Of a stretch of 64,000 nucleotides of DNA, positions 1 through 64,000 are shown in pieces. Below the pieces are notes generated by a model. It saw nothing but the letters and a program-made list of their open reading frames with translations, made no database searches and was not told the origin of the DNA. The stretch is from Streptomyces sp. RPA4-2. GTDB taxonomy: Bacteria; Actinomycetota; Actinomycetes; Streptomycetales; Streptomycetaceae. A program made the position numbers and the translations under genes. The stretch covers positions 8,432,001 to 8,496,000 of the forward strand of contig NZ_CP050975.2 of the NCBI RefSeq assembly GCF_012273515.2. Reading direction: 5' to 3'. Position 1 is the stretch's first letter. Each line of letters starts with the position of its first letter.

Positions 1-376
1 ACACCGTGGCATTCGATCAGTCAGGGACCTGCCGTCGCGGGACGGGGCACCCGACCGGTCTCGGGACCACACCCTTTGCGGCCGTTGCCTGTCACGAATC
101 GATTGCACACCCGGTCAAGTGTGGGAACAGCCATGGACCAAGGAAGGCGCACACGGTGTCGGACAAGAGGTCATCACACGACCACGGCGGCCGGGAGGCA
201 ACGGCGGCCGGGAGGAGTGCGGCGAAGGTGCGTCAGGACGCCGCATCCCTGGTCCTCGCCGGGAGCACGGTCCGTACCGAGCCCGATGGCGAGCCGGAGC
301 ACCTGGCCGAGGCGGGTGGCGGGTCCGGCGGTCCCGGCGGTGACCTGCCCCCGCGTTCACTCCGCTGAGCCGCTCC
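1..376. other. Upstream region without a convincing gene
   Basis: Overlapping reading frames here are rich in Arg/Gly/Pro and resemble no family I know, so I treat the stretch as non-coding. It holds one ECF41-like promoter sequence (90-116) pointing toward the DUF5134 gene. Confidence 0.5.
90..116 (+). promoter_or_regulatory. ECF41-type promoter, variant (TGTCACG-N16-GGTC)
   Basis: TGTCACG at 90-96 is followed after exactly 16 nt by GGTC at 113-116. It differs from the window consensus TGTCACA-N16-GGTC at one base. It points toward the DUF5134 gene at 377, leaving a leader of about 250 nt, so the assignment to that gene is tentative. Confidence 0.4.
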
Positions 377-1006
377 ATGGACACTCCCGTCGATTTCGTG
401 CGCGTCATGCTGACGGTGCTCTTCGCCCTCGCGGCGTCGCACGTACTGCGGCACGGCGTCCGGTCACCGGGTACGGGGCGCGACCGGGTGGACCACCTGC
501 TGCACTTCGTCATGGCCGTGGCCATGGCGGCGATGATCTGGAGTCCCGGCCGATCGCTGTCCGGCCGGACCATGACGGCCCTCTTCACGGCGGCCGCCCT
601 GTGGTTCCCGCTGACCGCTCTCCACCACTGCACGGTGGACACGGCGGCGGCGGTCGCCGGGCGGTTGCGGCCCGCGGCCGGCATGGCGGCGATGGCCTGG
701 ATGCTGCGTACGCCCCACGGCCGGGCGGTCCCCTCCCACGAGACCCTGGCCGGAGGCATCCCGGTCGCGCACCACGGCGCGGCACTCGGCCACACCGCGG
801 GCGCGTCGGCAACGGGTGTATGGGTCACCGGCCTGCTGGCCGTGTATCTCCTTGGGTGCGCGATGCGGTCGCTGACCCGTCCCATGCCCTCGCTGCGGTC
901 CGCCACGGCCGCCGCCCATCGCGCCGCCGCGACGGACCCGTACGGTCACGTGCGGGACGGAGCCATGGCGCTGGGGACGGCCGTGATGGTGCTCATGCCC
1001 CACTGA
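377..1006 (+). CDS. DUF5134 family membrane protein
   Basis: A 209-aa polytopic membrane protein of unknown function. I place it in the DUF5134 group of actinobacterial proteins from its pattern: an N-terminal hydrophobic helix, a HxLxHxxMAxAMAAM-like second helix (residues about 53-67), further helices near 75-95 and 140-165, and a His-rich loop (HHGAALGH, about 135-142). The start is the ATG at 377; no strong Shine-Dalgarno is visible. It ends tail to tail with the aldehyde dehydrogenase gene, overlapping by 14 bp. A possible ECF41-type promoter lies upstream at 90-116. Function unknown; family assignment is from general resemblance. Confidence 0.7.
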   Translation: MDTPVDFVRVMLTVLFALAASHVLRHGVRSPGTGRDRVDHLLHFVMAVAMAAMIWSPGRSLSGRTMTALFTAAALWFPLTALHHCTVDTAAAVAGRLRPAAGMAAMAWMLRTPHGRAVPSHETLAGGIPVAHHGAALGHTAGASATGVWVTGLLAVYLLGCAMRSLTRPMPSLRSATAAAHRAAATDPYGHVRDGAMALGTAVMVLMPH

Positions 1007-2405
1007 CCGCGTGTCCCAGGGCACCGACCACGGCCTTGCCGCGCATCAGGAAGTCCGAGAGGTAACCGTCGTGGGGCACGCCCGGAGCCATCCAGTAGGT
1101 CGGGTGGTCACCGACGTACACATTGGCGATGGTGGGTTCCGCCAGCAGCGCGTCGAGCAGGGCGTGGTCGCGGGTGAGGGCCGAGAGCACGAGTGTGTCC
1201 CTCAGCGGAGCGGTACCGTCCGAGCGGTTCCAGGGCGCCACCCACACACAGGGGAACGGCAGTTCGGTCCGTAGCTGCGCGGCACTGGCGCTGCCGACCT
1301 GATGGACGGCCGGACGCAGGACGGCACTTCCGTCACCGAGGTCGTCGACGACGCCGTCACCACCGAGCCAGGCACGGGTCCCCGCCGCCACCGACCTCAG
1401 GTACGAGTCGAGGGCCCGTGCCCGGTCCAGCGGGCACACCGGGAGAACCGCCCGGGTGTCCTGGGGCGGCGCACTGGGCAGCCGGGACAGGCGGGCCGCG
1501 ACGGCCTCGGCGAGCGGCGCCGGATCGCCCTCGACGAAGACGGCGGTGGCGTTGACGCACGCGGTGCCACCCTCGTCCGCGACCGAGCCGACGATCGTGT
1601 CGAGGTGCTCCCGCCAGTCGGTGTCCGCGGTGATGAGGATTTTGGTCCGGCCAGGCCCCTGCGGCAACACGCGCCGATCGTGGGCGTACCGGGCGACCAC
1701 CTCGTCGCCGCCGTACACCACCGCACGATCGGCACCGCGGATCAGCGAGTCGGCGGTCTGGTGGTCCGTGGGCAGAAACACCAGCTGGTCCTCCCGGACC
1801 CCCGCCCGGTGCAGCGCCCCGACCAGGCGGTGCGGGGTGAACGGCTCCCGCCGCGACGGACGTACGGCGACGCGGTAGCCGAGGGCCAGCGCCTCCAGCC
1901 ACAGCCGGTGCACACCGGGATGGTTGCCGGAGGCGTTGACGGCGAACACGTCACCCCGGCGGGCCCATACGGCGTGCCCTGCCTCCAGGGCCGGGTCCCG
2001 GCGGTCGGAGACCGCACCGCGCGGCCTGCCCTGCTCGGCGGACGAACGGGCCAGAGCGACGAACCGCGCCGTGCCCCGCGTCGCGGCTCGCACCACCGTC
2101 AGCGGGGTGCCGGAAGTACGGCTGACGAGGTGTTCGTACTCGCGTACGCCCAGTCCGCCGACCGTGCCGGTGGCGAACTCCTCGCCGGCGGCCCCCAGCA
2201 GCGCGTCGACGCCGGCCGCGGGCAGCGCCTCCGCCTTGCGCAGCGCGGCCAGCGCCCGCCGGACGTACACCGGCGGCACCAGGCTCAGCCGCGCCACCTC
2301 GGCACCGGACACATCCGTCACCGGGCTCGGCCCGCGCGTTCGGTACGGGCCGCGGGGGCCCAGCGCGTCCAGGTGGACCGGCCCGGTGACCTCGGCAGCC
2401 GTCAT
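993..2405 (-). CDS. Aldehyde dehydrogenase-fold acyl reductase (LuxC-like)
   Basis: A 470-aa ALDH-superfamily protein. The likely catalytic Cys is Cys283 in DEGGTACVNATAVF, and a Rossmann segment lies near residues 150-185 (VFAVNASGNHPGVHRLWL). The long N-terminal region and the GGTACVN motif suit acyl-CoA/acyl-enzyme reductases (LuxC-like) better than ordinary ALDHs with GQxC. Its ATG overlaps the stop of the preceding AMP-ligase-like gene by one base (TGATG), implying translational coupling. The pair could reduce a carboxylic acid to an aldehyde: the partner activates the acid and this protein reduces the acyl intermediate with NAD(P)H. Substrate unknown. It is the last gene of the 4325-993 transcription unit. 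Confidence 0.75.
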   Translation of the reverse strand: MTAAEVTGPVHLDALGPRGPYRTRGPSPVTDVSGAEVARLSLVPPVYVRRALAALRKAEALPAAGVDALLGAAGEEFATGTVGGLGVREYEHLVSRTSGTPLTVVRAATRGTARFVALARSSAEQGRPRGAVSDRRDPALEAGHAVWARRGDVFAVNASGNHPGVHRLWLEALALGYRVAVRPSRREPFTPHRLVGALHRAGVREDQLVFLPTDHQTADSLIRGADRAVVYGGDEVVARYAHDRRVLPQGPGRTKILITADTDWREHLDTIVGSVADEGGTACVNATAVFVEGDPAPLAEAVAARLSRLPSAPPQDTRAVLPVCPLDRARALDSYLRSVAAGTRAWLGGDGVVDDLGDGSAVLRPAVHQVGSASAAQLRTELPFPCVWVAPWNRSDGTAPLRDTLVLSALTRDHALLDALLAEPTIANVYVGDHPTYWMAPGVPHDGYLSDFLMRGKAVVGALGHAVSGA

Positions 2406-3505
2406 CAGTACACGCCCTCGATCACGGTTTCGCCCTTCACCGTGGGCACCGGCGCCACGTCCGCGACGGCGTCGCCCGCCTGACCGTCGGCCGGCCGCAC
2501 GCGCACGGCCGTGTCGCGTTCCGTGTTGTTGGGGATGAGCATGGATCTGCTGACGTGGCTGACGACCACCTGGCCCCGCTCACCGACCTCGACCCGTTCC
2601 CCGGTGTCGGGTGACACGACCGACAGGAACACGTACGGCGACACCGGGTCGAAGACGCAGGGCTGCGACGCGTCGAGACCGACCCGTTCGAGCAGTGCGG
2701 TGAGCATCATGGTGTTGCCGTACATGCCGATGAGCGGCACCTCGGGAAAGACCTCCGTGCTCAGCAGGTGGCGGGTGTCGGGGTCCATGTGCGTGCCACC
2801 CCAGATGATCGCCTGGAGGGAGCCGTTGATCCGCTCCAGGAGGTCGTCCTCGTTCGCGAAGCGCTCCAGCAGCGGGGTGGTGGCGGCGAGTACCCCGATG
2901 TCCTGGGTCAGCAGAATCCGCCGGCACTGCTCGACGAGGTGGTCGGTGTACGACTCGACCTCGTCGCTCCGGCCCGCGGCGATCAGCTTCTTCACCCAGC
3001 GGGGATCCATGTCGATGCTCAGCCCCGGGCCGCCGAGGGACCCTGCCGCCCGCTGCAGCACGTCCCCCACCAGGTGTGGGCCGGTCGGAGCCACGGTCAG
3101 CCACTGGGTACCGGTGGGCAGGCCGTGGTCCCGGAGACGCTTGTCGACCTGATCCGTACTGTGCCGCATCCAGTCGGCGAGCTGGACGACCCGCTTGGGC
3201 GCCCCGGTCGTGCCGCCACTGTCGAAGACGTTGACCAATCGGGCGCCGCTCCCGTAGCCACGGGGGATCAGATCCGCCACCGGGACGTCCCGCAGTTCGT
3301 CGGTCAGGTCGGGGAAGAGCGACAGGTCGTCCACGCCCTTGACGTCCGACCGCGGATCGAAGGCGAGCCGGTCGGCCCGGTCGAGCCAGTACCGCGAGCC
3401 GGTCGCCGGGTCGAAGTGCCAGCGCATGGCCGCACGCACGAACTCGTCCGGGTCGACGCCGTCGGACGGTCCGGCGTCCAGAACGGCGGGGGACTCGTAG
3501 GTCAT
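2405..3505 (-). CDS. AMP-ligase / LuxE-like acyl-activating protein
   Basis: A 366-aa member of the ANL/LuxE acyl-protein-synthetase type. The phosphate-binding loop is clear at residues 91-107 (NVFDSGGTTGAPKRVV). A later segment GMYGNTMMLTALLERVG sits where the adenylate core motif is expected. At 366 aa it is much shorter than full acyl-CoA synthetases (about 500+ aa) but close to LuxE and to the 'phenazine antibiotic biosynthesis protein' group of Streptomyces (family knowledge). Start: ATG at 3505 behind a good GAAAGGA ribosome site. It overlaps the reductase downstream by one base and probably hands it an activated acyl group. The acid is unknown. Confidence 0.7.
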   Translation of the reverse strand: MTYESPAVLDAGPSDGVDPDEFVRAAMRWHFDPATGSRYWLDRADRLAFDPRSDVKGVDDLSLFPDLTDELRDVPVADLIPRGYGSGARLVNVFDSGGTTGAPKRVVQLADWMRHSTDQVDKRLRDHGLPTGTQWLTVAPTGPHLVGDVLQRAAGSLGGPGLSIDMDPRWVKKLIAAGRSDEVESYTDHLVEQCRRILLTQDIGVLAATTPLLERFANEDDLLERINGSLQAIIWGGTHMDPDTRHLLSTEVFPEVPLIGMYGNTMMLTALLERVGLDASQPCVFDPVSPYVFLSVVSPDTGERVEVGERGQVVVSHVSRSMLIPNNTERDTAVRVRPADGQAGDAVADVAPVPTVKGETVIEGVY

Positions 3506-3581
3506 GGATGGTCCTTTCTCGGCACGGTCGCGTGCGCGTGACTGAGGTGCACCGGGGCGGGTGAGATCCGGAGGCGTCCGG

Positions 3582-4325
3582 TCACCGGCTGAACAGTTCG
3601 AAGGCGACGGCGGGCAGGCTGCCGAACCGTGGGCTGTGCGCGCGGGTGGTGTCGGCCAGGAAACGGCGCGCGTACGTCTCGGGGTCCTCCTCGGTCAACG
3701 CCTCCAGGTACGTCCTGTGCTCGAGCAAGGACCGCACCCCCTGTTCGAAGCCCGGCTCGGCGGAGACCGCGTGCGTCGGCGTCGGCGAGTTGGCGACGGC
3801 CACCCACCGGACGCCGTCCCAGGGCTGCAGTCCCTGGCCGGTGAGTTCCGGGAAGATCCAGCGGTTGCCGGCGTCCGCCGACGCGTCCAGTACGGCGCGT
3901 CCCACGGCCACGTGGTCCGAGGTGTTCCAGGCACTGTGGGCCCAGGTGTCCCGGTGGTTCAGTGTGATCACCATCTCGGGCCGGTGACGCCGGATGGCCG
4001 CGGCGATGTCGCGGCGCAGGGGCACGCCGTACTGGATCACACCGTCCCGATGGTCGAGGAAATCGACCGTGGAAACGCCGACGGCCGCGGCGGCCGCACG
4101 CTGCTCCGCCTCGCGCAACGACCGGGCTCGTTCGGGGTCCAGGGTGTCGATACCGGCCTCACCCCGGGTGGCCAGTACGTAGGCGACCTGCCGTCCGTCG
4201 GCCACCCAGGAGGCCACGGCGGCCGAGCACCCGTACTCGAGATCGTCGGGATGGGCCACCACGGCGAGTGCCCGTCGCCAGTCGTCCGGCATCGGACGCA
4301 GCGGTGGAAGGGGGCTGTCGGTCAT
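3582..4325 (-). CDS. PIG-L family deacetylase (LmbE/MshB-like)
   Basis: A 247-aa zinc-dependent N-deacetylase of the GlcNAc-PI de-N-acetylase family. The metal/catalytic signature VVAHPDDLEYG lies near residue 22 and the downstream metal-binding His is expected in NTSDHVAVGRA (about residue 140). A short N-terminal acidic/basic segment precedes the domain. I chose the ATG at 4325 because translation from farther upstream adds only low-complexity residues. It leads the three-gene unit with the AMP-ligase-like protein (76 bp spacing) and the ALDH-like reductase. Substrates in this family range from mycothiol precursors to antibiotic sugars, so the substrate cannot be named; context suggests a small secondary metabolite. 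Confidence 0.8.
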   Translation of the reverse strand: MTDSPLPPLRPMPDDWRRALAVVAHPDDLEYGCSAAVASWVADGRQVAYVLATRGEAGIDTLDPERARSLREAEQRAAAAAVGVSTVDFLDHRDGVIQYGVPLRRDIAAAIRRHRPEMVITLNHRDTWAHSAWNTSDHVAVGRAVLDASADAGNRWIFPELTGQGLQPWDGVRWVAVANSPTPTHAVSAEPGFEQGVRSLLEHRTYLEALTEEDPETYARRFLADTTRAHSPRFGSLPAVAFELFSR

Positions 4326-4379
4326 GTGTCTGCTCTCGTCGGTCGTACCTGTGGGCGGGCAGCCGGCCAGGGGCCGATG

Positions 4380-4397
4380 CCCCGTCAGCTGACGGGG
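4380..4397. promoter_or_regulatory. Perfect 18-bp palindrome upstream of the PIG-L operon
   Basis: CCCCGTCAGCTGACGGGG is perfectly self-complementary with no loop, more like an operator for a dimeric regulator than a terminator. It lies 55 bp upstream of the PIG-L start in the 143-bp gap after the ferredoxin reductase gene. No regulator is obvious beside it. Confidence 0.35.
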
Positions 4398-4468
4398 TGG
4401 CACGACATCCGTGGTGCCTGTTCGCGCCTGCGCCGCGACCGTCGTGCCGACTGTGCTTGGCCGTCGGG

Positions 4469-5710
4469 TCAGGGGAGAAGGCTCTCCAGGGGAACCGCCG
4501 GATCACAGAGGACGGCGTCATCGGTCTCCACGCCGGACTCGATCATGGTGCGGATCGTGCCGATGACGTCCCACACGTTGACGCTCATTCCTGCCAGGAC
4601 CCGGTTCCCGGACATCCAGAAGGCGATGAAGCGCCGTTCGTCGCGTGCCCCGCGGAAGACGACACGGTCGTAGCCGCCCGGCTCGGCGTAGCCGGTGTAC
4701 TCCATCCCGAGGTCGTACTGATCGGTGTAGAAGTACGGCAGCCGGTCGTAGGCCGCGTCCTTGCCCAGCTTGCCCAGCATGCTCAGCGCGGCGGTGCGCG
4801 GCTGGTGCAGAGCGTTGGCCCAGTGCTCCACGCGCAGGTGCCGGCCGAGCCGCGGGTGGTAAGCGTTGGCCACGTCGCCGGCAGCGTGGATGTCGGCCAT
4901 GGACGTCCTCAGGTGCTCGTCCGTGACGATGCCGTTGCGTACCTCCAGGCCCGCCTCCTCGGCGAGACGGACGTTGGGTGTGATGCCCACCCCCACCACC
5001 ACGGCGTCCGCGGGCAGGTGGCTGCCGTCGGCGAGCCGGACCCCGGTAACGCGGCCACCGGTCCCGGTGACGCGCTCGATCTGGGTGCGGGGACGCAGGT
5101 CGACGCCGTGCTCCCGGTGCAGGCCGGCGAAGACCTCGGCTGCTTCCCGTCCCAGAACCTTGAGCAGGGGCAACTCCGCGTGCTCGAGCACGGTCACCTG
5201 CGCCCCGGCCGTCCGGGCCGCCGCTGCCGCCTCCAGCCCGATCCATCCGCCGCCGACCACCACGATCCGCGCGCCCTCGGTGAAGGCGGCCTTGAGACGC
5301 TCGCTGTCGCCCACACGCCGCAGATACAGCACGTTCTCCAGGTCCGCCCCCGGGACCGACAGGCGGCGGGGTGAGGAACCGGTCGCCAGCAGCAGCTTGG
5401 CGTAGGGCAGGCGACGGCCGTCGTCCAGCGTCACCTCCCTGGCCCGCGCGTCGACGGAGGTCACGCTCGTGCCCAGAAGCAGGTCGACTCCGTGTTCCCG
5501 GTACCAGCCCTCGGGGTGCACGTGGATCGACTCGCGGTCCTCCTTGCCCAGCAGATAGCCCTTGGACAGCGGCGGTCGGATGTAGGGCCGCTCCTCCTCG
5601 TCCCCAATGACGAGGAGCGGCCCGTCGTGGCCGTGCTCGCGCAGTTCTTCCGCGGCCTTGCCGGCGGCCAGGCCGCCCCCTACGACGACAAACGTCTTCT
5701 CACGCGACAT
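4469..5710 (-). CDS. NAD(P)H:ferredoxin reductase (FAD-dependent)
   Basis: A 413-aa pyridine-nucleotide-disulfide-type oxidoreductase, the reductase partner class of P450 and ring-hydroxylating oxygenase systems. Visible motifs: FAD-binding VVVGGGLAAGKAAEEL (residues about 7-22), YIRPPLSKGYLLG (about 42-54), NAD-binding IVVVGGGWIGLEAAAAA (about 150-166) and the second FAD contact ADIHAAGDVANAYHP (about 268-282). The C-terminal reductase domain includes FYTDQYDLGMEYTGYAE. The ATG at 5710 directly precedes the FAD motif; longer versions add unrelated residues. An ECF41-type promoter (5773-5799) lies 62 bp upstream. No ferredoxin or P450 gene is adjacent, so the partner is unknown. Confidence 0.88.
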   Translation of the reverse strand: MSREKTFVVVGGGLAAGKAAEELREHGHDGPLLVIGDEEERPYIRPPLSKGYLLGKEDRESIHVHPEGWYREHGVDLLLGTSVTSVDARAREVTLDDGRRLPYAKLLLATGSSPRRLSVPGADLENVLYLRRVGDSERLKAAFTEGARIVVVGGGWIGLEAAAAARTAGAQVTVLEHAELPLLKVLGREAAEVFAGLHREHGVDLRPRTQIERVTGTGGRVTGVRLADGSHLPADAVVVGVGITPNVRLAEEAGLEVRNGIVTDEHLRTSMADIHAAGDVANAYHPRLGRHLRVEHWANALHQPRTAALSMLGKLGKDAAYDRLPYFYTDQYDLGMEYTGYAEPGGYDRVVFRGARDERRFIAFWMSGNRVLAGMSVNVWDVIGTIRTMIESGVETDDAVLCDPAVPLESLLP

Positions 5711-5772
5711 GATGATCCCAGTCCCAGGTCGTGCGGCACACACAGCGAGGCGTGTGGAGCGGTCATCCATGA

Positions 5773-5799
5773 GACCGGGCGACGACACTCGTTGTGACA
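5773..5799 (-). promoter_or_regulatory. ECF41-type promoter for the ferredoxin reductase
   Basis: Reading the minus strand, TGTCACA (5799-5793) is followed after 16 nt by GGTC (5776-5773). The ATG is at 5710, giving a leader of about 55 nt. This is a full match to the consensus repeated through the first 33 kb. Confidence 0.7.
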
Positions 5800-5878
5800 C
5801 ACCCGCGCCGGCACGCCGGGGGCGGCCGTCGTCGGCGTTCCTCCCGCCGTCATCGCGTGGACACCGGCACCCGTCCTG

Positions 5879-5914
5879 CACACGTCCGCCCGGCCCAACG
5901 GACCAGGACGTGTG
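5879..5914 (-). terminator. Hairpin downstream of the methyltransferase gene
   Basis: CACACGTCC (5879-5887) and GGACGTGTG (5906-5914) form a perfect 9-bp stem with an 18-nt loop, starting 11 bp past the methyltransferase stop. No U-tract follows, as is usual for actinomycete hairpin terminators. Confidence 0.45.
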
Positions 5915-5924
5915 ATCCGTTGTC

Positions 5925-6689
5925 TCACCAGGGGGATCGGAGCGTCACCCCCAGGAAGCCGGGATCGTCATGCCCCGGCGACGGGACGAATCCGTCCAGT
6001 GCCAGGTCGTCGATCATCCGCGAGCGCGAGGCGGGCCACATCCAGAACGTCTCGGTGTGCTCCCGCAGCAGACCTTCCGCACCCCGGACCCAGTAGTCGA
6101 CGCGGGTGCGGATGCGGTCACCGGCGGCCGACATCACCATGTCTCCGCCGTACGTGTGCTCGCCGACCCGCTGCTCGGGCAGGACCCGCTCGACGCTCCG
6201 GGCAGGAAGCCGGGCAGGCGGCAGCTGCAGGAACAGCGAACCGCCGGGGACGAGGGCCGCGCCGATCGCGGGCCACAGCGCGCGCCGCGCGGCCGGCGGG
6301 AGACAGGCAACAGCGTTGTGGCAGACGGCCACGTCCGCGACCGCGCGCAGAGCCGCCTCGTCCAGAGTGTGCGGGTGCACGGTCACCCGCTCCCTCTCCC
6401 GCGCGGGCAGGGAGGCGAGGCGGGTCATCAAGGACGTGCGCATGGCCCGGGCCGGCTCGACGGCGTGCACGCCGACCCGGGACTCGGCCAGGCTCATCAG
6501 CGTGACCCGTCCGGTACCGGCACCGATGTCCAGCACGCCGAGACGGGCCTTCGCGACTTCCCGGCCGTAGAGGTCACGGACGAGCCTCTCGTCCTCGGCT
6601 GCCTGGAGGATGTCGTAGAACTCCGCCGTGACGGCGTAGGAGCCGGGTCGGGTCCGGGCGATCGGTGCTCTCGCTGTGACAGGGCGCAT
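5925..6689 (-). CDS. Class I SAM-dependent methyltransferase
   Basis: A 254-aa small-molecule methyltransferase. Motif I is GVLDIGAGTGRVTLMSLAES (residues about 51-70), followed by an acidic motif II (VHAVEPARAMR) and motif IV/post-I region ADVAVCHNAVACLPPAARR. The N-terminal segment ending SYAVTAEFYDILQAAEDE is typical of methyltransferases with a lid helix. I use the ATG at 6689, just inside a TTG alternative at 6698. The ECF41-type promoter upstream places its -10 only 10 bp before this ATG, so the transcript is probably leaderless or nearly so. Substrate unknown; its neighbours are redox and detoxification genes. Confidence 0.82.
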   Translation of the reverse strand: MRPVTARAPIARTRPGSYAVTAEFYDILQAAEDERLVRDLYGREVAKARLGVLDIGAGTGRVTLMSLAESRVGVHAVEPARAMRTSLMTRLASLPARERERVTVHPHTLDEAALRAVADVAVCHNAVACLPPAARRALWPAIGAALVPGGSLFLQLPPARLPARSVERVLPEQRVGEHTYGGDMVMSAAGDRIRTRVDYWVRGAEGLLREHTETFWMWPASRSRMIDDLALDGFVPSPGHDDPGFLGVTLRSPW

Positions 6690-6698
6690 GTCCAGCAA

Positions 6699-6725
6699 GA
6701 CAGCACGTGGGCCGCGCCTGTGACA
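6699..6725 (-). promoter_or_regulatory. ECF41-type promoter for the methyltransferase (near-leaderless)
   Basis: Minus strand TGTCACA (6725-6719), N16, TGTC (6702-6699). The ATG at 6689 follows within 10 bp, so transcription should start at or next to the start codon. It is divergent from the promoter at 6791. Confidence 0.6.
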
Positions 6726-6790
6726 GCGGTGACGACGAGTCAGCAGCTCGCCGGCGCGGGGTGGTGGTGATCGCCGTCATAGGCCGCCCC

Positions 6791-6817
6791 TGTCACAGGT
6801 GGATGGCATGCGCAGTC
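6791..6817 (+). promoter_or_regulatory. ECF41-type promoter, variant -10 (TGTCACA-N16-AGTC)
   Basis: TGTCACA at 6791-6797, 16-nt spacer, AGTC at 6814-6817. The -10 differs at its first base from the GGTC/TGTC form. It faces the dehydrogenase remnant at 6970 and diverges from 6699-6725. Confidence 0.45.
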
Positions 6818-6969
6818 AGTTCTCTGGTGCCGGCCTCGGAGCCGGACCGGCCACAGCTTGTCGCTTGACCGCGCCGCGACACAGGTCAGTGTCCCCATGA
6901 CGGTGCGCCGGGCCCGTGTGCCGTGTGCGTCCGGCCCGCGAATCCGGAGTGAAAGCAGAGCACGTCGAC

Positions 6970-7716
6970 ATGACCGCGAGCTTCCCACAGGTATGGCTTA
7001 CCGCGCAGTTCGGCAGTTTCACCGATCTGCCCCGCGATCTGAACCATGCCCGCTGGGGCGGCCGTTCGGTCTTCCCAGCGGATCCGGCGGATGCGGAGTT
7101 CTACGTCCCGCCGCTGACCCAGGACATCGACATCATCGGCAAGCCCGTCGCCCGCATGACTCGTCTCCGGGTGGTTCAGGCACTCAGTTCCGGTACCGAC
7201 GAACTGCGGGCGGAACTGGACCGGATCCCGCGTGACGTGACCTTGTGCAACGCGCGAGGCGTCCCCGCCGGGAGCACGGCGGAGCTGGCCCTGACCCTGA
7301 TCCTCGCCTCCCTGCGGGGAATACCGGAGTTGCTGCACGACCAGGACCGCGAGGCATGGCGGCCGCGAGTCTTCCCGTCCCTGTACGAGCGGTCTGTGCT
7401 CATCGTCGGCTATGGCACCGTCGGGTCCGCTCCGAAGGACGGAGCACTGCTCGTCAACGTGTCCCGGGGGGCCGTCGTCGACACCGGCGCCCTGCTCAAG
7501 GAGGCACACGGGGGACGGCTGCGGGCCGCACTCGACGTGACAGACCCCGAGCCGCTCCCGGCGGGACATCCGCTCTGGGGAGCACCCGGCGTGCTGATCA
7601 CCCCGCATGTCGGCGCGTTCACTCCGTCCTTGTGGCCACGTCTCGAAGAACTTGTCCGACGCCAGTTGACCCGGTTCGCCGCGGGTGAGGAGCTGGACAA
7701 CGTCGTCGCACGCTGA
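6970..7716 (+). pseudogene. D-2-hydroxyacid dehydrogenase with a large internal deletion
   Basis: The reading frame is open (248 aa) but family members are about 305-330 aa. Residues 1-145 match the substrate domain and entry to the Rossmann fold (SVLIVGYGTVGS). The sequence then jumps directly to APKDGALLVNVSRGAVVDTG, which normally lies about 65 residues further on. The missing block contains most of the NAD-binding domain. The C-terminal part keeps the catalytic His motif LITPHVGAFTP. The deletion is in frame, so a protein could still be made, but it should not bind NAD. Start: ATG at 6970, matching the family N-terminus. An ECF41-like promoter is retained at 6791-6817. Confidence 0.75.
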
Positions 7717-8176
7717 CGGGCGCCATGTGCGGCGTGACCGGGTCCGGCGGCGCCCCTCACGGTGACGTTCGGCCGGCATCACGCCATACCGGTGACACGT
7801 CCTCGTGTCACACCGAAGCCGGCTCGCCGGTCATGCCTACGACAGCAGTTCACGAATCCTGCCCGAACAGCACAGCCACGGACGAGTCGGCCGCGCTGTG
7901 CTGTATGCGCGTTCCTCCGGCCCGTGCCGAGCGGGGTCCGCAGCGCCGCGGACCACCGGATCGCCACGGACGGCGCCACCACGGGAGACGGCTCGTGTGG
8001 CGCACCGGCCGGCGCCGAGCCGCTTCTTCGAGGAAGGCGTCGGTGCCCGGCACGGACAGCCACGCTGCACGGCGATCGGAAGCCCTTGCACGCGCCGGTG
8101 CCGAGGCCCCGCGGCAGGGGGACCTCGGCACCGGACGCAGCGAGCTTCGGGTGACGCAGAAACGAAGGGTGAAGAG
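7717..8176. other. Intergenic region before qcrB
   Basis: About 460 bp with no gene I can support. The open frame joined to qcrB from 7805 has an arginine/serine-rich composition and no family resemblance, so I read it as a leader. It contains the ECF41-type promoter at 7806-7832. Confidence 0.55.
7806..7832 (+). promoter_or_regulatory. ECF41-type promoter upstream of qcrB
   Basis: TGTCACA (7806-7812), 16-nt spacer, GGTC (7829-7832). The next gene on this strand is qcrB at 8177, implying a leader of about 335 nt, unless an undetected small gene or RNA is the true target. Confidence 0.55.
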
Positions 8177-9796
8177 ATGGCCAACGACAGCCGGCCGGCC
8201 GAGCCGGGGCAGAGGCGCACCGGGGAGAGGCTGGCCCAATGGTCGGACAGCCGACTGGGCTACCGCCGCCTGGCCCGTTCCGCTCGGCGTCTGGCCTTTC
8301 CGGACCACTGGTCGTTCATGCTCGGCGAGATCGCGCTCTACAGCTTCGTCGTCCTCCTGCTCACCGGCGTCTACCTGAGCTGCTACTTCCACCCTTCCTC
8401 CGAACTCGTGGCGTACCAGGGCACTTACACCCCGTTGCGGGGACAGCTGATGTCGGAGGCCTTCAACTCGACCCTGCACATCTCCTTCGACGTCCGTGGC
8501 GGTCTGCTCATCCGCCAGGCCCACCACTGGGCGGCACTGGTCTTCGTCGCCGCCGTGTTCGTGCACATGCTGCGGGTCTTCTTCACGGGCGCGTTCCGCA
8601 AGCCACGGGAGCTGAACTGGATATTCGGGTTCCTGCTACTCCTCCTGGCTATGTTCGCCGGTCTGACCGGCTACGACCTGCCCGACGACCTTCTGTCCGG
8701 AACCGGCCTGCAGGTCGTGAACGGCACGATCCTCTCGATGCCGGTCGTCGGGACCTACCTGTCGTTCTTCCTCTTCGGCGGTGAGTTCCCCGGCCACGAC
8801 CTGACCGCCCGCTTCAACACCATCCACATCCTGGTCATCCCCGCACTGATGATCGCTCTGCTCGCCGGCCACCTGGCCCTGGCCGTACTTCACCGGCACA
8901 CCCAGCATCCCGGACCGGGCCGTACCAACAGCAACGTCGTCGGCCTCCCGTTCCGGGTGTACGCCGTCAAGGCCGGCGGCTACTTCTTCCTCGTGTCCGG
9001 CGTGATCTTCTTCATGGCGGCCGTCGCGCAGATCAACCCCGTGTGGAAATACGGGCCCTTCCGTCCCGACCAGGTGTCCGCCGACTCCCAGCCCGACTGG
9101 TACATGGGCGTCGCCGACGGCTTCCTGCGCGTCATGCCCGGCTGGGAAATCAGCTTCTGGGGCCACACCCTGGCCCTGGACAACGTCCTGCCCCTGCTGA
9201 TCGGCGTGCTGCTCTTCCTGGCCATGGGTGCCTACCCCTTCCTCGAGGCCTGGGTCACGGACGACGACCGCGACCAGCACCTGCTGGACCGCCCCCGCAA
9301 CCGCCCGGTGCGCACCGCCCTGGGCGTGGCCTGGCTCAGCGTCTACGCGGTGGCCCTCATGGGTGCCGCCAACGACGTGATCGCCACCCGGCTGCACGTC
9401 TCTGTCAATGACGTCACCTGGACCGTGCGCATCGGCCTGTTCGTCGTGCCGGTCCTGACCTTCCTCGTCACCAAACGCCTGGCACTGGGCCTGCAGCGGC
9501 GAGACCGCGACAACGTGCTGCACGGGCGCGAGAGCGGCGTCATCAAACGTCTTCCGCACGGCGAGTACGTGGAGATCCATGAGCCGCTCAGCCAGGCGCG
9601 GCTGCACGCCCTGACCGCCCACGAGCAGTATTCGCCCCTGCGGGCCGCACCCGTGCCGGACGTGGACGGCGCCATGCCCAGCCGAACCCAGCGCCTGCGC
9701 GGCAGGCTCAGCCGCGTCCTCTACGGCCCGGGTGCACAGATCCCCAAGCCCACGGCGGCCGAGTACCGGGAGATCAGCGGCCGGCACCGGTCCTGA
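8177..9796 (+). CDS. qcrB: Cytochrome b subunit of a bc1-type complex (QcrB paralog)
   Basis: A 539-aa membrane protein, full length for actinobacterial QcrB. Two pairs of haem-ligating His occur on the expected helices: STLHISFDVRGG with QAHHWAALVF and HMLRVFF, then TIHILVIPALM with AGHLALAVLHRH. The Qo-site motif appears as PDWY (SQPDWYMGVADG). About nine hydrophobic helices are visible, with a soluble C-terminal tail of about 110 residues. Start: ATG at 8177 behind AAGGGTGAAGAG. In Streptomyces qcrB normally lies in qcrCAB next to cta genes. Here it is alone, with no Rieske protein or cytochrome c, so it is an orphan paralog. Upstream is an ECF41-type promoter. Confidence 0.9.
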   Translation: MANDSRPAEPGQRRTGERLAQWSDSRLGYRRLARSARRLAFPDHWSFMLGEIALYSFVVLLLTGVYLSCYFHPSSELVAYQGTYTPLRGQLMSEAFNSTLHISFDVRGGLLIRQAHHWAALVFVAAVFVHMLRVFFTGAFRKPRELNWIFGFLLLLLAMFAGLTGYDLPDDLLSGTGLQVVNGTILSMPVVGTYLSFFLFGGEFPGHDLTARFNTIHILVIPALMIALLAGHLALAVLHRHTQHPGPGRTNSNVVGLPFRVYAVKAGGYFFLVSGVIFFMAAVAQINPVWKYGPFRPDQVSADSQPDWYMGVADGFLRVMPGWEISFWGHTLALDNVLPLLIGVLLFLAMGAYPFLEAWVTDDDRDQHLLDRPRNRPVRTALGVAWLSVYAVALMGAANDVIATRLHVSVNDVTWTVRIGLFVVPVLTFLVTKRLALGLQRRDRDNVLHGRESGVIKRLPHGEYVEIHEPLSQARLHALTAHEQYSPLRAAPVPDVDGAMPSRTQRLRGRLSRVLYGPGAQIPKPTAAEYREISGRHRS

Positions 9797-10107
9797 ACGA
9801 TCCCCCCACCCGGAACCGTCGTCGCGACATGTCACGCCTTCGACGGTTCTCCGGTCATAGGGGTGAAAGGCGACGAAGGAACTGCCAGCAACCAGGCCAC
9901 GGCGCACGGCAGTTCGCCCTGCGGGACCTCCGTCCCGCCGACCCGAGCGGCCTTCCTCCGCGCAGCGGCGACGTGCCGTCGGCACACCCGCGGCGCACCT
10001 CACCTGTGCCCGAGCAGCGGGCCGTGCGGGGTCGCCGGCCATCAGCACACCACCCGTTCCCCCCTTCGGGAGCGGGACGCACCCATCCGTTCCGAAAGGC
10101 ACTCCAC
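9797..10107. other. Leader of the secreted hydrolase gene
   Basis: About 310 bp without a supported gene. It contains the ECF41-type promoter at 9830-9856 and a GAAAGG ribosome site just before 10108. Confidence 0.5.
9830..9856 (+). promoter_or_regulatory. ECF41-type promoter (TGTCACG-N16-GGTC)
   Basis: TGTCACG at 9830-9836, 16-nt spacer, GGTC at 9853-9856, 33 bp after the qcrB stop. It faces the secreted hydrolase gene at 10108. Confidence 0.55.
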
Positions 10108-10950
10108 ATGAACCGCACCTCCCGCACCAGCCGGGCCCGTGTCTCCCTCACCGTTCTGGCCGGCGCCACCGTCGTCGCAGGCCTGCTCGTCACCACGGTC
10201 GCCCCCGCCTCCGCCGCCAAGAACACCACCTCACAGGGGCCCAAGCCCACCGTCGTCCTGGTCCATGGCGCGTTCGCCGACTCCACGAGCTGGAACGGCG
10301 TCATGCGAAGGCTCCGGCACGACGGTTATCCGGTGGTCGCCGTCGCCAACCCGCTGCGCTCCCTGAGCGGCGACTCCGCCTACCTCAAGGACGTTCTGGC
10401 CGGCATCGAGGGTCCCGTGGTCCTGGCCGGTCACTCCTACGGCGGCTCGGTGATCAGCAATGCCGCCGTCGGCAACAAGAACGTCAAGGCTCTGGTCTAC
10501 CTTGCCGCCTTCCTCCCCGAGAAGGGCGAGAGCGCGGTCGACCTGTCGGGGAAGTTCCCCGGCAGCACTCTCGGCGAAGCGCTGCGCTCCGTGCCGTTCA
10601 CGAACGCGGACGGCTCCCAGGGCACCGACCTCTACATCCAGAACGACAAGTTCCGGCACCAGTTCGCGGCGGACGTGCCCCGTGACGAGACCGACCTGAT
10701 GGCCCTCACTCAGCGACCGGTCACCAACGCTGCCCTGACCGAGGGCGCGGCCGAGCCGGCCTGGAAGACCATCCCCTCCTGGGACCTGATCGCCACGCAG
10801 GACCTCAACATCCCGCCGAAGGCCCAGGAGTTCATGGCAGAGCGAGCCGGCGCCCACACCACGGAGGTCCGGTCGTCCCACGCGGTGAGCGTCTCGCACC
10901 CCAGGAAGGTCACCGACGTCATCGAGGAAGCCGCCGGCTCGGTGCGCTGA
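10108..10950 (+). CDS. Secreted alpha/beta hydrolase
   Basis: A 280-aa protein with an N-terminal Sec signal: basic MNRTSRTSRAR, hydrophobic core to about residue 28 and a likely cleavage after APASA. The mature part is an alpha/beta hydrolase: oxyanion segment VVLVHGAFADSTSWNGV, nucleophile elbow VLAGHSYGGSVIS (Ser) and a C-terminal His in SSHAVSVSHP. Start ATG 10108 follows GAAAGG. The mature protein is closely similar along its length to the cytoplasmic hydrolase at 23508, which lacks the signal. The two are paralogs sent to different compartments. Substrate unknown, esterase or lactonase likely. An ECF41-type promoter lies at 9830-9856. Confidence 0.85.
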   Translation: MNRTSRTSRARVSLTVLAGATVVAGLLVTTVAPASAAKNTTSQGPKPTVVLVHGAFADSTSWNGVMRRLRHDGYPVVAVANPLRSLSGDSAYLKDVLAGIEGPVVLAGHSYGGSVISNAAVGNKNVKALVYLAAFLPEKGESAVDLSGKFPGSTLGEALRSVPFTNADGSQGTDLYIQNDKFRHQFAADVPRDETDLMALTQRPVTNAALTEGAAEPAWKTIPSWDLIATQDLNIPPKAQEFMAERAGAHTTEVRSSHAVSVSHPRKVTDVIEEAAGSVR

Positions 10951-11001
10951 CCCATCCGCGCAGCGCCCACGCGCCGACCGAGTCGCTGCTGAGGCCCCCA
11001 A

Positions 11002-11040
11002 GGTGTCCTGCTGCCTGGACGGTGACGGCGGCAGGACACC
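11002..11040 (+). terminator. Hairpin terminator after the secreted hydrolase
   Basis: GGTGTCCTGCTGCC (11002-11015) pairs with GGCGGCAGGACACC (11027-11040) as a 14-bp stem with one G-U pair and an 11-nt loop, about 50 bp after the stop codon. Confidence 0.6.
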
Positions 11041-11159
11041 CGTGGGCGAACACGGCAGGGCGACGTGCCGGCCGGCGAGGAGAACGGCGGCCCTGGTACC
11101 GGTCCAGGCCGCTCGTTCTCCGCGGCCACACCCGCTCCGGTGGCACGGTTCGTCGGCGT

Positions 11160-11186
11160 TGTCACACTCGGCCGGTGCGGCCGGCC
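11160..11186 (+). promoter_or_regulatory. Possible degenerate ECF41-type promoter (TGTCACA-N16-GGCC)
   Basis: TGTCACA at 11160-11166 with the correct 16-nt spacing, but GGCC instead of GGTC. It lies 80 bp before the acetyltransferase gene. Weak. Confidence 0.3.
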
Positions 11187-11266
11187 AGGTGTTCCCACCC
11201 CGCTCCATCGACCGCCGGTCCGCCGCGCAGGTGCTGCACCACGCCCGGCCGGGCAAGGACGAACTC

Positions 11267-11785
11267 ATGCGCCGCGAACCGCGGATCATCCCGATAGGCC
11301 CCGACGACCTCCCCGCCACCGTGGCGATGCATCGTCGCTGTTCATCGCAGACCCTGTGGAGCCGCTACCACCGGGCGATGCCCGATCCCCGGACCTACCT
11401 GCCCACACTGCTGGGCCGCCCCGGTTCGATCCATCTGGCCGCACGGGACACCACGGGGCGCATCGTCGCCGTGGGTCATCTGATGCCGGACCATTCGGCC
11501 GTGGAGGCCGCGCTCCTCGTCGAGGACGCCTGGCAGGGCCGTGGCCTGGGCACCCGCATGCTGCGCCACCTGGGCCACCACGCGCTCATGGGCGGCTGGG
11601 CGACGCTCTACGGCCTCGTCCTGTCCGGTGACGAACGCATGGCCGCCGTCCTGGGCCACGCGCCCGTGCCCGTGCACCGCAGGGAGGAGGCCGGCGGCGT
11701 CACCGCCTGGATCCACGTCCGTGACCTGGCGGCCGGCTCGCCCACCCGCCGACGGCGAGGCTCCCTCCGCGCCGAGCATCGGTGA
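11267..11785 (+). CDS. GNAT family N-acetyltransferase
   Basis: A 172-aa acetyltransferase. The acetyl-CoA pyrophosphate loop (motif A) is VEDAWQGRGLGTRMLRHLG (residues about 84-102, Q/RxxGxG/A form), preceded by a beta strand VAVGHLMPD. The N-terminus IIPIGPDDLPATVAMHRRCS is typical of GNAT proteins related to the Pat/acyl-CoA acetyltransferase group. The start is the ATG at 11267 (MRREPRII); longer translation from 11003 runs through arginine-rich non-coding sequence and the hydrolase terminator. A weak ECF41-like element lies at 11160-11186. Acceptor unknown. Confidence 0.75.
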   Translation: MRREPRIIPIGPDDLPATVAMHRRCSSQTLWSRYHRAMPDPRTYLPTLLGRPGSIHLAARDTTGRIVAVGHLMPDHSAVEAALLVEDAWQGRGLGTRMLRHLGHHALMGGWATLYGLVLSGDERMAAVLGHAPVPVHRREEAGGVTAWIHVRDLAAGSPTRRRRGSLRAEHR

Positions 11786-11888
11786 TCGCGAGCGTTCCCG
11801 GGTCCGTCGGTCGCGGTACGGCGTTCGGCGCGGCCACCGGGACCACGGCGCACAGCCGGAGCGGGCCGTCGCCCGCACCGGCACCTCC

Positions 11889-12824
11889 TCACGTCGCGGC
11901 GTCGGGGTACAGGTCGTCCTCGAACGCCGCGGACTCCAGGATCTCCCTGACCGTGGTCGGGTAGCGAGCCGCATCCGCACCGTCCACGAGCCGGTGGTCG
12001 TACGACGGCGACAGGTGCACCAGGTCCCGGATGCCGATCAGGTCCTCGCCACCGCTGCGCCACGACTCCGGGCCTTCTGACCGTGGCGCCCACGCCCAGG
12101 ATCGCGGCCTGGCCCGGTGGCACGATGACGCTGTGGCCCCACGCGAGCCTGTGTCGGAGATCGTGAAGGTCGCGCCGGACACGACGTCGGGGGTGAGGTG
12201 GCCACTGCGGGCCCGGTCGGCCAGGTCGTGGACGGCCCGGGCGATCCCGGCGACGGTCAGGTCGCCCGCGGCCTTGACGACCGGGGTCATCAGACCGCTC
12301 TCCGTGTCGACCGCGATGCCGACGTTCTCGGTGTCGAAGTAGGTGATGGTCTCTTCGTCCTCGTTGATCCTGGCATTGACGACCGGATGCGCCTTCAGCG
12401 CCTGGGCGGCGGCCTTGACGAAGAAGGGCGTCGGGGACAGCTTGACGCCCTCGCGGGTCAGGAAACTGTCCTTCGCCCGCTCTCGCAGCCGCATCAGCCG
12501 GGTGACGTCGGCCTCGACCGTGGTGGTCAGTTGCGCCTGCCCCAGCAGGGCCTTCTTCAGGTTCTCCCCGATGGCTCTGCGGATGCGGGCCATCCGGACC
12601 GTCCGGCCGCGCTGCGTGAATGCCCCCGCCGTCGGAGTGGTCGGGACAGCGAGCGCGGGTGACACCGGCGCGACTGGCGTCGACATCGGTGTCGACCTAG
12701 TCGGTAGAGACCTCCAGCAAAGGCTCGTCGGCCTCGACGCGCTCGCCGACCTGTTTCAGCCAGCGGGTCACGGTGCCCTCGGTGACGGCTCGCCGAGGGC
12801 CGGCAGGGTCACGGAAACCGTCAT
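11889..12824 (-). pseudogene. Dihydrolipoamide acyltransferase (E2) broken at the lipoyl lysine
   Basis: Remnant of a 2-oxoacid dehydrogenase E2. It starts at ATG 12824 ([12 protein letters not shown]). A one-base loss near 12787 shifts the frame. In the corrected frame the lipoyl domain reads on to [12 protein letters not shown], then a TAG (12697-12699) stands where the lipoylated Lys of DKVD belongs, followed by VDT. The linker and peripheral-subunit region are shortened. The catalytic domain (12600-11889) is recognisable: TVRMARIRRAIGENLKKAL, then FTISDTGSRGA, where a second frameshift begins (the correct frame gives PPGQAAILGVGATV). The original frame returns at LIGIRDL and includes SYDHRLVDGADAARY. 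At least three lesions make it a clear pseudogene. Intact aceE lies 97 bp upstream. Confidence 0.85.
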
Positions 12825-12921
12825 GATGTCGTTCAGCTCCTCACGGCTCGGCAGGGCGCGGGGGACCCGAACCTGTCGTCCACGGCTGGGTCGCACGGGG
12901 TCAGTGGCGCCACGTCGCCGC

Positions 12922-15609
12922 TCACAGGTCGAGGCCGTAGCGCGCGCGGGCCTTCGCGACGGTCGCCCGGGGGACCTGCCCTGCCCGGGCCAGCCGGTCC
13001 AGTGCGGTCACCACGATCGACTCGGCGTCCACCCGGAAGTAGCGGCGCGCGTCCTCACGGGTGTCGGACAGACCGAAACCGTCGGTGCCCAGGGAGTAGT
13101 AGTCCTGCTCGACCCACTGGCTGATCTGGTCGGGAACCTGCCGCATCCAGTCGCTGACGGCCAGCACCGGCCCCGGCGCACCGGCCAGGGACCGGGTGAT
13201 GAACGGCGTACGCTCCTCACCGCGCATCCGGGCATCGTCGGCCCGCATCGCGTCCCGGCGCAGTTCCGTCCAGGACGTCACCGACCACACGTCGGCGAGC
13301 ACGTTCCAGTCGGCGGCGAGAAGTTCCTGTGCGCGCAGCGCCCAGTGAATGGCCGTGCCGGAAGACAGCACCTGGAGCCGGGGTCCGGTCACGGCGGGGT
13401 CGGCGGGCCGGAACCGGTAGATGCCCCGGACGATGCCCTCCTCGATGCCGGGGACCGTCGGCATGGCCGGCTGATGCTTCGGCTCGTTGTACACGGTCAG
13501 GTAGTAGAAGACGTTCTCGGGCCGCTCGCCATACATCCGGCGCAGACCGTCCCGGACGATCACCGCGATCTCGTAGGCGAAGGCCGGGTCGTAACTGATC
13601 GCCGCCGGATTGGTGGCGGCCAGCAGGTGCGAATGCCCGTCCCCGTGCTGCAGACCCTCACCAGTCATGGTCGTGCGCCCCGCGGTGCCGCCGACCACGA
13701 AGCCGCGGCCCATCTGGTCGCCGAGCGCCCAGAACTGGTCGCCGGTGCGCTGGAAACCGAACATGGCGTAGAAGATGTAGAAAGGGATCATCGGCTCGCC
13801 GTGCGTGGCGTACGAGGTCGCCGCAGCGGCGAACTCGGCCACGGAACCGGCCTCCGTGATGCCCTCGATGAGCAGCTGCCCGGTGGTGCTCTCCTTGTAG
13901 TGGAGCAGCTGGTCCGCGTCGACCGGATCGTAGTTCTGGCCGAGCGGCGAGTAGATGCCGACCGTGGGGAACATCGATTCCATGCCGAAGGTACGGGCCT
14001 CGTCGGGGATGATCGGCACCCAGCGGGTTCCGCCTCGGGGGTCGCGCATCAGGTCCTTCACCAGCCGGACCAGCGCCATCGTGGTGGCGACCTCCTGGTG
14101 GCCGGAGCCCTTCTCCAACGCCTCGAAGGGTGCGCCGGGCGGTTCCGGCAACGGCTTGGCGACCACCCGCCGGACAGGCGCGGGACCGCCCAGGGCGGCC
14201 CGGCGCTCGCGCAGGTACCGCACCTCGGGCGAGTTCTCCCCCGGGTGCCAGTACGGGACCTCGTCGCCGGCGAGCGCGCTGTCCGGAATGGGAAGCTTCA
14301 GCAGGTCGCGCAGCACCCGGAACTGATCCATCGTGAGCTTCTTCATCTGGTGGTTGGCGTTGCGGGACTCGAACGCCGGGCCCAGGGTGTGCCCCTTGAC
14401 CGTCTGGGCGAGGATCACCGTCGGCGCGTCCCGGTGGTTCACCGCGGCCCGGTAGGCGGCGTACACCTTCAACGGCTCGTGTCCGCCCCGGGAGTTCTCG
14501 AACAGCTCGACCACCTGCGCGTCGCTCAGGGAGGCGGAGAGGGCGGACAGGGCATCACCGGTGAAGAAGTTGTTGCGTATGTAGGCCGCGTCCCGCGCGG
14601 CCAGAGTCTGCATCTGCGCGTCGGGCACCTCGCCCAGGCGCCGCACCAGCCGGCCGGTGGTGTCCTGCTCCAGCAGCGGGTCCCAGGCCTCGCCCCACAG
14701 GGTCTTGACCACGTTCCAGCCCGCGCCGCGGAACCGTGCCTCCAGCTCCTGGACGATCTTCGAGTTGGACCGTACCGGCCCGTCCAGGCGCTGCAGATTG
14801 CAGTTGATGACGAAGGTCAGGTTGTCCAGGCCCTCGCGAGAGGCCAGTGCCAGGGCGGCCATGGACTCCGGCTCGTCCATCTCCCCGTCGCCCAGGAACG
14901 CCCACACCCGGGAGGCGGAGGTGTCCTTGATGCCGCGAGCCCGCAGATAGCGGTTGAAGCGGGCCTGGTAGACGGCGCCGAGCGGGCCAAGGCCCATGGA
15001 CACCGTCGGGAACTCCCACAGCCACGGCAGCCGCCGGGGGTGCGGGTAGGACGGCAGACCGTGACCGCCCGCCTCCCGCCGGAAGGCGTCCAGTTGTTCC
15101 GTGCTCAGCCGCCCTTCGAGGAACATCCGGGCATAGATGCCCGGCGAGGCGTGCCCCTGGAGGAACAGCTGGTCGCCCGAGCCGTCACCGTCCTTGCCCC
15201 GGAAGAAGTGGTTGAACCCGATCTCGTAGAGCCAAGCCGCCGACGCGTAGGTGGAGATGTGGCCACCCAGCCCCAGTCGCGAACCGCGGGTGACCATCGC
15301 CGCGGCGTTCCACCGGTTGAGCGCGGTGATCCTGGACTCCAGCGCCAAGTCGCCGTCGAACACGGGCTGCGCGGCGGCCGGCACGGTGTTGATGTAGTCC
15401 GAGGACAACAGCCCCGGCAGGGACGTGCCGGACTTCGCGGCGAACTCGTGCACTCGCCGCATCAGGTACACCGCCCGCTCCGGCCCGGCGTTCCGCACGA
15501 CGGCGTCGAGGGAGGCCTGCCATTCGGCGGTCTCCTCGCGGTCACGGTCGGGTAGCTGGTCGAGCTCACTGATCAGAGTGGCCTCAGTGGGCCGGGACGG
15601 ATTACTCAT
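12922..15609 (-). CDS. aceE: Pyruvate dehydrogenase E1, homodimeric type
   Basis: An 895-aa protein, full length for homodimeric AceE. It decarboxylates pyruvate with thiamine diphosphate and acetylates the E2 lipoyl group. The ThDP motif begins [19 protein letters not shown] and ends [17 protein letters not shown] (about residues 230-275). Other AceE hallmarks are [35 protein letters not shown] and [20 protein letters not shown]. The start ATG 15609 matches the usual N-terminus. Its partner E2 directly downstream is a pseudogene, and actinomycetes usually encode another E2 elsewhere. It could work with that E2 or be a redundant copy. The palindrome at 15749-15762 upstream may regulate it. 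Confidence 0.93.
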
Positions 15610-15748
15610 GGCAGCCTTCCTGGCACGGCGTGGGTGTCGGCGGCGTCGGCCGCGGACACGGTGCGTGCAGCGGGGCGACGGGTGGGAAGCACGGGCGGTG
15701 ACGCGTCGCCGCCGGTGGCCTCAGTGGTTCTGGAGCCACTGGGTGAAC

Positions 15749-15762
15749 CTGTGACGTCACAG
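15749..15762. promoter_or_regulatory. Perfect 14-bp palindrome upstream of aceE
   Basis: CTGTGACGTCACAG is fully self-complementary and lies 140 bp upstream of the aceE start, overlapping the stop codon of the epimerase remnant. It resembles a symmetric operator of the CRP/FNR type but could also be a fused pair of TGTCACA-like half sites. No -10 at the ECF41 spacing exists on either side. Confidence 0.35.
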
Positions 15763-16056
15763 ATGGGCGTCCGGCCTGGGAAGGAGGGCTCGCTCCCCGA
15801 GCACCGCGCCGAAGAACGGGGCACGCGTGTCGGTGATCACCGGGCGGGGCCGGCCCCGGGCGGTCAGCACCTCGGCGGTGGCGTCCCGGAGCCGGAGCTC
15901 TGCGGCGGCGAAGGGGTCACCGTCAGCACCGGACGAGGCCTCGACCGGGCGCTGCGCGCCGCCGACGACCGGCACCACCTCCACGCCGTGGTCCCGGAGC
16001 CCGGTGACGGTCCTGGAACCGATCAGACCGGTGGCACCTGCGACGACGACTCTCAT
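15757..16056 (-). pseudogene. NmrA-type epimerase/SDR with the middle deleted
   Basis: A 99-aa open frame. Residues 1-30 are a clean Rossmann start (MRVVVAGATGLIGSRTVTGL). The remainder (AELRLRDATAEVLTARGRP, then TDTRAPFFGAVLGERALLP) matches the C-terminal end of NAD-dependent epimerase/NmrA proteins of about 250-290 aa, as I know the family. Roughly 150 central residues, with the catalytic and cofactor contacts, are gone, yet the frame is preserved. An intact but more distant relative is at 28622-29377. A full ECF41-type promoter is retained at 16150-16176, so a micro-protein may still be produced. Confidence 0.65.
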
Positions 16057-16149
16057 CTGGATCTCTTCCATTGGGGGGCCGATGACCCCGCTGGGTCTCC
16101 GTGGGCGACGGTGGCGGACGTTGGCGTGCCACCGTGCTCGTCACACCTA

Positions 16150-16176
16150 GACAGGACGGGTCCGTTTCCTGTGACA
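16150..16176 (-). promoter_or_regulatory. ECF41-type promoter for the epimerase remnant
   Basis: Minus strand TGTCACA (16176-16170), N16, TGTCTA starting at 16153. It is an exact parallel of the promoter of the intact epimerase gene at 28553 (also TGTCTA). It diverges from 16223-16249. Confidence 0.65.
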
Positions 16177-16222
16177 CCGGGCCGGGCGCTCCCGGGTGCC
16201 GGACACGGCCGGCCGTCGCCCG

Positions 16223-16249
16223 TGTCACAGATCCGCCGGACCCCCGGTC
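16223..16249 (+). promoter_or_regulatory. ECF41-type promoter for the first cupin gene
   Basis: TGTCACA (16223-16229), 16-nt spacer, GGTC (16246-16249), then a leader of about 90 nt to the GTG start at 16344. Confidence 0.7.
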
Positions 16250-16343
16250 AGATGGGTGGAGCGGTCTTCACGACCGGACATGACCACCGTGACGGCGGAC
16301 GACGGACCGCCCGGACACGGTGGAACCACGGAGGTGCGATTCA

Positions 16344-16811
16344 GTGTCGGAGAACTCACAGCACGCCCACCACGGCCACGACGGACACGGTCACGGAACC
16401 GGCGGCGAGGACGGCCCGAGCTGGACCCGAGCGGCGAAAATGCTTCAGGACGCCGCACCGATCACCATTCCCGAGGGTGCCTCGGCGATGACCATCCACG
16501 TCCAGTGGGAGCCCGGTGACCCCGGCACCCCGCCGCACCGCCACTCCGGCCCGGCGTTCGGCTATGTCATCAAGGGCGCCGTGCGCTTCGAACTCGAGGG
16601 CGAGCCCGAGCGCGTCGTCGAGGCCGGCGGCACCTTCTGGGAGCCGGGCGGCGACGCCATCCACTACCAGGACGGCAACGCCCTCGCCGACGAGCGGACC
16701 GAGTTTGTCGTCACCATGATGTGCGCCCCCGGCAAGCCCATGCTCGAGCTGGTGGACGAGGAGGAGCTGAAGGAGCGCGCCCACCTTCGCGCCCCGCGGC
16801 CCACCGCCTGA
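16344..16811 (+). CDS. Small cupin-domain protein
   Basis: A 155-aa single-domain cupin with a His-rich N-terminus (HAHHGHDGHGHG, residues 6-17) that may bind metal. Cupin motif 1 is PPHRHSGPAFGYVIKGAVRF (the His pair and Glu positions are partly replaced: HRH present, Glu absent) and motif 2 includes FWEPGGDAIHYQ with the last His ligand. I chose GTG 16344 over ATG 16320 because GGAGG lies 9 nt before it. Function unknown; such proteins are often dioxygenases, isomerases or sensors of quinone/aldehyde stress. It has an ECF41-type promoter and is convergent with another cupin gene. Confidence 0.8.
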   Translation: MSENSQHAHHGHDGHGHGTGGEDGPSWTRAAKMLQDAAPITIPEGASAMTIHVQWEPGDPGTPPHRHSGPAFGYVIKGAVRFELEGEPERVVEAGGTFWEPGGDAIHYQDGNALADERTEFVVTMMCAPGKPMLELVDEEELKERAHLRAPRPTA

Positions 16812-16841
16812 TCCCCGCAGGGCCCACCGCCTGATCCCCCG

Positions 16842-16886
16842 CAGGGCCGGGCGCCGTCCACCGCCGGTGGACGGCGCCCGGCCCTG
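16842..16886 (+). terminator. Very strong hairpin after the first cupin gene
   Basis: A perfect 22-bp stem (16842-16863 with 16865-16886) around a single C, 30 bp past the stop codon. Just before it, a 23-nt stretch covering the stop codon (CCACCGCCTGATCCCC) occurs twice in tandem (16801-16846), so the stop has been duplicated. Confidence 0.75.
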
Positions 16887-16968
16887 TGCCGTCACTCACC
16901 GGGCGGGAGCCTGCGCGGGAGGGCGGCGGTGGCAACATGGCGGGGCGGCAGTCCCCGGTGCGGAGACA

Positions 16969-17022
16969 GGGCCCCGCGCCAGTGACATCCCGGCGACGAC
17001 CGGTGTCACAGGCGCGGGGCCC
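16969..17022. terminator. Hairpin between the convergent cupin genes
   Basis: GGGCCCCGCGCC (16969-16980) pairs with GGCGCGGGGCCC (17011-17022). Inner GTGACA/TGTCAC arms extend it to about 18 bp with one mismatch. It ends 17 bp after the stop of the minus-strand cupin gene and serves that gene. Confidence 0.6.
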
Positions 17023-17030
17023 CGCCTGTC
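17004..17030 (+). promoter_or_regulatory. ECF41-like sequence inside the terminator, antisense to cupin 2
   Basis: TGTCACA (17004-17010), 16-nt spacer, TGTC (17027-17030). The spacing is exact, but it sits in the arm of the terminator hairpin and points into the 3' end of the opposite cupin gene. It may be chance or an antisense promoter. Confidence 0.25.
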
Positions 17031-17038
17031 GGTGGTTC

Positions 17039-17533
17039 CTATTCCACGAAGTACGAGTCGTGCTTGTCGAAGAACGCGGCACGCTCCTCCTCCGAAGCGT
17101 GTGCCAGCTGTGACACCTGCTCGAAGTACTCCTCGCGCGGGGCGCCTGGGGTGAACAGGAGCAGCATGTCGGCCGGGGCGTCGGAGTCGTTCCGGAAGGC
17201 GTGCAGCCCGCCCTGGGGCACGTGCAGGAAGTCTCCCTTGCGCGCGTCGACCCACTGCACGCCGTCGAACACGCGCACTGTGCCGTCCAGGATGTAGAAC
17301 GACTCCGAGATCCGCTTGTGGAAATGGGTCTTGGGGCCGCCCGCCCGGGGCCGCATCTCGACCCGGTACAGCCCGAACTCACCCCGTGTGGTGCCGGTGG
17401 TCGCCAGATAGTGGGTGGCGTCTTTCCCGGTGCCGCTCTCGCCGATGGCCGGGGGTGTGGTGGCGGGGCGGAAGACGGCGCTGACCTCACCGTCCTCACC
17501 CCAGTACTTCTGCTCCGGGTACGGGTACGACAT
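17039..17533 (-). CDS. Cupin-domain protein (164 aa)
   Basis: A single-domain cupin. Motif 1 is THFHKRISESFYILDGTVRV, which keeps two His and the Glu; motif 2 is GDFLHVPQGGLHAFRN with the final His. It therefore has a complete 3-His/1-Glu metal site. The tail (EEYFEQVSQLAHASEEERAA) is helical and acidic. Start ATG 17533, with AGGA nearby. Proteins of this type are common small cupins of unknown substrate in Streptomyces. It has an ECF41-type promoter (17610-17636) whose spacer is a perfect inverted repeat, and it is convergent with the other cupin. Confidence 0.82.
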   Translation of the reverse strand: MSYPYPEQKYWGEDGEVSAVFRPATTPPAIGESGTGKDATHYLATTGTTRGEFGLYRVEMRPRAGGPKTHFHKRISESFYILDGTVRVFDGVQWVDARKGDFLHVPQGGLHAFRNDSDAPADMLLLFTPGAPREEYFEQVSQLAHASEEERAAFFDKHDSYFVE

Positions 17534-17609
17534 GTCTGCATCCTTTCCTAGGTCGGCGTGTTGTGGTGCGCCGACGCGGACCGCGGGACAGCGGTCCTCT
17601 CAACAACGA

Positions 17610-17636
17610 GACCGGTGGGCTCCCACCGGTGTGACA
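17610..17636 (-). promoter_or_regulatory. ECF41-type promoter with palindromic spacer (cupin 2)
   Basis: Minus strand TGTCACA (17636-17630), N16, GGTC (17613-17610). The spacer contains ACCGGTGGG-CT-CCCACCGGT (17611-17630), a perfect 9-2-9 inverted repeat that could be an operator or a cruciform. The leader to ATG 17533 is about 70 nt. Confidence 0.7.
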
Positions 17637-17656
17637 GCCGGGGCCCCGGCCGGGTG

Positions 17657-19192
17657 TCATTCGACGGCTTGGTGACGGCTGAAGCGGGACACCAGGGGCG
17701 GCTCCATCAGCCAGCCGTGCGTCCGCCCGTGCGGCGGATGAGCAGCCGCTGCGGTCTGCCGTAGCATGCCGAAGGCGACCGACGCACCGACGGCCAGCAG
17801 GCCCGCGCACAGCGGCATGGCCCGGCTGAACGATGCGTCGAAGGCCGCGTCCGACCGGTAGGCGTCCGGTCCCATCCCGACCAGCAGCGGCAGCGCCGCC
17901 ACGGACACCAGCCCGGCCGCCCGCGCCGCGGCGTTGTTGATGCCGCTGGCCAGCCCGGCGTTCGAGGCGTCCACCGAGGACAGCAGGGTCACGGTCAGCG
18001 GAGCGACCATGATGACCATGCCGGCCCCCATCACCAGCTGAGCAGGGAGGACGTCCCGCAGGTAGGAGGCTCCCGGACCAACCCGCAGCATCATGAGCAT
18101 GCCCGCTCCGCACACCAGCGGCCCGACGGTGAGCGGAGTTCGCGGACCCAGCCGCTGCGCGAGCATCCCGGAGTGGGATGAGAACAGCAGCATCAGCACG
18201 GTGTTGGGCAGCATGGCCGCTCCGGCCGCCAGCGCTGAGTATCCGACGACGATCTGCAGTTGCAGAGCGGTCAGGAAGAAGTACCCGCCCGTGCCCGCAT
18301 AGACGCACAGGGTGATCAGGTTGACGGCGGTGAACTGCCGGGACGAGAAGATCGCCGGCGGCATCATCGGGTTAATGCTGCGCCGCTCCACGCGGAGGAA
18401 CGCTGCGCCCGCCACGACGCCGCCGGCGGCCGCGGCCATGACCACCGGACCGCCGGCGCGTGCCTCGGTCAGCGCGTACGTGACCAGGGCGAGCGCCAGA
18501 GCGCCCAGAACGGCGCCGGGTATGTCGAAGCCGAGTCCCCGTCGGGGCCCCGCGCAGGCCGTGCCGACCGCGTCCTCTGGGGTCGTGCCCACGGACTCCG
18601 GGACGTGGCGCAGCGCGACGGGAACGCACACCAGCGCCGGGAGGATGCTCAGCAGGAAGGTCCAACGCCAGCCGGGGCCGTCCACCAGCCACCCGCCGAG
18701 GAACGGCCCGAGGGCGGCGCCGATACCGCCGAAGCCCGACCACAGGCCGATCGCGCGAGGCCGGTCGTCCGGGTGGAAGGAGGCCTCGATGATCGCCAGT
18801 GAGCCGGGGGTCAGCAGAGCACCGCCGACACCCTGCAGGGCCCGGGCGGCGATCAGTGTGGCGGTGTCCGGGGCCAGGCCACACAGCAGGGAGGACAGCG
18901 CGAACCACACGGTGCCCAGGACGAAGACGCGGCGGCGCCCGAAACGGTCGCCCAGGGAGCCGCCCACCAGGATCAGGCCCGCCAGGGTCAGCATGTAGCC
19001 GTTCACCGTCCATTGGAGGACGGCGAGGTCGGCGTCGAAGTCGTCGCCGATCTGCGGCAGCGCGACGTTGGTGACGGTCGAGCCGAGCAGCACGACGCTG
19101 GATCCCAGGACGGTGGCCAGCAGGGTCCACCGTCCACGGGCACTGGCGAGGCGGAGGGAGGCGGGGCCCTCCGGAGCGGGAGAGAGATTCAT
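17657..19192 (-). CDS. MFS drug-efflux transporter, DHA2 (14-TM) type
   Basis: A 511-aa multidrug:H+ antiporter of the EmrB/QacA class. Motif A is GGSLGDRFGRRRVF (residues about 77-90), motif C region GFGGIGAALGPFLGGWLVD (about 152-170) and there are roughly 14 hydrophobic helices. The N-terminal LGSSVVLLGSTVTNVALPQI is typical of DHA2 helix 1. Its ATG overlaps the stop of the upstream hydrolase gene by 4 bp (ATGA), so the two are translationally coupled. The hydrolase-pump pair suggests inactivation and export of a toxic compound. Substrate unknown. No ECF41-type promoter is seen for this unit. Confidence 0.9.
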   Translation of the reverse strand: MNLSPAPEGPASLRLASARGRWTLLATVLGSSVVLLGSTVTNVALPQIGDDFDADLAVLQWTVNGYMLTLAGLILVGGSLGDRFGRRRVFVLGTVWFALSSLLCGLAPDTATLIAARALQGVGGALLTPGSLAIIEASFHPDDRPRAIGLWSGFGGIGAALGPFLGGWLVDGPGWRWTFLLSILPALVCVPVALRHVPESVGTTPEDAVGTACAGPRRGLGFDIPGAVLGALALALVTYALTEARAGGPVVMAAAAGGVVAGAAFLRVERRSINPMMPPAIFSSRQFTAVNLITLCVYAGTGGYFFLTALQLQIVVGYSALAAGAAMLPNTVLMLLFSSHSGMLAQRLGPRTPLTVGPLVCGAGMLMMLRVGPGASYLRDVLPAQLVMGAGMVIMVAPLTVTLLSSVDASNAGLASGINNAAARAAGLVSVAALPLLVGMGPDAYRSDAAFDASFSRAMPLCAGLLAVGASVAFGMLRQTAAAAHPPHGRTHGWLMEPPLVSRFSRHQAVE

Positions 19193-20154
19193 GTCGTGTC
19201 CTGGCGCCGTCCGGCGAGGCGGTCGTGGCTCGCGTTCTCCTGCCGCAGGACGCGCACGTCGCGTACGGCTGCCGCGAACGCCTCGGGGCGCTCCTGCGGG
19301 AGGTTGTGGCCGGCGCCCGCCACCTTGCGGTGGAGCCGGGGGCCGGTGAAGTGACGGGCGGTCGGGGAGCCGTCCGTGGCGGGGAAGTTGCCGTCGACCG
19401 TGCCGTCGAGAGTGACGGCGGGAACCGTGATCGCGGGCAGCTCGGCGAGTCGTGCCTCAAGGCCGGCGTATGCCTCGGCGCCCGGCGCGAAACCGAGCCG
19501 GTGCCGGTACGAATGGAGCACGATGTCGGTGTAGTCGGGATTGGCGAAGGCCTGCGCGGCCCGCTCTAGATCGTGATCGCTGAACTGCCACTCGGGGGAG
19601 TTCCGCCGCCAGATCACCCGCGCGACCCCCTGGGGATCGCCGGCCAGACCGGCCCTGCCCCGCTCGGTGAGGAAGTAGAAGAAGTACCAGAAGCCCGCCT
19701 CCAGTTCGGGCGCGAGGGGCTTGGCCGCCGCACCGATGTCCTGGATGAGGTAGCTGTTGACCGAGACCAGGCCGAGGACGCGCTCGGGCCACAGGGCCGC
19801 GGCGACGTTGGCGGCTCGCCCGCCCCAGTCATATCCGGCGAGGTAGGCCCGCTCCACGCCCAGGGCGTCCATGAAGGCGACGGTGTCGGCGCCCAGGGCG
19901 GCCTGTTGACCCGAGCGCGGAGTCGATCCGGAAAGGAACCTGGTGGGCCCATGGCCGCGCAGACAGGGGACGACGACCCGGAACCCGCTGTCCGCGAGCA
20001 GCGGGGCCACGTCCACGTAGCTGTGGATGTCGTAGGGGAAACCGTGCAGGAGCAGCACGGTGTCGTTCTCCGCGGAGCCCGTCTCGTAATAGGCGACTTC
20101 CAGTACGTCGGTGCTCACTCGTCGGAGAGGGGCGAGTACGTGGCGTTCTGACAT
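19189..20154 (-). CDS. Alpha/beta hydrolase with Asp nucleophile (epoxide-hydrolase-like)
   Basis: A 321-aa hydrolase. The oxyanion/HG segment is VLLLHGFPYDIHSYVDVAP, the nucleophile elbow is YLAGYDWGGRAANVAAAL with Asp rather than Ser, and the catalytic His sits in VAGAGHNLPQERPEA. Asp in GYDWGG is the mark of epoxide hydrolases and haloalkane dehalogenases. The start is ATG 20154 (MSERHVLAPLRR); the longer frame upstream is arginine-rich and non-coding. It is the first gene of a two-gene unit with the MFS pump. Probable role: detoxification of an electrophile. Substrate unknown. Confidence 0.85.
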   Translation of the reverse strand: MSERHVLAPLRRVSTDVLEVAYYETGSAENDTVLLLHGFPYDIHSYVDVAPLLADSGFRVVVPCLRGHGPTRFLSGSTPRSGQQAALGADTVAFMDALGVERAYLAGYDWGGRAANVAAALWPERVLGLVSVNSYLIQDIGAAAKPLAPELEAGFWYFFYFLTERGRAGLAGDPQGVARVIWRRNSPEWQFSDHDLERAAQAFANPDYTDIVLHSYRHRLGFAPGAEAYAGLEARLAELPAITVPAVTLDGTVDGNFPATDGSPTARHFTGPRLHRKVAGAGHNLPQERPEAFAAAVRDVRVLRQENASHDRLAGRRQDTT

Positions 20155-20262
20155 GAGAGTCCTCTGGAATCCGTTGCCCATGGGGCTAGCCACACTTCGC
20201 CGGGACGTGGGGTCGCCCGGATGACGACGGCCGTCGTTCCGCGTGCGATGTGGCCGGGCGAC

Positions 20263-20300
20263 GGACGGTCCAGGTCCGGTCGGCCGGACCTGGACCGTCC
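20263..20300. terminator. Perfect 17-bp hairpin after the CMD gene
   Basis: GGACGGTCCAGGTCCGG (20263-20279) pairs perfectly with 20284-20300 around a TCGG loop, starting 3 bp past the stop of the AhpD-like gene. No gene on the plus strand ends here. Confidence 0.75.
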
Positions 20301-20303
20301 GGC

Positions 20304-20774
20304 TCAGCCGAACATGCCCGGCTGGTAGCCGCCGGCGGGCTGCCGGTTGATGACGTTGATGCGGTTGTAGGCGTTGATGACGGCGATCAGGGAGATCAGT
20401 GCGGCGAGCTGGTCGTCGTCGTAGTGCTTCGCGGCGTTCGCCCATGCCTCGTCCGACACGCCGTCCGAGCCGTCCGCGATGCGGGTGCCCTGCTCGGCCG
20501 GCTCCAGCGCCGCGCGCTCTTCGTCGGTGAAGACCGTGGCCTCGCGCCACACGGCCACCAGGTTCAGACGCTGCTGTTCCTCACCCGCGGCGAGGGCGTC
20601 CTTGGTGTGCATGTCGGTGCAGAAACCGCAGCCGTTGATCTGGCTGGCACGGATCTTCACCAGCTCCTGAGTGGTGACCGGAAGGGCCCCGTGCACCGCC
20701 GCGCCGGCTGAGTTCAGGTGCTTAATGACCTTGGCGGCAAGGGCGTTGCCGAAGTAGTTGATACGCGCGTCCAT
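20304..20774 (-). CDS. AhpD-like carboxymuconolactone decarboxylase family protein
   Basis: A 156-aa alkylhydroperoxidase-like protein. The redox motif is CGFCTDMHTKDA (CxxCxxxH, residues about 49-60), intact for thiol peroxidase-type chemistry, followed by ERAALEPAEQGTRI and the conserved tail AVINAYNRINV. The start is ATG 20774 behind AGGAG; the longer frame includes the promoter. CMD proteins are the archetypal targets of ECF41 sigma factors, and a perfect ECF41-type promoter sits at 20812-20838. Probable role: peroxide or organic-radical detoxification in the cytoplasm. Confidence 0.9.
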   Translation of the reverse strand: MDARINYFGNALAAKVIKHLNSAGAAVHGALPVTTQELVKIRASQINGCGFCTDMHTKDALAAGEEQQRLNLVAVWREATVFTDEERAALEPAEQGTRIADGSDGVSDEAWANAAKHYDDDQLAALISLIAVINAYNRINVINRQPAGGYQPGMFG

Positions 20775-21082
20775 GATGGATCTCCTCAGGACGGAACGGT
20801 TACAGCCCCCTGACCGGGAGCACCCTGGATCTGTGACATCGTGTGTCGCCGACGCCCCTCCCGTCGGACCGGGCCGCCCTCTGGACCGGCGCGACGCACC
20901 GACATGGAACACCGTGTGACGACAACTTGTGGTCACACCTCGCTTTCAGGTGCCGCCCCCGGCACAGTCGATAACATCGAGCGAACGGGTGAGGGCCGTC
21001 GGCCCGAGCAACCGCGGTCTCGCCGGGGTCTGCGGACACCGGACACGGCGAGCCCGCCATCAGCGAACTCAAGGTGATCACC
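20775..21082. other. Divergent intergenic region (CMD / DUF427)
   Basis: Contains the CMD promoter and, at 20931-20937, a GGTCACA partial -35-like sequence without a matching -10. I see no separate gene and no clear promoter for the DUF427 gene. Confidence 0.5.
20812..20838 (-). promoter_or_regulatory. ECF41-type promoter for the AhpD-like gene
   Basis: Minus strand TGTCACA (20838-20832), N16, GGTC (20815-20812), 38 bp before the start codon. Promoter and target class both fit the known ECF41 pattern. Confidence 0.75.
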
Positions 21083-21871
21083 ATGGCAACCGAAAATGTC
21101 TTGCACCCAAGCCTGATCGTCCCGATCGGGCACGTCGAACCCGTTCCCCGCCGCATCCGGGGAATGATCGGCGGACGTGTCGTCTTCGACACCCGCCGCG
21201 CGCTGTACGTGTGGGAATGGCAGGCCTATCCCCAGTTCAGCATTCCGGTCGAGGACATGGTGGACGGTGTGCTCCACGACGACAAGCACACGGAGCAACT
21301 CGGTGCCGGCCCCGCGCACCGGCACACCCTGCGGGTCGGGCCGGAGGTCCGCGCGGGTTCGGCGTGGGTCTGGGGGGACGGCGCCCCGAGAGCCCTGCAC
21401 GACACCGTGCGCTTCGACTGGGAGGCGCTGGACTCCTGGTTCGAGGAGGAGGAGCCGGTCTTCGTTCACCCCCGGAGCCCCTACTCCCGCGTGGACGCCC
21501 TGCGTTCCGGCAGCAGCGTCCGAGTCGAGCTCGACGGTGTCGTGCTGGCGGAGGCCCCCGATTGCGTGAAGCTGTTCGAGACCGGCCTGCCGACCCGCTA
21601 CTACCTCGACCGCACGACCGTCGACTGGACCCGGTTGCGGCATTCGGACACGGTGACCCGATGCCCGTACAAGGGGACGACGAGCAGCTACTGGTCGTTC
21701 GACAGCGGCACCGCCTCCCACGAGGACATCGCCTGGACGTACGACTTCCCGACCATCCACGCCAACCGCATCGCCGGGCTGACCGCGTTCTACAACGAGC
21801 ACGTCGATCTGTACGTCGACGGCTTCCTGCTGCCGAAGCCCGCCGACCCCGTCCAGGTGGTCTCTGACTGA
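21083..21871 (+). CDS. DUF427 domain protein (two copies)
   Basis: A 262-aa soluble protein made of two DUF427 (beta-tent) units: residues about 25-120 (RRIRGMIGGRVVFDTRRALYVW) and about 145-255 (SVRVELDGVVLAEAPDCVKL, with LPTRYYLDRTTVDW and CPYKGTTSSYWSF). The second unit carries the best-conserved signature RCPYKG(T/D)xxY. The start is ATG 21083 with AAGGTG upstream. The biochemical role of DUF427 is unknown; it is frequent in actinobacteria near redox genes. It stands alone between the CMD and hydrolase genes. Confidence 0.85.
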   Translation: MATENVLHPSLIVPIGHVEPVPRRIRGMIGGRVVFDTRRALYVWEWQAYPQFSIPVEDMVDGVLHDDKHTEQLGAGPAHRHTLRVGPEVRAGSAWVWGDGAPRALHDTVRFDWEALDSWFEEEEPVFVHPRSPYSRVDALRSGSSVRVELDGVVLAEAPDCVKLFETGLPTRYYLDRTTVDWTRLRHSDTVTRCPYKGTTSSYWSFDSGTASHEDIAWTYDFPTIHANRIAGLTAFYNEHVDLYVDGFLLPKPADPVQVVSD

Positions 21872-21959
21872 CGACTCCGGATCGGCGGCTCGGGCCGGCG
21901 CGGACTCTGTCTGAGAAGGCCGTGGCCGGTGAGTTATTACCGTGCCGATTTCCCCGGCG

Positions 21960-21986
21960 CGTCACACATCGACTCCCGGCCCGGTC
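21960..21986 (+). promoter_or_regulatory. ECF41-type promoter (CGTCACA-N16-GGTC)
   Basis: CGTCACA (21960-21966), 16-nt spacer, GGTC (21983-21986), 49 bp before the GTG start of the HSL-type hydrolase. One mismatch in the -35. Confidence 0.6.
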
Positions 21987-22034
21987 TCATGAGGTGGAAA
22001 GCACCAAAACCCACCACCTCACAAGGAGCATGCC

Positions 22035-22985
22035 GTGAGTGAGATCATTCTCGAGCCCGCCGCACAGGAATTCGCCGACGCGACCGCCAAGCCGCCGCTG
22101 CTGTACGAACTCGGTGTCGAGGGTGCGCGCAAACTGCTCGACGACGTCCAGTCCGGGCCCGTCGAGAAGCTCGACGTGGACGAGAAGTGGATCACTGTCC
22201 CGGCCCGGGTCGGCGACGTGCGGGTGCGCATCATCAAGCCCGTCGGCAGCACCGGTGTCCTGCCTGTGATCCTCTACGTGCACGGCGGCGGCTGGATCCT
22301 GGGCAACGCCGGCACCCACGACCGTCTGGTGCGTGAACTGGCCGTGGGCGCGGAGTCGGCCCTGGTCTTCGTCGAGTACGACCGCTCCCCGGAGGCGAAG
22401 TACCCGGTCGCCATCGAGCAGGCGTACGCCACTGCCCAGTGGGTCACCACCAAGGGCTCCGAAGAAGGCCTGGACGGCTCCCGTATGGTCGTCGCCGGTG
22501 ACTCCGTCGGCGGCAACATGAGCGCCGCCCTGACGCACCTGGCCAAGCAACGCGGCGACGTGACCTTCCGGCACCAGTCGCTGTACTACCCCGTCACCGA
22601 CGCGGGCCAGGACACCGAGAGCTACCGGACCTTCGCCCACGGGCCGCACCTGACCGCGAAGGCCATGGAGTGGTTCTGGAACGCCTACACCACCGACCCG
22701 GCGGAGCGGAACCAGATCACGGCCTCCCCGCTGCGCGCCACCCTGGAAGACCTCCAGGGGCTGCCGCCGGCGTTCGTCGCGGTCGACGAGAACGACGTCC
22801 TGCGCGACGAGGGCGAAGCCTACGCCCGCAAGTTGATCCGGGCCGGCGTGCCGACCACCAGCGTCCGCTACAACGCCAGCCTGCACGACTTCATGATGCT
22901 GAATCCGGTTCGCGGAACTCAGGCCTCCACCGCGGCAATCGAGCAGGCCATCCACGTCCTGCGTGAGGCTCTCGGCACCGACTGA
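22035..22985 (+). CDS. Alpha/beta hydrolase, hormone-sensitive-lipase type
   Basis: A 316-aa esterase/lipase. The HGGG oxyanion motif is VILYVHGGGWILGNAGTHDR (residues about 77-96), the nucleophile elbow is VVAGDSVGGNMSAAL (GDSxGG) and the acid/His are in DENDVLRDEGEAYA and SLHDFMMLNPV. This combination defines the HSL family. The GTG start at 22035 is preceded by AAGGAG at ideal spacing. The gene is monocistronic with an ECF41-type promoter at 21960. Probable substrates are short or medium acyl esters; nothing narrows this further. Confidence 0.88.
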   Translation: MSEIILEPAAQEFADATAKPPLLYELGVEGARKLLDDVQSGPVEKLDVDEKWITVPARVGDVRVRIIKPVGSTGVLPVILYVHGGGWILGNAGTHDRLVRELAVGAESALVFVEYDRSPEAKYPVAIEQAYATAQWVTTKGSEEGLDGSRMVVAGDSVGGNMSAALTHLAKQRGDVTFRHQSLYYPVTDAGQDTESYRTFAHGPHLTAKAMEWFWNAYTTDPAERNQITASPLRATLEDLQGLPPAFVAVDENDVLRDEGEAYARKLIRAGVPTTSVRYNASLHDFMMLNPVRGTQASTAAIEQAIHVLREALGTD

Positions 22986-23507
22986 TCCCTCGCGCGGTGC
23001 AATTCCGCGAAGAAAACAAGGTTTACCGGCAGTGATAACCGGCGGACGCGACGCCGTGAGATCCGGTGGAATTCGGCATGCAGAATTCGGTTCCGGAATC
23101 CGGTCTGTCCGCCGGCGCCGAGAGCCGCAACACCCCGCGATGGCACAGCTGCACGCCGGATGACGCGCGAATGCCACCGGCACGACGGAAGACATCGTTC
23201 AGGACCTGAGGGCTGTCCCGTAATCCCCGGCGGGCGCACGACGACAGCTACGGCACCTCGCCGCGTTGTCGGATCGCCCGAATACGCCTAGCGGGACGGC
23301 AGCCGTTCACCAGCGGAGTCGATCACCACGCCATGGTGATGTCCGTCTTCCCATCGGCGGTCGAGTCGTCGCGGGGGCTCCGGGCGGCCAGCCCTCACCA
23401 GCCGTCCCACGGCGCAGCCATGACAGCCATACCCGGAGCCCCTGGGTCCCGCTGATCTCACGAACAGCCAGTTCGAACCCAACCAACAAGAAAGCAGGGC
23501 CACTCCC
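22986..23507. other. Gene-free spacer holding a truncated MITE
   Basis: 520 bp without a supported gene. It includes the MITE fragment 23209-23288 and a small dyad ATCACC-acgccat-GGTGAT (about 23324-23342). I could not find a convincing ECF41-type promoter for the hydrolase at 23508. Confidence 0.55.
23209..23288 (-). repeat. Truncated copy of the 162-bp MITE
   Basis: Starts with the same terminal sequence AGGGCTGTCCCGTAATCCCC and runs 80 bp, nearly identical to the reverse orientation of the element at 27868-28029. It stops at AATACGCC where the complete copy continues. The other inverted repeat is absent, so it cannot move by itself. Confidence 0.8.
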
Positions 23508-24227
23508 ATGAGTGCGCAGAAGCCGACCATCGTCCTCGTCCACGGCGCGTTCGCGGACTCCTCCAGCTGGAACGGCGTCGTCGACAAGCTCCAGTCCCAC
23601 GGCTACCCGGTGGTGGCCGCGAGCAATCCGCTGCGCGGACTGGCCGGAGACAGCGAGTACGTCAGACAACTCGTGGCCTCCATCGACGGCCCCGTGGTCC
23701 TGGCCGGCCACTCCTACGGCGGCTCGGTCATCAGCAACGCCGCGAAGGGACTCGACAACGTCAAGGCACTCGTCTTCGTCGCGGGCTTCCTGCCGGACGA
23801 AGGCGAGAGCGCGGTCACTCTGTCCGGCAAGTTCCCGGGCAGCACCCTAGGGGAGACGCTCCACCCGGTGCCGATCACCCTGCCCGACGGAAGCCAGGTC
23901 GCGGATCTCTACATCGAGAAGAGCAAGTTCCACCAGCAGTTCGCCGCCGACGTCCCCGAGGAGACCACGGCGGTCATGGCCGCCACCCAGCGACCCGTCG
24001 CCGACGCCGCCCTGGCGGAGGGCGCCTCCGCCCCGGCGTGGAAGGACGTCCCCTCCTGGGTTCTCGTGGCCATCGAGGACCGGAACATCCCCGCGCAGGC
24101 TCAGACCTTCATGGCCGAGCGAGCGCAGGCCACGGTGGTGACCGTGTCCGCCTCCCACGCGGTCAGCGTCTCGCGTCCCGGTGAGGTCGCGCGCCTGATC
24201 AACGAGGCCGCGCAGGCGACCGGCTGA
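23508..24227 (+). CDS. Cytoplasmic alpha/beta hydrolase, paralog of the secreted one
   Basis: A 239-aa alpha/beta hydrolase beginning MSAQKPTIVLVHGAFADSSS, with nucleophile elbow VLAGHSYGGSVISNAA and C-terminal SASHAVSVSRP. It aligns end to end with the mature part of the secreted enzyme at 10108 (shared blocks include GESAV-LSGKFPGSTLGE and QFAADVP) but has no signal peptide. The start ATG 23508 is preceded by GAAAGCAGGG. One gene probably arose from the other with gain or loss of the export signal. Substrate unknown. It stands alone, with a truncated MITE upstream. Confidence 0.87.
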   Translation: MSAQKPTIVLVHGAFADSSSWNGVVDKLQSHGYPVVAASNPLRGLAGDSEYVRQLVASIDGPVVLAGHSYGGSVISNAAKGLDNVKALVFVAGFLPDEGESAVTLSGKFPGSTLGETLHPVPITLPDGSQVADLYIEKSKFHQQFAADVPEETTAVMAATQRPVADAALAEGASAPAWKDVPSWVLVAIEDRNIPAQAQTFMAERAQATVVTVSASHAVSVSRPGEVARLINEAAQATG

Positions 24228-24411
24228 GCGACCGGTGCTCAGCGCGTCGGCCGTCGGGTCGCCGATCGGATGAGCGGCCGGCAACCCGACTGCGTCGCCG
24301 CGACCCGGCGGGTCGCGGCGACCCACCCGCGCGGCGACGCACGAGTCGTCGCGCGACCCACCCAATCGGTCCGGGTCCCGATCGCCGGGCCGCCGACTCT
24401 GGGAGCGAATC

Positions 24412-24753
24412 ATGAACACGAACGAACAGGCCGCTCGTGGGCTGGTCGACATTGAGGCTTACCTGTACCGGGCGGCTCATCTCGGTGCCGCTCGCCAGCG
24501 CGTGGCCGCCTTCACCGCGCGGACGGACGGGCTGACCCATGAGCAGCGGAGGGCCATCGAGCTGTGGTACCTCGACGAGCAGGTGGGGGTGGCCCGCATG
24601 GTGACGGACCACATCGCCGACAGCGTCGGCGCGACAGAGGCGGCGAACCGCATCCGGTTCAGGCGATGGCTGCGCGGGACACTGATCTCCATGGTCGTGA
24701 TCACGATGGTGACGTTCGTGTGCACGGCAATGGTCGTGGGATCGGTGACCTGA
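24412..24753 (+). CDS. Small membrane-anchored hypothetical protein
   Basis: A 113-aa protein I do not recognise. Residues 1-80 are helical and charged (RGLVDIEAYLYRAAHLGAAR, RRAIELWYLDEQVGVARM). Residues about 88-108 form a single hydrophobic helix (LISMVVITMVTFVCTAMVVG), giving a C-tail-anchored topology. The ATG at 24412 is supported by codon bias throughout, though the Shine-Dalgarno (GGGAG) is modest. It lies between the hydrolase and the LAL regulator genes with no obvious operon partner. Confidence 0.6.
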   Translation: MNTNEQAARGLVDIEAYLYRAAHLGAARQRVAAFTARTDGLTHEQRRAIELWYLDEQVGVARMVTDHIADSVGATEAANRIRFRRWLRGTLISMVVITMVTFVCTAMVVGSVT

Positions 24754-25051
24754 TCCACCGACGCCTCACCGGTCGTCGCGCCGGTCTCCGACAGAGGCTT
24801 TCGGCCACGTGGGCCCGGGCCTGGCCGTGGGTGCCCAACGGAGTCACCATGGCTCGTCCCACCCGGTCGCCGCGCCGCTCGGCGAGCGCTGCCGAGGTCA
24901 GGACGAGGAGGGGGGAAACGGATGGCGACGGGCCGGAGGGAACGTGACCGGATCGCGTAGTCCCGGACGATGTCGCGGATCGGGGAGCCACGAGTTCAGG
25001 ACAACCCTGCGGACGTCGGACGCCGGGTATCGTGGCGGCGGGGAGGCTGAC

Positions 25052-27823
25052 ATGGCGCGTGACGGAGCACGGACCGGGCTCATCGGTCGGCGGCATGAGT
25101 GCCTGGTTCTCGATGACCTCCTCGCGCAGGCCAGGGCCGGGCGAAGCGGCGTCCTGGTGGTGCGCGGCGAGGCGGGGATCGGGAAGTCCGAGCTGCTGAG
25201 ATACCTTCTCGACCGGGCTGCCGGCTTCCGCGTCGTCAGGGCGGCCGGCGTGCAGTCCGAGATGGAGCTCTCCTACGCGGGGCTGCACCAGCTCTGCGCT
25301 CCGCTGCTCTCCCATCTCGACGATCTTCCCGAGCCGCAGCGGAACGCACTGCGCACAGCGTTCGGGATGCAGGTCGGTGATGCGCCCGACCGGTTTCTGG
25401 TCAGCCTGGCCACCCTGAGTCTGCTCGCCGGGGCCGTCGGCGACGAGCCGTTGCTCTGCCTGGTCGACGACGTGCAGTGGCTGGACAGGGTGTCGGCCCA
25501 GACCTTGGAATTCGTCGCCCGCCGACTGCTCGCCGAATCCGTTCTGCTCGTCCTGGCCGTCCGCGAGTCCGGTTCCCGCGAGATCCTCGCCGACCTGCCG
25601 GAGCTTCCCGTCCGTGGACTGAACGAGCGCGAGTCCCGCGAACTCCTCGACTCCGTCGTGACCGGCCCGCTCGACCAGCGTGTGCGGGACCGCATCGTCG
25701 CAGAGACGCGCGGCAATCCGCTGGCCCTGCTGGAGCTGCCGCGCAGCCTGACCACCGTCGAGATGGCCGGAGGTCTCGGAGGACACGAGGACCGGCCCCT
25801 GTCCAGCCAGATCGAGGCGGGCTTCCTCCGCCGGATCCGATCGCTTCCGGTGGAGACGCGGCAACTGCTGCTCATCGCCGCTGTCGAGCCGGTCGGTGAC
25901 GTGGCCCTGCTGCGACACGCTGCCGAGCGCCTGGGCATCTCCGTGGACACCGCCGTGACCCACGCCGAGGCATCGGGCCTGGTGACGCTCGGCACGTGGG
26001 TGCGCTTCCGCCACCCGCTGGTTCGCTCCGCGGTGTACCGCGCCGTGGGCTTCGAGGAACGCCGGCGCGTGCACAGGGCTCTGGCCGAGTCGATCGACGT
26101 CGGACTCCATCCCGAACGCCGCGTATGGCACCTGGCGAGCGCGACGGTCGGACCGGATGAGGCCGTCGCCGCCGAACTGGTGGGGTCCGCCGGGCGGGCG
26201 CACGCGCGCGGCGGAATCGCGGCCGCGGCGGCCTTCCTGCATCGAGCCACCGAACTGACCGCGGATCCCGTACTCCGGGGAGCCCGGGCACTGGCCGCGG
26301 CGCGGGCCGAGTACCAGGCGGGCGCCTTCGACGCTGCGCGGGAACTGGTCGACGCGGCGGAACTGAACCACCTCGACGAAGTCGGAGCCGGACAGGCGAC
26401 CCTGCTCCGGGGACAGATCATGTCCGCGGCCAAGAGTGCCAGCGCCGGACTGCCGCTGTTGCTGGAAGCGGCCAAGCGGCTCCAGCCGTACGACTCCGCA
26501 CTCGCCGGCCAGACCTACCGGGACGCGATCTACGCGGCCCTGACCGCGGGCCGGTTGGCCACCGGCGGCGTCCGCGACGTCGCCGAGGCGGTGATGAGCG
26601 GCCCGGGCCCCGTCGACACCGCGAGCCGCGAGAGTCTCCTGCTGACCGGCCTCGCGCGGGTGGTCACCGAGGATTACACGATGGGTGCGCCGCTCCTGCT
26701 GAAGGCCGTGGCCGCGTTCCGGACGGAGGGGCTCTCGCGGGAGGACGGTCTGGGGTGGCTTCCGCTCGTGTGCCGCATGGCACACAGCATTTGGGACTTC
26801 GCCGCCTGGTCCGAGCTGTCGGCGCGGCTGGTCGACCTCGCCCGCGGCAACGGAGCGCTCGCCGTGTTGCCCTCGGCCCTCCTGCTGCGTCTGTCGAACC
26901 GGGTGTTCGCCGGCGACCTCCGCGGCGCCGGCTCCCTCGCCGTGGAGGCGAACGCGATCGGTGAAGCCACGGGCAGCAGCTTCTTCGCGCATTACGGAGC
27001 GCTCGTCGTGGAGCCCTTCAAGGGACGGGAGTCCACGACCCGGCAGGCGATCGAAGCCGTCACGCACGACCACGTCCTGCAGGGCGAGGGCAAGGTGACG
27101 ACGGCCACCCAGTGGGCGGCGGCGGTCCTCTACAACGGCCTCGGCCGGTATGAGGAGGCCTTTGCCGCCGCCGAACGTGGTTGTGAGAATCCGCAGGAAC
27201 TCGGACTGTCCCTCCAGTCTCGGGTGGAACTCGTCGAAGCGGCCGTACGACTGGGGCGGACCGCGCATGCGGCCGAGGCCGCGCGGGCGATCGAGGAGAT
27301 GGCCCAGGTCAGCGGGACCGCTTGGGCGCTCGGCATCTCCGCCGCCACTCGTGCCCTGGTGAGCGAGGGGCAGGCCGCCGACAGCCTGCACCAGGAAGCG
27401 ATCGAGCAACTCGACACGACGGGGGCCCGCATGGACAGCGCCCGGGCACGGCTTCGCTACGGTGAGTGGCTGAGCCTGGAACAGCGACGGGCGGAGGCTC
27501 GTGCTCAACTGAGCGCGGCACACGAGGTGCTCGGCGAAGCCGGGGCCGAGGCGTTCGCGGAGCGCGCGCGACGGGAGCTGCAGGCCGCGGGGGTGAAGCT
27601 GCGCAAGCGCGCCTCGGCGACACCGGCGGTCCTCACCGCGAAAGAGGGCGAGATCGCGCGACTCGCTCAGGGCGGCTTCACGAACCCGGAGATCGCCGCC
27701 CGACTGTTTCTCAGCCCCCACACGGTCGAATGGCACTTGCGCAAGGTCTTCGCGAAGCTGGGGATCTCCTCCCGCAAAGAAATCGACTCGATGCAACTCG
27801 AAGGCGTGGTGACCACGCCCTGA
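25052..27823 (+). CDS. LAL-type LuxR family transcriptional regulator (first copy)
   Basis: A 923-aa large ATP-binding LuxR-family activator. The N-terminal AAA/STAND ATPase has Walker A GEAGIGKSELL (residues about 36-46) and Walker B LLCLVDDVQWLD (about 132-143). A long helical, TPR-like middle follows, then a C-terminal LuxR HTH (GGFTNPEIAARLFLSPHTVE, then WHLRKVFAKLGISSRKE). The start is ATG 25052 behind GGGAGG. It is a paralog of the 29471-32212 gene on the opposite strand; the two face each other across the OsmC and epimerase genes and the MITE. The likely ligand is a small molecule; target genes cannot be read from sequence. Confidence 0.92.
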   Translation: MARDGARTGLIGRRHECLVLDDLLAQARAGRSGVLVVRGEAGIGKSELLRYLLDRAAGFRVVRAAGVQSEMELSYAGLHQLCAPLLSHLDDLPEPQRNALRTAFGMQVGDAPDRFLVSLATLSLLAGAVGDEPLLCLVDDVQWLDRVSAQTLEFVARRLLAESVLLVLAVRESGSREILADLPELPVRGLNERESRELLDSVVTGPLDQRVRDRIVAETRGNPLALLELPRSLTTVEMAGGLGGHEDRPLSSQIEAGFLRRIRSLPVETRQLLLIAAVEPVGDVALLRHAAERLGISVDTAVTHAEASGLVTLGTWVRFRHPLVRSAVYRAVGFEERRRVHRALAESIDVGLHPERRVWHLASATVGPDEAVAAELVGSAGRAHARGGIAAAAAFLHRATELTADPVLRGARALAAARAEYQAGAFDAARELVDAAELNHLDEVGAGQATLLRGQIMSAAKSASAGLPLLLEAAKRLQPYDSALAGQTYRDAIYAALTAGRLATGGVRDVAEAVMSGPGPVDTASRESLLLTGLARVVTEDYTMGAPLLLKAVAAFRTEGLSREDGLGWLPLVCRMAHSIWDFAAWSELSARLVDLARGNGALAVLPSALLLRLSNRVFAGDLRGAGSLAVEANAIGEATGSSFFAHYGALVVEPFKGRESTTRQAIEAVTHDHVLQGEGKVTTATQWAAAVLYNGLGRYEEAFAAAERGCENPQELGLSLQSRVELVEAAVRLGRTAHAAEAARAIEEMAQVSGTAWALGISAATRALVSEGQAADSLHQEAIEQLDTTGARMDSARARLRYGEWLSLEQRRAEARAQLSAAHEVLGEAGAEAFAERARRELQAAGVKLRKRASATPAVLTAKEGEIARLAQGGFTNPEIAARLFLSPHTVEWHLRKVFAKLGISSRKEIDSMQLEGVVTTP

Positions 27824-27860
27824 CCCGCTCGAGTCACGGGCGGGCCGGGCACCGGGGGGA

Positions 27861-28036
27861 GCGCCTAAGGGCTGTCCCGTAATCCCCGGTGGATCAGCGC
27901 GCGGCGTCAGATGCGGTGCATCGCAAGGCGGAGGGTCGTCCTCATACTGGGCGTATTCGGGTGATCCGACAACGCGGCGAGGTGCCGTAGCTGTCGTCGT
28001 GCGCCCGCCGGGGATTACGGGACAGCCCTTAGGCGC
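27861..28036. mobile_element. 162-bp MITE (27868-28029) with 29-bp flanking inverted repeats
   Basis: The two ends (27861-27889 and 28008-28036) are perfect 29-bp inverted repeats including flanking bases. Taking TA as the duplicated target, the element runs from AGGGCTG to CAGCCCT (27868-28029), flanked by TA (27866-27867, 28030-28031) inside a palindromic target GCGCC-TA-GGCGC. There is no transposase gene, so this is a non-autonomous derivative, probably of an IS630- or IS5-type element by TA target choice (inference). It lies between the LAL gene and the OsmC gene and supplies part of the OsmC stop codon. Confidence 0.85.
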
Positions 28037-28436
28037 CGGACTCATCCGGTTCCGCCAGCAACGTGGGTACGGTGACGATCGTGACCTCCCTGGTCAACAG
28101 GCGGTGCACGGGACAGCGCCCGGCGGCTGCCAGCAGCTGCTCCCGCTGATCCGGTTCCAGCTCACCGGTCAGCCCGACGTTCTTGACGATGTGTCCTTGG
28201 TCCCCGAACCGCACGGCCACGTCGATCCGTTCGAGCGGCCACTGGTGCCGGTCCGCGAAGGCCCGCAAGGCCATGGAGGTGCAGGTCCCCAGTGCGGCCA
28301 GCAGCAGCTCTCCCGGGGTGGGACCCGCATCGGTGCCGATGGGTTCGGGTTCGTCGGCCGTAAGCGTGTGCGTGCCGATCGCGATCGAGCGGGTGAGCCG
28401 TCTGCCTTCGGCGATGGACACGATGCGCGTGGTCAT
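28029..28436 (-). CDS. OsmC/Ohr family peroxiredoxin-like protein
   Basis: A 135-aa protein of the OsmC superfamily (organic hydroperoxide reductase type). Both redox cysteines are in family positions: GTCTSMALRAFADRHQ (about residue 50) and GRCPVHRLLTREV (about residue 111). It starts with an ATG at 28436 behind GAGAGGA. Its TAA stop codon spans the border of the MITE and its TA duplication; before insertion the stop would have been TAG. It is divergent from the NmrA-type gene, both with ECF41-type promoters whose -35 boxes are about 34 bp apart. Role: reduction of organic peroxides in the cytoplasm. Confidence 0.9.
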   Translation of the reverse strand: MTTRIVSIAEGRRLTRSIAIGTHTLTADEPEPIGTDAGPTPGELLLAALGTCTSMALRAFADRHQWPLERIDVAVRFGDQGHIVKNVGLTGELEPDQREQLLAAAGRCPVHRLLTREVTIVTVPTLLAEPDESGA

Positions 28437-28492
28437 GGGTCTTCCTCTCGGCCAAGGGGGGACCGTGATGTCGCTCATCCCTCCTCTGCAGA

Positions 28493-28519
28493 GACCGAGC
28501 GGCGTACGCGCGTGTGACA
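28493..28519 (-). promoter_or_regulatory. ECF41-type promoter for osmC-like gene
   Basis: Minus strand TGTCACA (28519-28513), N16, GGTC (28496-28493); leader about 50 nt to ATG 28436. Divergent with 28553-28579. Confidence 0.75.
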
Positions 28520-28552
28520 GTTCGGCCCGGGAAAGCGCGGCCGTCCGGGCCT

Positions 28553-28579
28553 TGTCACAGTCGGAGCGGCTGTCCTGTC
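28553..28579 (+). promoter_or_regulatory. ECF41-type promoter for the NmrA-type gene
   Basis: TGTCACA (28553-28559), 16-nt spacer, TGTCTA (28576-28581); leader about 35 nt to ATG 28622. Between the two divergent -35 boxes lies a GGCCCGG/CCGGGCC dyad (28524-28551). Confidence 0.75.
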
Positions 28580-28621
28580 TATAGCACGGAGCCGGAAACC
28601 ACGTCGGTAGAGGAGCATCAC

Positions 28622-29377
28622 ATGCAGGTGGCCGTGGCCGGAGGAACCGGTCTGGTGGGGAAGTACGTCGTCGCGGAACTGCAGGCCGCAGGACATCGGC
28701 CCGTGACCCTCGCCCGTTCACACGGCGTGGACCTGACCACCGGCGTCGGTCTGGCGGAGAGGCTGTCCGGCATCCATGCGGTGATCGATGTGACGAACAC
28801 CGTCACGACGAGGAAGAAACCCGCCGTCGACTTCTTCCGCCGGACCACCGGCCACCTGCTCTCCGCCGCCCGGTCGAACGGGATCGAGCATCTGGTCGCC
28901 CTGTCGATCGTCGGCAGTGACGAGGTCGACTTCGGCTACTACCTCGGCAAGCGCGCACAAGAGGAACTGGTCCGCGACGGTGGTGTGCCGTGGACGGTGC
29001 TGCGCGCCACCCAGTTCTTCGAGTTCCCCCAGCAGTTGCTGGACAACCGGTCGCCCGTGGTCATGATGCCGAGAATGCTCACCCAACCCGTCGCAGCCCA
29101 GGACGTCGCCGAGAAGCTCGTCGACCACGTGCTACAGGGCCCGTCGGGAATGGCGCAGGAGATCGCGGGGCCCGACCGGCTGGACATGGTGGACATGGCG
29201 CGTCGTGTCGTGCGCTCCCAGGGCCGGCGCCGACTCGTCGTGCCGGTGACTCTTCCGGGGCGGGTGGGCAGAGCCATGACGACAGGCGGCCTGCTGCCAC
29301 GCGGGCAGTACGTCCAGGGCCGCCGGACGTTCGACGACCACCTTGCGTCCCTGCGGCCTACGTCAACCAGTCGGTGA
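28622..29377 (+). CDS. NmrA-type NAD(P)-binding epimerase/reductase
   Basis: A 251-aa atypical SDR with a Rossmann N-terminus MQVAVAGGTGLVGKYVVAEL, a cofactor-discriminating region after LARSHGVDL, and WTVLRATQFFEF in the place of the NmrA/quinone-reductase substrate region. The Tyr of the YxxxK motif appears as YYLGKRAQEEL (about residues 104-114), so the motif is present. Such proteins are NAD(P)H-dependent quinone or aldehyde reductases, or redox sensors. Start ATG 28622 after GAGGAG. Epimerases of this class are a known ECF41 target type, and the promoter at 28553 matches. The remnant at 15757 is a distant, collapsed relative. Confidence 0.87.
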   Translation: MQVAVAGGTGLVGKYVVAELQAAGHRPVTLARSHGVDLTTGVGLAERLSGIHAVIDVTNTVTTRKKPAVDFFRRTTGHLLSAARSNGIEHLVALSIVGSDEVDFGYYLGKRAQEELVRDGGVPWTVLRATQFFEFPQQLLDNRSPVVMMPRMLTQPVAAQDVAEKLVDHVLQGPSGMAQEIAGPDRLDMVDMARRVVRSQGRRRLVVPVTLPGRVGRAMTTGGLLPRGQYVQGRRTFDDHLASLRPTSTSR

Positions 29378-29470
29378 CGGCCGCCCCAGGGCGCGCTCGT
29401 GCTCCGGAAGCGGTGATCTTCCACGTGGCTGACGCGCGGGGGAATCCGCCCGGCCACGACGAGGAGCCGG

Positions 29471-32212
29471 TCACAGCGCTGTGCGCAGGAGCCGCCGGGA
29501 GGCGATGCCGAGCTTGGCGTACACCTTGCGCAGGTGCCATTCGACGGTGTGCGGGCTGAGGAACAACTGGGCACCGATCTCGGAGTTGGTGAGCCCGTCC
29601 CGGGCCAGATGCGCGATCTGGGTCTCCTGGGCGGTGAGCGTCACCGCGGCGGCACCGTCGCGCCGGGCCACCGTCTCGCCGTTGGCCCGCAACTCGCGGA
29701 CGGCGCGCTCGGCGAACGCACCCGCACCGAACCGTGTGAACAGGGCGTGCGCCTCGCGCAACTGGTCCCGGGCGTCATTGCGACGGTTCTCCCGCCGCAA
29801 CCACTCCCCGTACAGCAGATGCGCCCGTGCCAACTCCGCCGCGACCCGGGTACGTCCGAGTCGTTCGATCGCCTCGCGGTACAGCTCTTCGGCCGCTTCC
29901 CCCCGGCTCAGCAGCGCCCGGGAGCGCGCCTGGACGCCCAACGCCCAGTCCGTCGCCGCCGCGTCCGTGGTCCGGGTCAGCCGGGCCAGAGCGGCCTCGG
30001 CCGCGTCGGGGCGACCGCTGCGCGCCGCGGCCTCCACCAGCTCGACCAGTCCCCAATTGGCCGCGACCAGGTCCTGCGGATGCTCGCTCGCCGGACGGGC
30101 CGCGTCGAACGCCTCCTCGTATCTGGCCAGACCGTTGTGGAGCACGGCTTGGGCCCGCCGTGCGACGGCCACACCGATGCCCTCACCGCTTTGGAGGGCA
30201 TCTTCCATGCCGGCTTCGATCAGCGGAACGGCATCGTGTGCCCGTCCCTGCCAGGCGGCGAGTGTCATGGTGCCGTACGGCGCGAAGCCGCTGCCGGTCG
30301 CCTCCTGGAGCCGGTCGATCTCCGCGATGAGCAGCGCCGCCGCGTCCAGTTCGCCGGCGCAGGTGTGGACGACGGCCCGCGAGTTGAGCGCGAGCGGCAA
30401 CTCGGCCAGCGCGCCGACGGCGCGGGCGGTCCGCACATGGCGCGTCACCAGCTCCGTCCAGCCCTCGTCGTCCCACATCTCGGCCGCCAGCGCCGAGGCC
30501 AGCCACGACCAGCGTAGGACCTCCTCCGGGGCGGTCTCCCGGCGGAAGGCACGCACCGCGTGGCGCGAGGCGGCGACCGCGTCGCGGTAGTCGCCGGTGA
30601 ACCGGGTGACCAAAGCGTGCAGGAGCAGATCGACGTTGCCCGGCGGCCTCGTGACGGGGGGCAACGTCACCTGCGCCACCACCGCCACCTCGCGTGCGTC
30701 CGCGCCGGAGGCGAGGCGCCCCGCGAACATGGCGGCCGACAGGGTGTCCAGGAAGGTTTCTCGGGCCAGGCCGGCATCCAGCGGCACCAGACGTCGCGCG
30801 GTGGCCAGCAGCAAGGGGAGCGCCTCGTCGACGCGACTGGAGGCGAAGGTGATCTGGGCCTGGACGAGATCTGCGCGAGCGCGACCGGACTCGTCCAGAA
30901 CCCCGCTCCGGCCCAGCGCCAGCAAGTCGCGCGCCGCGGTGGGCGCACCGGCGCGGAGTTTCGCCTGGGCCGCGGCGAGGGCACGCGTCGCCTTGCGCTG
31001 CGGGCTCGGCGTCAGCACGGCCGCGTGGGCGAGGAACGCCGCCGCCGCGGTGGTGCCGCCCCGCGCGAGCGCCCGCGTGGCCGACGACTCCAGCTCGGCG
31101 GCGATCTCCTCGTCCGGCCGCACGGTCGCTCGCGCCAGGTGCCAGGCGCGGCGGTCGGGGTCGAGGACGGGGTCGGTCACCTCCGCCAGGACACGGTGGG
31201 TCTCCCGCAGCTCCGCGAGCCCGGCCGACCGGTAGATCGCGGAGCGCAGCAGCGGATGCCTGAAGCGCACCAGATTCCGGACGTCGAGCAGCCCCGCCGT
31301 CACCGCCGGGCCGGCCTCGGCCAGGTTGATGTCCAGTCGCCCGGCGGCACGTCTCAGCAGTGCCACGTCACCGATCGGCTCGGCGGCGGCGGTCAGCAGC
31401 AGTCGTTGCGTCGCCGCCGGCAGTGAGTGGACCCGAGCGAGGTAGCTCCGCTCGATACGGCTGGTCACCGGTCCGGGATCGGGCAGGTCGAGCCCATCGG
31501 CCGGATCCTCATCGACGAGGTCGTAGGGGAGTTCCAGCAGTGCGAGGGGATTGCCGCGCGCTTCGGCGACCACGCGGTCGCGGACGTGCTCGTCCACCGG
31601 GCCGTTTGCCGCCGCGTCCAGCAGGGCGCGGGCTTCGGTGTCGTCGAGGCCGTCCAGCGTCAGCTCGGGCAGACCGGCCAGATCGTCGCGTCCCCGCCGT
31701 TCACGGGAGGCGAAGACCAGTGCCAGCGGTTCGGCGAGCATCCGTCGCGCCACGAACGCCAACGTCTGCGCGGAGACCCTGTCGAGCCACTGCGCGTCGT
31801 CCACGAGGCAGAACAGCGGCTGCTCGGCGGCCACTTCGGTCAGCAGTCCGAGCACGGCCAGACCGACCAGGAATCTGTCCGGAGGCGGTCCTGTGCTCAC
31901 CCCGAACGCTGTGGCCAGCGCCTCTCTCTGCGGAGGTGGAAGGGAGTCGGCGCGCCCCAGGAACGGGGCACACAACTGATGCAGTCCCGCGAACGGCAAC
32001 TCCATCTCCGACTCGGCACCCGCCCCACGGGCGACGCGGTGCCCAGCGACCCGTGCCACCAGGCTCTCCAGGAGAGCGGACTTACCGATTCCGGCATCAC
32101 CGCGCAGGACCAGTACGGCACTGCGTCCGGCCTCCACCTCCGAGACCAGTTCCTCGAGCGCCTCGTACTCGCGGCGCCGACCACGCAGCCGCCCCGGACC
32201 GTCCCCACTCAC
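29471..32212 (-). CDS. LAL-type LuxR family transcriptional regulator (second copy)
   Basis: A protein of about 913 aa with the same architecture as the 25052 gene: Walker A GDAGIGKSALLESL, Walker B LFCLVDDAQWLD, a helical repeat middle, and a C-terminal LuxR HTH (DGLTNSEIGAQLFLSPHTVE, then WHLRKVYAKLGIASRR). The C-terminus stops shortly after the HTH. I prefer the GTG start at about 32212 (VSGDGPGRLRGRRREYEAL); a TTG start at 32242 is possible. It converges with the NmrA-type gene (93-bp gap). The two LAL proteins are clearly related but diverged throughout. Targets unknown. Confidence 0.9.
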   Translation of the reverse strand: MSGDGPGRLRGRRREYEALEELVSEVEAGRSAVLVLRGDAGIGKSALLESLVARVAGHRVARGAGAESEMELPFAGLHQLCAPFLGRADSLPPPQREALATAFGVSTGPPPDRFLVGLAVLGLLTEVAAEQPLFCLVDDAQWLDRVSAQTLAFVARRMLAEPLALVFASRERRGRDDLAGLPELTLDGLDDTEARALLDAAANGPVDEHVRDRVVAEARGNPLALLELPYDLVDEDPADGLDLPDPGPVTSRIERSYLARVHSLPAATQRLLLTAAAEPIGDVALLRRAAGRLDINLAEAGPAVTAGLLDVRNLVRFRHPLLRSAIYRSAGLAELRETHRVLAEVTDPVLDPDRRAWHLARATVRPDEEIAAELESSATRALARGGTTAAAAFLAHAAVLTPSPQRKATRALAAAQAKLRAGAPTAARDLLALGRSGVLDESGRARADLVQAQITFASSRVDEALPLLLATARRLVPLDAGLARETFLDTLSAAMFAGRLASGADAREVAVVAQVTLPPVTRPPGNVDLLLHALVTRFTGDYRDAVAASRHAVRAFRRETAPEEVLRWSWLASALAAEMWDDEGWTELVTRHVRTARAVGALAELPLALNSRAVVHTCAGELDAAALLIAEIDRLQEATGSGFAPYGTMTLAAWQGRAHDAVPLIEAGMEDALQSGEGIGVAVARRAQAVLHNGLARYEEAFDAARPASEHPQDLVAANWGLVELVEAAARSGRPDAAEAALARLTRTTDAAATDWALGVQARSRALLSRGEAAEELYREAIERLGRTRVAAELARAHLLYGEWLRRENRRNDARDQLREAHALFTRFGAGAFAERAVRELRANGETVARRDGAAAVTLTAQETQIAHLARDGLTNSEIGAQLFLSPHTVEWHLRKVYAKLGIASRRLLRTAL

Positions 32213-32951
32213 CCTGATCCCTGCACGTCGGGAGCATAACAACAGCGCATGCGGCCGGAGCCCTTGCGGCGAGGGGGCGGGCAGGCCCCTCGCGCTCTCC
32301 TCACCAGGGCACTTCGGCGTTCGTCAGCGGGCTCGCCGGCCGGTTGTACCGCAGGGCGGCCCGCTGGGAGCAGGACCCATTTCTCGGAATTCGGCAGGAC
32401 AGCCGGCCAGGGCAACGCGTGCACGTGACGGAGACCATGGGCATGGGAAGGCATGGATGCCTCAAGCGGCGAGACCCCACAGCAGCGTAGGAGCCCGGAC
32501 GCGAGTCCGCTCTCCGAAACGCCCCGCGAGCAGCGCAGCCCTGGTCGTCGCAGGCTGGACGGGTGAACTGGCGCGTCTCCGTCACCCTCGGCCAGCCACT
32601 TGCAGCTGACGGTGGAGCTGTTGTGCGGAGCGGGGGCGTGGACACCGGCGCTGCTGTGGCCGCCGTCCGCCTGGGGCCCTCTGTGGCCCGTCAGACAACA
32701 AGGGAATGCCTCCACGCGGCGGCCGTGCGCACAAGAACGGTATGCGGCGATCCGTGTCACAGAGCGGAGCACTGTCCGGTCTACTAACCAAAAGGCCCGA
32801 ATAGTGCCATTTCGATACCTACGGCATTCGCGTGGAGGGTGCGGGGCTGCGCCCCGATTGTCCATTCCGTGGTGGGCCTGGTCCGTATGCCGTTCCCAGA
32901 GCGGCTTCCCACACCACACTTGACCTCCACCGATCCAAGGACTCGTACCCG
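32213..32951. other. Long intergenic region before the first SpoIIE gene
   Basis: 740 bp of divergent intergenic sequence with no family-like reading frame. It contains the last ECF41-type promoter of the window (32755-32781). The stretch 32784-32900, TA-richer than its neighbours, probably is the leader of the phosphatase gene. Confidence 0.5.
32755..32781 (+). promoter_or_regulatory. ECF41-type promoter for the PAS/GAF/SpoIIE gene
   Basis: TGTCACA (32755-32761), 16-nt spacer, GGTCTA (32778-32783); leader about 165 nt. This is the rightmost copy of the motif in the window. Confidence 0.65.
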
Positions 32952-35456
32952 ATGGCCAGGACCGAGAACACAACGCCCAATGATGGCCCGCAGAACCAAG
33001 GAATGTACGGCTCGGCGAGCGCGGTGCTCGACGAGCGGGGGGCGATCGTGGGATGGACCCAGACCGCCCAGAGACTCCTCGGCTACCCCGCCCGCAATGT
33101 GATCGGTAAATCCGCTGCCGTGCTCCTGCCGTCCACGGGGGAAGCGTCGGCGATAGCGGACTTCGCCGTACGGTGTCGGACCCAAAGCGAGTGGTCGGGA
33201 CATATGAGGCTGCGCCACCAAGACGGACGCGAACTCGACGTCGGCCTGCGGATCTCGATGCTGTGGGGACGAGATGCAACGTTCCGGTGGCTGGTGTCCG
33301 CGACCGGGGTCGGCGAGCCTTCCGAGGAAGGGGCTGAGGGCTCCCTGCGGGAGTCGCTCGTCGGTCGGGTACCGATCGGCGTCGTCATCCGTGACACGCG
33401 ACTGCGCTGCATGTGGGTGAACGACACGATGGAGAGCTACGACGGGATTCCGCGCGACCGGCGGCTCGGACGCCGGTTCAGCGATGTGCTGCCCGGCTCG
33501 CAGTCCGAGGCGTTCGAGACGCTGATGCGGCGGGTGGTCCGAAGCGGCGGCAGCGGGGTTCACGACGACCGCACGCTGCGGCCGACGAGTCCGGGCCGGG
33601 ACCACCACACAGTCACCACTTCGTACTCATGCCTCCAAGGCGCCGACGGCCAAATGCTCGGGGTGTGCTCCGTTACTGTCGATGTCACCGAGACTCAACG
33701 AGCGCGTGAGCGCTTCGCCGTCCTCAGCGAGAGCAGTACGCGTCTTGGCGACACCCTGGATGTGGTGCGGACCAGCCAGAGCGTGGCGGATCTTGCGGTG
33801 CCCCTGTTCGCCGACTTTGCCGCCGTAGACCTGGAGCAGTCGGTCCCGTTCGAAGCGGCGCTCCCGGCACGCACCGAGCCGTCGGGTGATCGCCTCCCCG
33901 CTCTCCGGCGTGCCGGCCTGGCGTCGATCAACCAGGGAGTCCCGGAATCCCCGTGGGCGCGCGGTGAGCCGATCCCCTTGCCCCCTGCCTCACCCCTCAG
34001 CCAAGCCCTGGACAACCGGAGATCCCACCTGGAACCGGTCCTGAACACTGGTGCAGGCACATGGATCGACCAGGATCCGGTACGAGCGCGGAAGATCCAC
34101 GAGAACGGCATGCATTCGGTGATGGTCGTGCCCATGTATGCGCGGAATGTTCTGCTGGGACTGGCGTTGTTCGTCCGCACCCAGGACCCGGTGCCGTTCG
34201 AAGAGGCCGATCTTCTCCTGGCCGAGCAACTCGTCAGCCGCGCCGCACTGTCACTGGACCGCGCACGCCAGTACGCTCGCGCCCACACCGCGACCCTGGC
34301 GCTCCAGCGCGACCTGTTCCCCCTGCCCACGACGGGCAATACAGCGATCGAGGCAGCCTGGCGTTACTTGCCCGCCGACGTGGAGCACGGCATAGGCGGT
34401 GACTGGTTCGATGTGATCGAGCTGTCCGGGGCTCGCGTGGCCCTGGTCGCGGGAGGAGCGGTTGGCCACGGCATCGATGCCGCCGTGGCCATGGGCAGGC
34501 TCCGCACCGCTGTTCACACGCTCGCGGATATGGAAATGCCGCCCGACGTACTGCTGTGTCACCTCGATGACACAGTCAAGCGACTGGCCACGCAGCACCC
34601 CCGGGCTTCCACGCTCATGGGCGCGACCTGCCTGTACGCGGTCTACGATCCCGGCACGCTGCGGTGCACCATGGCACAGGCCGGGCATCGCCCGCCCGCG
34701 ATCATCGACCTGAGTGGCCGGGTGACTTTTCCAGACCTTCACGCCGGATCACCCCTCGGCTACGGGTCCGGTGTGCCTCCCGACGCTGTGGAACTGGAAC
34801 TGCCAGAAGGTAGCCTCATGGCCCTGTACAGCGACGGCCTGATCGCGACCCGCGACCACAACGTCGACTCGGGCATGCGGCGCCTTGCCACCGTGCTGGC
34901 GCAACCGCATCAGTCCCTGGAAGAGATGTGCAGCCAGGCAACGGACATCTTCCGCCGCCAGGAATCCTCCGCCGACATTGCCCTGCTCCTCGTGCGGACC
35001 CATTCGCTCGAACCCGTCAACGTTGCCTGCTGGACGCTGCCCAGCGATCAGAGCGCCGTCCGCAGCGCTCGGCGCATGGCAGCCCTTCAGCTGACCGCAT
35101 GGGGCCTGGAGAGACTTGAGGACCCGACCAAGCTGATCGTCAGCGAGTTGGTCACCAACGCCCTGCGCCACAGCAGCGGCCCGATCTCACTCCGTCTGAT
35201 CCAGCACGAAGTCCTCACATGTGAAGTCTCCGACAGCGGAACCGGTATCCCACGTCTGCGTCGCTCGGACACCGCAGACGAAAGCGGTCGCGGCCTCTTC
35301 CTGGTCGCCCAGCTGTCCCAAAGATGGGGATGCCGTTCCACAACGAGCGACAAGGTCGTCTGGGCCGAAATGAACCTTGGCTCCATACCCTCGAACACAC
35401 GGGACTCCACCGAGCCGGCAACGTCGGACACACCCCCGGACAACCGGCCTGAATGA
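32952..35456 (+). CDS. PAS-PAS-GAF-SpoIIE phosphatase with C-terminal HATPase domain
   Basis: An 834-aa multidomain regulator of the partner-switching type. Order: PAS (about 18-125, SASAVLDERGAIVGWTQTAQ), second PAS (about 140-255), GAF (about 285-445), SpoIIE/PP2C (about 460-690) and an anti-sigma-factor-like HATPase (about 705-815) with N box SELVTNALRHSSG and G boxes VSDSGTGIP and ESGRGLFLV. In the PP2C domain the first metal motif is intact (IGGDWFDVIEL) but the second reads AGGAVGHGIDAA, where GDVxGHG is normal, so a metal-binding Asp has become Gly. Start ATG 32952. It is followed with a 4-bp overlap option by the second SpoIIE gene. ECF41-type promoter upstream. Confidence 0.9.
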   Translation: MARTENTTPNDGPQNQGMYGSASAVLDERGAIVGWTQTAQRLLGYPARNVIGKSAAVLLPSTGEASAIADFAVRCRTQSEWSGHMRLRHQDGRELDVGLRISMLWGRDATFRWLVSATGVGEPSEEGAEGSLRESLVGRVPIGVVIRDTRLRCMWVNDTMESYDGIPRDRRLGRRFSDVLPGSQSEAFETLMRRVVRSGGSGVHDDRTLRPTSPGRDHHTVTTSYSCLQGADGQMLGVCSVTVDVTETQRARERFAVLSESSTRLGDTLDVVRTSQSVADLAVPLFADFAAVDLEQSVPFEAALPARTEPSGDRLPALRRAGLASINQGVPESPWARGEPIPLPPASPLSQALDNRRSHLEPVLNTGAGTWIDQDPVRARKIHENGMHSVMVVPMYARNVLLGLALFVRTQDPVPFEEADLLLAEQLVSRAALSLDRARQYARAHTATLALQRDLFPLPTTGNTAIEAAWRYLPADVEHGIGGDWFDVIELSGARVALVAGGAVGHGIDAAVAMGRLRTAVHTLADMEMPPDVLLCHLDDTVKRLATQHPRASTLMGATCLYAVYDPGTLRCTMAQAGHRPPAIIDLSGRVTFPDLHAGSPLGYGSGVPPDAVELELPEGSLMALYSDGLIATRDHNVDSGMRRLATVLAQPHQSLEEMCSQATDIFRRQESSADIALLLVRTHSLEPVNVACWTLPSDQSAVRSARRMAALQLTAWGLERLEDPTKLIVSELVTNALRHSSGPISLRLIQHEVLTCEVSDSGTGIPRLRRSDTADESGRGLFLVAQLSQRWGCRSTTSDKVVWAEMNLGSIPSNTRDSTEPATSDTPPDNRPE

Positions 35457-35632
35457 CCAGGGCCCGTGCGTCTGCCCGCGGGTCAGGTTACGACGTGCTG
35501 CCGCGGTCGACCCTCGGTGCGAAAGGCAGCTTGCGCTGCTGGCCCGCAAATCAGTCGATGAGGAGATCACGGCCTCGAAGCACACAACAAGAAGCAGAAA
35601 ATGATCGATTGGCGGAAGAAGTGGGAAGCACC

Positions 35633-36832
35633 GTGGCGAAGCGGGAGATCGATTACAAGGCCATCTTCAACGCGTCACCCAGTGCGATGCTGGTGCTCAC
35701 GCCCGAACTGGTCATTCTGGACGCGAACGCGTCCTACCAGCACATGGTCGGCCGCCGTCGGCATCAACTCGTCGGACGGTACGTATTCGATGCCTTCCCT
35801 GAGGACCCCAACAGCGTCGACGACCTCGAGGCATCGCTACGGCGGGTGCTAGCGACCGGCACCCAGGACGTCGAGGGGCCCATTCGGCACGACGTGGAGG
35901 AGCCGGATCGGCCGGGAGTGTTCGCGGAGCGCTACTGGAGCCCGATCAACGCCCCCGTCCTGAACTCCGTCGGCACCATCGCGCTGGTCGTGCACCGTAT
36001 CGAGGAGATCACCGACCTTGTCCGTGCCGACAGACCGAGATCCGATCAGCAGCGCCGGCAAATGGAAATCGAACTGTATGCGCGGTCCTGCGAGTTGCAA
36101 CAGGTCAACGAGCGACTGCGCCAGACCAGCGCCCGCGAAAGGCAAGTGGCACTCGCACTTCAGGACGCGATGCTGCCCGCACCGCAGCCGCTCGCTCATC
36201 ACCAGGCCGCAGTGCGATATCGCCCGGCCCTCAACGCCCTCAACGTCTGCGGAGACTGGTACGAGGTAACCCAGCTCCCCAACGGGAACTCTGCCGTCGC
36301 CGTGGGCGACGTCGTGGGCCACGGCCTGGCAGCAGCGGGCGTGATGGGCCAACTGCGCAGCGCCTTGAGCGCTGCCACGCGAGTGGTGGACGGTCCGGCA
36401 ACCGCACTCGACGGGCTTGACCTGTACGCACGTTCAGTTGAGGGCGCTCTCTCCACCACCGCCGTGCAGACCGTTGTCGACCGGGGCGGCCGCAACATCA
36501 CCTACAGCAGCGCCGGCCACCCGCCCCCAGCCCTCGTCAGCCCCGATGGCACCGTGCGCTTCCTCGACCGGGCAACCGACCCCCCACTGGGGGCGAGCCT
36601 CGATCACACCCCTCGTCCGCAGGCCACCATCACCTACTCTGAAGGTGCCGCCCTCGTTCTCTACACCGACGGACTGATCGAGCGCCGTGGGGAAGACATC
36701 GACCAGGGTCTTCAACGCCTCGCCGACCTCCTTGCACGCCACCGCAAAGACGACGCCGAGAACCTCGCTGAAGCACTCATCACCCTGAGCGACGCCACCG
36801 ACGACACAGCCGTCGTCGTCGTCCGTCTGTAG
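35633..36832 (+). CDS. PAS-SpoIIE serine phosphatase
   Basis: About 399 aa from the GTG at 35633 (VAKREIDYKAIFNASPSAML). A 459-aa form from ATG 35453, which overlaps the upstream stop as ATGA, is possible but its first 45 residues look non-coding. Domains: PAS (about 1-120), a coiled-coil linker with LYARSCELQQVNERLRQTSA, then SpoIIE/PP2C (about 180-399). Its second metal motif is intact (VGDVVGHGLAAAGVMGQLR), whereas the first reads CGDWYEVTQL (Asp to Glu). The upstream phosphatase has the opposite pattern. Probable role: dephosphorylating an anti-anti-sigma partner. Confidence 0.85.
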   Translation: MAKREIDYKAIFNASPSAMLVLTPELVILDANASYQHMVGRRRHQLVGRYVFDAFPEDPNSVDDLEASLRRVLATGTQDVEGPIRHDVEEPDRPGVFAERYWSPINAPVLNSVGTIALVVHRIEEITDLVRADRPRSDQQRRQMEIELYARSCELQQVNERLRQTSARERQVALALQDAMLPAPQPLAHHQAAVRYRPALNALNVCGDWYEVTQLPNGNSAVAVGDVVGHGLAAAGVMGQLRSALSAATRVVDGPATALDGLDLYARSVEGALSTTAVQTVVDRGGRNITYSSAGHPPPALVSPDGTVRFLDRATDPPLGASLDHTPRPQATITYSEGAALVLYTDGLIERRGEDIDQGLQRLADLLARHRKDDAENLAEALITLSDATDDTAVVVVRL

Positions 36833-37059
36833 CCCCAACGGCCGCCACGCGGTCCGCGTCCACCGAATCCCGGACGAGGTTGCCGCAGGGGCGATCGACC
36901 GGACCGCTGGCGCCGTCTGGACGGACTGGGCCAACAATGCGGGGACAGGCCTTCACGCAGAATCTCGGACAATTGAGAAGTCGGTCTCGATGATCTGGCA
37001 ACCGACGTCTCGTGGACATGATTTCTCATGCCGTTCGTCAAGCCGTGAGAGCAGCAGGC
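36833..37059. other. Short gap after the SpoIIE gene
   Basis: No supported gene. The sequence leads into the degraded IS110 transposase on the minus strand. Confidence 0.5.
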
Positions 37060-37535
37060 GGCGTGAGTCGGTAACTCCGGCTGTCCGAAGGAGGGCCCAC
37101 AGGACATGGACGCGGCGGCAGGCGAGAACGGCTTGGCTGTGTCGTCTGCCCTGGCCCGCCAGAAGCAGCGCAGCTCCGCGCGCCTTCGCATGTGTCGACG
37201 GCCGCGTAATGACGTGACCGCTCACAGAATGCGCTGATCAACGCGAAGCGCGGAGGTATGGAGAATCCGGTGAGCTGCCGGTCGTATCGAACGAGATGTC
37301 TCAGGTTTGCGCTGAACTTGCCGGAGTCGCAGGGAATCGGTGCGACGCCGCCGAATCCGGCGCGCCGGTCGGGCGTGCCGAAGACGGCCGTGTCGCCGCC
37401 GGTGGCGGCAAGGAACTCGGCACCGAGGATGGTGCCGAGTCCCTGGTTGCGGATCGGGCCTGCTGACGATCGCCGCGGCATCTGAATGTTCTCAAAACTG
37501 GGCCGAAACTTCTTGATCTCGGTCAGCAGTCGCAC
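37060..37535 (-). pseudogene. IS110-family transposase fragment
   Basis: The C-terminal (DUF/Transposase_20) half of an IS110-type transposase is recognisable on the minus strand from 37535: GLGTILGAEFLAATGGD, VFGTPDRRAGFGGVAPIP, DSGKFSANLRHLVRYDRQL. The frame is lost near 37190, and the typical end appears in another frame (RRHSQAVLACRRVHVLWALL, about 37065-37130). The N-terminal DEDD catalytic part is missing. It is a dead insertion-sequence remnant and marks past transposition here. Confidence 0.75.
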
Positions 37536-37592
37536 CGATGGGTTACGTGCGTCCCGATCCCGTAACCCTCCGCGCCTCGACGGATCACCGGA

Positions 37593-38015
37593 CTAACCGT
37601 TTTGCCTGGGCGGCAGGAACGCTCCGGCCACCTCGGGGTCCGGCCATGGAGTCACGGTCTCGCCACACACCTGCCACTGAGCCCTGTACTGAAGGCGCAA
37701 CTCGTAGAGGAACGGAGCCGCTTCATCGCTCATGCGTCGGTAGAGAAGTGCCGTTGCGAGGTCTCCCTGCCGCTCGATGTGCAGAATTCGATACTCGGTA
37801 GAAAGCGGAGAATCGCCGTTGCGGCCGCGAGCGGCGAACTCTCCGAACACATCCGAGCGTGAAGCGCGAGTGATCGATCCATTCTCGTCCGGATACAAAA
37901 TTGTCATGTCACCGGTGTACAGACCCTCCATCGCGTCCATCCGGTAGTTGCTTCCGTCATGCACCACGCGAGATATGAACTCCGTGATATCGAGGTCTGA
38001 AGACGCGTCACTCAT
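37593..38015 (-). CDS. NTF2/SnoaL-like small protein
   Basis: A 140-aa protein resembling NTF2-like (SnoaL/DUF4440) domains: helix ITEFISRVVHDGSNYRMDAM, then MEGLYTGDMTILYPDENG, and paired strands YRILHIERQGDLATALLYRR and QYRAQWQVCGETVTPW. Base composition is noticeably less GC-biased than in neighbours, suggesting separate acquisition. The start ATG 38015 is preceded by GGGAAGA. Members act as isomerases, cyclases or sensors; nothing fixes a function here. It sits among transposase and ligase remnants. Confidence 0.6.
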   Translation of the reverse strand: MSDASSDLDITEFISRVVHDGSNYRMDAMEGLYTGDMTILYPDENGSITRASRSDVFGEFAARGRNGDSPLSTEYRILHIERQGDLATALLYRRMSDEAAPFLYELRLQYRAQWQVCGETVTPWPDPEVAGAFLPPRQNG

Positions 38016-38084
38016 GTTCTTCCCGTTCGCTTGGTTTTCGATCTTGCGCGAGGTGCCGTCGACTCCGCAACGGCCCTAGCCCGC

Positions 38085-38555
38085 CTACTCGCGAAGCGGT
38101 GCCGCTGTGTTGACCGAGTAGCGAGGGCATATGTGACAAGTTGCTCTCATCGCCCAAGCGGAACCAATGACCAGAAAGTGCTGCGAAGTCGTGTGCATCG
38201 CTAGGTATCCATGCAAAGTTCGCCGACCCGGGCGGCAGCCCGAGCGCACACCGAGCTCGCCGGCCAGGCCCAGCGTGCGTGCGGCCGGCCGCAGCGACCT
38301 GTGACCCGTGCCCTGCTGCCCCAGGTGCACCGTCTCCAGCCGCAGCCTCTCGTCAGCCAGCTCCCGCCATGGTGCGAGCAGCTGCTCGGTCACGTCGGGA
38401 CGGCCGGCGGACAGAGCGCGCACGGGCTCGGAAGCGGGGCCGAGCAGCACCACCAGGTCGCGGTAGGCGTACTCGCGCAGAACCGGCGAGGACACGACCG
38501 GCAGACCGCCGTCGGCCTCGGCGTACGCGGCGGACACCGACCCGCAGCAGGCCAC
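38085..38555 (-). other. Unrecognised open frame in a remnant-rich region
   Basis: A 156-aa frame whose middle part (VLREYAYRDLVVLLGPASEP, then LADERLRLETVHLGQQ) looks protein-like while its C-terminal third is not. I do not know the family. It is antisense to the start of the ligase remnant and may be a fragment of a lost gene. Confidence 0.25.
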
Positions 38556-39039
38556 CGAGTGGCTGGCTTGGACATCGGCCGCTGGAAGGGCTCGTCTTCA
38601 AGCGCCTCGACCAGGCATGCCTGCCCGACCACAGGGGCTGGCGCAAGTACCGGCTGCGGCACACCGCCGAGACAGTGGTCGGGGCAATCTCGGGCACCAT
38701 CTCCTCTCCGACCACACTGTTCCTGGACGCTTCGACACCACCGGCCAGCTGCAGTACGCGCGCCGCACGACCGTCCTGGAGCGGGCTGCCCGTCAGGCCC
38801 TGGCCTGCGAACTCCAGCCAGGCAGTCCCGACCATTCTTGGACCGGTTGATCCTTCACCGCAGGCTGGGGCTCCCGCCAGCAGCTCGACGTGCAGCTGGT
38901 CGCGCCGACGGTGGTCGCCGAGCTCGCGGTCGACGTGTCCCTGGACGCGAGCGGACGGTGGCACCATCCCGTCCGGCTCATGCGCGTCCGTATCGACCTG
39001 ACGCCCGCGGAGATCCCTCAGTTCGGTGCCGAGGCATAG
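38530..39039 (+). pseudogene. ATP-dependent DNA ligase C-terminal fragment, frameshifted
   Basis: Reading across frames gives a typical LigC/LigD-type ligase end: GLVFKRLDQACLPDHRGWRK and YRLRHTAETVVGAISG, then (after a frameshift near 38725) TTGQLQYARRTTVLERAARQ and PGSPDHSWTG, then (another shift near 38850) AELAVDVSLDASGRWHHPVR and VRIDLTP, ending at TAG 39037-39039. At least two and probably three frameshifts; the nucleotidyl-lysine part is absent. It is a remnant of an actinobacterial ATP-dependent ligase. Confidence 0.75.
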
Positions 39040-39046
39040 ATGTTCA

Positions 39047-39937
<891 letters not shown>

Positions 39938-39941
<4 letters not shown>

Positions 39942-40171
39942 CTGACGGCCTGCGGGTTGCGGAGGAATGCCTCAGAGAGTTCGAGGAGGGCCTGGCCTCC
40001 GGTCCGGAAGAAAAGGTCCTCACTCATCCCGTGGCCCTCGTTGTCCCCCAACGGTCCGAGCCGGCACGGGTACTCGACACTGAGCGCGACTTCGAGGCAC
40101 TCCCGGCCCTGATCCAGATCGGAAGCCGTGATCCCGGTGTAGTCGACACGGGTGAGCCCGAGGATGGGCAT
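39938..40171 (-). pseudogene. VOC-family protein with the middle deleted
   Basis: A 77-aa open frame. It begins MPILGLTRVDYTGITASDLD and ends LFFRTGGQALLE followed by EAFLRNPQAVR. These match the N-terminus (MPIPGLTRVDHFGITVPDLD), an internal strand (FFRIGGQAIMEVF) and the C-terminus (KAFFRNPQAFS) of the intact 166-aa VOC protein at 55269-55769. About 90 residues, in two blocks, are missing, including metal ligands. It is a collapsed paralog whose frame is kept open and overlaps the GntR gene by 4 bp, so it may persist as a leader for translational coupling. Confidence 0.8.
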
Positions 40172-40180
40172 TCAACCTCC

Positions 40181-40192
40181 ATTGGATCCAAT
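40181..40192. promoter_or_regulatory. Candidate GntR operator 1
   Basis: ATTGGATCCAAT is a perfect 12-bp palindrome, 9 bp upstream of the VOC remnant start and about 90 bp before the E1 gene. A second, slightly degenerate copy is at 40245. Confidence 0.55.
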
Positions 40193-40244
40193 TGGCTTGC
40201 ATCACGAGCAGTTACGACGCATAGTACCGGACAGCAGGCGCCAG

Positions 40245-40253
40245 TTGGATCCA
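40245..40253. promoter_or_regulatory. Candidate GntR operator 2
   Basis: TTGGATCCA repeats the core of operator 1, 64 bp away (about six helical turns) and about 30 bp before the E1 start, overlapping the region where its promoter would lie. Confidence 0.5.
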
Positions 40254-40283
40254 TCTGGCGGGGGTTCGTTCCAAGGAGCACCG

Positions 40284-42467
40284 ATGCCCACCCATGTGAA
40301 CCTGGCCGCAGCTTCCCCGTGGGTCAGTCTGACCGCGTCGACCGAGGACTGGGACGCGGCGGAGCCCGATGTGCTGCTGCGGATGCTGGCCCAAGCGCAG
40401 TGGATCCGCGTGTTCGAGGAGTATGTGCTCGAACTGGCGAGCCAGGGTCTCGTGCACGGCCCGGCGCACTCGAGCATCGGCCAGGAGGGCGGGGCCGTCG
40501 GCTCGATCCTGCCCCTGCGTAGCGACGACTACGTCAACGGCTCACACCGAGGCCACCACCAGTTCCTGGCCAAGGCGTTCGGACACGTCGCGGTGCCCAA
40601 GTCCGGGACTCTGCCCGAGCTCACCGACGACATACGAACCGTGCTCCGGCGCACCCTCGCGGAGATCTGCGGCCTGGCCGAGGGGTACTGCTGCGGCCGG
40701 GGTGGCTCGATGCACCTGCGCTGGCGGGAAGCCGGCGCCATGGGCACCAACGCGATCGTCGGTGGCGGTGTGCCGCAGGCAGCGGGCTTCGCGTTCAACC
40801 AACGCAGATCCGGCTCCGATGCCGTGACCGTCACCTATTTCGGCGACGGCGCGGCCAACATCGGATCCGTTCTGGAGACCCTCAACCTCGCGGCAGTGTG
40901 GCGACTGCCGGTCTGCTTCTTCATCGAGAACAACCAGTACGCGGTGTCGACGTCGGTGTCGGAGTCCACCGCCGAACCACGTCTGTCCGCGCGTGGCCTC
41001 GGGTTCGACATACCGAGCTGGCGGGTCGACGGAATGGATCCACTCGCCGTCAACCTGGCCATGAACGAGGCGCTCGCGCACATGCGGGCGGGCAATGGGC
41101 CGACCATCGTCGAGGCCGACCTGTACCGGTACTTCCACCAGAACGGACCGTACCCGGGCAGCTCCTTCGGTTACCGCGACAAGTCCGAGGAGCAGGCTTG
41201 GCGGGACCGGGATCCGGTCGAGCTGCTGCGCACCCAGGCCGTCCGGCGCGGCCTGGCCACCGAGGAGCACGTGACCGCGGCGCGGGACGAGATCGTCGCG
41301 ACCATGCGGGAGATCGGCAACGCGCTGCTGGAACCCGTCCCGGGCGGCAAGCCGGGACAGCGTCGGATCAAGGCGAGCGAGTGGCCCGACCCCGGGTTCG
41401 TCGACGTCGGTGTACGTGGCGACCTGAGCGAGCTCGCCGACAGCCGCTTTGAGGAGGCCGACACGTTCTCCGGACAACTCGGCGAGCGCCGGTTCATCGA
41501 CGTGGTCAGCGACGTCATCGGCCGTCGCATGGAGACCGATGAGCGCGTCGTCGTGCTCGGTGAGGACGTGCACCGCCTCAAGGGCGGCACCAACGGCGCC
41601 ACCAAGCGTGCGATCGAGGTCGCACCGGACCGCGTGCTGGGCACGCCGATCTGCGAGAACGCCTTCACGGGCCTAGGCTGTGGCATCGCGGTGGACGGGC
41701 GGTTCCGGCCGATCGTGGAGTACATGTACGCGGACTTCATGTGGGTCGCCGCCGACCAGTTGTTCAACCAGGTCGCCAAGGCACGCCACATGTTCGGCGG
41801 CGAGATCCCCGTGCCGTTCGTACTGCGCTCCAAACTCGCCGCGGGTACCGGCTACGGGTCGCAGCACTCGATGGACCCGGCGGGCATTCTCACCACGGCG
41901 CCGGGACTGCGGGTGATCGCACCCTCCAACCCGTTCGACTACGTGGGCCTGATGAACACGGCACTCGCCTGCGAGGACCCTGTGGTCGTCCTGGAGCACG
42001 TCGACCTCTACACGGCGACCGGCATCGGACCGGTGTCCGACCTGGACTACCGGATCCCGGTGGGGAAGGCGGCGCTACGCAGTGAGGGCGACGACCTCAC
42101 CGTGATCTCGTACCTGTCGATGGTCGGGCACAGCCTGGCGGCGCTCGAACAGGTACCGGAGGTCAAGGCCGATCTCATCGACCTACGGTGGCTGGACCGG
42201 GCGAGCATCGACTGGGAGACCATCGAACGCAGCGTCAAGAAGACCAACCGCGTGTTGATCGTCGAGCAGGGTGCCATCGGCACGTCCTACGGTTCCTGGC
42301 TGGCCGACGAGATCCACCGGCGACTGTTCGACTGGCTGGACGCGCCGGTCGAGCGGGTAACCGGCAAGGTCTCCTCTCCCAGCATCAGCAAGGTACTCGA
42401 ACGTGCCGCGGTCGCGCGCACCGAGGAAGTCGTCGCCGCCCTGCGCGGCATCGCCGCCGCCATTTGA
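40284..42467 (+). CDS. 2-oxoacid dehydrogenase E1, fused alpha-beta (acetoin/branched-chain type)
   Basis: A 727-aa fusion. Residues about 1-350 are the E1 alpha domain with the ThDP motif GDGAANIGSVLETLNLAAV and EGYCCGRGGSMHL. Residues about 390-727 are E1 beta with VVLGEDVHRLKGGTNGATK, FMWVAADQLFNQVAKARHMFG and the His region GSQHSMDPAG. Separate alpha and beta subunits are the norm, so the fusion is notable though known in some acetoin/BCKDH-like systems. The start ATG 40284 is preceded by AAGGAG. The E2 gene follows 25 bp later. No E3 lies nearby, so the common cellular lipoamide dehydrogenase must serve. Substrate (acetoin, pyruvate, branched 2-oxoacid) uncertain; probably controlled by the adjacent GntR. 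Confidence 0.88.
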   Translation: MPTHVNLAAASPWVSLTASTEDWDAAEPDVLLRMLAQAQWIRVFEEYVLELASQGLVHGPAHSSIGQEGGAVGSILPLRSDDYVNGSHRGHHQFLAKAFGHVAVPKSGTLPELTDDIRTVLRRTLAEICGLAEGYCCGRGGSMHLRWREAGAMGTNAIVGGGVPQAAGFAFNQRRSGSDAVTVTYFGDGAANIGSVLETLNLAAVWRLPVCFFIENNQYAVSTSVSESTAEPRLSARGLGFDIPSWRVDGMDPLAVNLAMNEALAHMRAGNGPTIVEADLYRYFHQNGPYPGSSFGYRDKSEEQAWRDRDPVELLRTQAVRRGLATEEHVTAARDEIVATMREIGNALLEPVPGGKPGQRRIKASEWPDPGFVDVGVRGDLSELADSRFEEADTFSGQLGERRFIDVVSDVIGRRMETDERVVVLGEDVHRLKGGTNGATKRAIEVAPDRVLGTPICENAFTGLGCGIAVDGRFRPIVEYMYADFMWVAADQLFNQVAKARHMFGGEIPVPFVLRSKLAAGTGYGSQHSMDPAGILTTAPGLRVIAPSNPFDYVGLMNTALACEDPVVVLEHVDLYTATGIGPVSDLDYRIPVGKAALRSEGDDLTVISYLSMVGHSLAALEQVPEVKADLIDLRWLDRASIDWETIERSVKKTNRVLIVEQGAIGTSYGSWLADEIHRRLFDWLDAPVERVTGKVSSPSISKVLERAAVARTEEVVAALRGIAAAI

Positions 42468-42492
42468 CGCCCGAGAACAAGGAGGCCCAACC

Positions 42493-43791
42493 ATGGCAAC
42501 GCTGTTGCGAATGCCCGAAGTGGCGGCCGGCGCGACCGAAGCCGTCCTGTCGGACTGGCTGGTGAAGGAGGACACCCCCTTCACGACAGGCGACCCCATC
42601 GCACTGATCGAGACCGACAAGGCGTCCGTGGAGGTCGCCGCCGAGACGGACGCGGTGATCCTTCGGATCCTGGTGCCGGCCGGAACACTCGTCGAGGTCG
42701 GCTCACCGGTCGCGCTGCTCGGCGGCGACGGTGACCAGCCCGGCGACGCCGACCGGCTGCTCGCCGAACTCCAGGTCGGTGACACCCCTCCCCCCAGGCA
42801 GGCACCCGAGCGTCGTGAGGTGCCCGAGCCCGCACCCGTACAGACCACGTCGAACGGCTCCGCCGGCCGGATCTTCAGCAGCCCACTGGCCCGGAAGCGG
42901 CTGAAGGAGGCCGGCCTGACGCCGGACCAGGTTCGGGGCACCGGCCCGAACGGCCGCATCGTCCGCGGGGACGTGGAGGCCGCCATCGCGAGTGCCAGGC
43001 AGTCGGCGCCCGCGCCCGCGCCGGCACGGGCACCGACACAGGCCCAGGCGCAGGTACCGACGCAGACACAGGATTCGTCCCCGGCGGCCAAACCGGCCAC
43101 AAAGGGCACGGGCACGTTCCACGAGATCCAGCACACCCGTCTGCGCCGGGCGATCGCCGAGCGGTTGACCGCGAGCAAGCAGACGATCCCGCACTTCTAC
43201 GTGAAGCGCACCGCCCGCGTCGACGCGCTGCTCGCGCTGCGAGCACAGCTCAACGAGGTGTCGCCGCACAAGATCTCGGTCAACGACCTGGTGCTGCGCG
43301 CGGTCGCGGTGGCGCACCGGGCCGTGCCGGAGGCGAACGTCATCTGGACCGACGACGCGTTGCGGCAGTTCGACTCCGTCGACGTCGGCGTCGCGATCGC
43401 CGGTGAGCGCGGGCTCGTCACCCCCGTGCTGCGCGGCGTCGACAAGGCATCGCCCAGTGCGATTGCGGGCCAGGTACGGGAGTTCGTCCGGCAGGCGGGC
43501 GACGGCACCCTGCGGCAGAGCGACCTGGAGGGCGGCTCGATCACCGTGACCAACCTCGGCATGTTCGGTGTCGACGAGTTCTCGGCGATCATCAACCCGC
43601 CCCAGTCGGCGATCCTGGCCGTCGGCGCGGGATCCAGGGCCCCGATCGTCGTCGACGACAGGATCGAGATCGCGACCCAGCTCTCGCTGGTGTTGTCGGT
43701 GGATCACCGCGCGATCGACGGTGCGCCGGCCGCGCGGTGGATGTCCGTCCTGGTGCACGCACTCGAAGAGCCGTTCCAGCTGATCGCCTGA
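42493..43791 (+). CDS. Dihydrolipoamide acyltransferase E2
   Basis: A 432-aa E2. The lipoyl domain (1-80) has the lipoyl Lys in IETDKASVEV. A peripheral-subunit-binding domain (about 128-165) reads FSSPLARKRLKEAGLTPDQV. An Ala/Pro/Gln-rich hinge (about 175-210) follows. The catalytic domain (about 220-432) ends with the active-site motif DHRAIDGAPAARW. One lipoyl domain only. The ATG at 42493 follows AAGGAGG. It is the partner of the fused E1 immediately upstream and transfers the acyl group to CoA. It is intact, unlike the E2 pseudogene at 11889. Confidence 0.92.
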   Translation: MATLLRMPEVAAGATEAVLSDWLVKEDTPFTTGDPIALIETDKASVEVAAETDAVILRILVPAGTLVEVGSPVALLGGDGDQPGDADRLLAELQVGDTPPPRQAPERREVPEPAPVQTTSNGSAGRIFSSPLARKRLKEAGLTPDQVRGTGPNGRIVRGDVEAAIASARQSAPAPAPARAPTQAQAQVPTQTQDSSPAAKPATKGTGTFHEIQHTRLRRAIAERLTASKQTIPHFYVKRTARVDALLALRAQLNEVSPHKISVNDLVLRAVAVAHRAVPEANVIWTDDALRQFDSVDVGVAIAGERGLVTPVLRGVDKASPSAIAGQVREFVRQAGDGTLRQSDLEGGSITVTNLGMFGVDEFSAIINPPQSAILAVGAGSRAPIVVDDRIEIATQLSLVLSVDHRAIDGAPAARWMSVLVHALEEPFQLIA

Positions 43792-44152
43792 TACTCCGGA
43801 AGGACTCCGACGTTTGCCTCGGCCGGAAGGTGTCAGAGGAGTGGGGCAGGCCGGCCGGCAGTCGATGGGGGTGGTCTCCTGGAGACCGCCCCCTCGGTCG
43901 TGTGCTGCCGCCGCCGGTGGGGGCGGCGACGGGCGAGGGCCCGGCGTTGTCCGCGCCGGATCGACCGCCCTGGCACCTGGCCCGGCGAGGGCAGCCGCGA
44001 CAGCGGAACCTGTGCGAGGACACGGACCGCTGCGAGGACCTGTCGGATCTCCACAGGAGTGTGCCGGGGCGAGCAAGGACGGCCAGCCGGCCGGCGACGA
44101 TGCCGGCGCGGGCCGGGGTGCGGCCCTGGTCGATCAGCGGCGGCAGGGCCGT
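43792..44152. other. Convergent intergenic region with a hairpin
   Basis: 360 bp between the E2 stop and the regulator stop. A hairpin at 43866-43892 is the likely terminator of the E1-E2 operon. The remainder has minus-strand phrases such as PLIDQGRTPARAGIVAGRLA that look coding but match nothing I recognise, perhaps another remnant. Confidence 0.45.
43866..43892 (+). terminator. Hairpin terminator after E2
   Basis: GGGGGTGGTCTCC pairs with GGAGACCGCCCCC (13 bp with one G-U pair, loop of one T), about 75 bp past the E2 stop codon. Confidence 0.6.
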
Positions 44153-47100
44153 CTACCGCCGCAGTTGAGTGACGAGCCGGCGTACCTCGGCGGACGGGGC
44201 GACTCCGAACTCGCGCATCGTCGCCGCGTACCGCTGGTACAGCGCCAGCACACCGTCGTCGCTGCCGCTCGCGTGTGCCAGGGAGATCGCCAACTGCCAT
44301 GCCTGCTCGCGGTACGGGCTGACCTTCAGCACGTCGTCCACGAACTGCCGGGCCTCCCGGTATCTGCTGAGCCGGAAGGCCAGTCTGGCCGCCTCGATGC
44401 GGCCGCTGGTAACCCGTTCACCGATCTCGGACCGGCGCTGCTCCACCCAGACGCTGGACAGCGTCGCCAGGTACGGCCCGCGGTCGGCCTGGGCGAGCGC
44501 CTCGGTCATGGTACGCAGGCGGATCTCCCCGTCCTGGTGGTCGGCCTCGACCAGCGAGTCCAGCATGACCTGCGCCGTACCGCAGACCAGGCCGGGGTGG
44601 GCGAGGTGCAGACGGTCCCCGTCCTGCCGCGGGACGAGATCCTCGGGGAGTACGTCGCGCAGCCGGTAGAGAGCCTGGCGCAGGTAGTTGCGGCCGGCGG
44701 CTTCGTTGCGGCTGTCGAACAGGGCGTCCAGGAGTTCCTGCCGGGACACCTCGCGTCGGGCACCGAGCAGGTAGCTGAGCACCTCTACGCTCTTGCTCAG
44801 CCGCAGCGCCGACTGCTGACCGTCGACGGTCAGGACGGGTTCGCCGAACTCCTCCAGCAGCAGCCGCGGGGCTCTCGTCGTCACCCGCACTGTGTCCTGC
44901 CTGGACAGTGCGGAGGTGAGCTCGTGCCAGCGCGACATCCGCGTCGGGGACGCGTCCGCTTCCCGGACTGCTACGGCAGGCACGTCGGTCAGCGCGCTGA
45001 GCAGCAGGTGCTGTGATCCTTGTGCCGCGGCCTCGGTGAGGGCGAGTTCGGCGGCGGCGTCCGACGCGTCCTCCTCGCCGAGCCGCCAGTACGCCTCCGA
45101 GAGGTATGCCGCGGCGGTGCCCAGTTCGAGCCGCCGGTCACCGCGCCGCATGCCCTCGACGCACGCCTCCAGTTCCACGCGTGCCTCGGCGTTGTGGTTC
45201 CGCAGGAGGAGGGACAGGCCGCGCCACAGGTGGCACAGCTCGCGGCTGAACGCGTAGTCGGCCGCTCCGTACGCCTCCGCCTCGGCGAGCGCACGGTCGG
45301 CCGCCTCGGTGTCGTGGTGCAGTCGCAGGCGCAGTTTCGCCTCGTTCAGCAGTCCGAAGACGCGGTAGATTTGGGAGCCCGTCTCCGCGATCAGCCGGTG
45401 GCCGCGTTCCAGGGCGGCGCCTGCCTCGTCGCCCCGACCGAGGTCGAACATGAGGTCGACCGCGTCGAACGCGTGCAGCCAGGGCGGTTGCCACGACTCG
45501 CGGCGTACCTCGTACATCTCCATGGCTTCGTGCAGGCGACCGGTCGCCCGCAGCCCGGCGATGACCCACGGCGCGCCGATCACGGTCCGCCAGGGGTCCA
45601 GGGTGGCGGGCCGGTCGAGTCCGCTCAGGCGGCCTCGGACATACCCGATCCGCATCAGCATCCCGTCGACCGTGCCGGACGGCACCGGCGCGTAGTCCGG
45701 GAATGGCGGGGCGCTGCCGTCGGCCAGGGCCAGCAGGTTCTCGGCGGCCTCTCGGGCGCGGCCGGCGGGCAGCCTGTCGGTCAGCGTGCGCGCCTCGGCG
45801 AATCGGCCGGAGTGCCACAGGCACCAGGTCGCCAGCAGCAGTGCCTCGTCGAAGTGCGGTGAGCCGGGTGACGGAAGCCAGTCCTGGCCGTGCCGGTCGA
45901 GCAGTTCGTTGCCGCGTCCGCAGTGTTCAAGGGCGAACGACACGCGCAGGACTATGGTGCCGACCTCGGGCGTGGGCGTTCTGCTGGAGGCGTCCAGTGC
46001 GTCGAGCCACCGAGCCGCCAGCGCGAAGTCCATCCGGCCGAGGAGATCAGGGAGGGCGACTGCAGCCTGCCGCCACGCGTCCTCGGTGTCGCCCAGGCGC
46101 AGGAACGCGTCGACGGCCTCCTCCAGTTCGCCACGCTGCACCAGCAGGTTCGCGTGGCGACGGTACAGCCGGCGCACGGTCTCAGGATCCTCGGTCCTGG
46201 CCAGTTCGTCGGCCAGGAACTCACGGAACTGGGGGTGCGGGGTCAGGTGGGAACCGTCCTGGGACCATGCCACGGGCAGCCGCTTGAGCCGCAGGAATGC
46301 CATCAGCCGGACCGCGTCCGTCTGGCCCAGCGCCACCGCGTCAGGGACCGAGATTTCCGCCAGCGGACTGGTGTGCAGCAAGAAGGTGCGCTCGGCGGCG
46401 GAGAGAGTGCGGAGGATGTTGGCCGACAGGTAGCCGCGCAGGGCGCCGGACCTGGCACTTGTCACCTCTGCGGTACGCCAGCCCTCGAACAGCACTCCCG
46501 CCACCCATCCGCCCGTCATCTCGACGATGCGCTCGACGTCGGCATCGGGGTGGCCGACCAGCCGGAGGGCCGCCGCGACCTCTTCGGCGTCGAACGCGAG
46601 GTCCTCCTCGCCCAGCTCTCCCACCCGGGCCATGTCGCTGATCGAGCCGATGTCCAGCGGAACGCTGGTACGCGATATCAGCACCAGGGTGACGTCGGCG
46701 GGCAGGTACCGGGCCAGCGCCGACAGGACTACGACGGATCCCTCGTCGGCGGTGATCCGCTCGACGTTGTCGCACACCAGCACGAGACGGCTGTCCTGCA
46801 GGCTCTCCGCCAGCAGCCCCGCGGCCTCGCCGATCTGGATCCCGCTCCGCAGTGCGTCGGACGCGACGCGGCCGGCCGCCGCGACGTACGGCTCGACCGC
46901 CGCCTCGAGATACACCAGCAACCGGCCGGGAGCCTGTTCCGTTCCATCGAGCGACAACCAGGCGACCGGGCGCTCAAGATCGCGCAGCGCCAGGGCGACG
47001 GCCGTGGTCTTGCCGCCACCCGCGGTCGCGCACACCGTGACCACGGGATGCTGGTCTATGAGGGACCGGACCCACCCGGTCAGCCGGTCCCGCGGCACGA

Positions 47101-47200
47101 GGTCGTCCGCGGGCTCGGGTGCCACGAGCTTCCGCCGGATCACCGTCCGCCGGCTTCCCGCCCCACAACTGCGATCGTCCTTCACCGCGGCCCGCCTCAC
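44153..47200 (-). CDS. STAND-ATPase / BTAD transcriptional activator (1015 aa)
   Basis: A large activator combining a MalT-like ATPase with a C-terminal SARP-type output. Walker A is VCATAGGGKTTAVALAL (about residues 55-71), Walker B LVLVCDNVERI (about 137-147), then helical TPR-like repeats. From about residue 760 there is an OmpR-like DNA-binding segment (SKSVEVLSYLLGARREVSRQ, RNYLRQALYRLRDVLPEDL) followed by the BTAD domain (REARQFVDDVLKVSPYREQA, LALYQRYAATMREFGVAPSA). It is the best candidate regulator of the catabolic genes. A shattered duplicate of its ends is at 54395-54835, next to the M24/cupin operon. Start chosen at 47200; a few residues shorter is possible. Confidence 0.87.
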   Translation of the reverse strand: MRRAAVKDDRSCGAGSRRTVIRRKLVAPEPADDLVPRDRLTGWVRSLIDQHPVVTVCATAGGGKTTAVALALRDLERPVAWLSLDGTEQAPGRLLVYLEAAVEPYVAAAGRVASDALRSGIQIGEAAGLLAESLQDSRLVLVCDNVERITADEGSVVVLSALARYLPADVTLVLISRTSVPLDIGSISDMARVGELGEEDLAFDAEEVAAALRLVGHPDADVERIVEMTGGWVAGVLFEGWRTAEVTSARSGALRGYLSANILRTLSAAERTFLLHTSPLAEISVPDAVALGQTDAVRLMAFLRLKRLPVAWSQDGSHLTPHPQFREFLADELARTEDPETVRRLYRRHANLLVQRGELEEAVDAFLRLGDTEDAWRQAAVALPDLLGRMDFALAARWLDALDASSRTPTPEVGTIVLRVSFALEHCGRGNELLDRHGQDWLPSPGSPHFDEALLLATWCLWHSGRFAEARTLTDRLPAGRAREAAENLLALADGSAPPFPDYAPVPSGTVDGMLMRIGYVRGRLSGLDRPATLDPWRTVIGAPWVIAGLRATGRLHEAMEMYEVRRESWQPPWLHAFDAVDLMFDLGRGDEAGAALERGHRLIAETGSQIYRVFGLLNEAKLRLRLHHDTEAADRALAEAEAYGAADYAFSRELCHLWRGLSLLLRNHNAEARVELEACVEGMRRGDRRLELGTAAAYLSEAYWRLGEEDASDAAAELALTEAAAQGSQHLLLSALTDVPAVAVREADASPTRMSRWHELTSALSRQDTVRVTTRAPRLLLEEFGEPVLTVDGQQSALRLSKSVEVLSYLLGARREVSRQELLDALFDSRNEAAGRNYLRQALYRLRDVLPEDLVPRQDGDRLHLAHPGLVCGTAQVMLDSLVEADHQDGEIRLRTMTEALAQADRGPYLATLSSVWVEQRRSEIGERVTSGRIEAARLAFRLSRYREARQFVDDVLKVSPYREQAWQLAISLAHASGSDDGVLALYQRYAATMREFGVAPSAEVRRLVTQLRR

Positions 47201-47609
47201 TCGGAGTCAGAACAAACGCGCCCTCTTCAGGTGGGCAACCGCTGCTGCCAGGCAGAGCCGGATGACCCCATACCGCCAATATTCGAGAGCTTGATGTCGC
47301 TGGGTCAAGCTCGGTTTCGCGGACATTAACGAGGATGATCGGTCCTTGCCTGTCAGCGGGCCCATGTGTGGCGCACGACGCCGTCCATGGCCGGTGCACG
47401 GATGAGAAGCAGCGGCTGTCGCCGGGCCGGATGGCGGTGCGATGGTCCCGGAAAGTCGCGACGAGTCCTCTATCAACGCTTGTCCGGGAATCGTTAGTCG
47501 AATTCCTCCGGAGTTGGCTGAGCCGTTAGTCGTCCTTGCCGCCTGCCATCCCGCGCAGCACGCTTGCGGACAGCGGTATCCGCGCCGGGCCCTCGTGGGG
47601 AAACCGGAC
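47201..47609. other. Intergenic region with duplicated promoter sequence
   Basis: Carries the regulator's upstream sequence and, from about 47440, a sequence clearly related to the promoter of the SDR operon at 59220-59395. Both contain the paired 9-mers CGTTA(A/G)TCG 32 bp apart (here 47492-47500 and 47524-47532). Confidence 0.6.
47492..47532 (+). promoter_or_regulatory. Paired CGTTAGTCG repeats (copy of the SDR promoter)
   Basis: CGTTAGTCG occurs at 47492 and 47524, 32 bp (three helical turns) apart. The same pair with the same spacing is at 59270 and 59302. A tandem direct repeat is the kind of site bound by BTAD/SARP activators. Confidence 0.5.
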
Positions 47610-47696
47610 ATGACGCTTGGTGTGCGACTGGACGGACAGCGCCCGCCACGGGAAGCGGCGGCGGGATCGGCCTGGCGACGGCCTGGGCGCTACCGG
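47610..47696 (+). pseudogene. SDR gene reduced to its 5' end
   Basis: ATGACGCTTGGTGTGCGACT at 47610 matches the beginning of the intact SDR gene at 59396 (MTLDIRLDG). Following bases still align with the GGGSGIGLA codons but with frameshifts (GGCGGCGGGATCGGCCTGGC is visible). The rest of the SDR and the whole beta-hydroxyacid dehydrogenase gene are missing before the CMD remnant at 47739. Confidence 0.7.
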
Positions 47697-47738
47697 CGCG
47701 CGCAAACCATCACCGTTCCACCCAAGGAGGTTCTTGCC

Positions 47739-48023
47739 ATGGCACTCGTGCCGCCGGTGACCAAGGAACAGATCGCCCCGACCGATCTTCCGCTGACCGG
47801 CCGCGACGTCGGCGTGACCGCCATCGACTCCGAGGTGCTGTCGCGGACGCGGCACGGATTGCCCCCTCGGGAGCCTGTCGCGCTCACCATGTCCGCCGGA
47901 GTGTGGAACGCCCTCACCCGCCTCCGCCCGGCGATGGACCTCGGCCTCCATTTCGACCTCGACCTCGGTGAGCCGCAGGTCCGCGGCGGACGCCGCCGTC
48001 TGAGCACGGATCAGAGAGCATGA
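47739..48023 (+). pseudogene. CMD protein with the middle deleted, coupled to folD
   Basis: A 94-aa open frame. It begins MALVPPVTKEQIAPTDLPL and ends near [27 protein letters not shown] residues. These match the first 19 and last 60 residues of the intact 194-aa CMD protein at 61132 (MALVPLVTRELIDPTDLPL and VGLWNALTRFHRVMDFDLDL). About 100 residues with the redox motif are gone. A late frameshift replaces the tail, moving the stop from 48003 to 48023, where TGA overlaps the folD ATG as ATGA. A strong AAGGAGG ribosome site at 47724 is kept, so the frame may now act as a leader cistron for folD. Confidence 0.8.
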
Positions 48024-48874
48024 CCGCCCAGATTCTCGATGGCAAGGCCACCGCAGCCGCGATCAAGTCCGATCTGACCGTCCGCGTGGCGGCCCTGAAG
48101 GAGAAGGGCGTCACGCCCGGCCTGGGGACCGTCCTGGTGGGCGACGACCCCGGCAGCCAGAAGTACGTCGCGGGCAAGCACCGCGACTGCGCGCAGGTGG
48201 GTATCGCCTCCATCCAGCGTGAACTGCCCGCGACCGCCACACAGGAGGAGATCGAGGCGGTGGTGCGGGAACTCAACGAGGACCCCGCCTGCACCGGCTA
48301 CATCGTTCAGCTCCCGCTCCCCAAGGGCATCGACGAGAACCGCATCCTGGAGCTGATGGACCCGGACAAGGACGCGGACGGACTCCACCCGATGAACCTC
48401 GGCCGCCTCGTGCTGAACGAGCCGGCCCCGCTGCCCTGCACCCCGAACGGCGTCCTCACCCTCCTGCGCCGCTACGGCGTGGAGATCAAGGGTGCCGAGG
48501 TCGTGGTCGTCGGCCGCGGGGTGACCATCGGCCGGCCGATGCCGCTGCTGCTGACGCGGCGCAGCGAGAACGCGACCGTGACCCAGTGCCACACCGGTAC
48601 CCGGGACCTCTCCGCGCACCTGAAGCGCGCCGACATCATCGTCGCCGCGGCCGGCTCCGCGCACCTCGTGCGTGCGGAGGACGTGAAGCCGGGCGCCGCC
48701 GTCCTCGACGTCGGAGTCTCGCGCAGCGCCGAGGGCAAGATCGTCGGCGATGTCCACCCGGATGTCGCCGAGGTCGCGGCGTGGATCTCCCCGAACCCGG
48801 GCGGCGTCGGCCCGATGACCCGTGCCCAGCTTCTCGTCAACGTGGTGGAAGCGGCGGAGCGCAGTGTCGGCTGA
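48020..48874 (+). CDS. folD: Bifunctional methylene-THF dehydrogenase / methenyl-THF cyclohydrolase
   Basis: A 284-aa FolD, normal length. It interconverts 5,10-methylene-, 5,10-methenyl- and 10-formyl-THF with NADP. Motifs: active-site Lys in [44 protein letters not shown], the NADP loop [17 protein letters not shown] (the usual GRSxxVG is GRGVTIG here) and [15 protein letters not shown]. The ATG at 48020 overlaps the collapsed CMD frame. Streptomyces normally carries a housekeeping folD elsewhere; this copy is best explained by the O-demethylation/one-carbon genes of the same island (metF, purU, LigM-like). Confidence 0.95.
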
Positions 48875-49155
48875 GGACACCCACCACAGTCCGGAGCCGA
48901 CCAGGTACGACGCGATCGGCGCATCCGGCACCGAGGACCGCCCGAATCGTCACCCGTCGATTCCCGCCGATCACCCAGGACGGGGCCAAGGGTTCGCCCT
49001 GCACCCCGGGGGTCCGCGACGGCGGGCGGGGAGCGGCTGCACTTCCCAGGTGCCACTCGGTGACCGCCCACGGGTGCGGCATCCCGCACGTTCTTCTGGG
49101 ATGTCGCACAGCCGTTCCCGTTCCCTCTCCTCGCCTCGATGCCTGGTTGCCGGAC
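48875..49155. other. Convergent gap between folD and the MFS gene
   Basis: 280 bp. A small inverted repeat CATCCC/GGGATG (49080-49103) may help terminate the MFS transcript. No gene is supported. Confidence 0.4.
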
Positions 49156-50451
49156 CTACGCGATCTGCCGGCCCCGGGTTTCAGGCAGGGCCACCACGCC
49201 GACGATCACCAGGACGTACCCGAGAGCTCCGACACCCATGGCCGCCTTCAGTCCGAAGACCGAGGAGAGCGCGCCCACGAGGGAGGGGAAGAAGGCGGCG
49301 ACTCCCCGGCCGAAATTGTGGACAACGCCGACGCCCGTGCCGCGCACCCGGCTGGGGAACAACTCGCTGAAGAACACGCCCGTACCGGCCAGCGATCCGC
49401 ATGCCGCCATCCCCAGCGGCACGCCCAGCACGAGCAGCAGGCCGTTGGCTCCCTCGGGGATCCAGGTGTACGCCACCACGCACACCACGCCGCTGACCGC
49501 GAAGAAGATGAACGTGGCCCGGCGGCCGACCCAGTCGTGCAGGAAACCGGCACCGACATAGCCGAGGAAGCAGCCGGCGATGACGGCCGAGAGGTAGCCG
49601 CTGGTGCCGACGACCGTCAGACCGCGCTCTGTGTGCAGGTAGGACGGCAGCCAGGTGAAGATGGCGAAGTACCCGCCTTGTACCCCGATCCCGACCAGCA
49701 GGGCGAACAGCGTGGTGTGTCGCAGGTCGCGTCCGAACAACGCGACGAGCCCGCCCCAGACCGGAGCGGGGGTCTCTCCCGCGATGCGACGGCGATTCTC
49801 CGTCGAGACAACGGAGTCCCTCACGTTGCGCCGGATGAAGAGCAGCGCGAGGGCGGGCAGTATGCCGAGGAGGAACAGGTAACGCCAGGCGTCAGGGCCG
49901 GCGTGGCTGAAGATGACCGTGTAGGCGAGGACCGCCAGACCCCAGCCGACCGCGTACGAGCTGTGGACGAATCCCATGATCCGACCGCGGTGCCGGGCAG
50001 GGGCGACCTCGGCGATCAGGACCGCGCCGGCCGCGAACTCGCCGCCGAACCCGAGGCCCTGCAACCCCTTGAACAGCAACATCTGACCGTAGTTCTGGGA
50101 CAGTCCGGACAGGGCGGTGAAGACCGCGAAGGTCGCGATGGTGATCATCAGGACCCGCACCCGCCCGACGCGGTCCGACAGCAGGCCCGCCAGGGCCCCA
50201 CCCACGGCCGAGGCCAGCAGGGTCACCGTCATGATCAGACCCGACTGGGTGGAGTTCAGCGTGAACGCCGCGGCGATGGACCCCAGGGCCAGCGGCAGGG
50301 TGGTGAAGTCGAAGGCGTCCAGACCCCACCCGGCGAACCCGGCCCAGAACACGGGCCGGTGTTCGCGGGGGAGGGAGCGATACCATCGGGGAAAGGGTCC
50401 GGCAGGGGTCGAGGTGGCCGTTGCCACAGCCGAGGACGGTGCTTCGGTCAT
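49156..50451 (-). CDS. MFS transporter, aromatic-acid/metabolite:H+ symporter type
   Basis: A 431-aa, 12-helix MFS importer. Helix 1 is GFAGWGLDAFDFTTLPLALG, with the acidic pair in GLDAFD typical of the MHS/AAHS groups. The loop 2-3 motif is LSDRVGRVRVLMI, and loop 4-5 is ARHRGRIMGFVHSSYAVGWG. The start is ATG 50451 (MTEAPSSAVATATS) behind GGAGAAC. The gene belongs to the minus-strand catabolic set and is the probable uptake system for the unknown substrate, likely a carboxylate or aromatic acid. A repeated promoter-like block lies at 50663-50725 upstream. Confidence 0.87.
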   Translation of the reverse strand: MTEAPSSAVATATSTPAGPFPRWYRSLPREHRPVFWAGFAGWGLDAFDFTTLPLALGSIAAAFTLNSTQSGLIMTVTLLASAVGGALAGLLSDRVGRVRVLMITIATFAVFTALSGLSQNYGQMLLFKGLQGLGFGGEFAAGAVLIAEVAPARHRGRIMGFVHSSYAVGWGLAVLAYTVIFSHAGPDAWRYLFLLGILPALALLFIRRNVRDSVVSTENRRRIAGETPAPVWGGLVALFGRDLRHTTLFALLVGIGVQGGYFAIFTWLPSYLHTERGLTVVGTSGYLSAVIAGCFLGYVGAGFLHDWVGRRATFIFFAVSGVVCVVAYTWIPEGANGLLLVLGVPLGMAACGSLAGTGVFFSELFPSRVRGTGVGVVHNFGRGVAAFFPSLVGALSSVFGLKAAMGVGALGYVLVIVGVVALPETRGRQIA

Positions 50452-50861
50452 GAGGTTCTCCTGGAGGTCGGGCTCGGAGGGTCGATCTCGAAGGGGCGCA
50501 GATCTCATGAGGGTTGTGTTCCGATCAGGCCGCGGGTCGGCCGGTGAACCCTTCTTGCTCGTGCCAGGCCCCGTACGGGTCCAAGTCGCTGTCGCCACGT
50601 AGGACGCGGGGTTCAGGACAGCCTCGGCTCCGGTCAAAAGCCTTGGCCTGGGCGGCCGGTGGCCGGCTCGAGTGTCGTCGGCAGGGCGTTAACCCACTCG
50701 TAATCCGGAAGCCGCTCACCGGTTGCTGCTTGCACTCAAGAGCCCAGGCACCAAGCGCCAGGTCGTGCGGCACAACGGACCTCAGGTCTTGCGCGCCGGG
50801 CAGCAGGAGGACGGATCAACGGGGCGCCGGGTTGTCGAGTGAACCTTCGGCCGGCCCCCTC
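50452..50861. other. Intergenic region with a repeated promoter block
   Basis: 410 bp between the MFS start and the MBL stop. No gene. It holds the 63-bp block (50663-50725) shared with the upstream region of the bicupin-M24 operon. Confidence 0.55.
50663..50725 (-). repeat. Repeated promoter-like block (copy 1)
   Basis: About 63 bp containing CTCGAGTG, GGGCGTTAACCCACTCG and AAGCCGCTCACC. It closely matches 54333-54395. It precedes the MFS gene by about 210 bp. The core CGTTAACCC (50687-50695) resembles the CGTTA(A/G)TCG repeats of the SDR promoters. Confidence 0.6.
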
Positions 50862-51851
50862 TCAGCACTGGTGATCGTGGCCGGGGCTGTCGTCGGCCGG
50901 GGGGAAGAACACCACATGGGGTTCGACGTTGCCGTCGAGACGGAGGCTGTGATACATCGTCAGGGTGTGGTTGACCCCGAGGGTTTCCACACCGCCCAGC
51001 CTGCCGGACCACTTGTCGATGACCGGCTTGGCAGCTTCCGAGGCAGCGGCCTCGTACATGGTCTTGAAGTACTCGTAGATGTGTTCTGTGCCGACCGTGT
51101 CGCGTGCGAGGTTCCGCTTGACCGGTGTGAGTTCCAGCGCGTGCTGGGCGGCGTCGCGAATGTCGTGCATGTACTCGCGCTGCGTCTCGACGTCCTGGCG
51201 GGTGCCGAGGCGGGTGAGGTGCCCGGTGATCATCGTGTCAAAGTCGAACGCGAGCGCGTGGTCGTGGTGCGCCATGAAACCGGGGATGTGTTTGGACTGG
51301 GCGATGTTGGTGAACGGCACCCACCCCGGGTAGATCACGTCGACCAGCATCAGGACCTTCTGCCGGGGCAGGTACACGAAGCTGTTGCCAGGAGCGTGGT
51401 TGCTGCCCTTGTAGTGCATCTCGAGGACCTGACCGCCGACCTCCATCCGGTAGGAGTCCCCGAAGGTCACGTCCGGGAGCCGGCGCAGCGGATCGCCGGC
51501 CTCGCGCAGCATCGTGTGAGTCTCCCGCTGCGCGATCCGGGTGGCCTCATCGGGGAACTGGTCGACCCTTCCGATGTGGTCGCCGTGGAAGTGCGTGTAC
51601 ACCACGTGGGTGATGGGCTTGTTTGTCACGTCGCGGATGGCGCGAGTGACAAGGCCGCCGAGCGAAGGTGGTGCGTCGATGGCGATCACCTCGTCGTCGC
51701 ACACCACGAACGCGCACTGGTAGCCGCCGTCCGTGATCCAGTGGACGCCGTCGGCGACCTCTTCGACCAGGTAGCCGGAAGGCGGCACCTTGGGGCCGAT
51801 CGCGTTCTGGGGAACGAGGGGAATGTCGAGTCCCCGGGCTGTATGTGTCAT
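50862..51851 (-). CDS. Metallo-beta-lactamase-fold hydrolase
   Basis: A 329-aa MBL-fold enzyme. The zinc motif is VVYTHFHGDHIGRVDQFP (HxHxDH), with another His in GSNHAPGNSFVYLP and Asp in LMLVDVIYPGW. A long C-terminal helical extension (about 215-330) resembles that of MBL proteins annotated as hydrolase/dioxygenase-like. The start is ATG 51851 (MTHTARGLDIPL). It may hydrolyse a thioester or lactone formed in the pathway. It lies downstream of the bicupin-M24 pair, separated by 253 bp with a terminator hairpin, so it probably has its own promoter. Confidence 0.87.
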   Translation of the reverse strand: MTHTARGLDIPLVPQNAIGPKVPPSGYLVEEVADGVHWITDGGYQCAFVVCDDEVIAIDAPPSLGGLVTRAIRDVTNKPITHVVYTHFHGDHIGRVDQFPDEATRIAQRETHTMLREAGDPLRRLPDVTFGDSYRMEVGGQVLEMHYKGSNHAPGNSFVYLPRQKVLMLVDVIYPGWVPFTNIAQSKHIPGFMAHHDHALAFDFDTMITGHLTRLGTRQDVETQREYMHDIRDAAQHALELTPVKRNLARDTVGTEHIYEYFKTMYEAAASEAAKPVIDKWSGRLGGVETLGVNHTLTMYHSLRLDGNVEPHVVFFPPADDSPGHDHQC

Positions 51852-51966
51852 CGCTGCTCGCTTTCGCACAGAGGATTCGCCGTGGCCTGACGGGTCGCAG
51901 GCCGGGCATGGGTGTGATGGCCTGTCGCGCGGCCGGGGCGCCGGTGTTCGAGGCCGGCGCGGCGAC

Positions 51967-52015
51967 GCTGCCCGGGAGTGCCCGTGTCAGGGCGGACCAG
52001 GCACCCCCGGGCAGC
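51967..52015 (-). terminator. Hairpin downstream of the M24 gene
   Basis: GCTGCCCGGG (51967-51976) pairs perfectly with CCCGGGCAGC (52006-52015), loop 29 nt, about 90 bp past the M24 stop. Confidence 0.5.
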
Positions 52016-52104
52016 AGTTGTGTGAGTACCTCGACCCAGCCGACGTGACGCCGGCCGAGGCGGGGCGGACGTGTCCGGAACAGTCAGGTGCCGGGTCGGA
52101 CCGG

Positions 52105-53436
52105 TCAGTCGCGAGGGCGGTTGCGGTGCGACTGGGGTTCACGGAGTGTGGGCAGTTGCCCGCCGACCGCGAAGTAACGTTGCCCGGCGACCAGCAGTTC
52201 CTCGGCGGGGAACTTGGTGATCACCTCGCAGCCGTCCTCGGTGACGACCAGTTCCTCCTCGATGCGGGCGGCCCCCAGGCCGTCGGCGGACGGCCAGTAG
52301 GTCTCCAGAGCGAACACCATGCCCTTCTCGAGGACCTCGGGGTGGTCCAGCGAGACCAGGCGGGAGAAGATCGGCTTCTCCCAGATGGACAGTCCGACGC
52401 CGTGGCCGTACTGCAGGGCGAACGCCGCCTCCTCGTCCGGGAAGCCGAACTCCTGGGCCGTCGGCCAGACGGACACGATGTCCGCGGTGGTGGCGCCTGG
52501 CCGGACGAGTTCGATGGCCCGGTCCATGTACTCGCGGCACCGGGTATAGGCGTCGCGCTGCGACGGTGACGCGCTGCCGACCGCGAAGGTCCGGTAGTAG
52601 CAGGTGCGGTAGCCCATGTGGCTGTGCAGAATGTCGAAGAACGCGGGGTCGCCGGGCCGGATGATGCGGTCCGAGTAGACGTGCGGGTGCGGAGAGCACC
52701 GCTCGCCGGAGATTGCGTTCACCCCCTCGACGTGCTCGGACCCCAGGTCGTACAGCGTCTTGCTGACCAATCCGACGCACTCGTTCTCGCGTACGCCGGG
52801 TCGCAGGAAGGTGTATAGCGAGTCGTAGGCGGCATCCACCATCGCGCACGCCTGGGTCAGCAGCGTGACCTCCGTGTCGGTCTTGACCCGCCGGGCCTCC
52901 AGGAACACCTGCTGACCGTCCACGACGGTCACGCCCGCGTCCCGGAGCGCGGCCAGTACGGGCATCTCGATGACATCCACGCCGACGGCTTCGCCGGCCA
53001 GGCCGTAGAGGTCGAGCTCGCGGCGTACCTTGCGGGCCACCTCGTCCGCGATGCCGGCGTCAGGGTTGAACGCACCGCGCAGCGTGGAGATGCCGGCCCG
53101 GGCGCCCGACGGATTGCGCTCGTCGGACGGGTGGTCCAGCCACGGCGCGTACAACTGGTGGTGCCGTGCCGCCGAGCCGAAGTCCCACACGATGGGTTCG
53201 CCGCCCCGTACCAGGAGGGCGAACCGGATCAACTTGTCGACCGCCCAGGTACCGATGTGGGTGGCCGTCATATAGCGGATGTTGGTGAAGTCGAAGGCGA
53301 GGACGGCGCCGAGTTCGGATGCCTCGAGCTGGTCTCGCAGCCGCCCCAGCCGGTCGTCGCGCAGCCGGTCGACGTCGATCCGCCGTTCCCAGTCGACCGT
53401 GTTCAGGCCGAACGTGGAAGTCGCCGCGGATGTCAT
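52105..53436 (-). CDS. M24 family (creatinase / DddP-like) protein
   Basis: A 443-aa pita-bread-fold protein. The N-terminal creatinase-like domain (about 1-190) contains AVLAFDFTNIRYMTATHIGT, close in style to the M24 DMSP lyase DddP as I recall it. The C-terminal M24 domain keeps His (YGHGVGLSIWEKP), Glu (MVFALETYWPSADG) and Glu (ARIEEELVVTEDG) of the metal site. The first Asp is in FFDILHSHMG. The second Asp is replaced by Cys (GYRTCYYRTF instead of D at -3 from RT). A lyase or hydrolase acting on an amide or sulfonium/ammonium compound is plausible; a true aminopeptidase is not. It overlaps the upstream bicupin gene by 4 bp (ATGA). Confidence 0.82.
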   Translation of the reverse strand: MTSAATSTFGLNTVDWERRIDVDRLRDDRLGRLRDQLEASELGAVLAFDFTNIRYMTATHIGTWAVDKLIRFALLVRGGEPIVWDFGSAARHHQLYAPWLDHPSDERNPSGARAGISTLRGAFNPDAGIADEVARKVRRELDLYGLAGEAVGVDVIEMPVLAALRDAGVTVVDGQQVFLEARRVKTDTEVTLLTQACAMVDAAYDSLYTFLRPGVRENECVGLVSKTLYDLGSEHVEGVNAISGERCSPHPHVYSDRIIRPGDPAFFDILHSHMGYRTCYYRTFAVGSASPSQRDAYTRCREYMDRAIELVRPGATTADIVSVWPTAQEFGFPDEEAAFALQYGHGVGLSIWEKPIFSRLVSLDHPEVLEKGMVFALETYWPSADGLGAARIEEELVVTEDGCEVITKFPAEELLVAGQRYFAVGGQLPTLREPQSHRNRPRD

Positions 53437-54302
53437 CGTGTCTTCCCGTCCTCAGGCAGAGTGCGCCAGTCGTCCGGGAAGAAGAAGGCGTCCGAGGTCG
53501 GAGGGACGGGCGACTGAACCTCGATCCAACGGGCGGGCTCCTCACGCTCGTTGACGAAGCCGTGGGTGCCGTCCGTGCTTACCCAGACGAGGTCGCCGGT
53601 CTCGGTGACCTCCTCGTTGCCGTCGATCCAGCCACGCATGCCGCCGCCGATGAAGTAGTAGATCTCCTCGAACGGGTGGTAATGCACCTTCGCGGCCTTG
53701 CCCGGGCCGGAGCGCGGGGCGATGCTGGCGATGAAGGTCGTGTGGTGCTGTGCGCCGAGCAGTTGGTCCACCATCATCCGGATGCTGATGTTCTTGATGT
53801 TGGGTCCGTGGTATCCCGGCATGGACAGATCACCGAAGGGCGCCACGTCGGATTCGCTGAAGTGGCCGACGTAGCGGTGGCGGGGGTCGGTTTCCGAGGG
53901 GCGGCCCAGGTACTCGCCGGACAGTGGCTGTGTCGAGATGTGACTGCGCGCGCCGTCGAACACCGGCGGCTTCGGTGCCCGTACCGAGAACCAGCTCAAC
54001 CCCTGGTCGCCGGCCGACAGCGAATGTGCCAGCCCGACGGGCGCCACGCCGTAGTCGCCGGCGCCGAGGTCGTACTCCAGGCCCGCGAGCGCCGCGCGGC
54101 CGTTGCCGGCCGTCACGAACCAGGATTCCTCGAACGGGCAGCGGTTCCAGCCGAGGGTCGCACCGGGTGCGAGTTCGTACAGCGAGATCTCCATGTGATG
54201 CGACCCGTGGATCTCGCCGACCATCAACGCCTGCCGCAGTCCAGGCACGTCTTTGACGTCAACCCACTCGCGTTCGGCGGCACGAGATATGTGGTAAGTC
54301 AT
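53433..54302 (-). CDS. Bicupin protein
   Basis: A 289-aa two-cupin protein. Cupin 1 (about 25-110) has EISLYELAPGATLGWNRCPFE and GDYGVAPVGLAHSLSAG, lacking the usual two His in motif 1. Cupin 2 (about 165-265) has KVHYHPFEEIYYFIGG with two His and Glu, and WVSTDGTHGFVNE with the last His, so it should bind metal. Such bicupins include dioxygenases and lyases acting on small acids. The start ATG 54302 follows AAGGAAAC. It is the first gene of the bicupin-M24 unit and is coupled to M24 by a 4-bp overlap. A promoter-like repeat lies at 54333-54395. Confidence 0.82.
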   Translation of the reverse strand: MTYHISRAAEREWVDVKDVPGLRQALMVGEIHGSHHMEISLYELAPGATLGWNRCPFEESWFVTAGNGRAALAGLEYDLGAGDYGVAPVGLAHSLSAGDQGLSWFSVRAPKPPVFDGARSHISTQPLSGEYLGRPSETDPRHRYVGHFSESDVAPFGDLSMPGYHGPNIKNISIRMMVDQLLGAQHHTTFIASIAPRSGPGKAAKVHYHPFEEIYYFIGGGMRGWIDGNEEVTETGDLVWVSTDGTHGFVNEREEPARWIEVQSPVPPTSDAFFFPDDWRTLPEDGKTR

Positions 54303-54332
54303 GGGGTTTCCTTCATGGTTGGCAGGTTGTGA

Positions 54333-54395
54333 CGGGCTCGAGTGTGCTCCGGAGGGCGTTAATCCACTCGAAATCGGGAGAGCCGCTCACCGCCG
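54333..54395 (-). repeat. Repeated promoter-like block (copy 2)
   Basis: About 63 bp matching 50663-50725: CTCGAGTG, GGGCGTTAATCCACTCG, CCGCTCACC. It ends 31 bp before the bicupin start, so it probably contains that promoter and operator (CGTTAATCC at 54357-54365). Confidence 0.6.
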
Positions 54396-54835
54396 CGACC
54401 GAGTGACGAGCCGGGGCACTTCGGCGGAACGTGCGACTCCCAACTCACGCGTCGTCACCGCGTACCGCTGATGCAGCGCCTACGCACCGCTGTCGGTCGC
54501 GCGTGCCAGGTACCCGCGCCGCGCCTCGGACCAGGTCGGAGTGTCCGAGGTGGAGACGTCGTCCCCGTTCTGCTGCGGAGCAGATCCCCGGGAGTACGCC
54601 GCTCAACCGGTAGAGCGTCCGGGCGCGGGCAGTTGCGGCCGGCGGCTTCGCTGCGGCCGCCGAACAGCGCGCCCGGGAGGTCCTGCTGGAACGCCTCGCG
54701 TCGAGTGCCGGGCAGGTGGCTGAGCCTGAGCACTCCCACACCCTTGCTCAGCCGCAGCGCCTACTGTCGCCCGCCCCGCAACCGCGATCGCCTCCCGCCG
54801 TGGCCTGCCTTACGCGGAGTCAAAACCAACGCCCC
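54395..54835 (-). pseudogene. Collapsed duplicate of the BTAD regulator gene
   Basis: About 440 bp align on the minus strand with both ends of the 3048-bp regulator gene at 44153-47200. 54395-54760 corresponds to its C-terminal coding end (GAGTGACGAGCCGG, GCGTACCGCTG(A/G)T(G/A)CAGCGCC), with many small gaps. 54775-54835 corresponds to its first codons and upstream region (CAACCGCGATCG, CGGAGTCA(A/G)AA). The 2.5 kb between is missing, and the remaining frame is broken several times. So a former second regulator gene shrank from inside. Confidence 0.75.
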
Positions 54836-55268
54836 TCACCGCCACATGCCGCGCGCCCGCCCGCGACCCGGCCGGGCACACCGGAGAGATCACCGAGCGA
54901 GACGACCGACGGGCGACACACGTTTGGGGTCCGTGGCAGCACAATCGGTTCCCACGGCCTTCTCGGGGTGGTACCGGCGTGTCGGGCCTCGGCGGCCGAA
55001 GGGGTCGACGCGGCCCCGCGACGGCCCGGGGAACGTCGGCGGCGCCCGCCGACAGGGGCACCGGGTGTGCGCGTCCGGCCGTGGCGGCGCCCCGGCCGTC
55101 CCGCGACCACCGACGGTCCGGACGACTGGTGCGCGCGCAACAGCCCGGCCTCACCGTCCAGGACGGTGAGGCCGGGCTGCAGAGCGACGGCGTTACTGTG
55201 CGGCGGCCGCGTACCGGCGCGCCTGGCGGACCCGCACGCCGTTCATGTCCCGTATCTGACCGGCAGGC
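54836..55268. other. Spacer after the regulator remnant
   Basis: 430 bp with no supported gene; the reading frames are Arg/Pro-rich in all directions. It contains the terminator of the metF-to-VOC operon at 55141-55179. Confidence 0.5.
55141..55179 (-). terminator. Perfect 19-bp hairpin ending the metF-ligM-purU-VOC operon
   Basis: CAGCCCGGCCTCACCGTCC (55141-55159) pairs with 55161-55179 around a single A, about 90 bp past the VOC stop codon. It is among the strongest hairpins in the window. Confidence 0.75.
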
Positions 55269-55769
55269 TCAGCTGAAGGCCTGCGGGTTGCGGAAGAACG
55301 CCTTCCCGTTCGGGTAGGACACCAGCTCGCAGTTCAGTCCCCAGGGCGACAGGAAGTACACCCAACGCTGTCCCTCGTGCGGTCCTCTGCTGTCCGTCGG
55401 GTCCCCCAGCACCCGGAGTCCGCGCCGCCGCAGTTCGGCCACCGCGGTATCCATGTCCTCCACGTACAGGGCGAGGTGGTGACCGCCGATGTCGCTGTTG
55501 CGGGGTGGCTCCAGCCGCTGGCCGGGTACCTGGTACTCGAAGACTTCCATGATCGCCTGCCCGCCGATGCGGAAGAAGTAGATCCGCGGCGCCACCGCCT
55601 CGTCGGGCACGTTCAGGTGTTCGCTCATCCAGTGGCCCTCGCCCCGCAGCGGCCCGAGCCGGTACAGGTACTCGAACCCGAGCACGTCTTCGAAGAACTC
55701 CCGCGCCTGGTCCAGATCGGGAACCGTGATCCCGAAGTGGTCGACACGGGTGAGTCCGGGGATGGGCAT
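55269..55769 (-). CDS. VOC-family dioxygenase/glyoxalase-like protein
   Basis: A 166-aa vicinal-oxygen-chelate protein. It begins GLTRVDHFGITVPDLDQARE (first metal His), with FFRIGGQAIMEVFEY (Glu) and a second half IGGHHLALYVEDMDTAVAEL (His) ending YFLSPWGLNCELVSYP (Glu). Both beta-alpha-beta-beta-beta units and a full metal site are visible. Role could be ring-cleavage dioxygenase, glyoxalase or epimerase. Start ATG 55769. It is the last gene of the metF-LigM-purU operon, 43 bp after purU. A collapsed paralog sits at 39938, next to the GntR gene. Confidence 0.85.
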   Translation of the reverse strand: MPIPGLTRVDHFGITVPDLDQAREFFEDVLGFEYLYRLGPLRGEGHWMSEHLNVPDEAVAPRIYFFRIGGQAIMEVFEYQVPGQRLEPPRNSDIGGHHLALYVEDMDTAVAELRRRGLRVLGDPTDSRGPHEGQRWVYFLSPWGLNCELVSYPNGKAFFRNPQAFS

Positions 55770-55812
55770 CGGACGAACCTCCAGTGGTTCCGGTCTGCGT
55801 GTGGTGCGGTGG

Positions 55813-56670
55813 TCAGGGAAAGACCACGGTTCGGTTGCCGTCGAGCAGTACGCGGTTCTCGGTGTGCCAGCGGACCGCGCGGAACAGCGCCAGGCACTCG
55901 ACGTCCCGGCCGAGAGTGGTCACGTCGGCAGCGGTCATGGAGTGGTCGATGCGCGCCACCTCCTGTTCGATGATGGGGCCCTCGTCGAGATCGGAGGTCA
56001 CGTAGTGCGCGGTGGCACCGACGAGCTTCACGCCTCGGGTGTGGGCCTGGTAGTACGGCCGGGCGCCCTTGAAGCTGGGGAGCATCGAGTGGTGGATGTT
56101 GATGGCGCGCCCCTCAAGCTTCTTGCACAGCTCCGGGGAGAGGATCTGCATGTACCGGGCGAGCACCACGAGGTCCACCTCCAGCTCACCGACCAGGTTC
56201 AGCAGGTCCTTCTCGGCGGCCGACTTGGTCTCCGGCGTGACCGGGACGTGGTGGTAGGCGACGCCGTAGGTCTCGGCCAGGTAGCGCAGATCCGGATGGT
56301 TGGACACCACCGCGGCCACTTCGACGTTCAGGCCGCCGTTGAAGGCGCGGAACAGCAGGTCGTTGAGGCAGTGACCGAACTTGCTGGCCGTGATCAGGAT
56401 GCGTTGCGGCCGCGTCCCGTCGAGCAGCCGCCACTCCATGGAGAACTGCTCTGGCACGGTGGTGAAACCCGCGCGCAGCGTGTCGATCGTGGTCTGCGGG
56501 TCCAACGCTTCGAACTCCACCCGCATGAAGAACTTCCCGGCCTGGCGGTCGGTGAACTGCTGGCTCTCCACGATGGTGCAGTTGTTCCCGAGGAGGAACG
56601 TCGTGACCGCGTAGACGATCCCCGGCCGGTCGGCACAGGTCAAAGTGAGAACACAACGGGCGGCGGTCAT
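55813..56670 (-). CDS. purU: Formyltetrahydrofolate deformylase
   Basis: A 285-aa PurU. An N-terminal ACT domain (about 1-80, VLTLTCADRPGIVYAVTTFL) and a C-terminal formyltransferase-fold domain with the catalytic HHSMLPSFKGARPYYQAH and Asp in TSDLDEGPIIEQEVARI. It hydrolyses 10-formyl-THF to formate and THF. Start ATG 56670. It lies 58 bp downstream of the LigM-like gene in one operon, exactly where a pathway producing excess one-carbon-THF needs a release valve. Confidence 0.95.
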   Translation of the reverse strand: MTAARCVLTLTCADRPGIVYAVTTFLLGNNCTIVESQQFTDRQAGKFFMRVEFEALDPQTTIDTLRAGFTTVPEQFSMEWRLLDGTRPQRILITASKFGHCLNDLLFRAFNGGLNVEVAAVVSNHPDLRYLAETYGVAYHHVPVTPETKSAAEKDLLNLVGELEVDLVVLARYMQILSPELCKKLEGRAINIHHSMLPSFKGARPYYQAHTRGVKLVGATAHYVTSDLDEGPIIEQEVARIDHSMTAADVTTLGRDVECLALFRAVRWHTENRVLLDGNRTVVFP

Positions 56671-56728
56671 GCTGAATCACGTCCTCCACTGTGAGCCGGA
56701 GTGCCCGCGACGCTCTGGAACGGCGCTG

Positions 56729-58075
56729 TCATACCAGCGGGGCGGTGCGGAGCGTGGCGCGGATGTGGCGCTGGATGTGCCGTTCGACGGTGGGCTTGGC
56801 CGAACCGCCGTTCACCTCGCCGACGACGATCGTCACCTCGCGGCCGTCGATCGCCTCGCTGTCGTCCACCATGGCCAGCGAGGACCAGCCGCCCACGTTG
56901 ACGGTGTAGCCGGCGTTCGCGGAGACGCCCACGAGCCTGCCGTCGACGAGCACCTTGTCGTAGGACCCGGTGGCGTAGTTGGAGACCGGCATCTCCAGGT
57001 ATTTCGCGTGCGGTCCGCTGCCGAACAGGCTGTCGGCGATCAGCTCCGCGGTGTCCCGGTCGTTCCAGCGCAGCCACACCTTCTTGCGGTGGGGCTCGTC
57101 CGCCATTCGTTCCAGGGCCGCCCGGCCGATGAAGTCGTGGTCGAACTTGATGACGTGCCCGTAGCCGAGGTCCCACGGCGTGACGTAGTAGTCCTCGATG
57201 GTGTCCGATACGAAGCTGCCGCCGATGGAGGCGTTCGCCTCGAAGCCGTCCGCGGACAGCCACTCCCGGAACGGTTTCATCGTCTCACCGGTATAGATGG
57301 CGGGCACCGGCGCAGGTATCCAGCCGGACTCGATGGCGGTGGACGGGTAGGCACGTGCGCCGCCCTGGCGCAGCCGGAATTCTTCCCCTGCGGTCAGGAG
57401 CGCCTCCCGGACCCGCTCGGCGTGTTCCGACGGACCTACCAGCTCCAGACCGGTGAATTCCAGCCCGGGCACTCCGACCATGGTGTGGTTCAGTGCGCGC
57501 ACCGGAACACCCGCGATCTCGAATTCGCCCATGGCGAAGAACCTGATGCGCGGCAGCGGCGCGCCCGCCGCCTTCTCGACGATCTTGTGCGTGGCCGGTC
57601 CATTGAGCTGGAACCGGAAAGTGAGCCGCCTGCCGTCGTTGGCGATGGAACGCTCGTCGCGGGTCACCGTGACCCGGTAGTCTCCGTGCTCGGCGTGGAA
57701 GGCGGCCCAGTTGGGTGCGACCGGGCGGCCCACCAGGCTGAACTCGTCGTCCTCGAAGGCGAACAGAATGGCATCCCCCACGAAGTAACCGTCGTAGTTG
57801 CATGCCACGAACTGCTTTGCCTTGTTCCTGCCGAAATTCTTGAATCCGTTGACACTGAGATCAGACATCAGTCGTAGCGCGTCCGGACCCTTGAAATAGA
57901 TGTCCGTCATGTGGTGCGACTGATCGAACATCACGGCGGTCTCCTGCCACGCACGCTGCTCGTCCCGCCAGTTGGTGTACTCGGCGCGCATGGGGTAGAC
58001 GTACGGGCCCTGGGGCGCGTTGCGCAGCATGTCAGCGACGTTGCCGGCCTTCTGGATTTTCTCTTCGAGATTCAT
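56729..58075 (-). CDS. THF-dependent O-demethylase, LigM/DesA type (GcvT family)
   Basis: A 448-aa GcvT-like aminomethyltransferase-family protein. Its closest fit by memory is LigM/DesA, the vanillate, 3-O-methylgallate and syringate O-demethylases (about 470 aa). Family-like segments: NVADMLRNAPQGPYVYPMRA, VMFDQSHHMTDIYFKGPDAL, NKAKQFVACNYDGYFVGDAI, ARAYPSTAIESGWIPAPVP, IGGSFVSDTIEDYYVTPWD. It moves a methyl group from substrate to THF, giving 5-methyl-THF. Other GcvT relatives such as the DMSP demethylase DmdA (about 365 aa) are shorter but not excluded. It lies between metF and purU. The substrate is unproven. Start ATG 58075. Confidence 0.83.
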   Translation of the reverse strand: MNLEEKIQKAGNVADMLRNAPQGPYVYPMRAEYTNWRDEQRAWQETAVMFDQSHHMTDIYFKGPDALRLMSDLSVNGFKNFGRNKAKQFVACNYDGYFVGDAILFAFEDDEFSLVGRPVAPNWAAFHAEHGDYRVTVTRDERSIANDGRRLTFRFQLNGPATHKIVEKAAGAPLPRIRFFAMGEFEIAGVPVRALNHTMVGVPGLEFTGLELVGPSEHAERVREALLTAGEEFRLRQGGARAYPSTAIESGWIPAPVPAIYTGETMKPFREWLSADGFEANASIGGSFVSDTIEDYYVTPWDLGYGHVIKFDHDFIGRAALERMADEPHRKKVWLRWNDRDTAELIADSLFGSGPHAKYLEMPVSNYATGSYDKVLVDGRLVGVSANAGYTVNVGGWSSLAMVDDSEAIDGREVTIVVGEVNGGSAKPTVERHIQRHIRATLRTAPLV

Positions 58076-58140
58076 GAAATTTAAACTCGACCTTCTGTCT
58101 GTGGGCGGTGGTTGTTGTCACGACGGCAGGTCGCGGGGAG

Positions 58141-58992
58141 TCATCCGGCTTCCTCCACACCGCTGGTGCGGGACAGCCAGTCGAGTGTGGTGTCGACCTG
58201 GTTGAAGGAGAACAAGTGCAGGCCTTCGACCGACAAGTCGGTGAAGGAGATCTCCTTCTGGATGGCGAGCAGCAGGTCCATGGGTTCGTAGGCGCGTCCG
58301 AGCAGCAGATTGCCGACCAGGCCGTGCTGTTTGGACAGGAATCGCACAGACTGGCCGACACCGATCTTGACCGAGAGTTCGACCAGTTTCCTGACCTGCA
58401 GCGGGGCCGCGACACCGATACGGAGCGGCAGGGTGACGCCGCGGTCGCGAGCGAATCGCAACCATCCGGCCATGGCCGAGGCGTCGAAGCACAGTTGGCT
58501 GACCATGTAGTCGGCGTACTGCTGCTTGCGCAACAGTGCGTCGAACAGAACGTCCTCTGAGATCTTCGGATGACCCTCCGGGTAGCAGCCGATCCCTATT
58601 TTGGACACACCGTGGTCGAACTCACCCAATTCTTGGAGGATTTCCGTGGCCTCTTTGAACCTGCCGGCGGGTTCCTCGCCGTCGCCGCCGATGACGAACA
58701 GTTCGTCGACACCGAGATCAGTGATTCTCCGTACAAAATGTCGCAGGTCGCGCCGCTCCTCGACCATGCGGGCCGCCAGGTGCGGCACGACCCGGTGCCC
58801 AGATCGGCGCGCTGCGGCAACGTGGTTGAGTGTGCGCAACAGTCCGAACTTGGGCGAGCAGGTGATGGCCACGGTCGTGTCGGCCGGCACGACGGCCGCC
58901 TTCTCTTCCGCACCCTTGAGGGGAATTATCTCGATACTCGCGTTGCGGACTATATCATCGACCGAAATTCCCCGGTCAGCAGATTGCACCAT
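58141..58992 (-). CDS. metF: 5,10-methylenetetrahydrofolate reductase
   Basis: A 283-aa MetF-family TIM-barrel flavoprotein. Seen: an early strand TTVAITCSPKFGLLRTLNHV, VVPHLAARMVEERRDL (usual HLT position as HLAAR), DELFVIGGDGEEP (GDxP position), KIGIGCYPEGHPK and MVSQLCFDASAMAGWLRFAR, ending in GLHLFSFNQVDTTLDWL. Family enzymes reduce methylene-THF to methyl-THF; here, beside an O-demethylase, it would run in the oxidative direction, regenerating methylene-THF. A LigM-MetF gene pairing is known in lignin-degrading sphingomonads. It is first in its operon, with a dyad at 59041-59068 upstream. Start ATG 58992. Confidence 0.92.
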   Translation of the reverse strand: MVQSADRGISVDDIVRNASIEIIPLKGAEEKAAVVPADTTVAITCSPKFGLLRTLNHVAAARRSGHRVVPHLAARMVEERRDLRHFVRRITDLGVDELFVIGGDGEEPAGRFKEATEILQELGEFDHGVSKIGIGCYPEGHPKISEDVLFDALLRKQQYADYMVSQLCFDASAMAGWLRFARDRGVTLPLRIGVAAPLQVRKLVELSVKIGVGQSVRFLSKQHGLVGNLLLGRAYEPMDLLLAIQKEISFTDLSVEGLHLFSFNQVDTTLDWLSRTSGVEEAG

Positions 58993-59040
58993 TTCAGTTT
59001 CCGCCTTCTTGAGCTGGAATAATTCAGATAGTGCGACCTG

Positions 59041-59068
59041 TTTCGGTCACATCGCGCACCGACCGAAA
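59041..59068. promoter_or_regulatory. Inverted repeat upstream of metF
   Basis: TTTCGGTC (59041-59048) and GACCGAAA (59061-59068) form an 8-12-8 dyad 49 bp before metF, in the right place for an operator of the metF-ligM-purU-VOC operon. Confidence 0.45.
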
Positions 59069-59269
59069 AGCTGGTGACATAAATGCAAGAGGTGTCTGTC
59101 CGGTTTACGACGCGACCGGCGACGACATGAACCTGCTGCGGCGTACCGTCGGTGATCCGCCATCACGTAGAAGGACTCGGCGAGCAATGCGGCCGTCGGC
59201 GTGCATTGTTCCGTGCGGTGGACCCGGAAAGTCGTGGAAGGGACCCTACGGCAGCGATGGTTAGTCACC

Positions 59270-59310
59270 CGTTAATCGAATTCATCTGGAGTTGGCCGAG
59301 CCGTTAGTCG
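59270..59310 (+). promoter_or_regulatory. Paired CGTTARTCG repeats upstream of the SDR operon
   Basis: CGTTAATCG (59270-59278) and CGTTAGTCG (59302-59310), 32 bp apart. A third partial copy GGTTAGTCA starts at 59259. The same pair is preserved in the collapsed copy at 47492-47532. Candidate sites for the BTAD activator. Confidence 0.5.
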
Positions 59311-59395
59311 TTCTTGTCGTCTGGTCGTCCACGATGCAGGCTTGCGGGCAGCGGTATTCGCACCGCACCTGAAATTCATGGATGGGAAAACGGAA

Positions 59396-60202
59396 ATGAC
59401 ACTTGATATTCGTCTGGACGGACGGACAGCGCTCATCACGGGAGGCGGCAGCGGGATCGGCCTCGCGATGGCCGAGGCGCTGCATGCGCAGGGCGCCGCC
59501 GTGGCCCTCCTGGGCCGCACCAAGGCGAAGCTGGAGGCCGCCGAGAGGCAGATCGCCGCAGGCGGCGAGGGCCGGGTGCTCACGGTGGTGGCCGACGTCA
59601 ATGATGTCGAAGCGGTGGCCGACGCGCTGCGCGAGGCACACCAGTGGCAGGGCCGGCTGGACATCGTCATCAACTGCGCGGCGCCGCTGCTGGCCGTCGG
59701 CCCGTTGGCGGAGGCCGACGAGGCGGTCATGAGTGACGCCCTGAACGCCAAGACCGTCGGCTACCTGCGAGTGGCGCGCGCGGCGCTGCCGCTCATCGAG
59801 AAGGGTGGCACCGGGCGCATCATCAACATCGCGGGCATGGCAGCGCACATGCTGGTCCCGAACATCGGCGTCGCCGCCGCGGTGAACGCCGCCGTGGTTG
59901 CCATGACCAGCTATCTGGCCGCGGAAGCGGCCCCGCAGGGCGTGCTGGTGAACGGCATCTCGCCGGGTATGACGCTGACACAGGTCTGGCTGGACCGTCA
60001 TGCGGCCACCGCCGAGGCGAAGAACCTCACCCCGGAACAGGTCCGCGACGGCATGGTGGAAAACCTCGGGATCCGTCTTGGCCGCTGGGCGCGCCCCGAG
60101 GAGATCGCGGCCGCCGCCGTGTTCCTGGCCTCCGACCTCTCGTCGTATGTGTCCGGTCAGGTCCTGCAGGTCGACGGCGGGCTCGGCAAGTCAGTCATCT
60201 GA
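59396..60202 (+). CDS. Atypical short-chain dehydrogenase/reductase lacking YxxxK
   Basis: A 268-aa classical-looking SDR. The cofactor motif ALITGGGSGIGLAMAEALHA is perfect, followed by LGRTKAKLEAAE and the NAA position as NCAA. The active-site region reads NIAGMAAHMLVPNIGVAAAV, then NAAVVAMTSYLAAEAA. Aligning NAAV with the usual KAAV puts Asn at the catalytic Lys and Ala at the Tyr. The C-terminus (GQVLQVDGGLGKSVI) is normal. It may be a redox-inactive or mechanistically different SDR. ATG 59396 is supported by the collapsed copy at 47610, which shares it. It is first gene of SDR-dehydrogenase-CMD. Confidence 0.87.
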   Translation: MTLDIRLDGRTALITGGGSGIGLAMAEALHAQGAAVALLGRTKAKLEAAERQIAAGGEGRVLTVVADVNDVEAVADALREAHQWQGRLDIVINCAAPLLAVGPLAEADEAVMSDALNAKTVGYLRVARAALPLIEKGGTGRIINIAGMAAHMLVPNIGVAAAVNAAVVAMTSYLAAEAAPQGVLVNGISPGMTLTQVWLDRHAATAEAKNLTPEQVRDGMVENLGIRLGRWARPEEIAAAAVFLASDLSSYVSGQVLQVDGGLGKSVI

Positions 60203-60224
60203 CCGTCGGCAGAAGGAGCTTCAC

Positions 60225-61088
60225 ATGGCACAGGTGTCAGTTGCCGGTCTCGGCAACATGGGTAAGGGCATGGTCCGCCGCCTGCTCGCGAAGGGACACG
60301 GGGTGACCGTCTGGAACCGGTCGCCCGCGGCCGTCGGTGAACTCGTAGCGTTGGGCGCTGAGCGCGCGGGCTCCGTAGCCGACCTGTTCGCCGCCGGGCC
60401 GGTGCTGTCGATGTTGGCCGATGACACCGCAGTCACCGCTGTCTTCGAGGAGTCAGTGCTCACGGAGGCGGGGCCGAACGCCGTCCACGTCAGCATGTCG
60501 ACGATCTCGGTTGCCGCCGGGCGCGCCATGGCCGAGCGGCACAAGGCCGCCGGAGTCGGCTATCTGGCCGTCCCGGTGCTGGGGCGCCCGGCCGTCGCGG
60601 AGGCGGGGCAGCTCAACCTGCTCGCCGCCGGTGACAGCGCGTTGGTCGACCTCCTGGAGCCGGTGTTCTCGGCGGTCGGCCGGCGCACCTGGAGGGTGGG
60701 GGAGCAGCCGTGGCAGGCCAACGTCGTGAAGATCACCATGAACCTGCTGATCATTCACGCGTTGGAGGCGATGGCGGAGGGCTTCACTCTGGCGGAACGC
60801 CACGGAGTCGACGCACACGACCTGCACGAGCTGATCACAGGAACCTTGCTGCCAGGCCCGGTGTACCAGGGCTACGGCAAGGAGATGTCGGACCGCGCTT
60901 ACCTGCCGGCCGGTTTCCGCACCGCCCTGGGCAACAAGGATCTCGGCCTGGCCGAAGCCGCCGCCGATTCGGTCGGACTGGAACTGCCCGCCATGCCAGC
61001 CCTGCGGCAGATGTTCCAGACCGCGATCAACCTGGGCATGGCTGACCACGACTGGGCGTCCATCGCGGAAGTGCTGCGAAAAGGCTGA
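60225..61088 (+). CDS. Beta-hydroxyacid dehydrogenase (6PGDH/HIBADH family)
   Basis: A 287-aa NAD(P)-dependent dehydrogenase. The N-terminal Rossmann motif is VSVAGLGNMGKGMVRRLLAK (GxGxMG) with NRSP after beta-2 (NADP-type). The signature strand/helix HVSMSTISVAAGRAMAERH replaces the usual DxSTxxP, and the catalytic Lys sits in NVVKITMNLLIIHALEAMAE. The C-terminal helical domain ends NLGMADHDWASIAEVLR. It oxidises a 3-hydroxyacid or reduces a semialdehyde/imine. ATG 60225 follows AGAAGGAG. It is second gene of the operon, 22 bp after the SDR. Confidence 0.9.
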   Translation: MAQVSVAGLGNMGKGMVRRLLAKGHGVTVWNRSPAAVGELVALGAERAGSVADLFAAGPVLSMLADDTAVTAVFEESVLTEAGPNAVHVSMSTISVAAGRAMAERHKAAGVGYLAVPVLGRPAVAEAGQLNLLAAGDSALVDLLEPVFSAVGRRTWRVGEQPWQANVVKITMNLLIIHALEAMAEGFTLAERHGVDAHDLHELITGTLLPGPVYQGYGKEMSDRAYLPAGFRTALGNKDLGLAEAAADSVGLELPAMPALRQMFQTAINLGMADHDWASIAEVLRKG

Positions 61089-61131
61089 CTGACGGACCAC
61101 CTCACCAATCCAATCCGAGGAGGATGTTTTC

Positions 61132-61716
61132 ATGGCGCTCGTGCCCTTGGTGACCAGGGAACTGATCGACCCGACCGATTTGCCGCTGATCGAGGCGGGG
61201 GAGGCGTCGTTCGGCAAGCTGCTGAACACGTGGCTGGCCATCGCCAACTGTCCGGGTATGTTCACCACGTACCTGCCGTTCGTCCGCGCAGTCAGCGGTC
61301 CTGGTGAGCTGGACCAGCGCATCAAGGAACTCACCGCGGTCTACGTGTCGTTGCTGAACCACTGCCGCTACACCACGAGCCATCGTTGTTACTCCGCGCT
61401 GGCGAAGGGGGTGAGCGAGGCGGACCTGGAGCGGCTGGCCGCCGGTGACTTCGCCTCCTTCACCAGCAGGGAGCAGCTTGCCCTTCGGTTCACCCACGCA
61501 CTCACGGTCGACCTGCCGCTGACCAGCCGCGACGACAGCGCGACCGGCGTCGGCCCCGAGTTGCTTTCGCAGGTGCGGGACAGCTTCGAGCCGCGGGAAC
61601 TCGTCGAGTTCGTCATGTCGGTCGGTTTGTGGAACGCTCTCACCCGCTTCCACCGGGTGATGGACTTCGATCTCGACCTCGGTGAGCCGCCGTCCGCGGT
61701 GGACGCCGCCGTCTGA
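61132..61716 (+). CDS. Carboxymuconolactone decarboxylase family protein (one Cys missing)
   Basis: A 194-aa CMD/AhpD-like protein. The motif reads NHCRYTTSHRC, so the first Cys and the His of CxxCxxxH are kept but the second Cys is Thr; another Cys follows the His. Surroundings (KELTAVYVSLLNHCRYTTSH, SREQLALRFTHALTVD) are typical. The change argues against thiol peroxidase action. The start ATG 61132 follows GGAGGA. It ends the SDR operon. A copy with its middle missing is at 47739-48023. Confidence 0.85.
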   Translation: MALVPLVTRELIDPTDLPLIEAGEASFGKLLNTWLAIANCPGMFTTYLPFVRAVSGPGELDQRIKELTAVYVSLLNHCRYTTSHRCYSALAKGVSEADLERLAAGDFASFTSREQLALRFTHALTVDLPLTSRDDSATGVGPELLSQVRDSFEPRELVEFVMSVGLWNALTRFHRVMDFDLDLGEPPSAVDAAV

Positions 61717-62465
61717 CGGCGGATGAGATGGTCACCGGGAGGGTGGCGAGCACGGACATCGGGGTCACGTTCCGACAGTTGTCGTCCATTCCGTGCACAC
61801 TCACCTTCGGCCCGGCTCGGTGCGGCCACTCGGGATTCCCGCGGGAGCGCGGCCTCTTCACCGGGCTGCGCCGAAGTCTCCGCCCCGGACTCTGCTTCGG
61901 CGGCGCGTCAAGGCCCGCCTCGAGCATCCCGCCGAATCACCGGCTTGTTCCGGTCCAGCGGAGTCGGACGCGGTGTCTGTTTCTTCGGGGCTCAGGCCAG
62001 TTCCCTGTGAGGGGCAGGCAAAGGCCTGTCGCTCCAGCGGCCGGACCCTGGAGCGGCAGACTGGCCCACGGCCACTGCGCGCACGCGGACTCACAACTCT
62101 GACCACGGACGTGCGGCGATACGCTGGTCGAATCGCGGCAGGTTTGACCTCCACGATCCGCTACGCCGACCACATCGGCACGCGCAGCGGCCGCACTCTG
62201 CCCGAGGCCATCCAGCACACCGCGCTGGCAGCCCAGAGCGCGGCGAAGAGCAATCGTGCTTTCCGAGGGTCCCGAGCCGAACCCGGGCGATCAGCCCAGG
62301 CGAGGTGCCCCCTTACCTGTCCCACGCCCGGTGGCTCCCTTGTCTGTTGCCGCTGAGTCGAAGCCGGCCATCGGTCCGGCGGCCCACCGGATCGTCGTCG
62401 GGATCACGGGATCCTGGGGTCCGGGCGTGGAACCGGCGGACGCGGCCTGCGACGCGCCGATCCGG
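61717..62465. other. Gene-free convergent region
   Basis: 750 bp between the CMD stop and the flavoprotein stop. Frames here have no family resemblance; one plus-strand stretch (TSTIRYADHIGTRSGRTLPE, about 62150) looks protein-like but is short and unassigned. A small hairpin CTCCAG/CTGGAG lies near 62032-62053. Confidence 0.5.
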
Positions 62466-64000
62466 TCAGTCGCGCTCCGACAGCGGCGCCCGCCGGGCGG
62501 GCTCCCGCTCCAGCGACCTGACGTCGGCCGAGACGCCGTGCATCAACTCGGCGATGGCGGTGGGGATGGGAGGGACGGGCTCGCGCCGCACCCCGGTCGT
62601 GGGGGACCACACAAGGTTGACTGTCAGGTCCGGGTCGGCATCGGGGTAGTCGGACCGGTTGTGGCAGCCGCGCGTCTCACGCCGCTCCAGCGCGCACTCG
62701 AGTGTCGCGCGAGCGGCGAGAACGGCGGACCTGAGGTTATAGGCGTACGCGAGGTCCTGGAAGCCGCCGATGTCGATGTGCACACCCATGTCCCCCATGC
62801 GGGCCTCGATCTCGTCGAGTTCGACGAGCCCGGCGGCCAGACCCGTCTCGTCCCGCACGACACCGGCGCGCTCCGTCATCAGGTGGCGCACCGACCGCAG
62901 CAGGGCCCGGACGTTCTGGTCGCCGTCGGCGGCCAGGAGCCGGTCCACGTCCGCCTCCGCGGCACGAACCGTCGCCGGCGACCGTCGCAGGGCGCTGAGT
63001 CCGGCCGAGTACTCCGCGGCGGCCCGGCCGGCGATTCGGCCGTAGACGAGCAGTTCGATCAGCGAGTTCTCCTCCAACCGGCTCGCGCCGTGCAGACCAC
63101 TGGCCGCCTCCCCGATCACGAAGAGTCCGTTGACATCGGTGCCGTGGTCCTCAGGCCGGACCCAGACACCGCCCATGGCGTATTGGGCGGTCGGCGCCAC
63201 CTCGATCGGGTCGCGGGTGATGTCGAGCATCTGCAGGTCCCACAGGGTCTGGTGCACCCGCGGCAGCCGCGACAGTACCGTCTCACGCGGCAGGTGGGAC
63301 AGGTCGAGCCACACACCGCCTGGCCGTGTGCCGCGGCCCTCCTTGATCTCCGTGTAGGACGCCGACGCCACCGTGTCCCGGCTGCAGAGTTCCATCCGCT
63401 CGGCGTCGTAGCGCGTCATGAACCGCTCACCGAGGTTGTTGAGCAGGACGCCACCCTCGTCGCGTGCCGCCTCGCTGACGAGCATGCCGGCCGCGCTCTC
63501 CGGCCTGATCAGCCCGAAGGGGTGGAACTGCACCAGCTCGGGGTCGCGCAACCGGGCGCCCGCCTCGACGGCGAGGCGGAAGGCGTCGCCGGTGTTCTCG
63601 TCGCGACGCGAGGAGGCACGTTTCCAGATGCGCGTGTGCCCTCCGGCCGCGAGGATCACGGAGTCGGCGTGCACGAGGTAGCGCGAGCCGTCGACGAGGT
63701 CGAATCCATAGGCACCGAACACCGTCCCGTCGTCGACCAGCAACCGGGTGACGTACACGCTCGGCAGGACGGGAATGGCGAGTTGCCTCACGCGTTCGCG
63801 GAGCGCTCGCCGCACCTCCGGGCCGGTGCGTTCGTCAGCGAAAACGCTGCGACGGTACGTCTGGTCGTCGAACCCGCGCTCGGCCGGCCCCCCGTGACCC
63901 TGCCGGTCGAGGCGCGTGCCGTAGCGCCCCGCGTCGTGGAAACCCTGCGCGGCACAGCGGGCCACGATCTGTGCGGTGCGTGGGTCGGCCAGCAGTCGGC
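62466..64000 (-). CDS. SdhA/FrdA/AprA-like FAD-dependent oxidoreductase (5' end outside window)
   Basis: At least 511 residues, reading open to the window edge; the N-terminal FAD GxGxxG region lies beyond 64000. Present: SVILAAGGHTRIWKRASS, the capping domain LQFHP-like ELVQFHPFGLIRPESA, the arginine/His catalytic region GERFMTRYDAERMELCSRD, the second FAD-binding motif FVIGEAASGLHGASRLEENS (a Gly-rich, HGAxRL element) and the SdhA-type C-terminal helix ending ERRETRGCHNRSDYPDAD. Members reduce or oxidise a C-C bond (succinate, fumarate, aspartate, urocanate-like). No iron-sulfur or anchor subunit is seen downstream, favouring a soluble enzyme. It may belong to the same catabolic island. Confidence 0.85.
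   Translation of the reverse strand, partial: RLLADPRTAQIVARCAAQGFHDAGRYGTRLDRQGHGGPAERGFDDQTYRRSVFADERTGPEVRRALRERVRQLAIPVLPSVYVTRLLVDDGTVFGAYGFDLVDGSRYLVHADSVILAAGGHTRIWKRASSRRDENTGDAFRLAVEAGARLRDPELVQFHPFGLIRPESAAGMLVSEAARDEGGVLLNNLGERFMTRYDAERMELCSRDTVASASYTEIKEGRGTRPGGVWLDLSHLPRETVLSRLPRVHQTLWDLQMLDITRDPIEVAPTAQYAMGGVWVRPEDHGTDVNGLFVIGEAASGLHGASRLEENSLIELLVYGRIAGRAAAEYSAGLSALRRSPATVRAAEADVDRLLAADGDQNVRALLRSVRHLMTERAGVVRDETGLAAGLVELDEIEARMGDMGVHIDIGGFQDLAYAYNLRSAVLAARATLECALERRETRGCHNRSDYPDADPDLTVNLVWSPTTGVRREPVPPIPTAIAELMHGVSADVRSLEREPARRAPLSERD

Follow-up and report, generated by a model that had tools for sequence, protein, structure and literature searches.

What could place one short promoter-like motif, TGTCACA-N16-[G/T]GTC, before so many different genes on both strands of a single chromosomal stretch? 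ECF41 sigma factors are among the commonest sigma groups in actinomycetes, and to our knowledge their signal and biology have largely escaped description. The motif in the 64,000-nt stretch analysed here, which we call the window, had been ascribed in an earlier note to a factor of this group. ECF41 is thought to serve a single target, yet tens of sites are present, so that ECF41 here seems to run a redox and detoxification gene neighbourhood. In the accessible text of Wecke et al. 2012 (PMC3426412), ECF41 is described as generally controlling a single target gene or operon, the consensus -10 element is given as CGTC, and genome-wide consensus searches in the two organisms studied returned no exact matches. 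On sequence grounds we consider it highly probable that the sites belong to an ECF41 regulon that comprises many genes, uses a shifted -10 element and is clustered on the chromosome, the window forming the middle of a 92-kb island.

Clustering of a promoter-like motif

A pattern scan with TGTCACA-N17-GTC found 13 exact copies in the window, while 100 shuffles of the same sequence yielded 0.25 on average and at most 2. The motif and its spacing of exactly 16 nt, as first described, are thus real. The genome (9.86 Mb, one contig) contains 51 copies as opposed to one copy of the reversed pattern, and 25 of the 51 reside between positions 8421745 and 8513890 (about -10.3 to 81.9 kb in window coordinates, ~92 kb), where an even spread would place 0.48 (binomial P 3.6e-37). 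The clustering proposed earlier is therefore borne out genome-wide, but not its extent: the region had been put at 33 kb with no copy after 32.8 kb, and it reaches beyond both window ends, with a further exact copy at 38112-38138 (-) and six more 0.3-18 kb past the right end. In the three genomic clusters none of 37 sites falls within a called gene, compared with 5 of the 14 scattered sites outside them; the gene calls come from a small codon-score caller written for this analysis and are uncurated. Spacer sequences vary from site to site. The island also occurs in S. cyaneochromogenes and in S. flaveolus NRRL B-1589 (genome G018, also L080), and for 17 of its 25 sites a syntenic counterpart with diverged flanks exists in G018. 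Thirteen genes had been named as carrying the motif. Eleven have an exact copy, and the secreted hydrolase and the HSL hydrolase each have a site with one mismatch. The sites and genes in the window are as follows.

4469..5710, minus: ferredoxin--NAD(+) reductase-like protein (Pfam Pyr_redox_2 + Reductase_C)
5773..5799, minus: promoter-like site TGTCACA-N16-GGTC, exact, 62 bp before ferredoxin reductase; syntenic partner in G018
5925..6689, minus: class I methyltransferase-like protein (Pfam Methyltransf_12)
6699..6725, minus: site TGTCACA-N16-TGTC, exact, 9 bp upstream of the methyltransferase (called start)
6791..6817, plus: site TGTCACA-N16-AGTC, exact, preceding dehydrogenase remnant; no partner site in G018
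6949..7716, plus: D-2-hydroxyacid dehydrogenase remnant (Pfam 2-Hacid_dh_C positions 118-178 of 178, only the end of the NAD-binding domain)
7806..7832, plus: site TGTCACA-N16-GGTC, exact, 344 bp upstream of cytochrome b (called start)
8177..9796, plus: QcrB-like cytochrome b (NCBIfam NF050120, 728 bits, cut-off 500); no qcrCAB operon around it in the gene calls
9830..9856, plus: one-mismatch site TGTCACG-N16-GGTC preceding secreted hydrolase
10108..10950, plus: secreted alpha/beta hydrolase (Pfam Abhydrolase_6), a weak regulon candidate
15757..16071, minus: truncated NmrA/epimerase-like gene (BLASTP to G018 homolog 37067-37807), 104 aa compared with about 248 aa in homologs
16150..16176, minus: site TGTCACA-N16-TGTC, exact, preceding epimerase/NmrA remnant
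16223..16249, plus: site TGTCACA-N16-GGTC, exact, 94 bp before cupin 1
16344..16811, plus: cupin 1 (Pfam Cupin_2)
17004..17030, plus: exact site without a syntenic counterpart in G018; same strand free of called genes over about 4 kb and hence no evident target
17039..17533, minus: cupin 2 (Pfam Cupin_2)
17610..17636, minus: site TGTCACA-N16-GGTC, exact, 76 bp before cupin 2
20304..20774, minus: carboxymuconolactone decarboxylase (CMD)/AhpD-like protein (Pfam CMD), a classical ECF41 target type
20812..20838, minus: site TGTCACA-N16-GGTC, exact, 37 bp before CMD
21960..21986, plus: site with one mismatch, CGTCACA-N16-GGTC, 48 bp upstream of the HSL-type hydrolase
22035..22985, plus: HSL-type hydrolase (name taken from the earlier note)
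28029..28436, minus: OsmC-like protein (Pfam OsmC)
28493..28519, minus: site TGTCACA-N16-GGTC, exact, 56 bp before OsmC
28553..28579, plus: site TGTCACA-N16-TGTC, exact, 42 bp before NmrA-type epimerase
28622..29377, plus: NmrA-type NAD(P)-binding epimerase (Pfam NAD_binding_10)
32755..32781, plus: site TGTCACA-N16-GGTC, exact, 170 bp before phosphatase; no partner in G018
32952..35456, plus: PAS/GAF/SpoIIE phosphatase with HATPase domain (Pfam)
37593..38015, minus: 140-aa ORF, possible target (sub-threshold DUF4440 match only, E 0.12)
38112..38138, minus: exact site overlooked in the earlier note, 96 bp upstream of the 140-aa ORF

Sigma factors of the island

The sigma gene had been regarded as absent. 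The genome check corrects this: an ECF41/SigJ gene resides at 8431002-8431901 (-), with 99 bp between its 5' end and the left window edge. A second-type ECF41 gene follows 5 kb further left at 8425745-8426665 (-). With 327.8 and 329.2 bits, respectively, both proteins score over the curated SigX4/TIGR02957 cut-off of 323.25, and alignment shows WLPEP in the sigma2-sigma4 linker of both (YVGPWLPEP and YIGPWLPEP) as well as an NPxK-type motif in their C-terminal extensions (NPAKL and NPSKI). Pfam SnoaL_2 gave no match to either protein at 0.001 and none to 8431002 even at 1, so the assignment of a SnoaL-like extension rests on the full-length TIGR match and the motifs. A distant ECF41 gene at 590001 (44% identical) has a TGTC-type site 46 bp upstream, and this -10 form is thus not exclusive to the island branch.

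Co-occurrence of motif and sigma factor in other genomes

We scanned 296 Streptomyces genomes for TGTCACA-N15-Y[G/T]GTC and grouped them by the presence of an island-type sigma. Genomes with an ortholog of sigma 8431002 (50, including the window's own) have a mean of 14.3 sites, whereas the mean is 1.3 for the 233 genomes in which no island-type sigma occurs. Five or more sites occur in 40 of these 50 genomes and in 5 of the 246 lacking the ortholog (Fisher 1.9e-34), which upholds the proposed link between motif and ECF41; the other ten ortholog-bearing genomes stay below five, one of them with zero. For the CGTC form there is no difference, the means being 2.68 in the 50 sigma genomes and 2.54 in 82 of the 246 others. 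The clade-2 type, to which the second island ECF41 belongs, was rejected as sole driver, given a median of 2 sites in the 13 genomes with clade 2 only, despite ten sites in G204 and six in G043. Genome G100 has a true cluster of eight sites in 23 kb and no sigma match at 1e-85. The five and six sites found in G045 and G177 without the sigma are scattered and therefore probably due to chance. Among 281 non-Streptomyces genomes (of 298 drawn from the phylum) none exceeded six matches; loci of Nocardiopsis sp. FR4 and Streptacidiphilus have six and four, respectively.

Site form and targets around sigma genes chosen without the motif

A further set consists of the best 80 of at least 455 confirmed loci, picked by sigma protein and not by motif, and all counts in this and the following paragraph refer to these 80 unless another set is named. 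They contain 282 sites compared with 4 for the reversed pattern. The -10 forms are 223 GGTC, 52 TGTC, 6 AGTC and 1 CGTC. The -35 element TGTCACA and the spacing of 16 +/- 1 nt that characterize ECF41 promoters are found both here and in the window, and the classical -10 element CGTC is confined to 1 of 282 sites. TGTCACA-N16-KGTC occurs 275 times and other spacings 0-10 times each, save N11 with 40. Only 3 of the 282 sites lie inside called genes, although 84% of the sequence is coding, and 253 have a same-strand gene start within 300 bp. Clade 1 sigma genes have a site upstream of themselves in 4 of 72 cases.

Family counts had also been made on a mixed set, which includes motif-chosen contigs and two duplicates (G018 C45 with L080; G009 with L096), and for this reason they were redone on the sigma-chosen loci alone. 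There, a site precedes 11 of 11 ferredoxin reductase homologs, 24 of 25 fumarate-reductase-like flavoproteins and 13 of 15 methyltransferases (median distance 9 bp). QcrB-like cytochrome b likewise has a site in 13 of 15 cases, which corroborates the suggestion that it is a new target. CMD (14/17) and the NmrA-type family (51/64) represent the CMD, oxidoreductase or epimerase targets typical of ECF41. Cupin 1 follows with 11/17 and the HSL-type hydrolase with 3/6 exact sites (median 46 bp). Rates are low for cupin 2 (4/10), OsmC-165 (8/21) and the secreted hydrolase (3/20 exact); homologs of the OsmC-like protein at 28029..28436 have a site in 5 of 7 cases in the mixed set and in 1 of 3 in the sigma-chosen set. 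The comparison families YceI (0/10), MFS (0/6) and ilvC (0/3) are without sites. The proposed membership of the PAS/SpoIIE phosphatase is less well supported: all three full-length family members have a site, but all stem from motif-chosen contigs, and no copy is present in the 80 sigma-chosen loci. Search patterns for ferredoxin and WhiB were derived from sequences in this analysis and may miss diverged copies.

One regulon or several independent systems

In principle, the island can be explained in fundamentally different ways. We regard it as rather improbable that duplication and transfer assembled the island from independent ECF41 cassettes, each a sigma with its one target, and that it is thus no single regulon. 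Several ECF41 genes do reside in and near the motif clusters of this genome, the classical targets CMD and NmrA recur, and sigmas of 55-65% identity, nearly all from other genera, come with only 1.25 sites per locus. On the other hand, only two full-length ECF41 genes accompany the 25 sites of island A, most target families fall outside the classical types, loci with a sigma of at least 70% identity average 5.0 sites, and in the best 80 of at least 455 loci the site recurs before members of the same families in different species. Less probable still is that a DNA-binding regulator uses the sites as operators and that they are not the -35 and -10 elements read by a sigma factor. In favor of operators, TGTCACA comes close to a palindrome (TGTnACA) and divergent pairs are many, 161 of 391 sites in the mixed set having a start on the other side too. 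Against this, the site as a whole is asymmetric with a spacing fixed at 16 nt, and where a start lies on a single side 202 sites point toward the gene and 23 away from it (mixed set, with motif-chosen and two duplicate contigs). Furthermore, -35 element and spacing equal those of the mapped ECF41 promoters in the accessible text of PMC3426412, and the motif tracks an ECF41 branch across genomes; asymmetry, fixed spacing and orientation are what make an operator unlikely. A composition or repeat artefact, for which nothing speaks beyond high G+C, can practically be dismissed, as spacers differ between sites and shuffles, reversed pattern and letter-permuted motifs all come out near zero (permuted motifs: mean 1.5, maximum 14; real motif: 319; mixed set including motif-chosen contigs).

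We thus favor the multi-gene ECF41 regulon. Counting against it are the ten ortholog-bearing genomes with fewer than five sites, the G100 cluster without a sigma match, the rarity of a site before the clade 1 sigma genes themselves, the TGTC-type site at the distant ECF41 gene and the low rates of some proposed member families. The excess of TGTCACA-N16-[G/T]GTC, its fixed spacing, orientation, intergenic position and co-occurrence with the sigma branch are apparent at the level of sequence; that the island sigma binds these predicted promoters, and the signal to which it would respond, we infer. The motif would be the promoter of a Streptomyces branch of ECF41 (SigJ) sigma factors. Contact of the C-terminal SnoaL-like domain with the WLPEP linker would keep the sigma inactive, and binding of a small molecule, perhaps electrophilic or quinone-like, would free it. 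The freed sigma would then activate dispersed single genes: those for electron transfer (type-2 NADH dehydrogenase-like protein, fumarate-reductase-like flavoprotein, ferredoxin, ferredoxin reductase and stand-alone QcrB-like cytochrome b), those for detoxification (CMD/AhpD, OsmC, cupins, NmrA, methyltransferase) and that for a WhiB-like regulator. The label 'stress regulon' would derive from this gene content.

Relation to known systems

As far as the accessible text of PMC3426412 goes, Ecf41 of B. licheniformis and R. sphaeroides shares with the island the -35 element TGTCACA, the 16-nt spacing, the WLPEP linker, the C-terminal extension and CMD plus epimerase-type targets. It differs in its -10 element, CGTC instead of [G/T]GTC, and in its single target, as compared with 25 island sites and the mean of 14.3 in 50 genomes predicted here from sequence. 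RpoE10 of Azospirillum brasilense, also an ECF41, affects motility and lateral flagella according to a reference title in PMC8999054; by that title it resembles the island sigma in an influence that extends beyond one neighbouring gene. Among known local sigma regulons, the closest precedent is offered by the SCO3450 and SigJ iModulons of S. coelicolor, clustered at SCO3437-SCO3465 and SCO1265-SCO1288, where a sigma likewise seems to regulate genes at one chromosomal place; the likeness lies in the clustering, and the TGTC motif does not appear in the accessible text of that paper (PMC11538686). In a search of the open-licence literature, no Streptomyces ECF41 regulon with several promoters was found described. 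Predicted from DNA sequence, a regulon with tens of promoters that is present in roughly every sixth Streptomyces genome provides a gene list for testing function, one that points toward redox and electron-transfer proteins including a lone QcrB-like cytochrome b, and it raises the questions of how a single-target sigma gains a regulon and what brings the targets together on the chromosome.

A WLPEP-less sigma-like protein

In 22 genomes a sigma-like protein without WLPEP is encoded 50-307 bp from the clade-2 sigma. The linker is missing from all 32 members of this family, DGxG and NPxK being mostly retained, and the divergent copy 8512917, likewise without WLPEP, reaches 148.6 bits against TIGR02957, below the cut-off. 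The protein may be a partner of the neighbouring clade-2 ECF41. That it is, on the contrary, a regular ECF41 sigma or a pseudogene in decay has almost an even chance of being correct: precomputed Pfam data assign sigma region 4 to some relatives, copy 8424861 evolves loosely (dN/dS 0.54-0.68), and AlphaFold produced a weak model (mean pLDDT 69.8, with a good C-terminal domain and a poor region 4). The consistent loss of WLPEP beside the retained motifs, the dN/dS of 0.32-0.38 for copy 8512917 and the proximity to the clade-2 sigma in 22 genomes argue against it.

Only tentatively do we put forward an anti-sigma factor derived from a sigma factor. An ECF41 duplicate would have shed the WLPEP linker and much of its -10-reading region while retaining the inhibitory SnoaL-like domain, NPDKL motif included, and could bind the WLPEP linker of the adjoining clade-2 sigma in trans. 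Where driven by the regulon's own promoter, it would exert negative feedback on a redox regulon with two sigmas that condensed into the island. Whether a degenerate sigma can become the regulator of its relative is a question that this arrangement opens. In the accessible text of PMC7730460, SigG1-RsfG of S. tsukubaensis (ECF56) provides a comparable case by arrangement, an ECF sigma of the SnoaL_2 type having an antagonist protein, RsfG, as its neighbour; the NPDKL motif is absent from ECF56. The best Foldseek match of the WLPEP-less protein is M. tuberculosis SigJ (5xe7, E 9.7e-11, TM only 0.33), and together with the AlphaFold model this supports kinship but not a mechanism.

Clustering of promoter-like sites and sigma genes

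The pattern TGTCACA-N17-GTC, covering a TGTCACA -35 element, a 16-nt spacer and an NGTC -10 element, occurs 13 times in the window versus 0.25 times in shuffled sequence. In the whole genome of Streptomyces sp. RPA4-2 it is matched 51 times, as opposed to a single match for the reversed pattern. This genome-wide scan bore out the enrichment proposed in the earlier note, as 25 of the 51 sites fall into one island, for which an even spread would predict 0.48. Three clusters and two sigma genes of island A are relevant here:

8421745-8513890: island A, 92 kb, enclosing the window; 25 sites
8114936-8132379: cluster B; 6 sites, the final one of the CGTC form and 12 kb away from the others
1422738-1433222: cluster C; 6 sites
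8431002-8431901 (-): island sigma, ECF41
8425745-8426665 (-): neighbouring ECF41 sigma of the clade 2 type

The other 14 sites are scattered, and five of these lie within called genes, compared with none of the 37 cluster sites. In the cluster sites, the base preceding the -10 element is C or T in all 37 cases and the first -10 base is G or T in 34, both positions being left unspecified by the search pattern. An exact copy at window position 38112 and six more past the window's right end contradict the statement that copies cease at 32.8 kb. The sigma gene, previously believed to be missing, was found by a TIGR02957 search, which returned ECF41 genes in all three clusters; in island A, one starts to the left of the window, at a distance of 99 bp, with the second about 5 kb beyond it. 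Islands C (~1.42 Mb) and A (1.35-1.44 Mb) lie at similar distances from opposite ends of the single contig, and locus L037 in island C has gene families in common with the window, L031 and L032 in island A. When exact sites were compared with those of Streptomyces genome G018, 17 of the 25 island A sites had a syntenic partner and 8 had none.

Co-occurrence of sites and sigma factor

TGTCACA-N15-Y[G/T]GTC was counted in 296 Streptomyces genomes, our own included, and matches to the island sigma were accepted at E 1e-85 or better. Genomes encoding a close ortholog (at least 68% identity and E below 1e-125, termed clade 1; n=50, including our own) carry a mean of 14.3 sites, those with only a 56-61% identical relative (clade 2; n=13) 3.0, and those with neither (n=233) 1.3. 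At least five sites are present in 40 of 50 clade 1 genomes versus 5 of 246 others (Fisher 1.9e-34). Exceptions are ten clade 1 genomes with 0-4 sites and five genomes outside clade 1 with at least five; among the latter, the counts in G045 and G177 look like chance, while G043 and G204 carry clade 2. The fifth, G100, has a cluster of 8 sites (C1:1966299-1988971) and no island-sigma match at 1e-85. The classical CGTC form is not tied to the sigma factor: its mean per genome is 2.68 in the 50 of clade 1 and 2.54 in 82 of the other 246 (P 0.50).

Independently of the motif, named genomes were scanned with the sigma protein. The best 80 of the 455 loci obtained hold 282 sites versus 4 reversed-pattern matches, with at least one site in 73 loci. 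The -10 element is GGTC in 223 sites, TGTC in 52, AGTC in 6 and CGTC in one. TGTCACA-N16-KGTC occurs 275 times, and other spacings from 8 to 25 occur 0-10 times except N11 (40), an excess that in our reading reflects a TGTC commonly located 5 nt ahead of the -10 element. Only 3 of the 282 sites lie within called genes, although the DNA is 84% coding; for 253 sites, a gene on the same strand starts no more than 300 bp away. Among these best 80 loci, the 48 with a sigma at least 70% identical average 5.0 sites and the 32 with a 55-65% identical one, nearly all from other genera, 1.25. This difference suggests an ancestor with perhaps one or two targets, followed by expansion mainly in Streptomyces. 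In Nocardiopsis sp. FR4 (L088), a member of a different genus, a sigma that shares 85% identity with that of the island is accompanied by 6 sites in 20.9 kb, possibly through horizontal transfer. Our own genome also encodes a more distant ECF41 (44% identity to the island sigma) with a TGTC-type site 46 bp upstream, gene and site together spanning 589928-590957 (L041).

Predicted target genes

Of the 13 genes listed originally, 11 have exact sites and two have one-mismatch versions; the exact site at 17004 has no evident target.

Families with a site upstream (best 80 of 455 loci)
Ferredoxin reductase: 11/11
Flavoprotein: 24/25
Methyltransferase: 13/15
QcrB-like cytochrome b: 13/15
CMD: 14/17
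NmrA type: 51/64
NDH-2-like: 13/20
Cupin 1: 11/17
83-aa coiled-coil-like family, e.g. L031:11892-12143 (-): 10/10, distance near 158 bp
Low rate: OsmC-165 8/21; cupin 2 4/10; HSL 3/6; secreted hydrolase 3/20; ferritin-like 0/3
Neighbour families: LuxR-LAL 1/4; YceI 0/10; MFS 0/6; PDH E1 0/4; ilvC 0/3

The 83-aa family has no significant Pfam match. A WhiB-like gene lies 113 bp downstream of the site at 8426982. Sites occur within 600 bp of 12/12 WhiB-like copies of the named loci (16/16 overall) and 15/17 ferredoxin copies (17/19 overall), with search patterns that were built from sequences seen here and may miss diverged copies. Both genes probably belong to the regulon too. Across islands A, B and C in our own genome, several families recur together with a site.

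The called start of the methyltransferase gene lies 9 bp past the -10 element (window 5925-6725 for gene and site), which is also the median of its homologs. This points either to an mRNA lacking a leader or to a true start further downstream. Truncated flavoprotein, ferredoxin, dehydrogenase and epimerase genes (own genome 8429151-8429501 and 8429952-8430056, L031; window 6949-7716 and 15757-16071) retain intact sites, and relatives carry longer homologs of the flavoprotein, ferredoxin and epimerase. Window 25052-27823 and 29471-32212 encode large regulators, labelled LuxR-LAL from their first residues alone.

Judged by motif, spacing, targets and sigma, the predicted system is a member of ECF41, and it is set apart from other ECF41 systems by promoter number, -10 form and a candidate partner. 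The gene content is redox-themed; some ECF41 members have a part in protection from oxidative stress and others do not, as stated in a review (PMC8103513). We infer both the signal and the pairing of sigma factor and promoter.

A sigma-like protein without WLPEP

The candidate partner is encoded at 8512917-8513798, with relatives at 8424861 and 1430366. In an alignment, these SigJ-like proteins keep the C-terminal DGxG and NPxK motifs, and WLPEP is present in none of 32 family members. For ECF41, a link between the NPDKL motif and the YVGPWLPEP linker is reported (PMC7730460). Of the 296 genomes, 38 carry the family: 34 of these have clade 1, 3 have only clade 2, and one has neither. Where both clades are present the family is found in 28/28 genomes, versus 6/22 where clade 1 stands alone. 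The gene resides, in 22 genomes, 50-307 bp from the clade 2 sigma gene, tail-to-tail in 17 and in tandem in 5; among genomes carrying the family it is never within 600 bp of a clade 1 sigma gene. We hypothesize that the protein may act as a partner of the sigma factor. Within the best 80 of 455 loci, a site lies upstream of 11/23 sigma-like genes, 4/72 clade 1 and 6/27 clade 2 sigma genes. In pairwise comparisons, the 8512917 type has a dN/dS of 0.32-0.38 and the 8424861 type one of 0.54-0.68, versus 0.19-0.22 for the clade 1 sigma.
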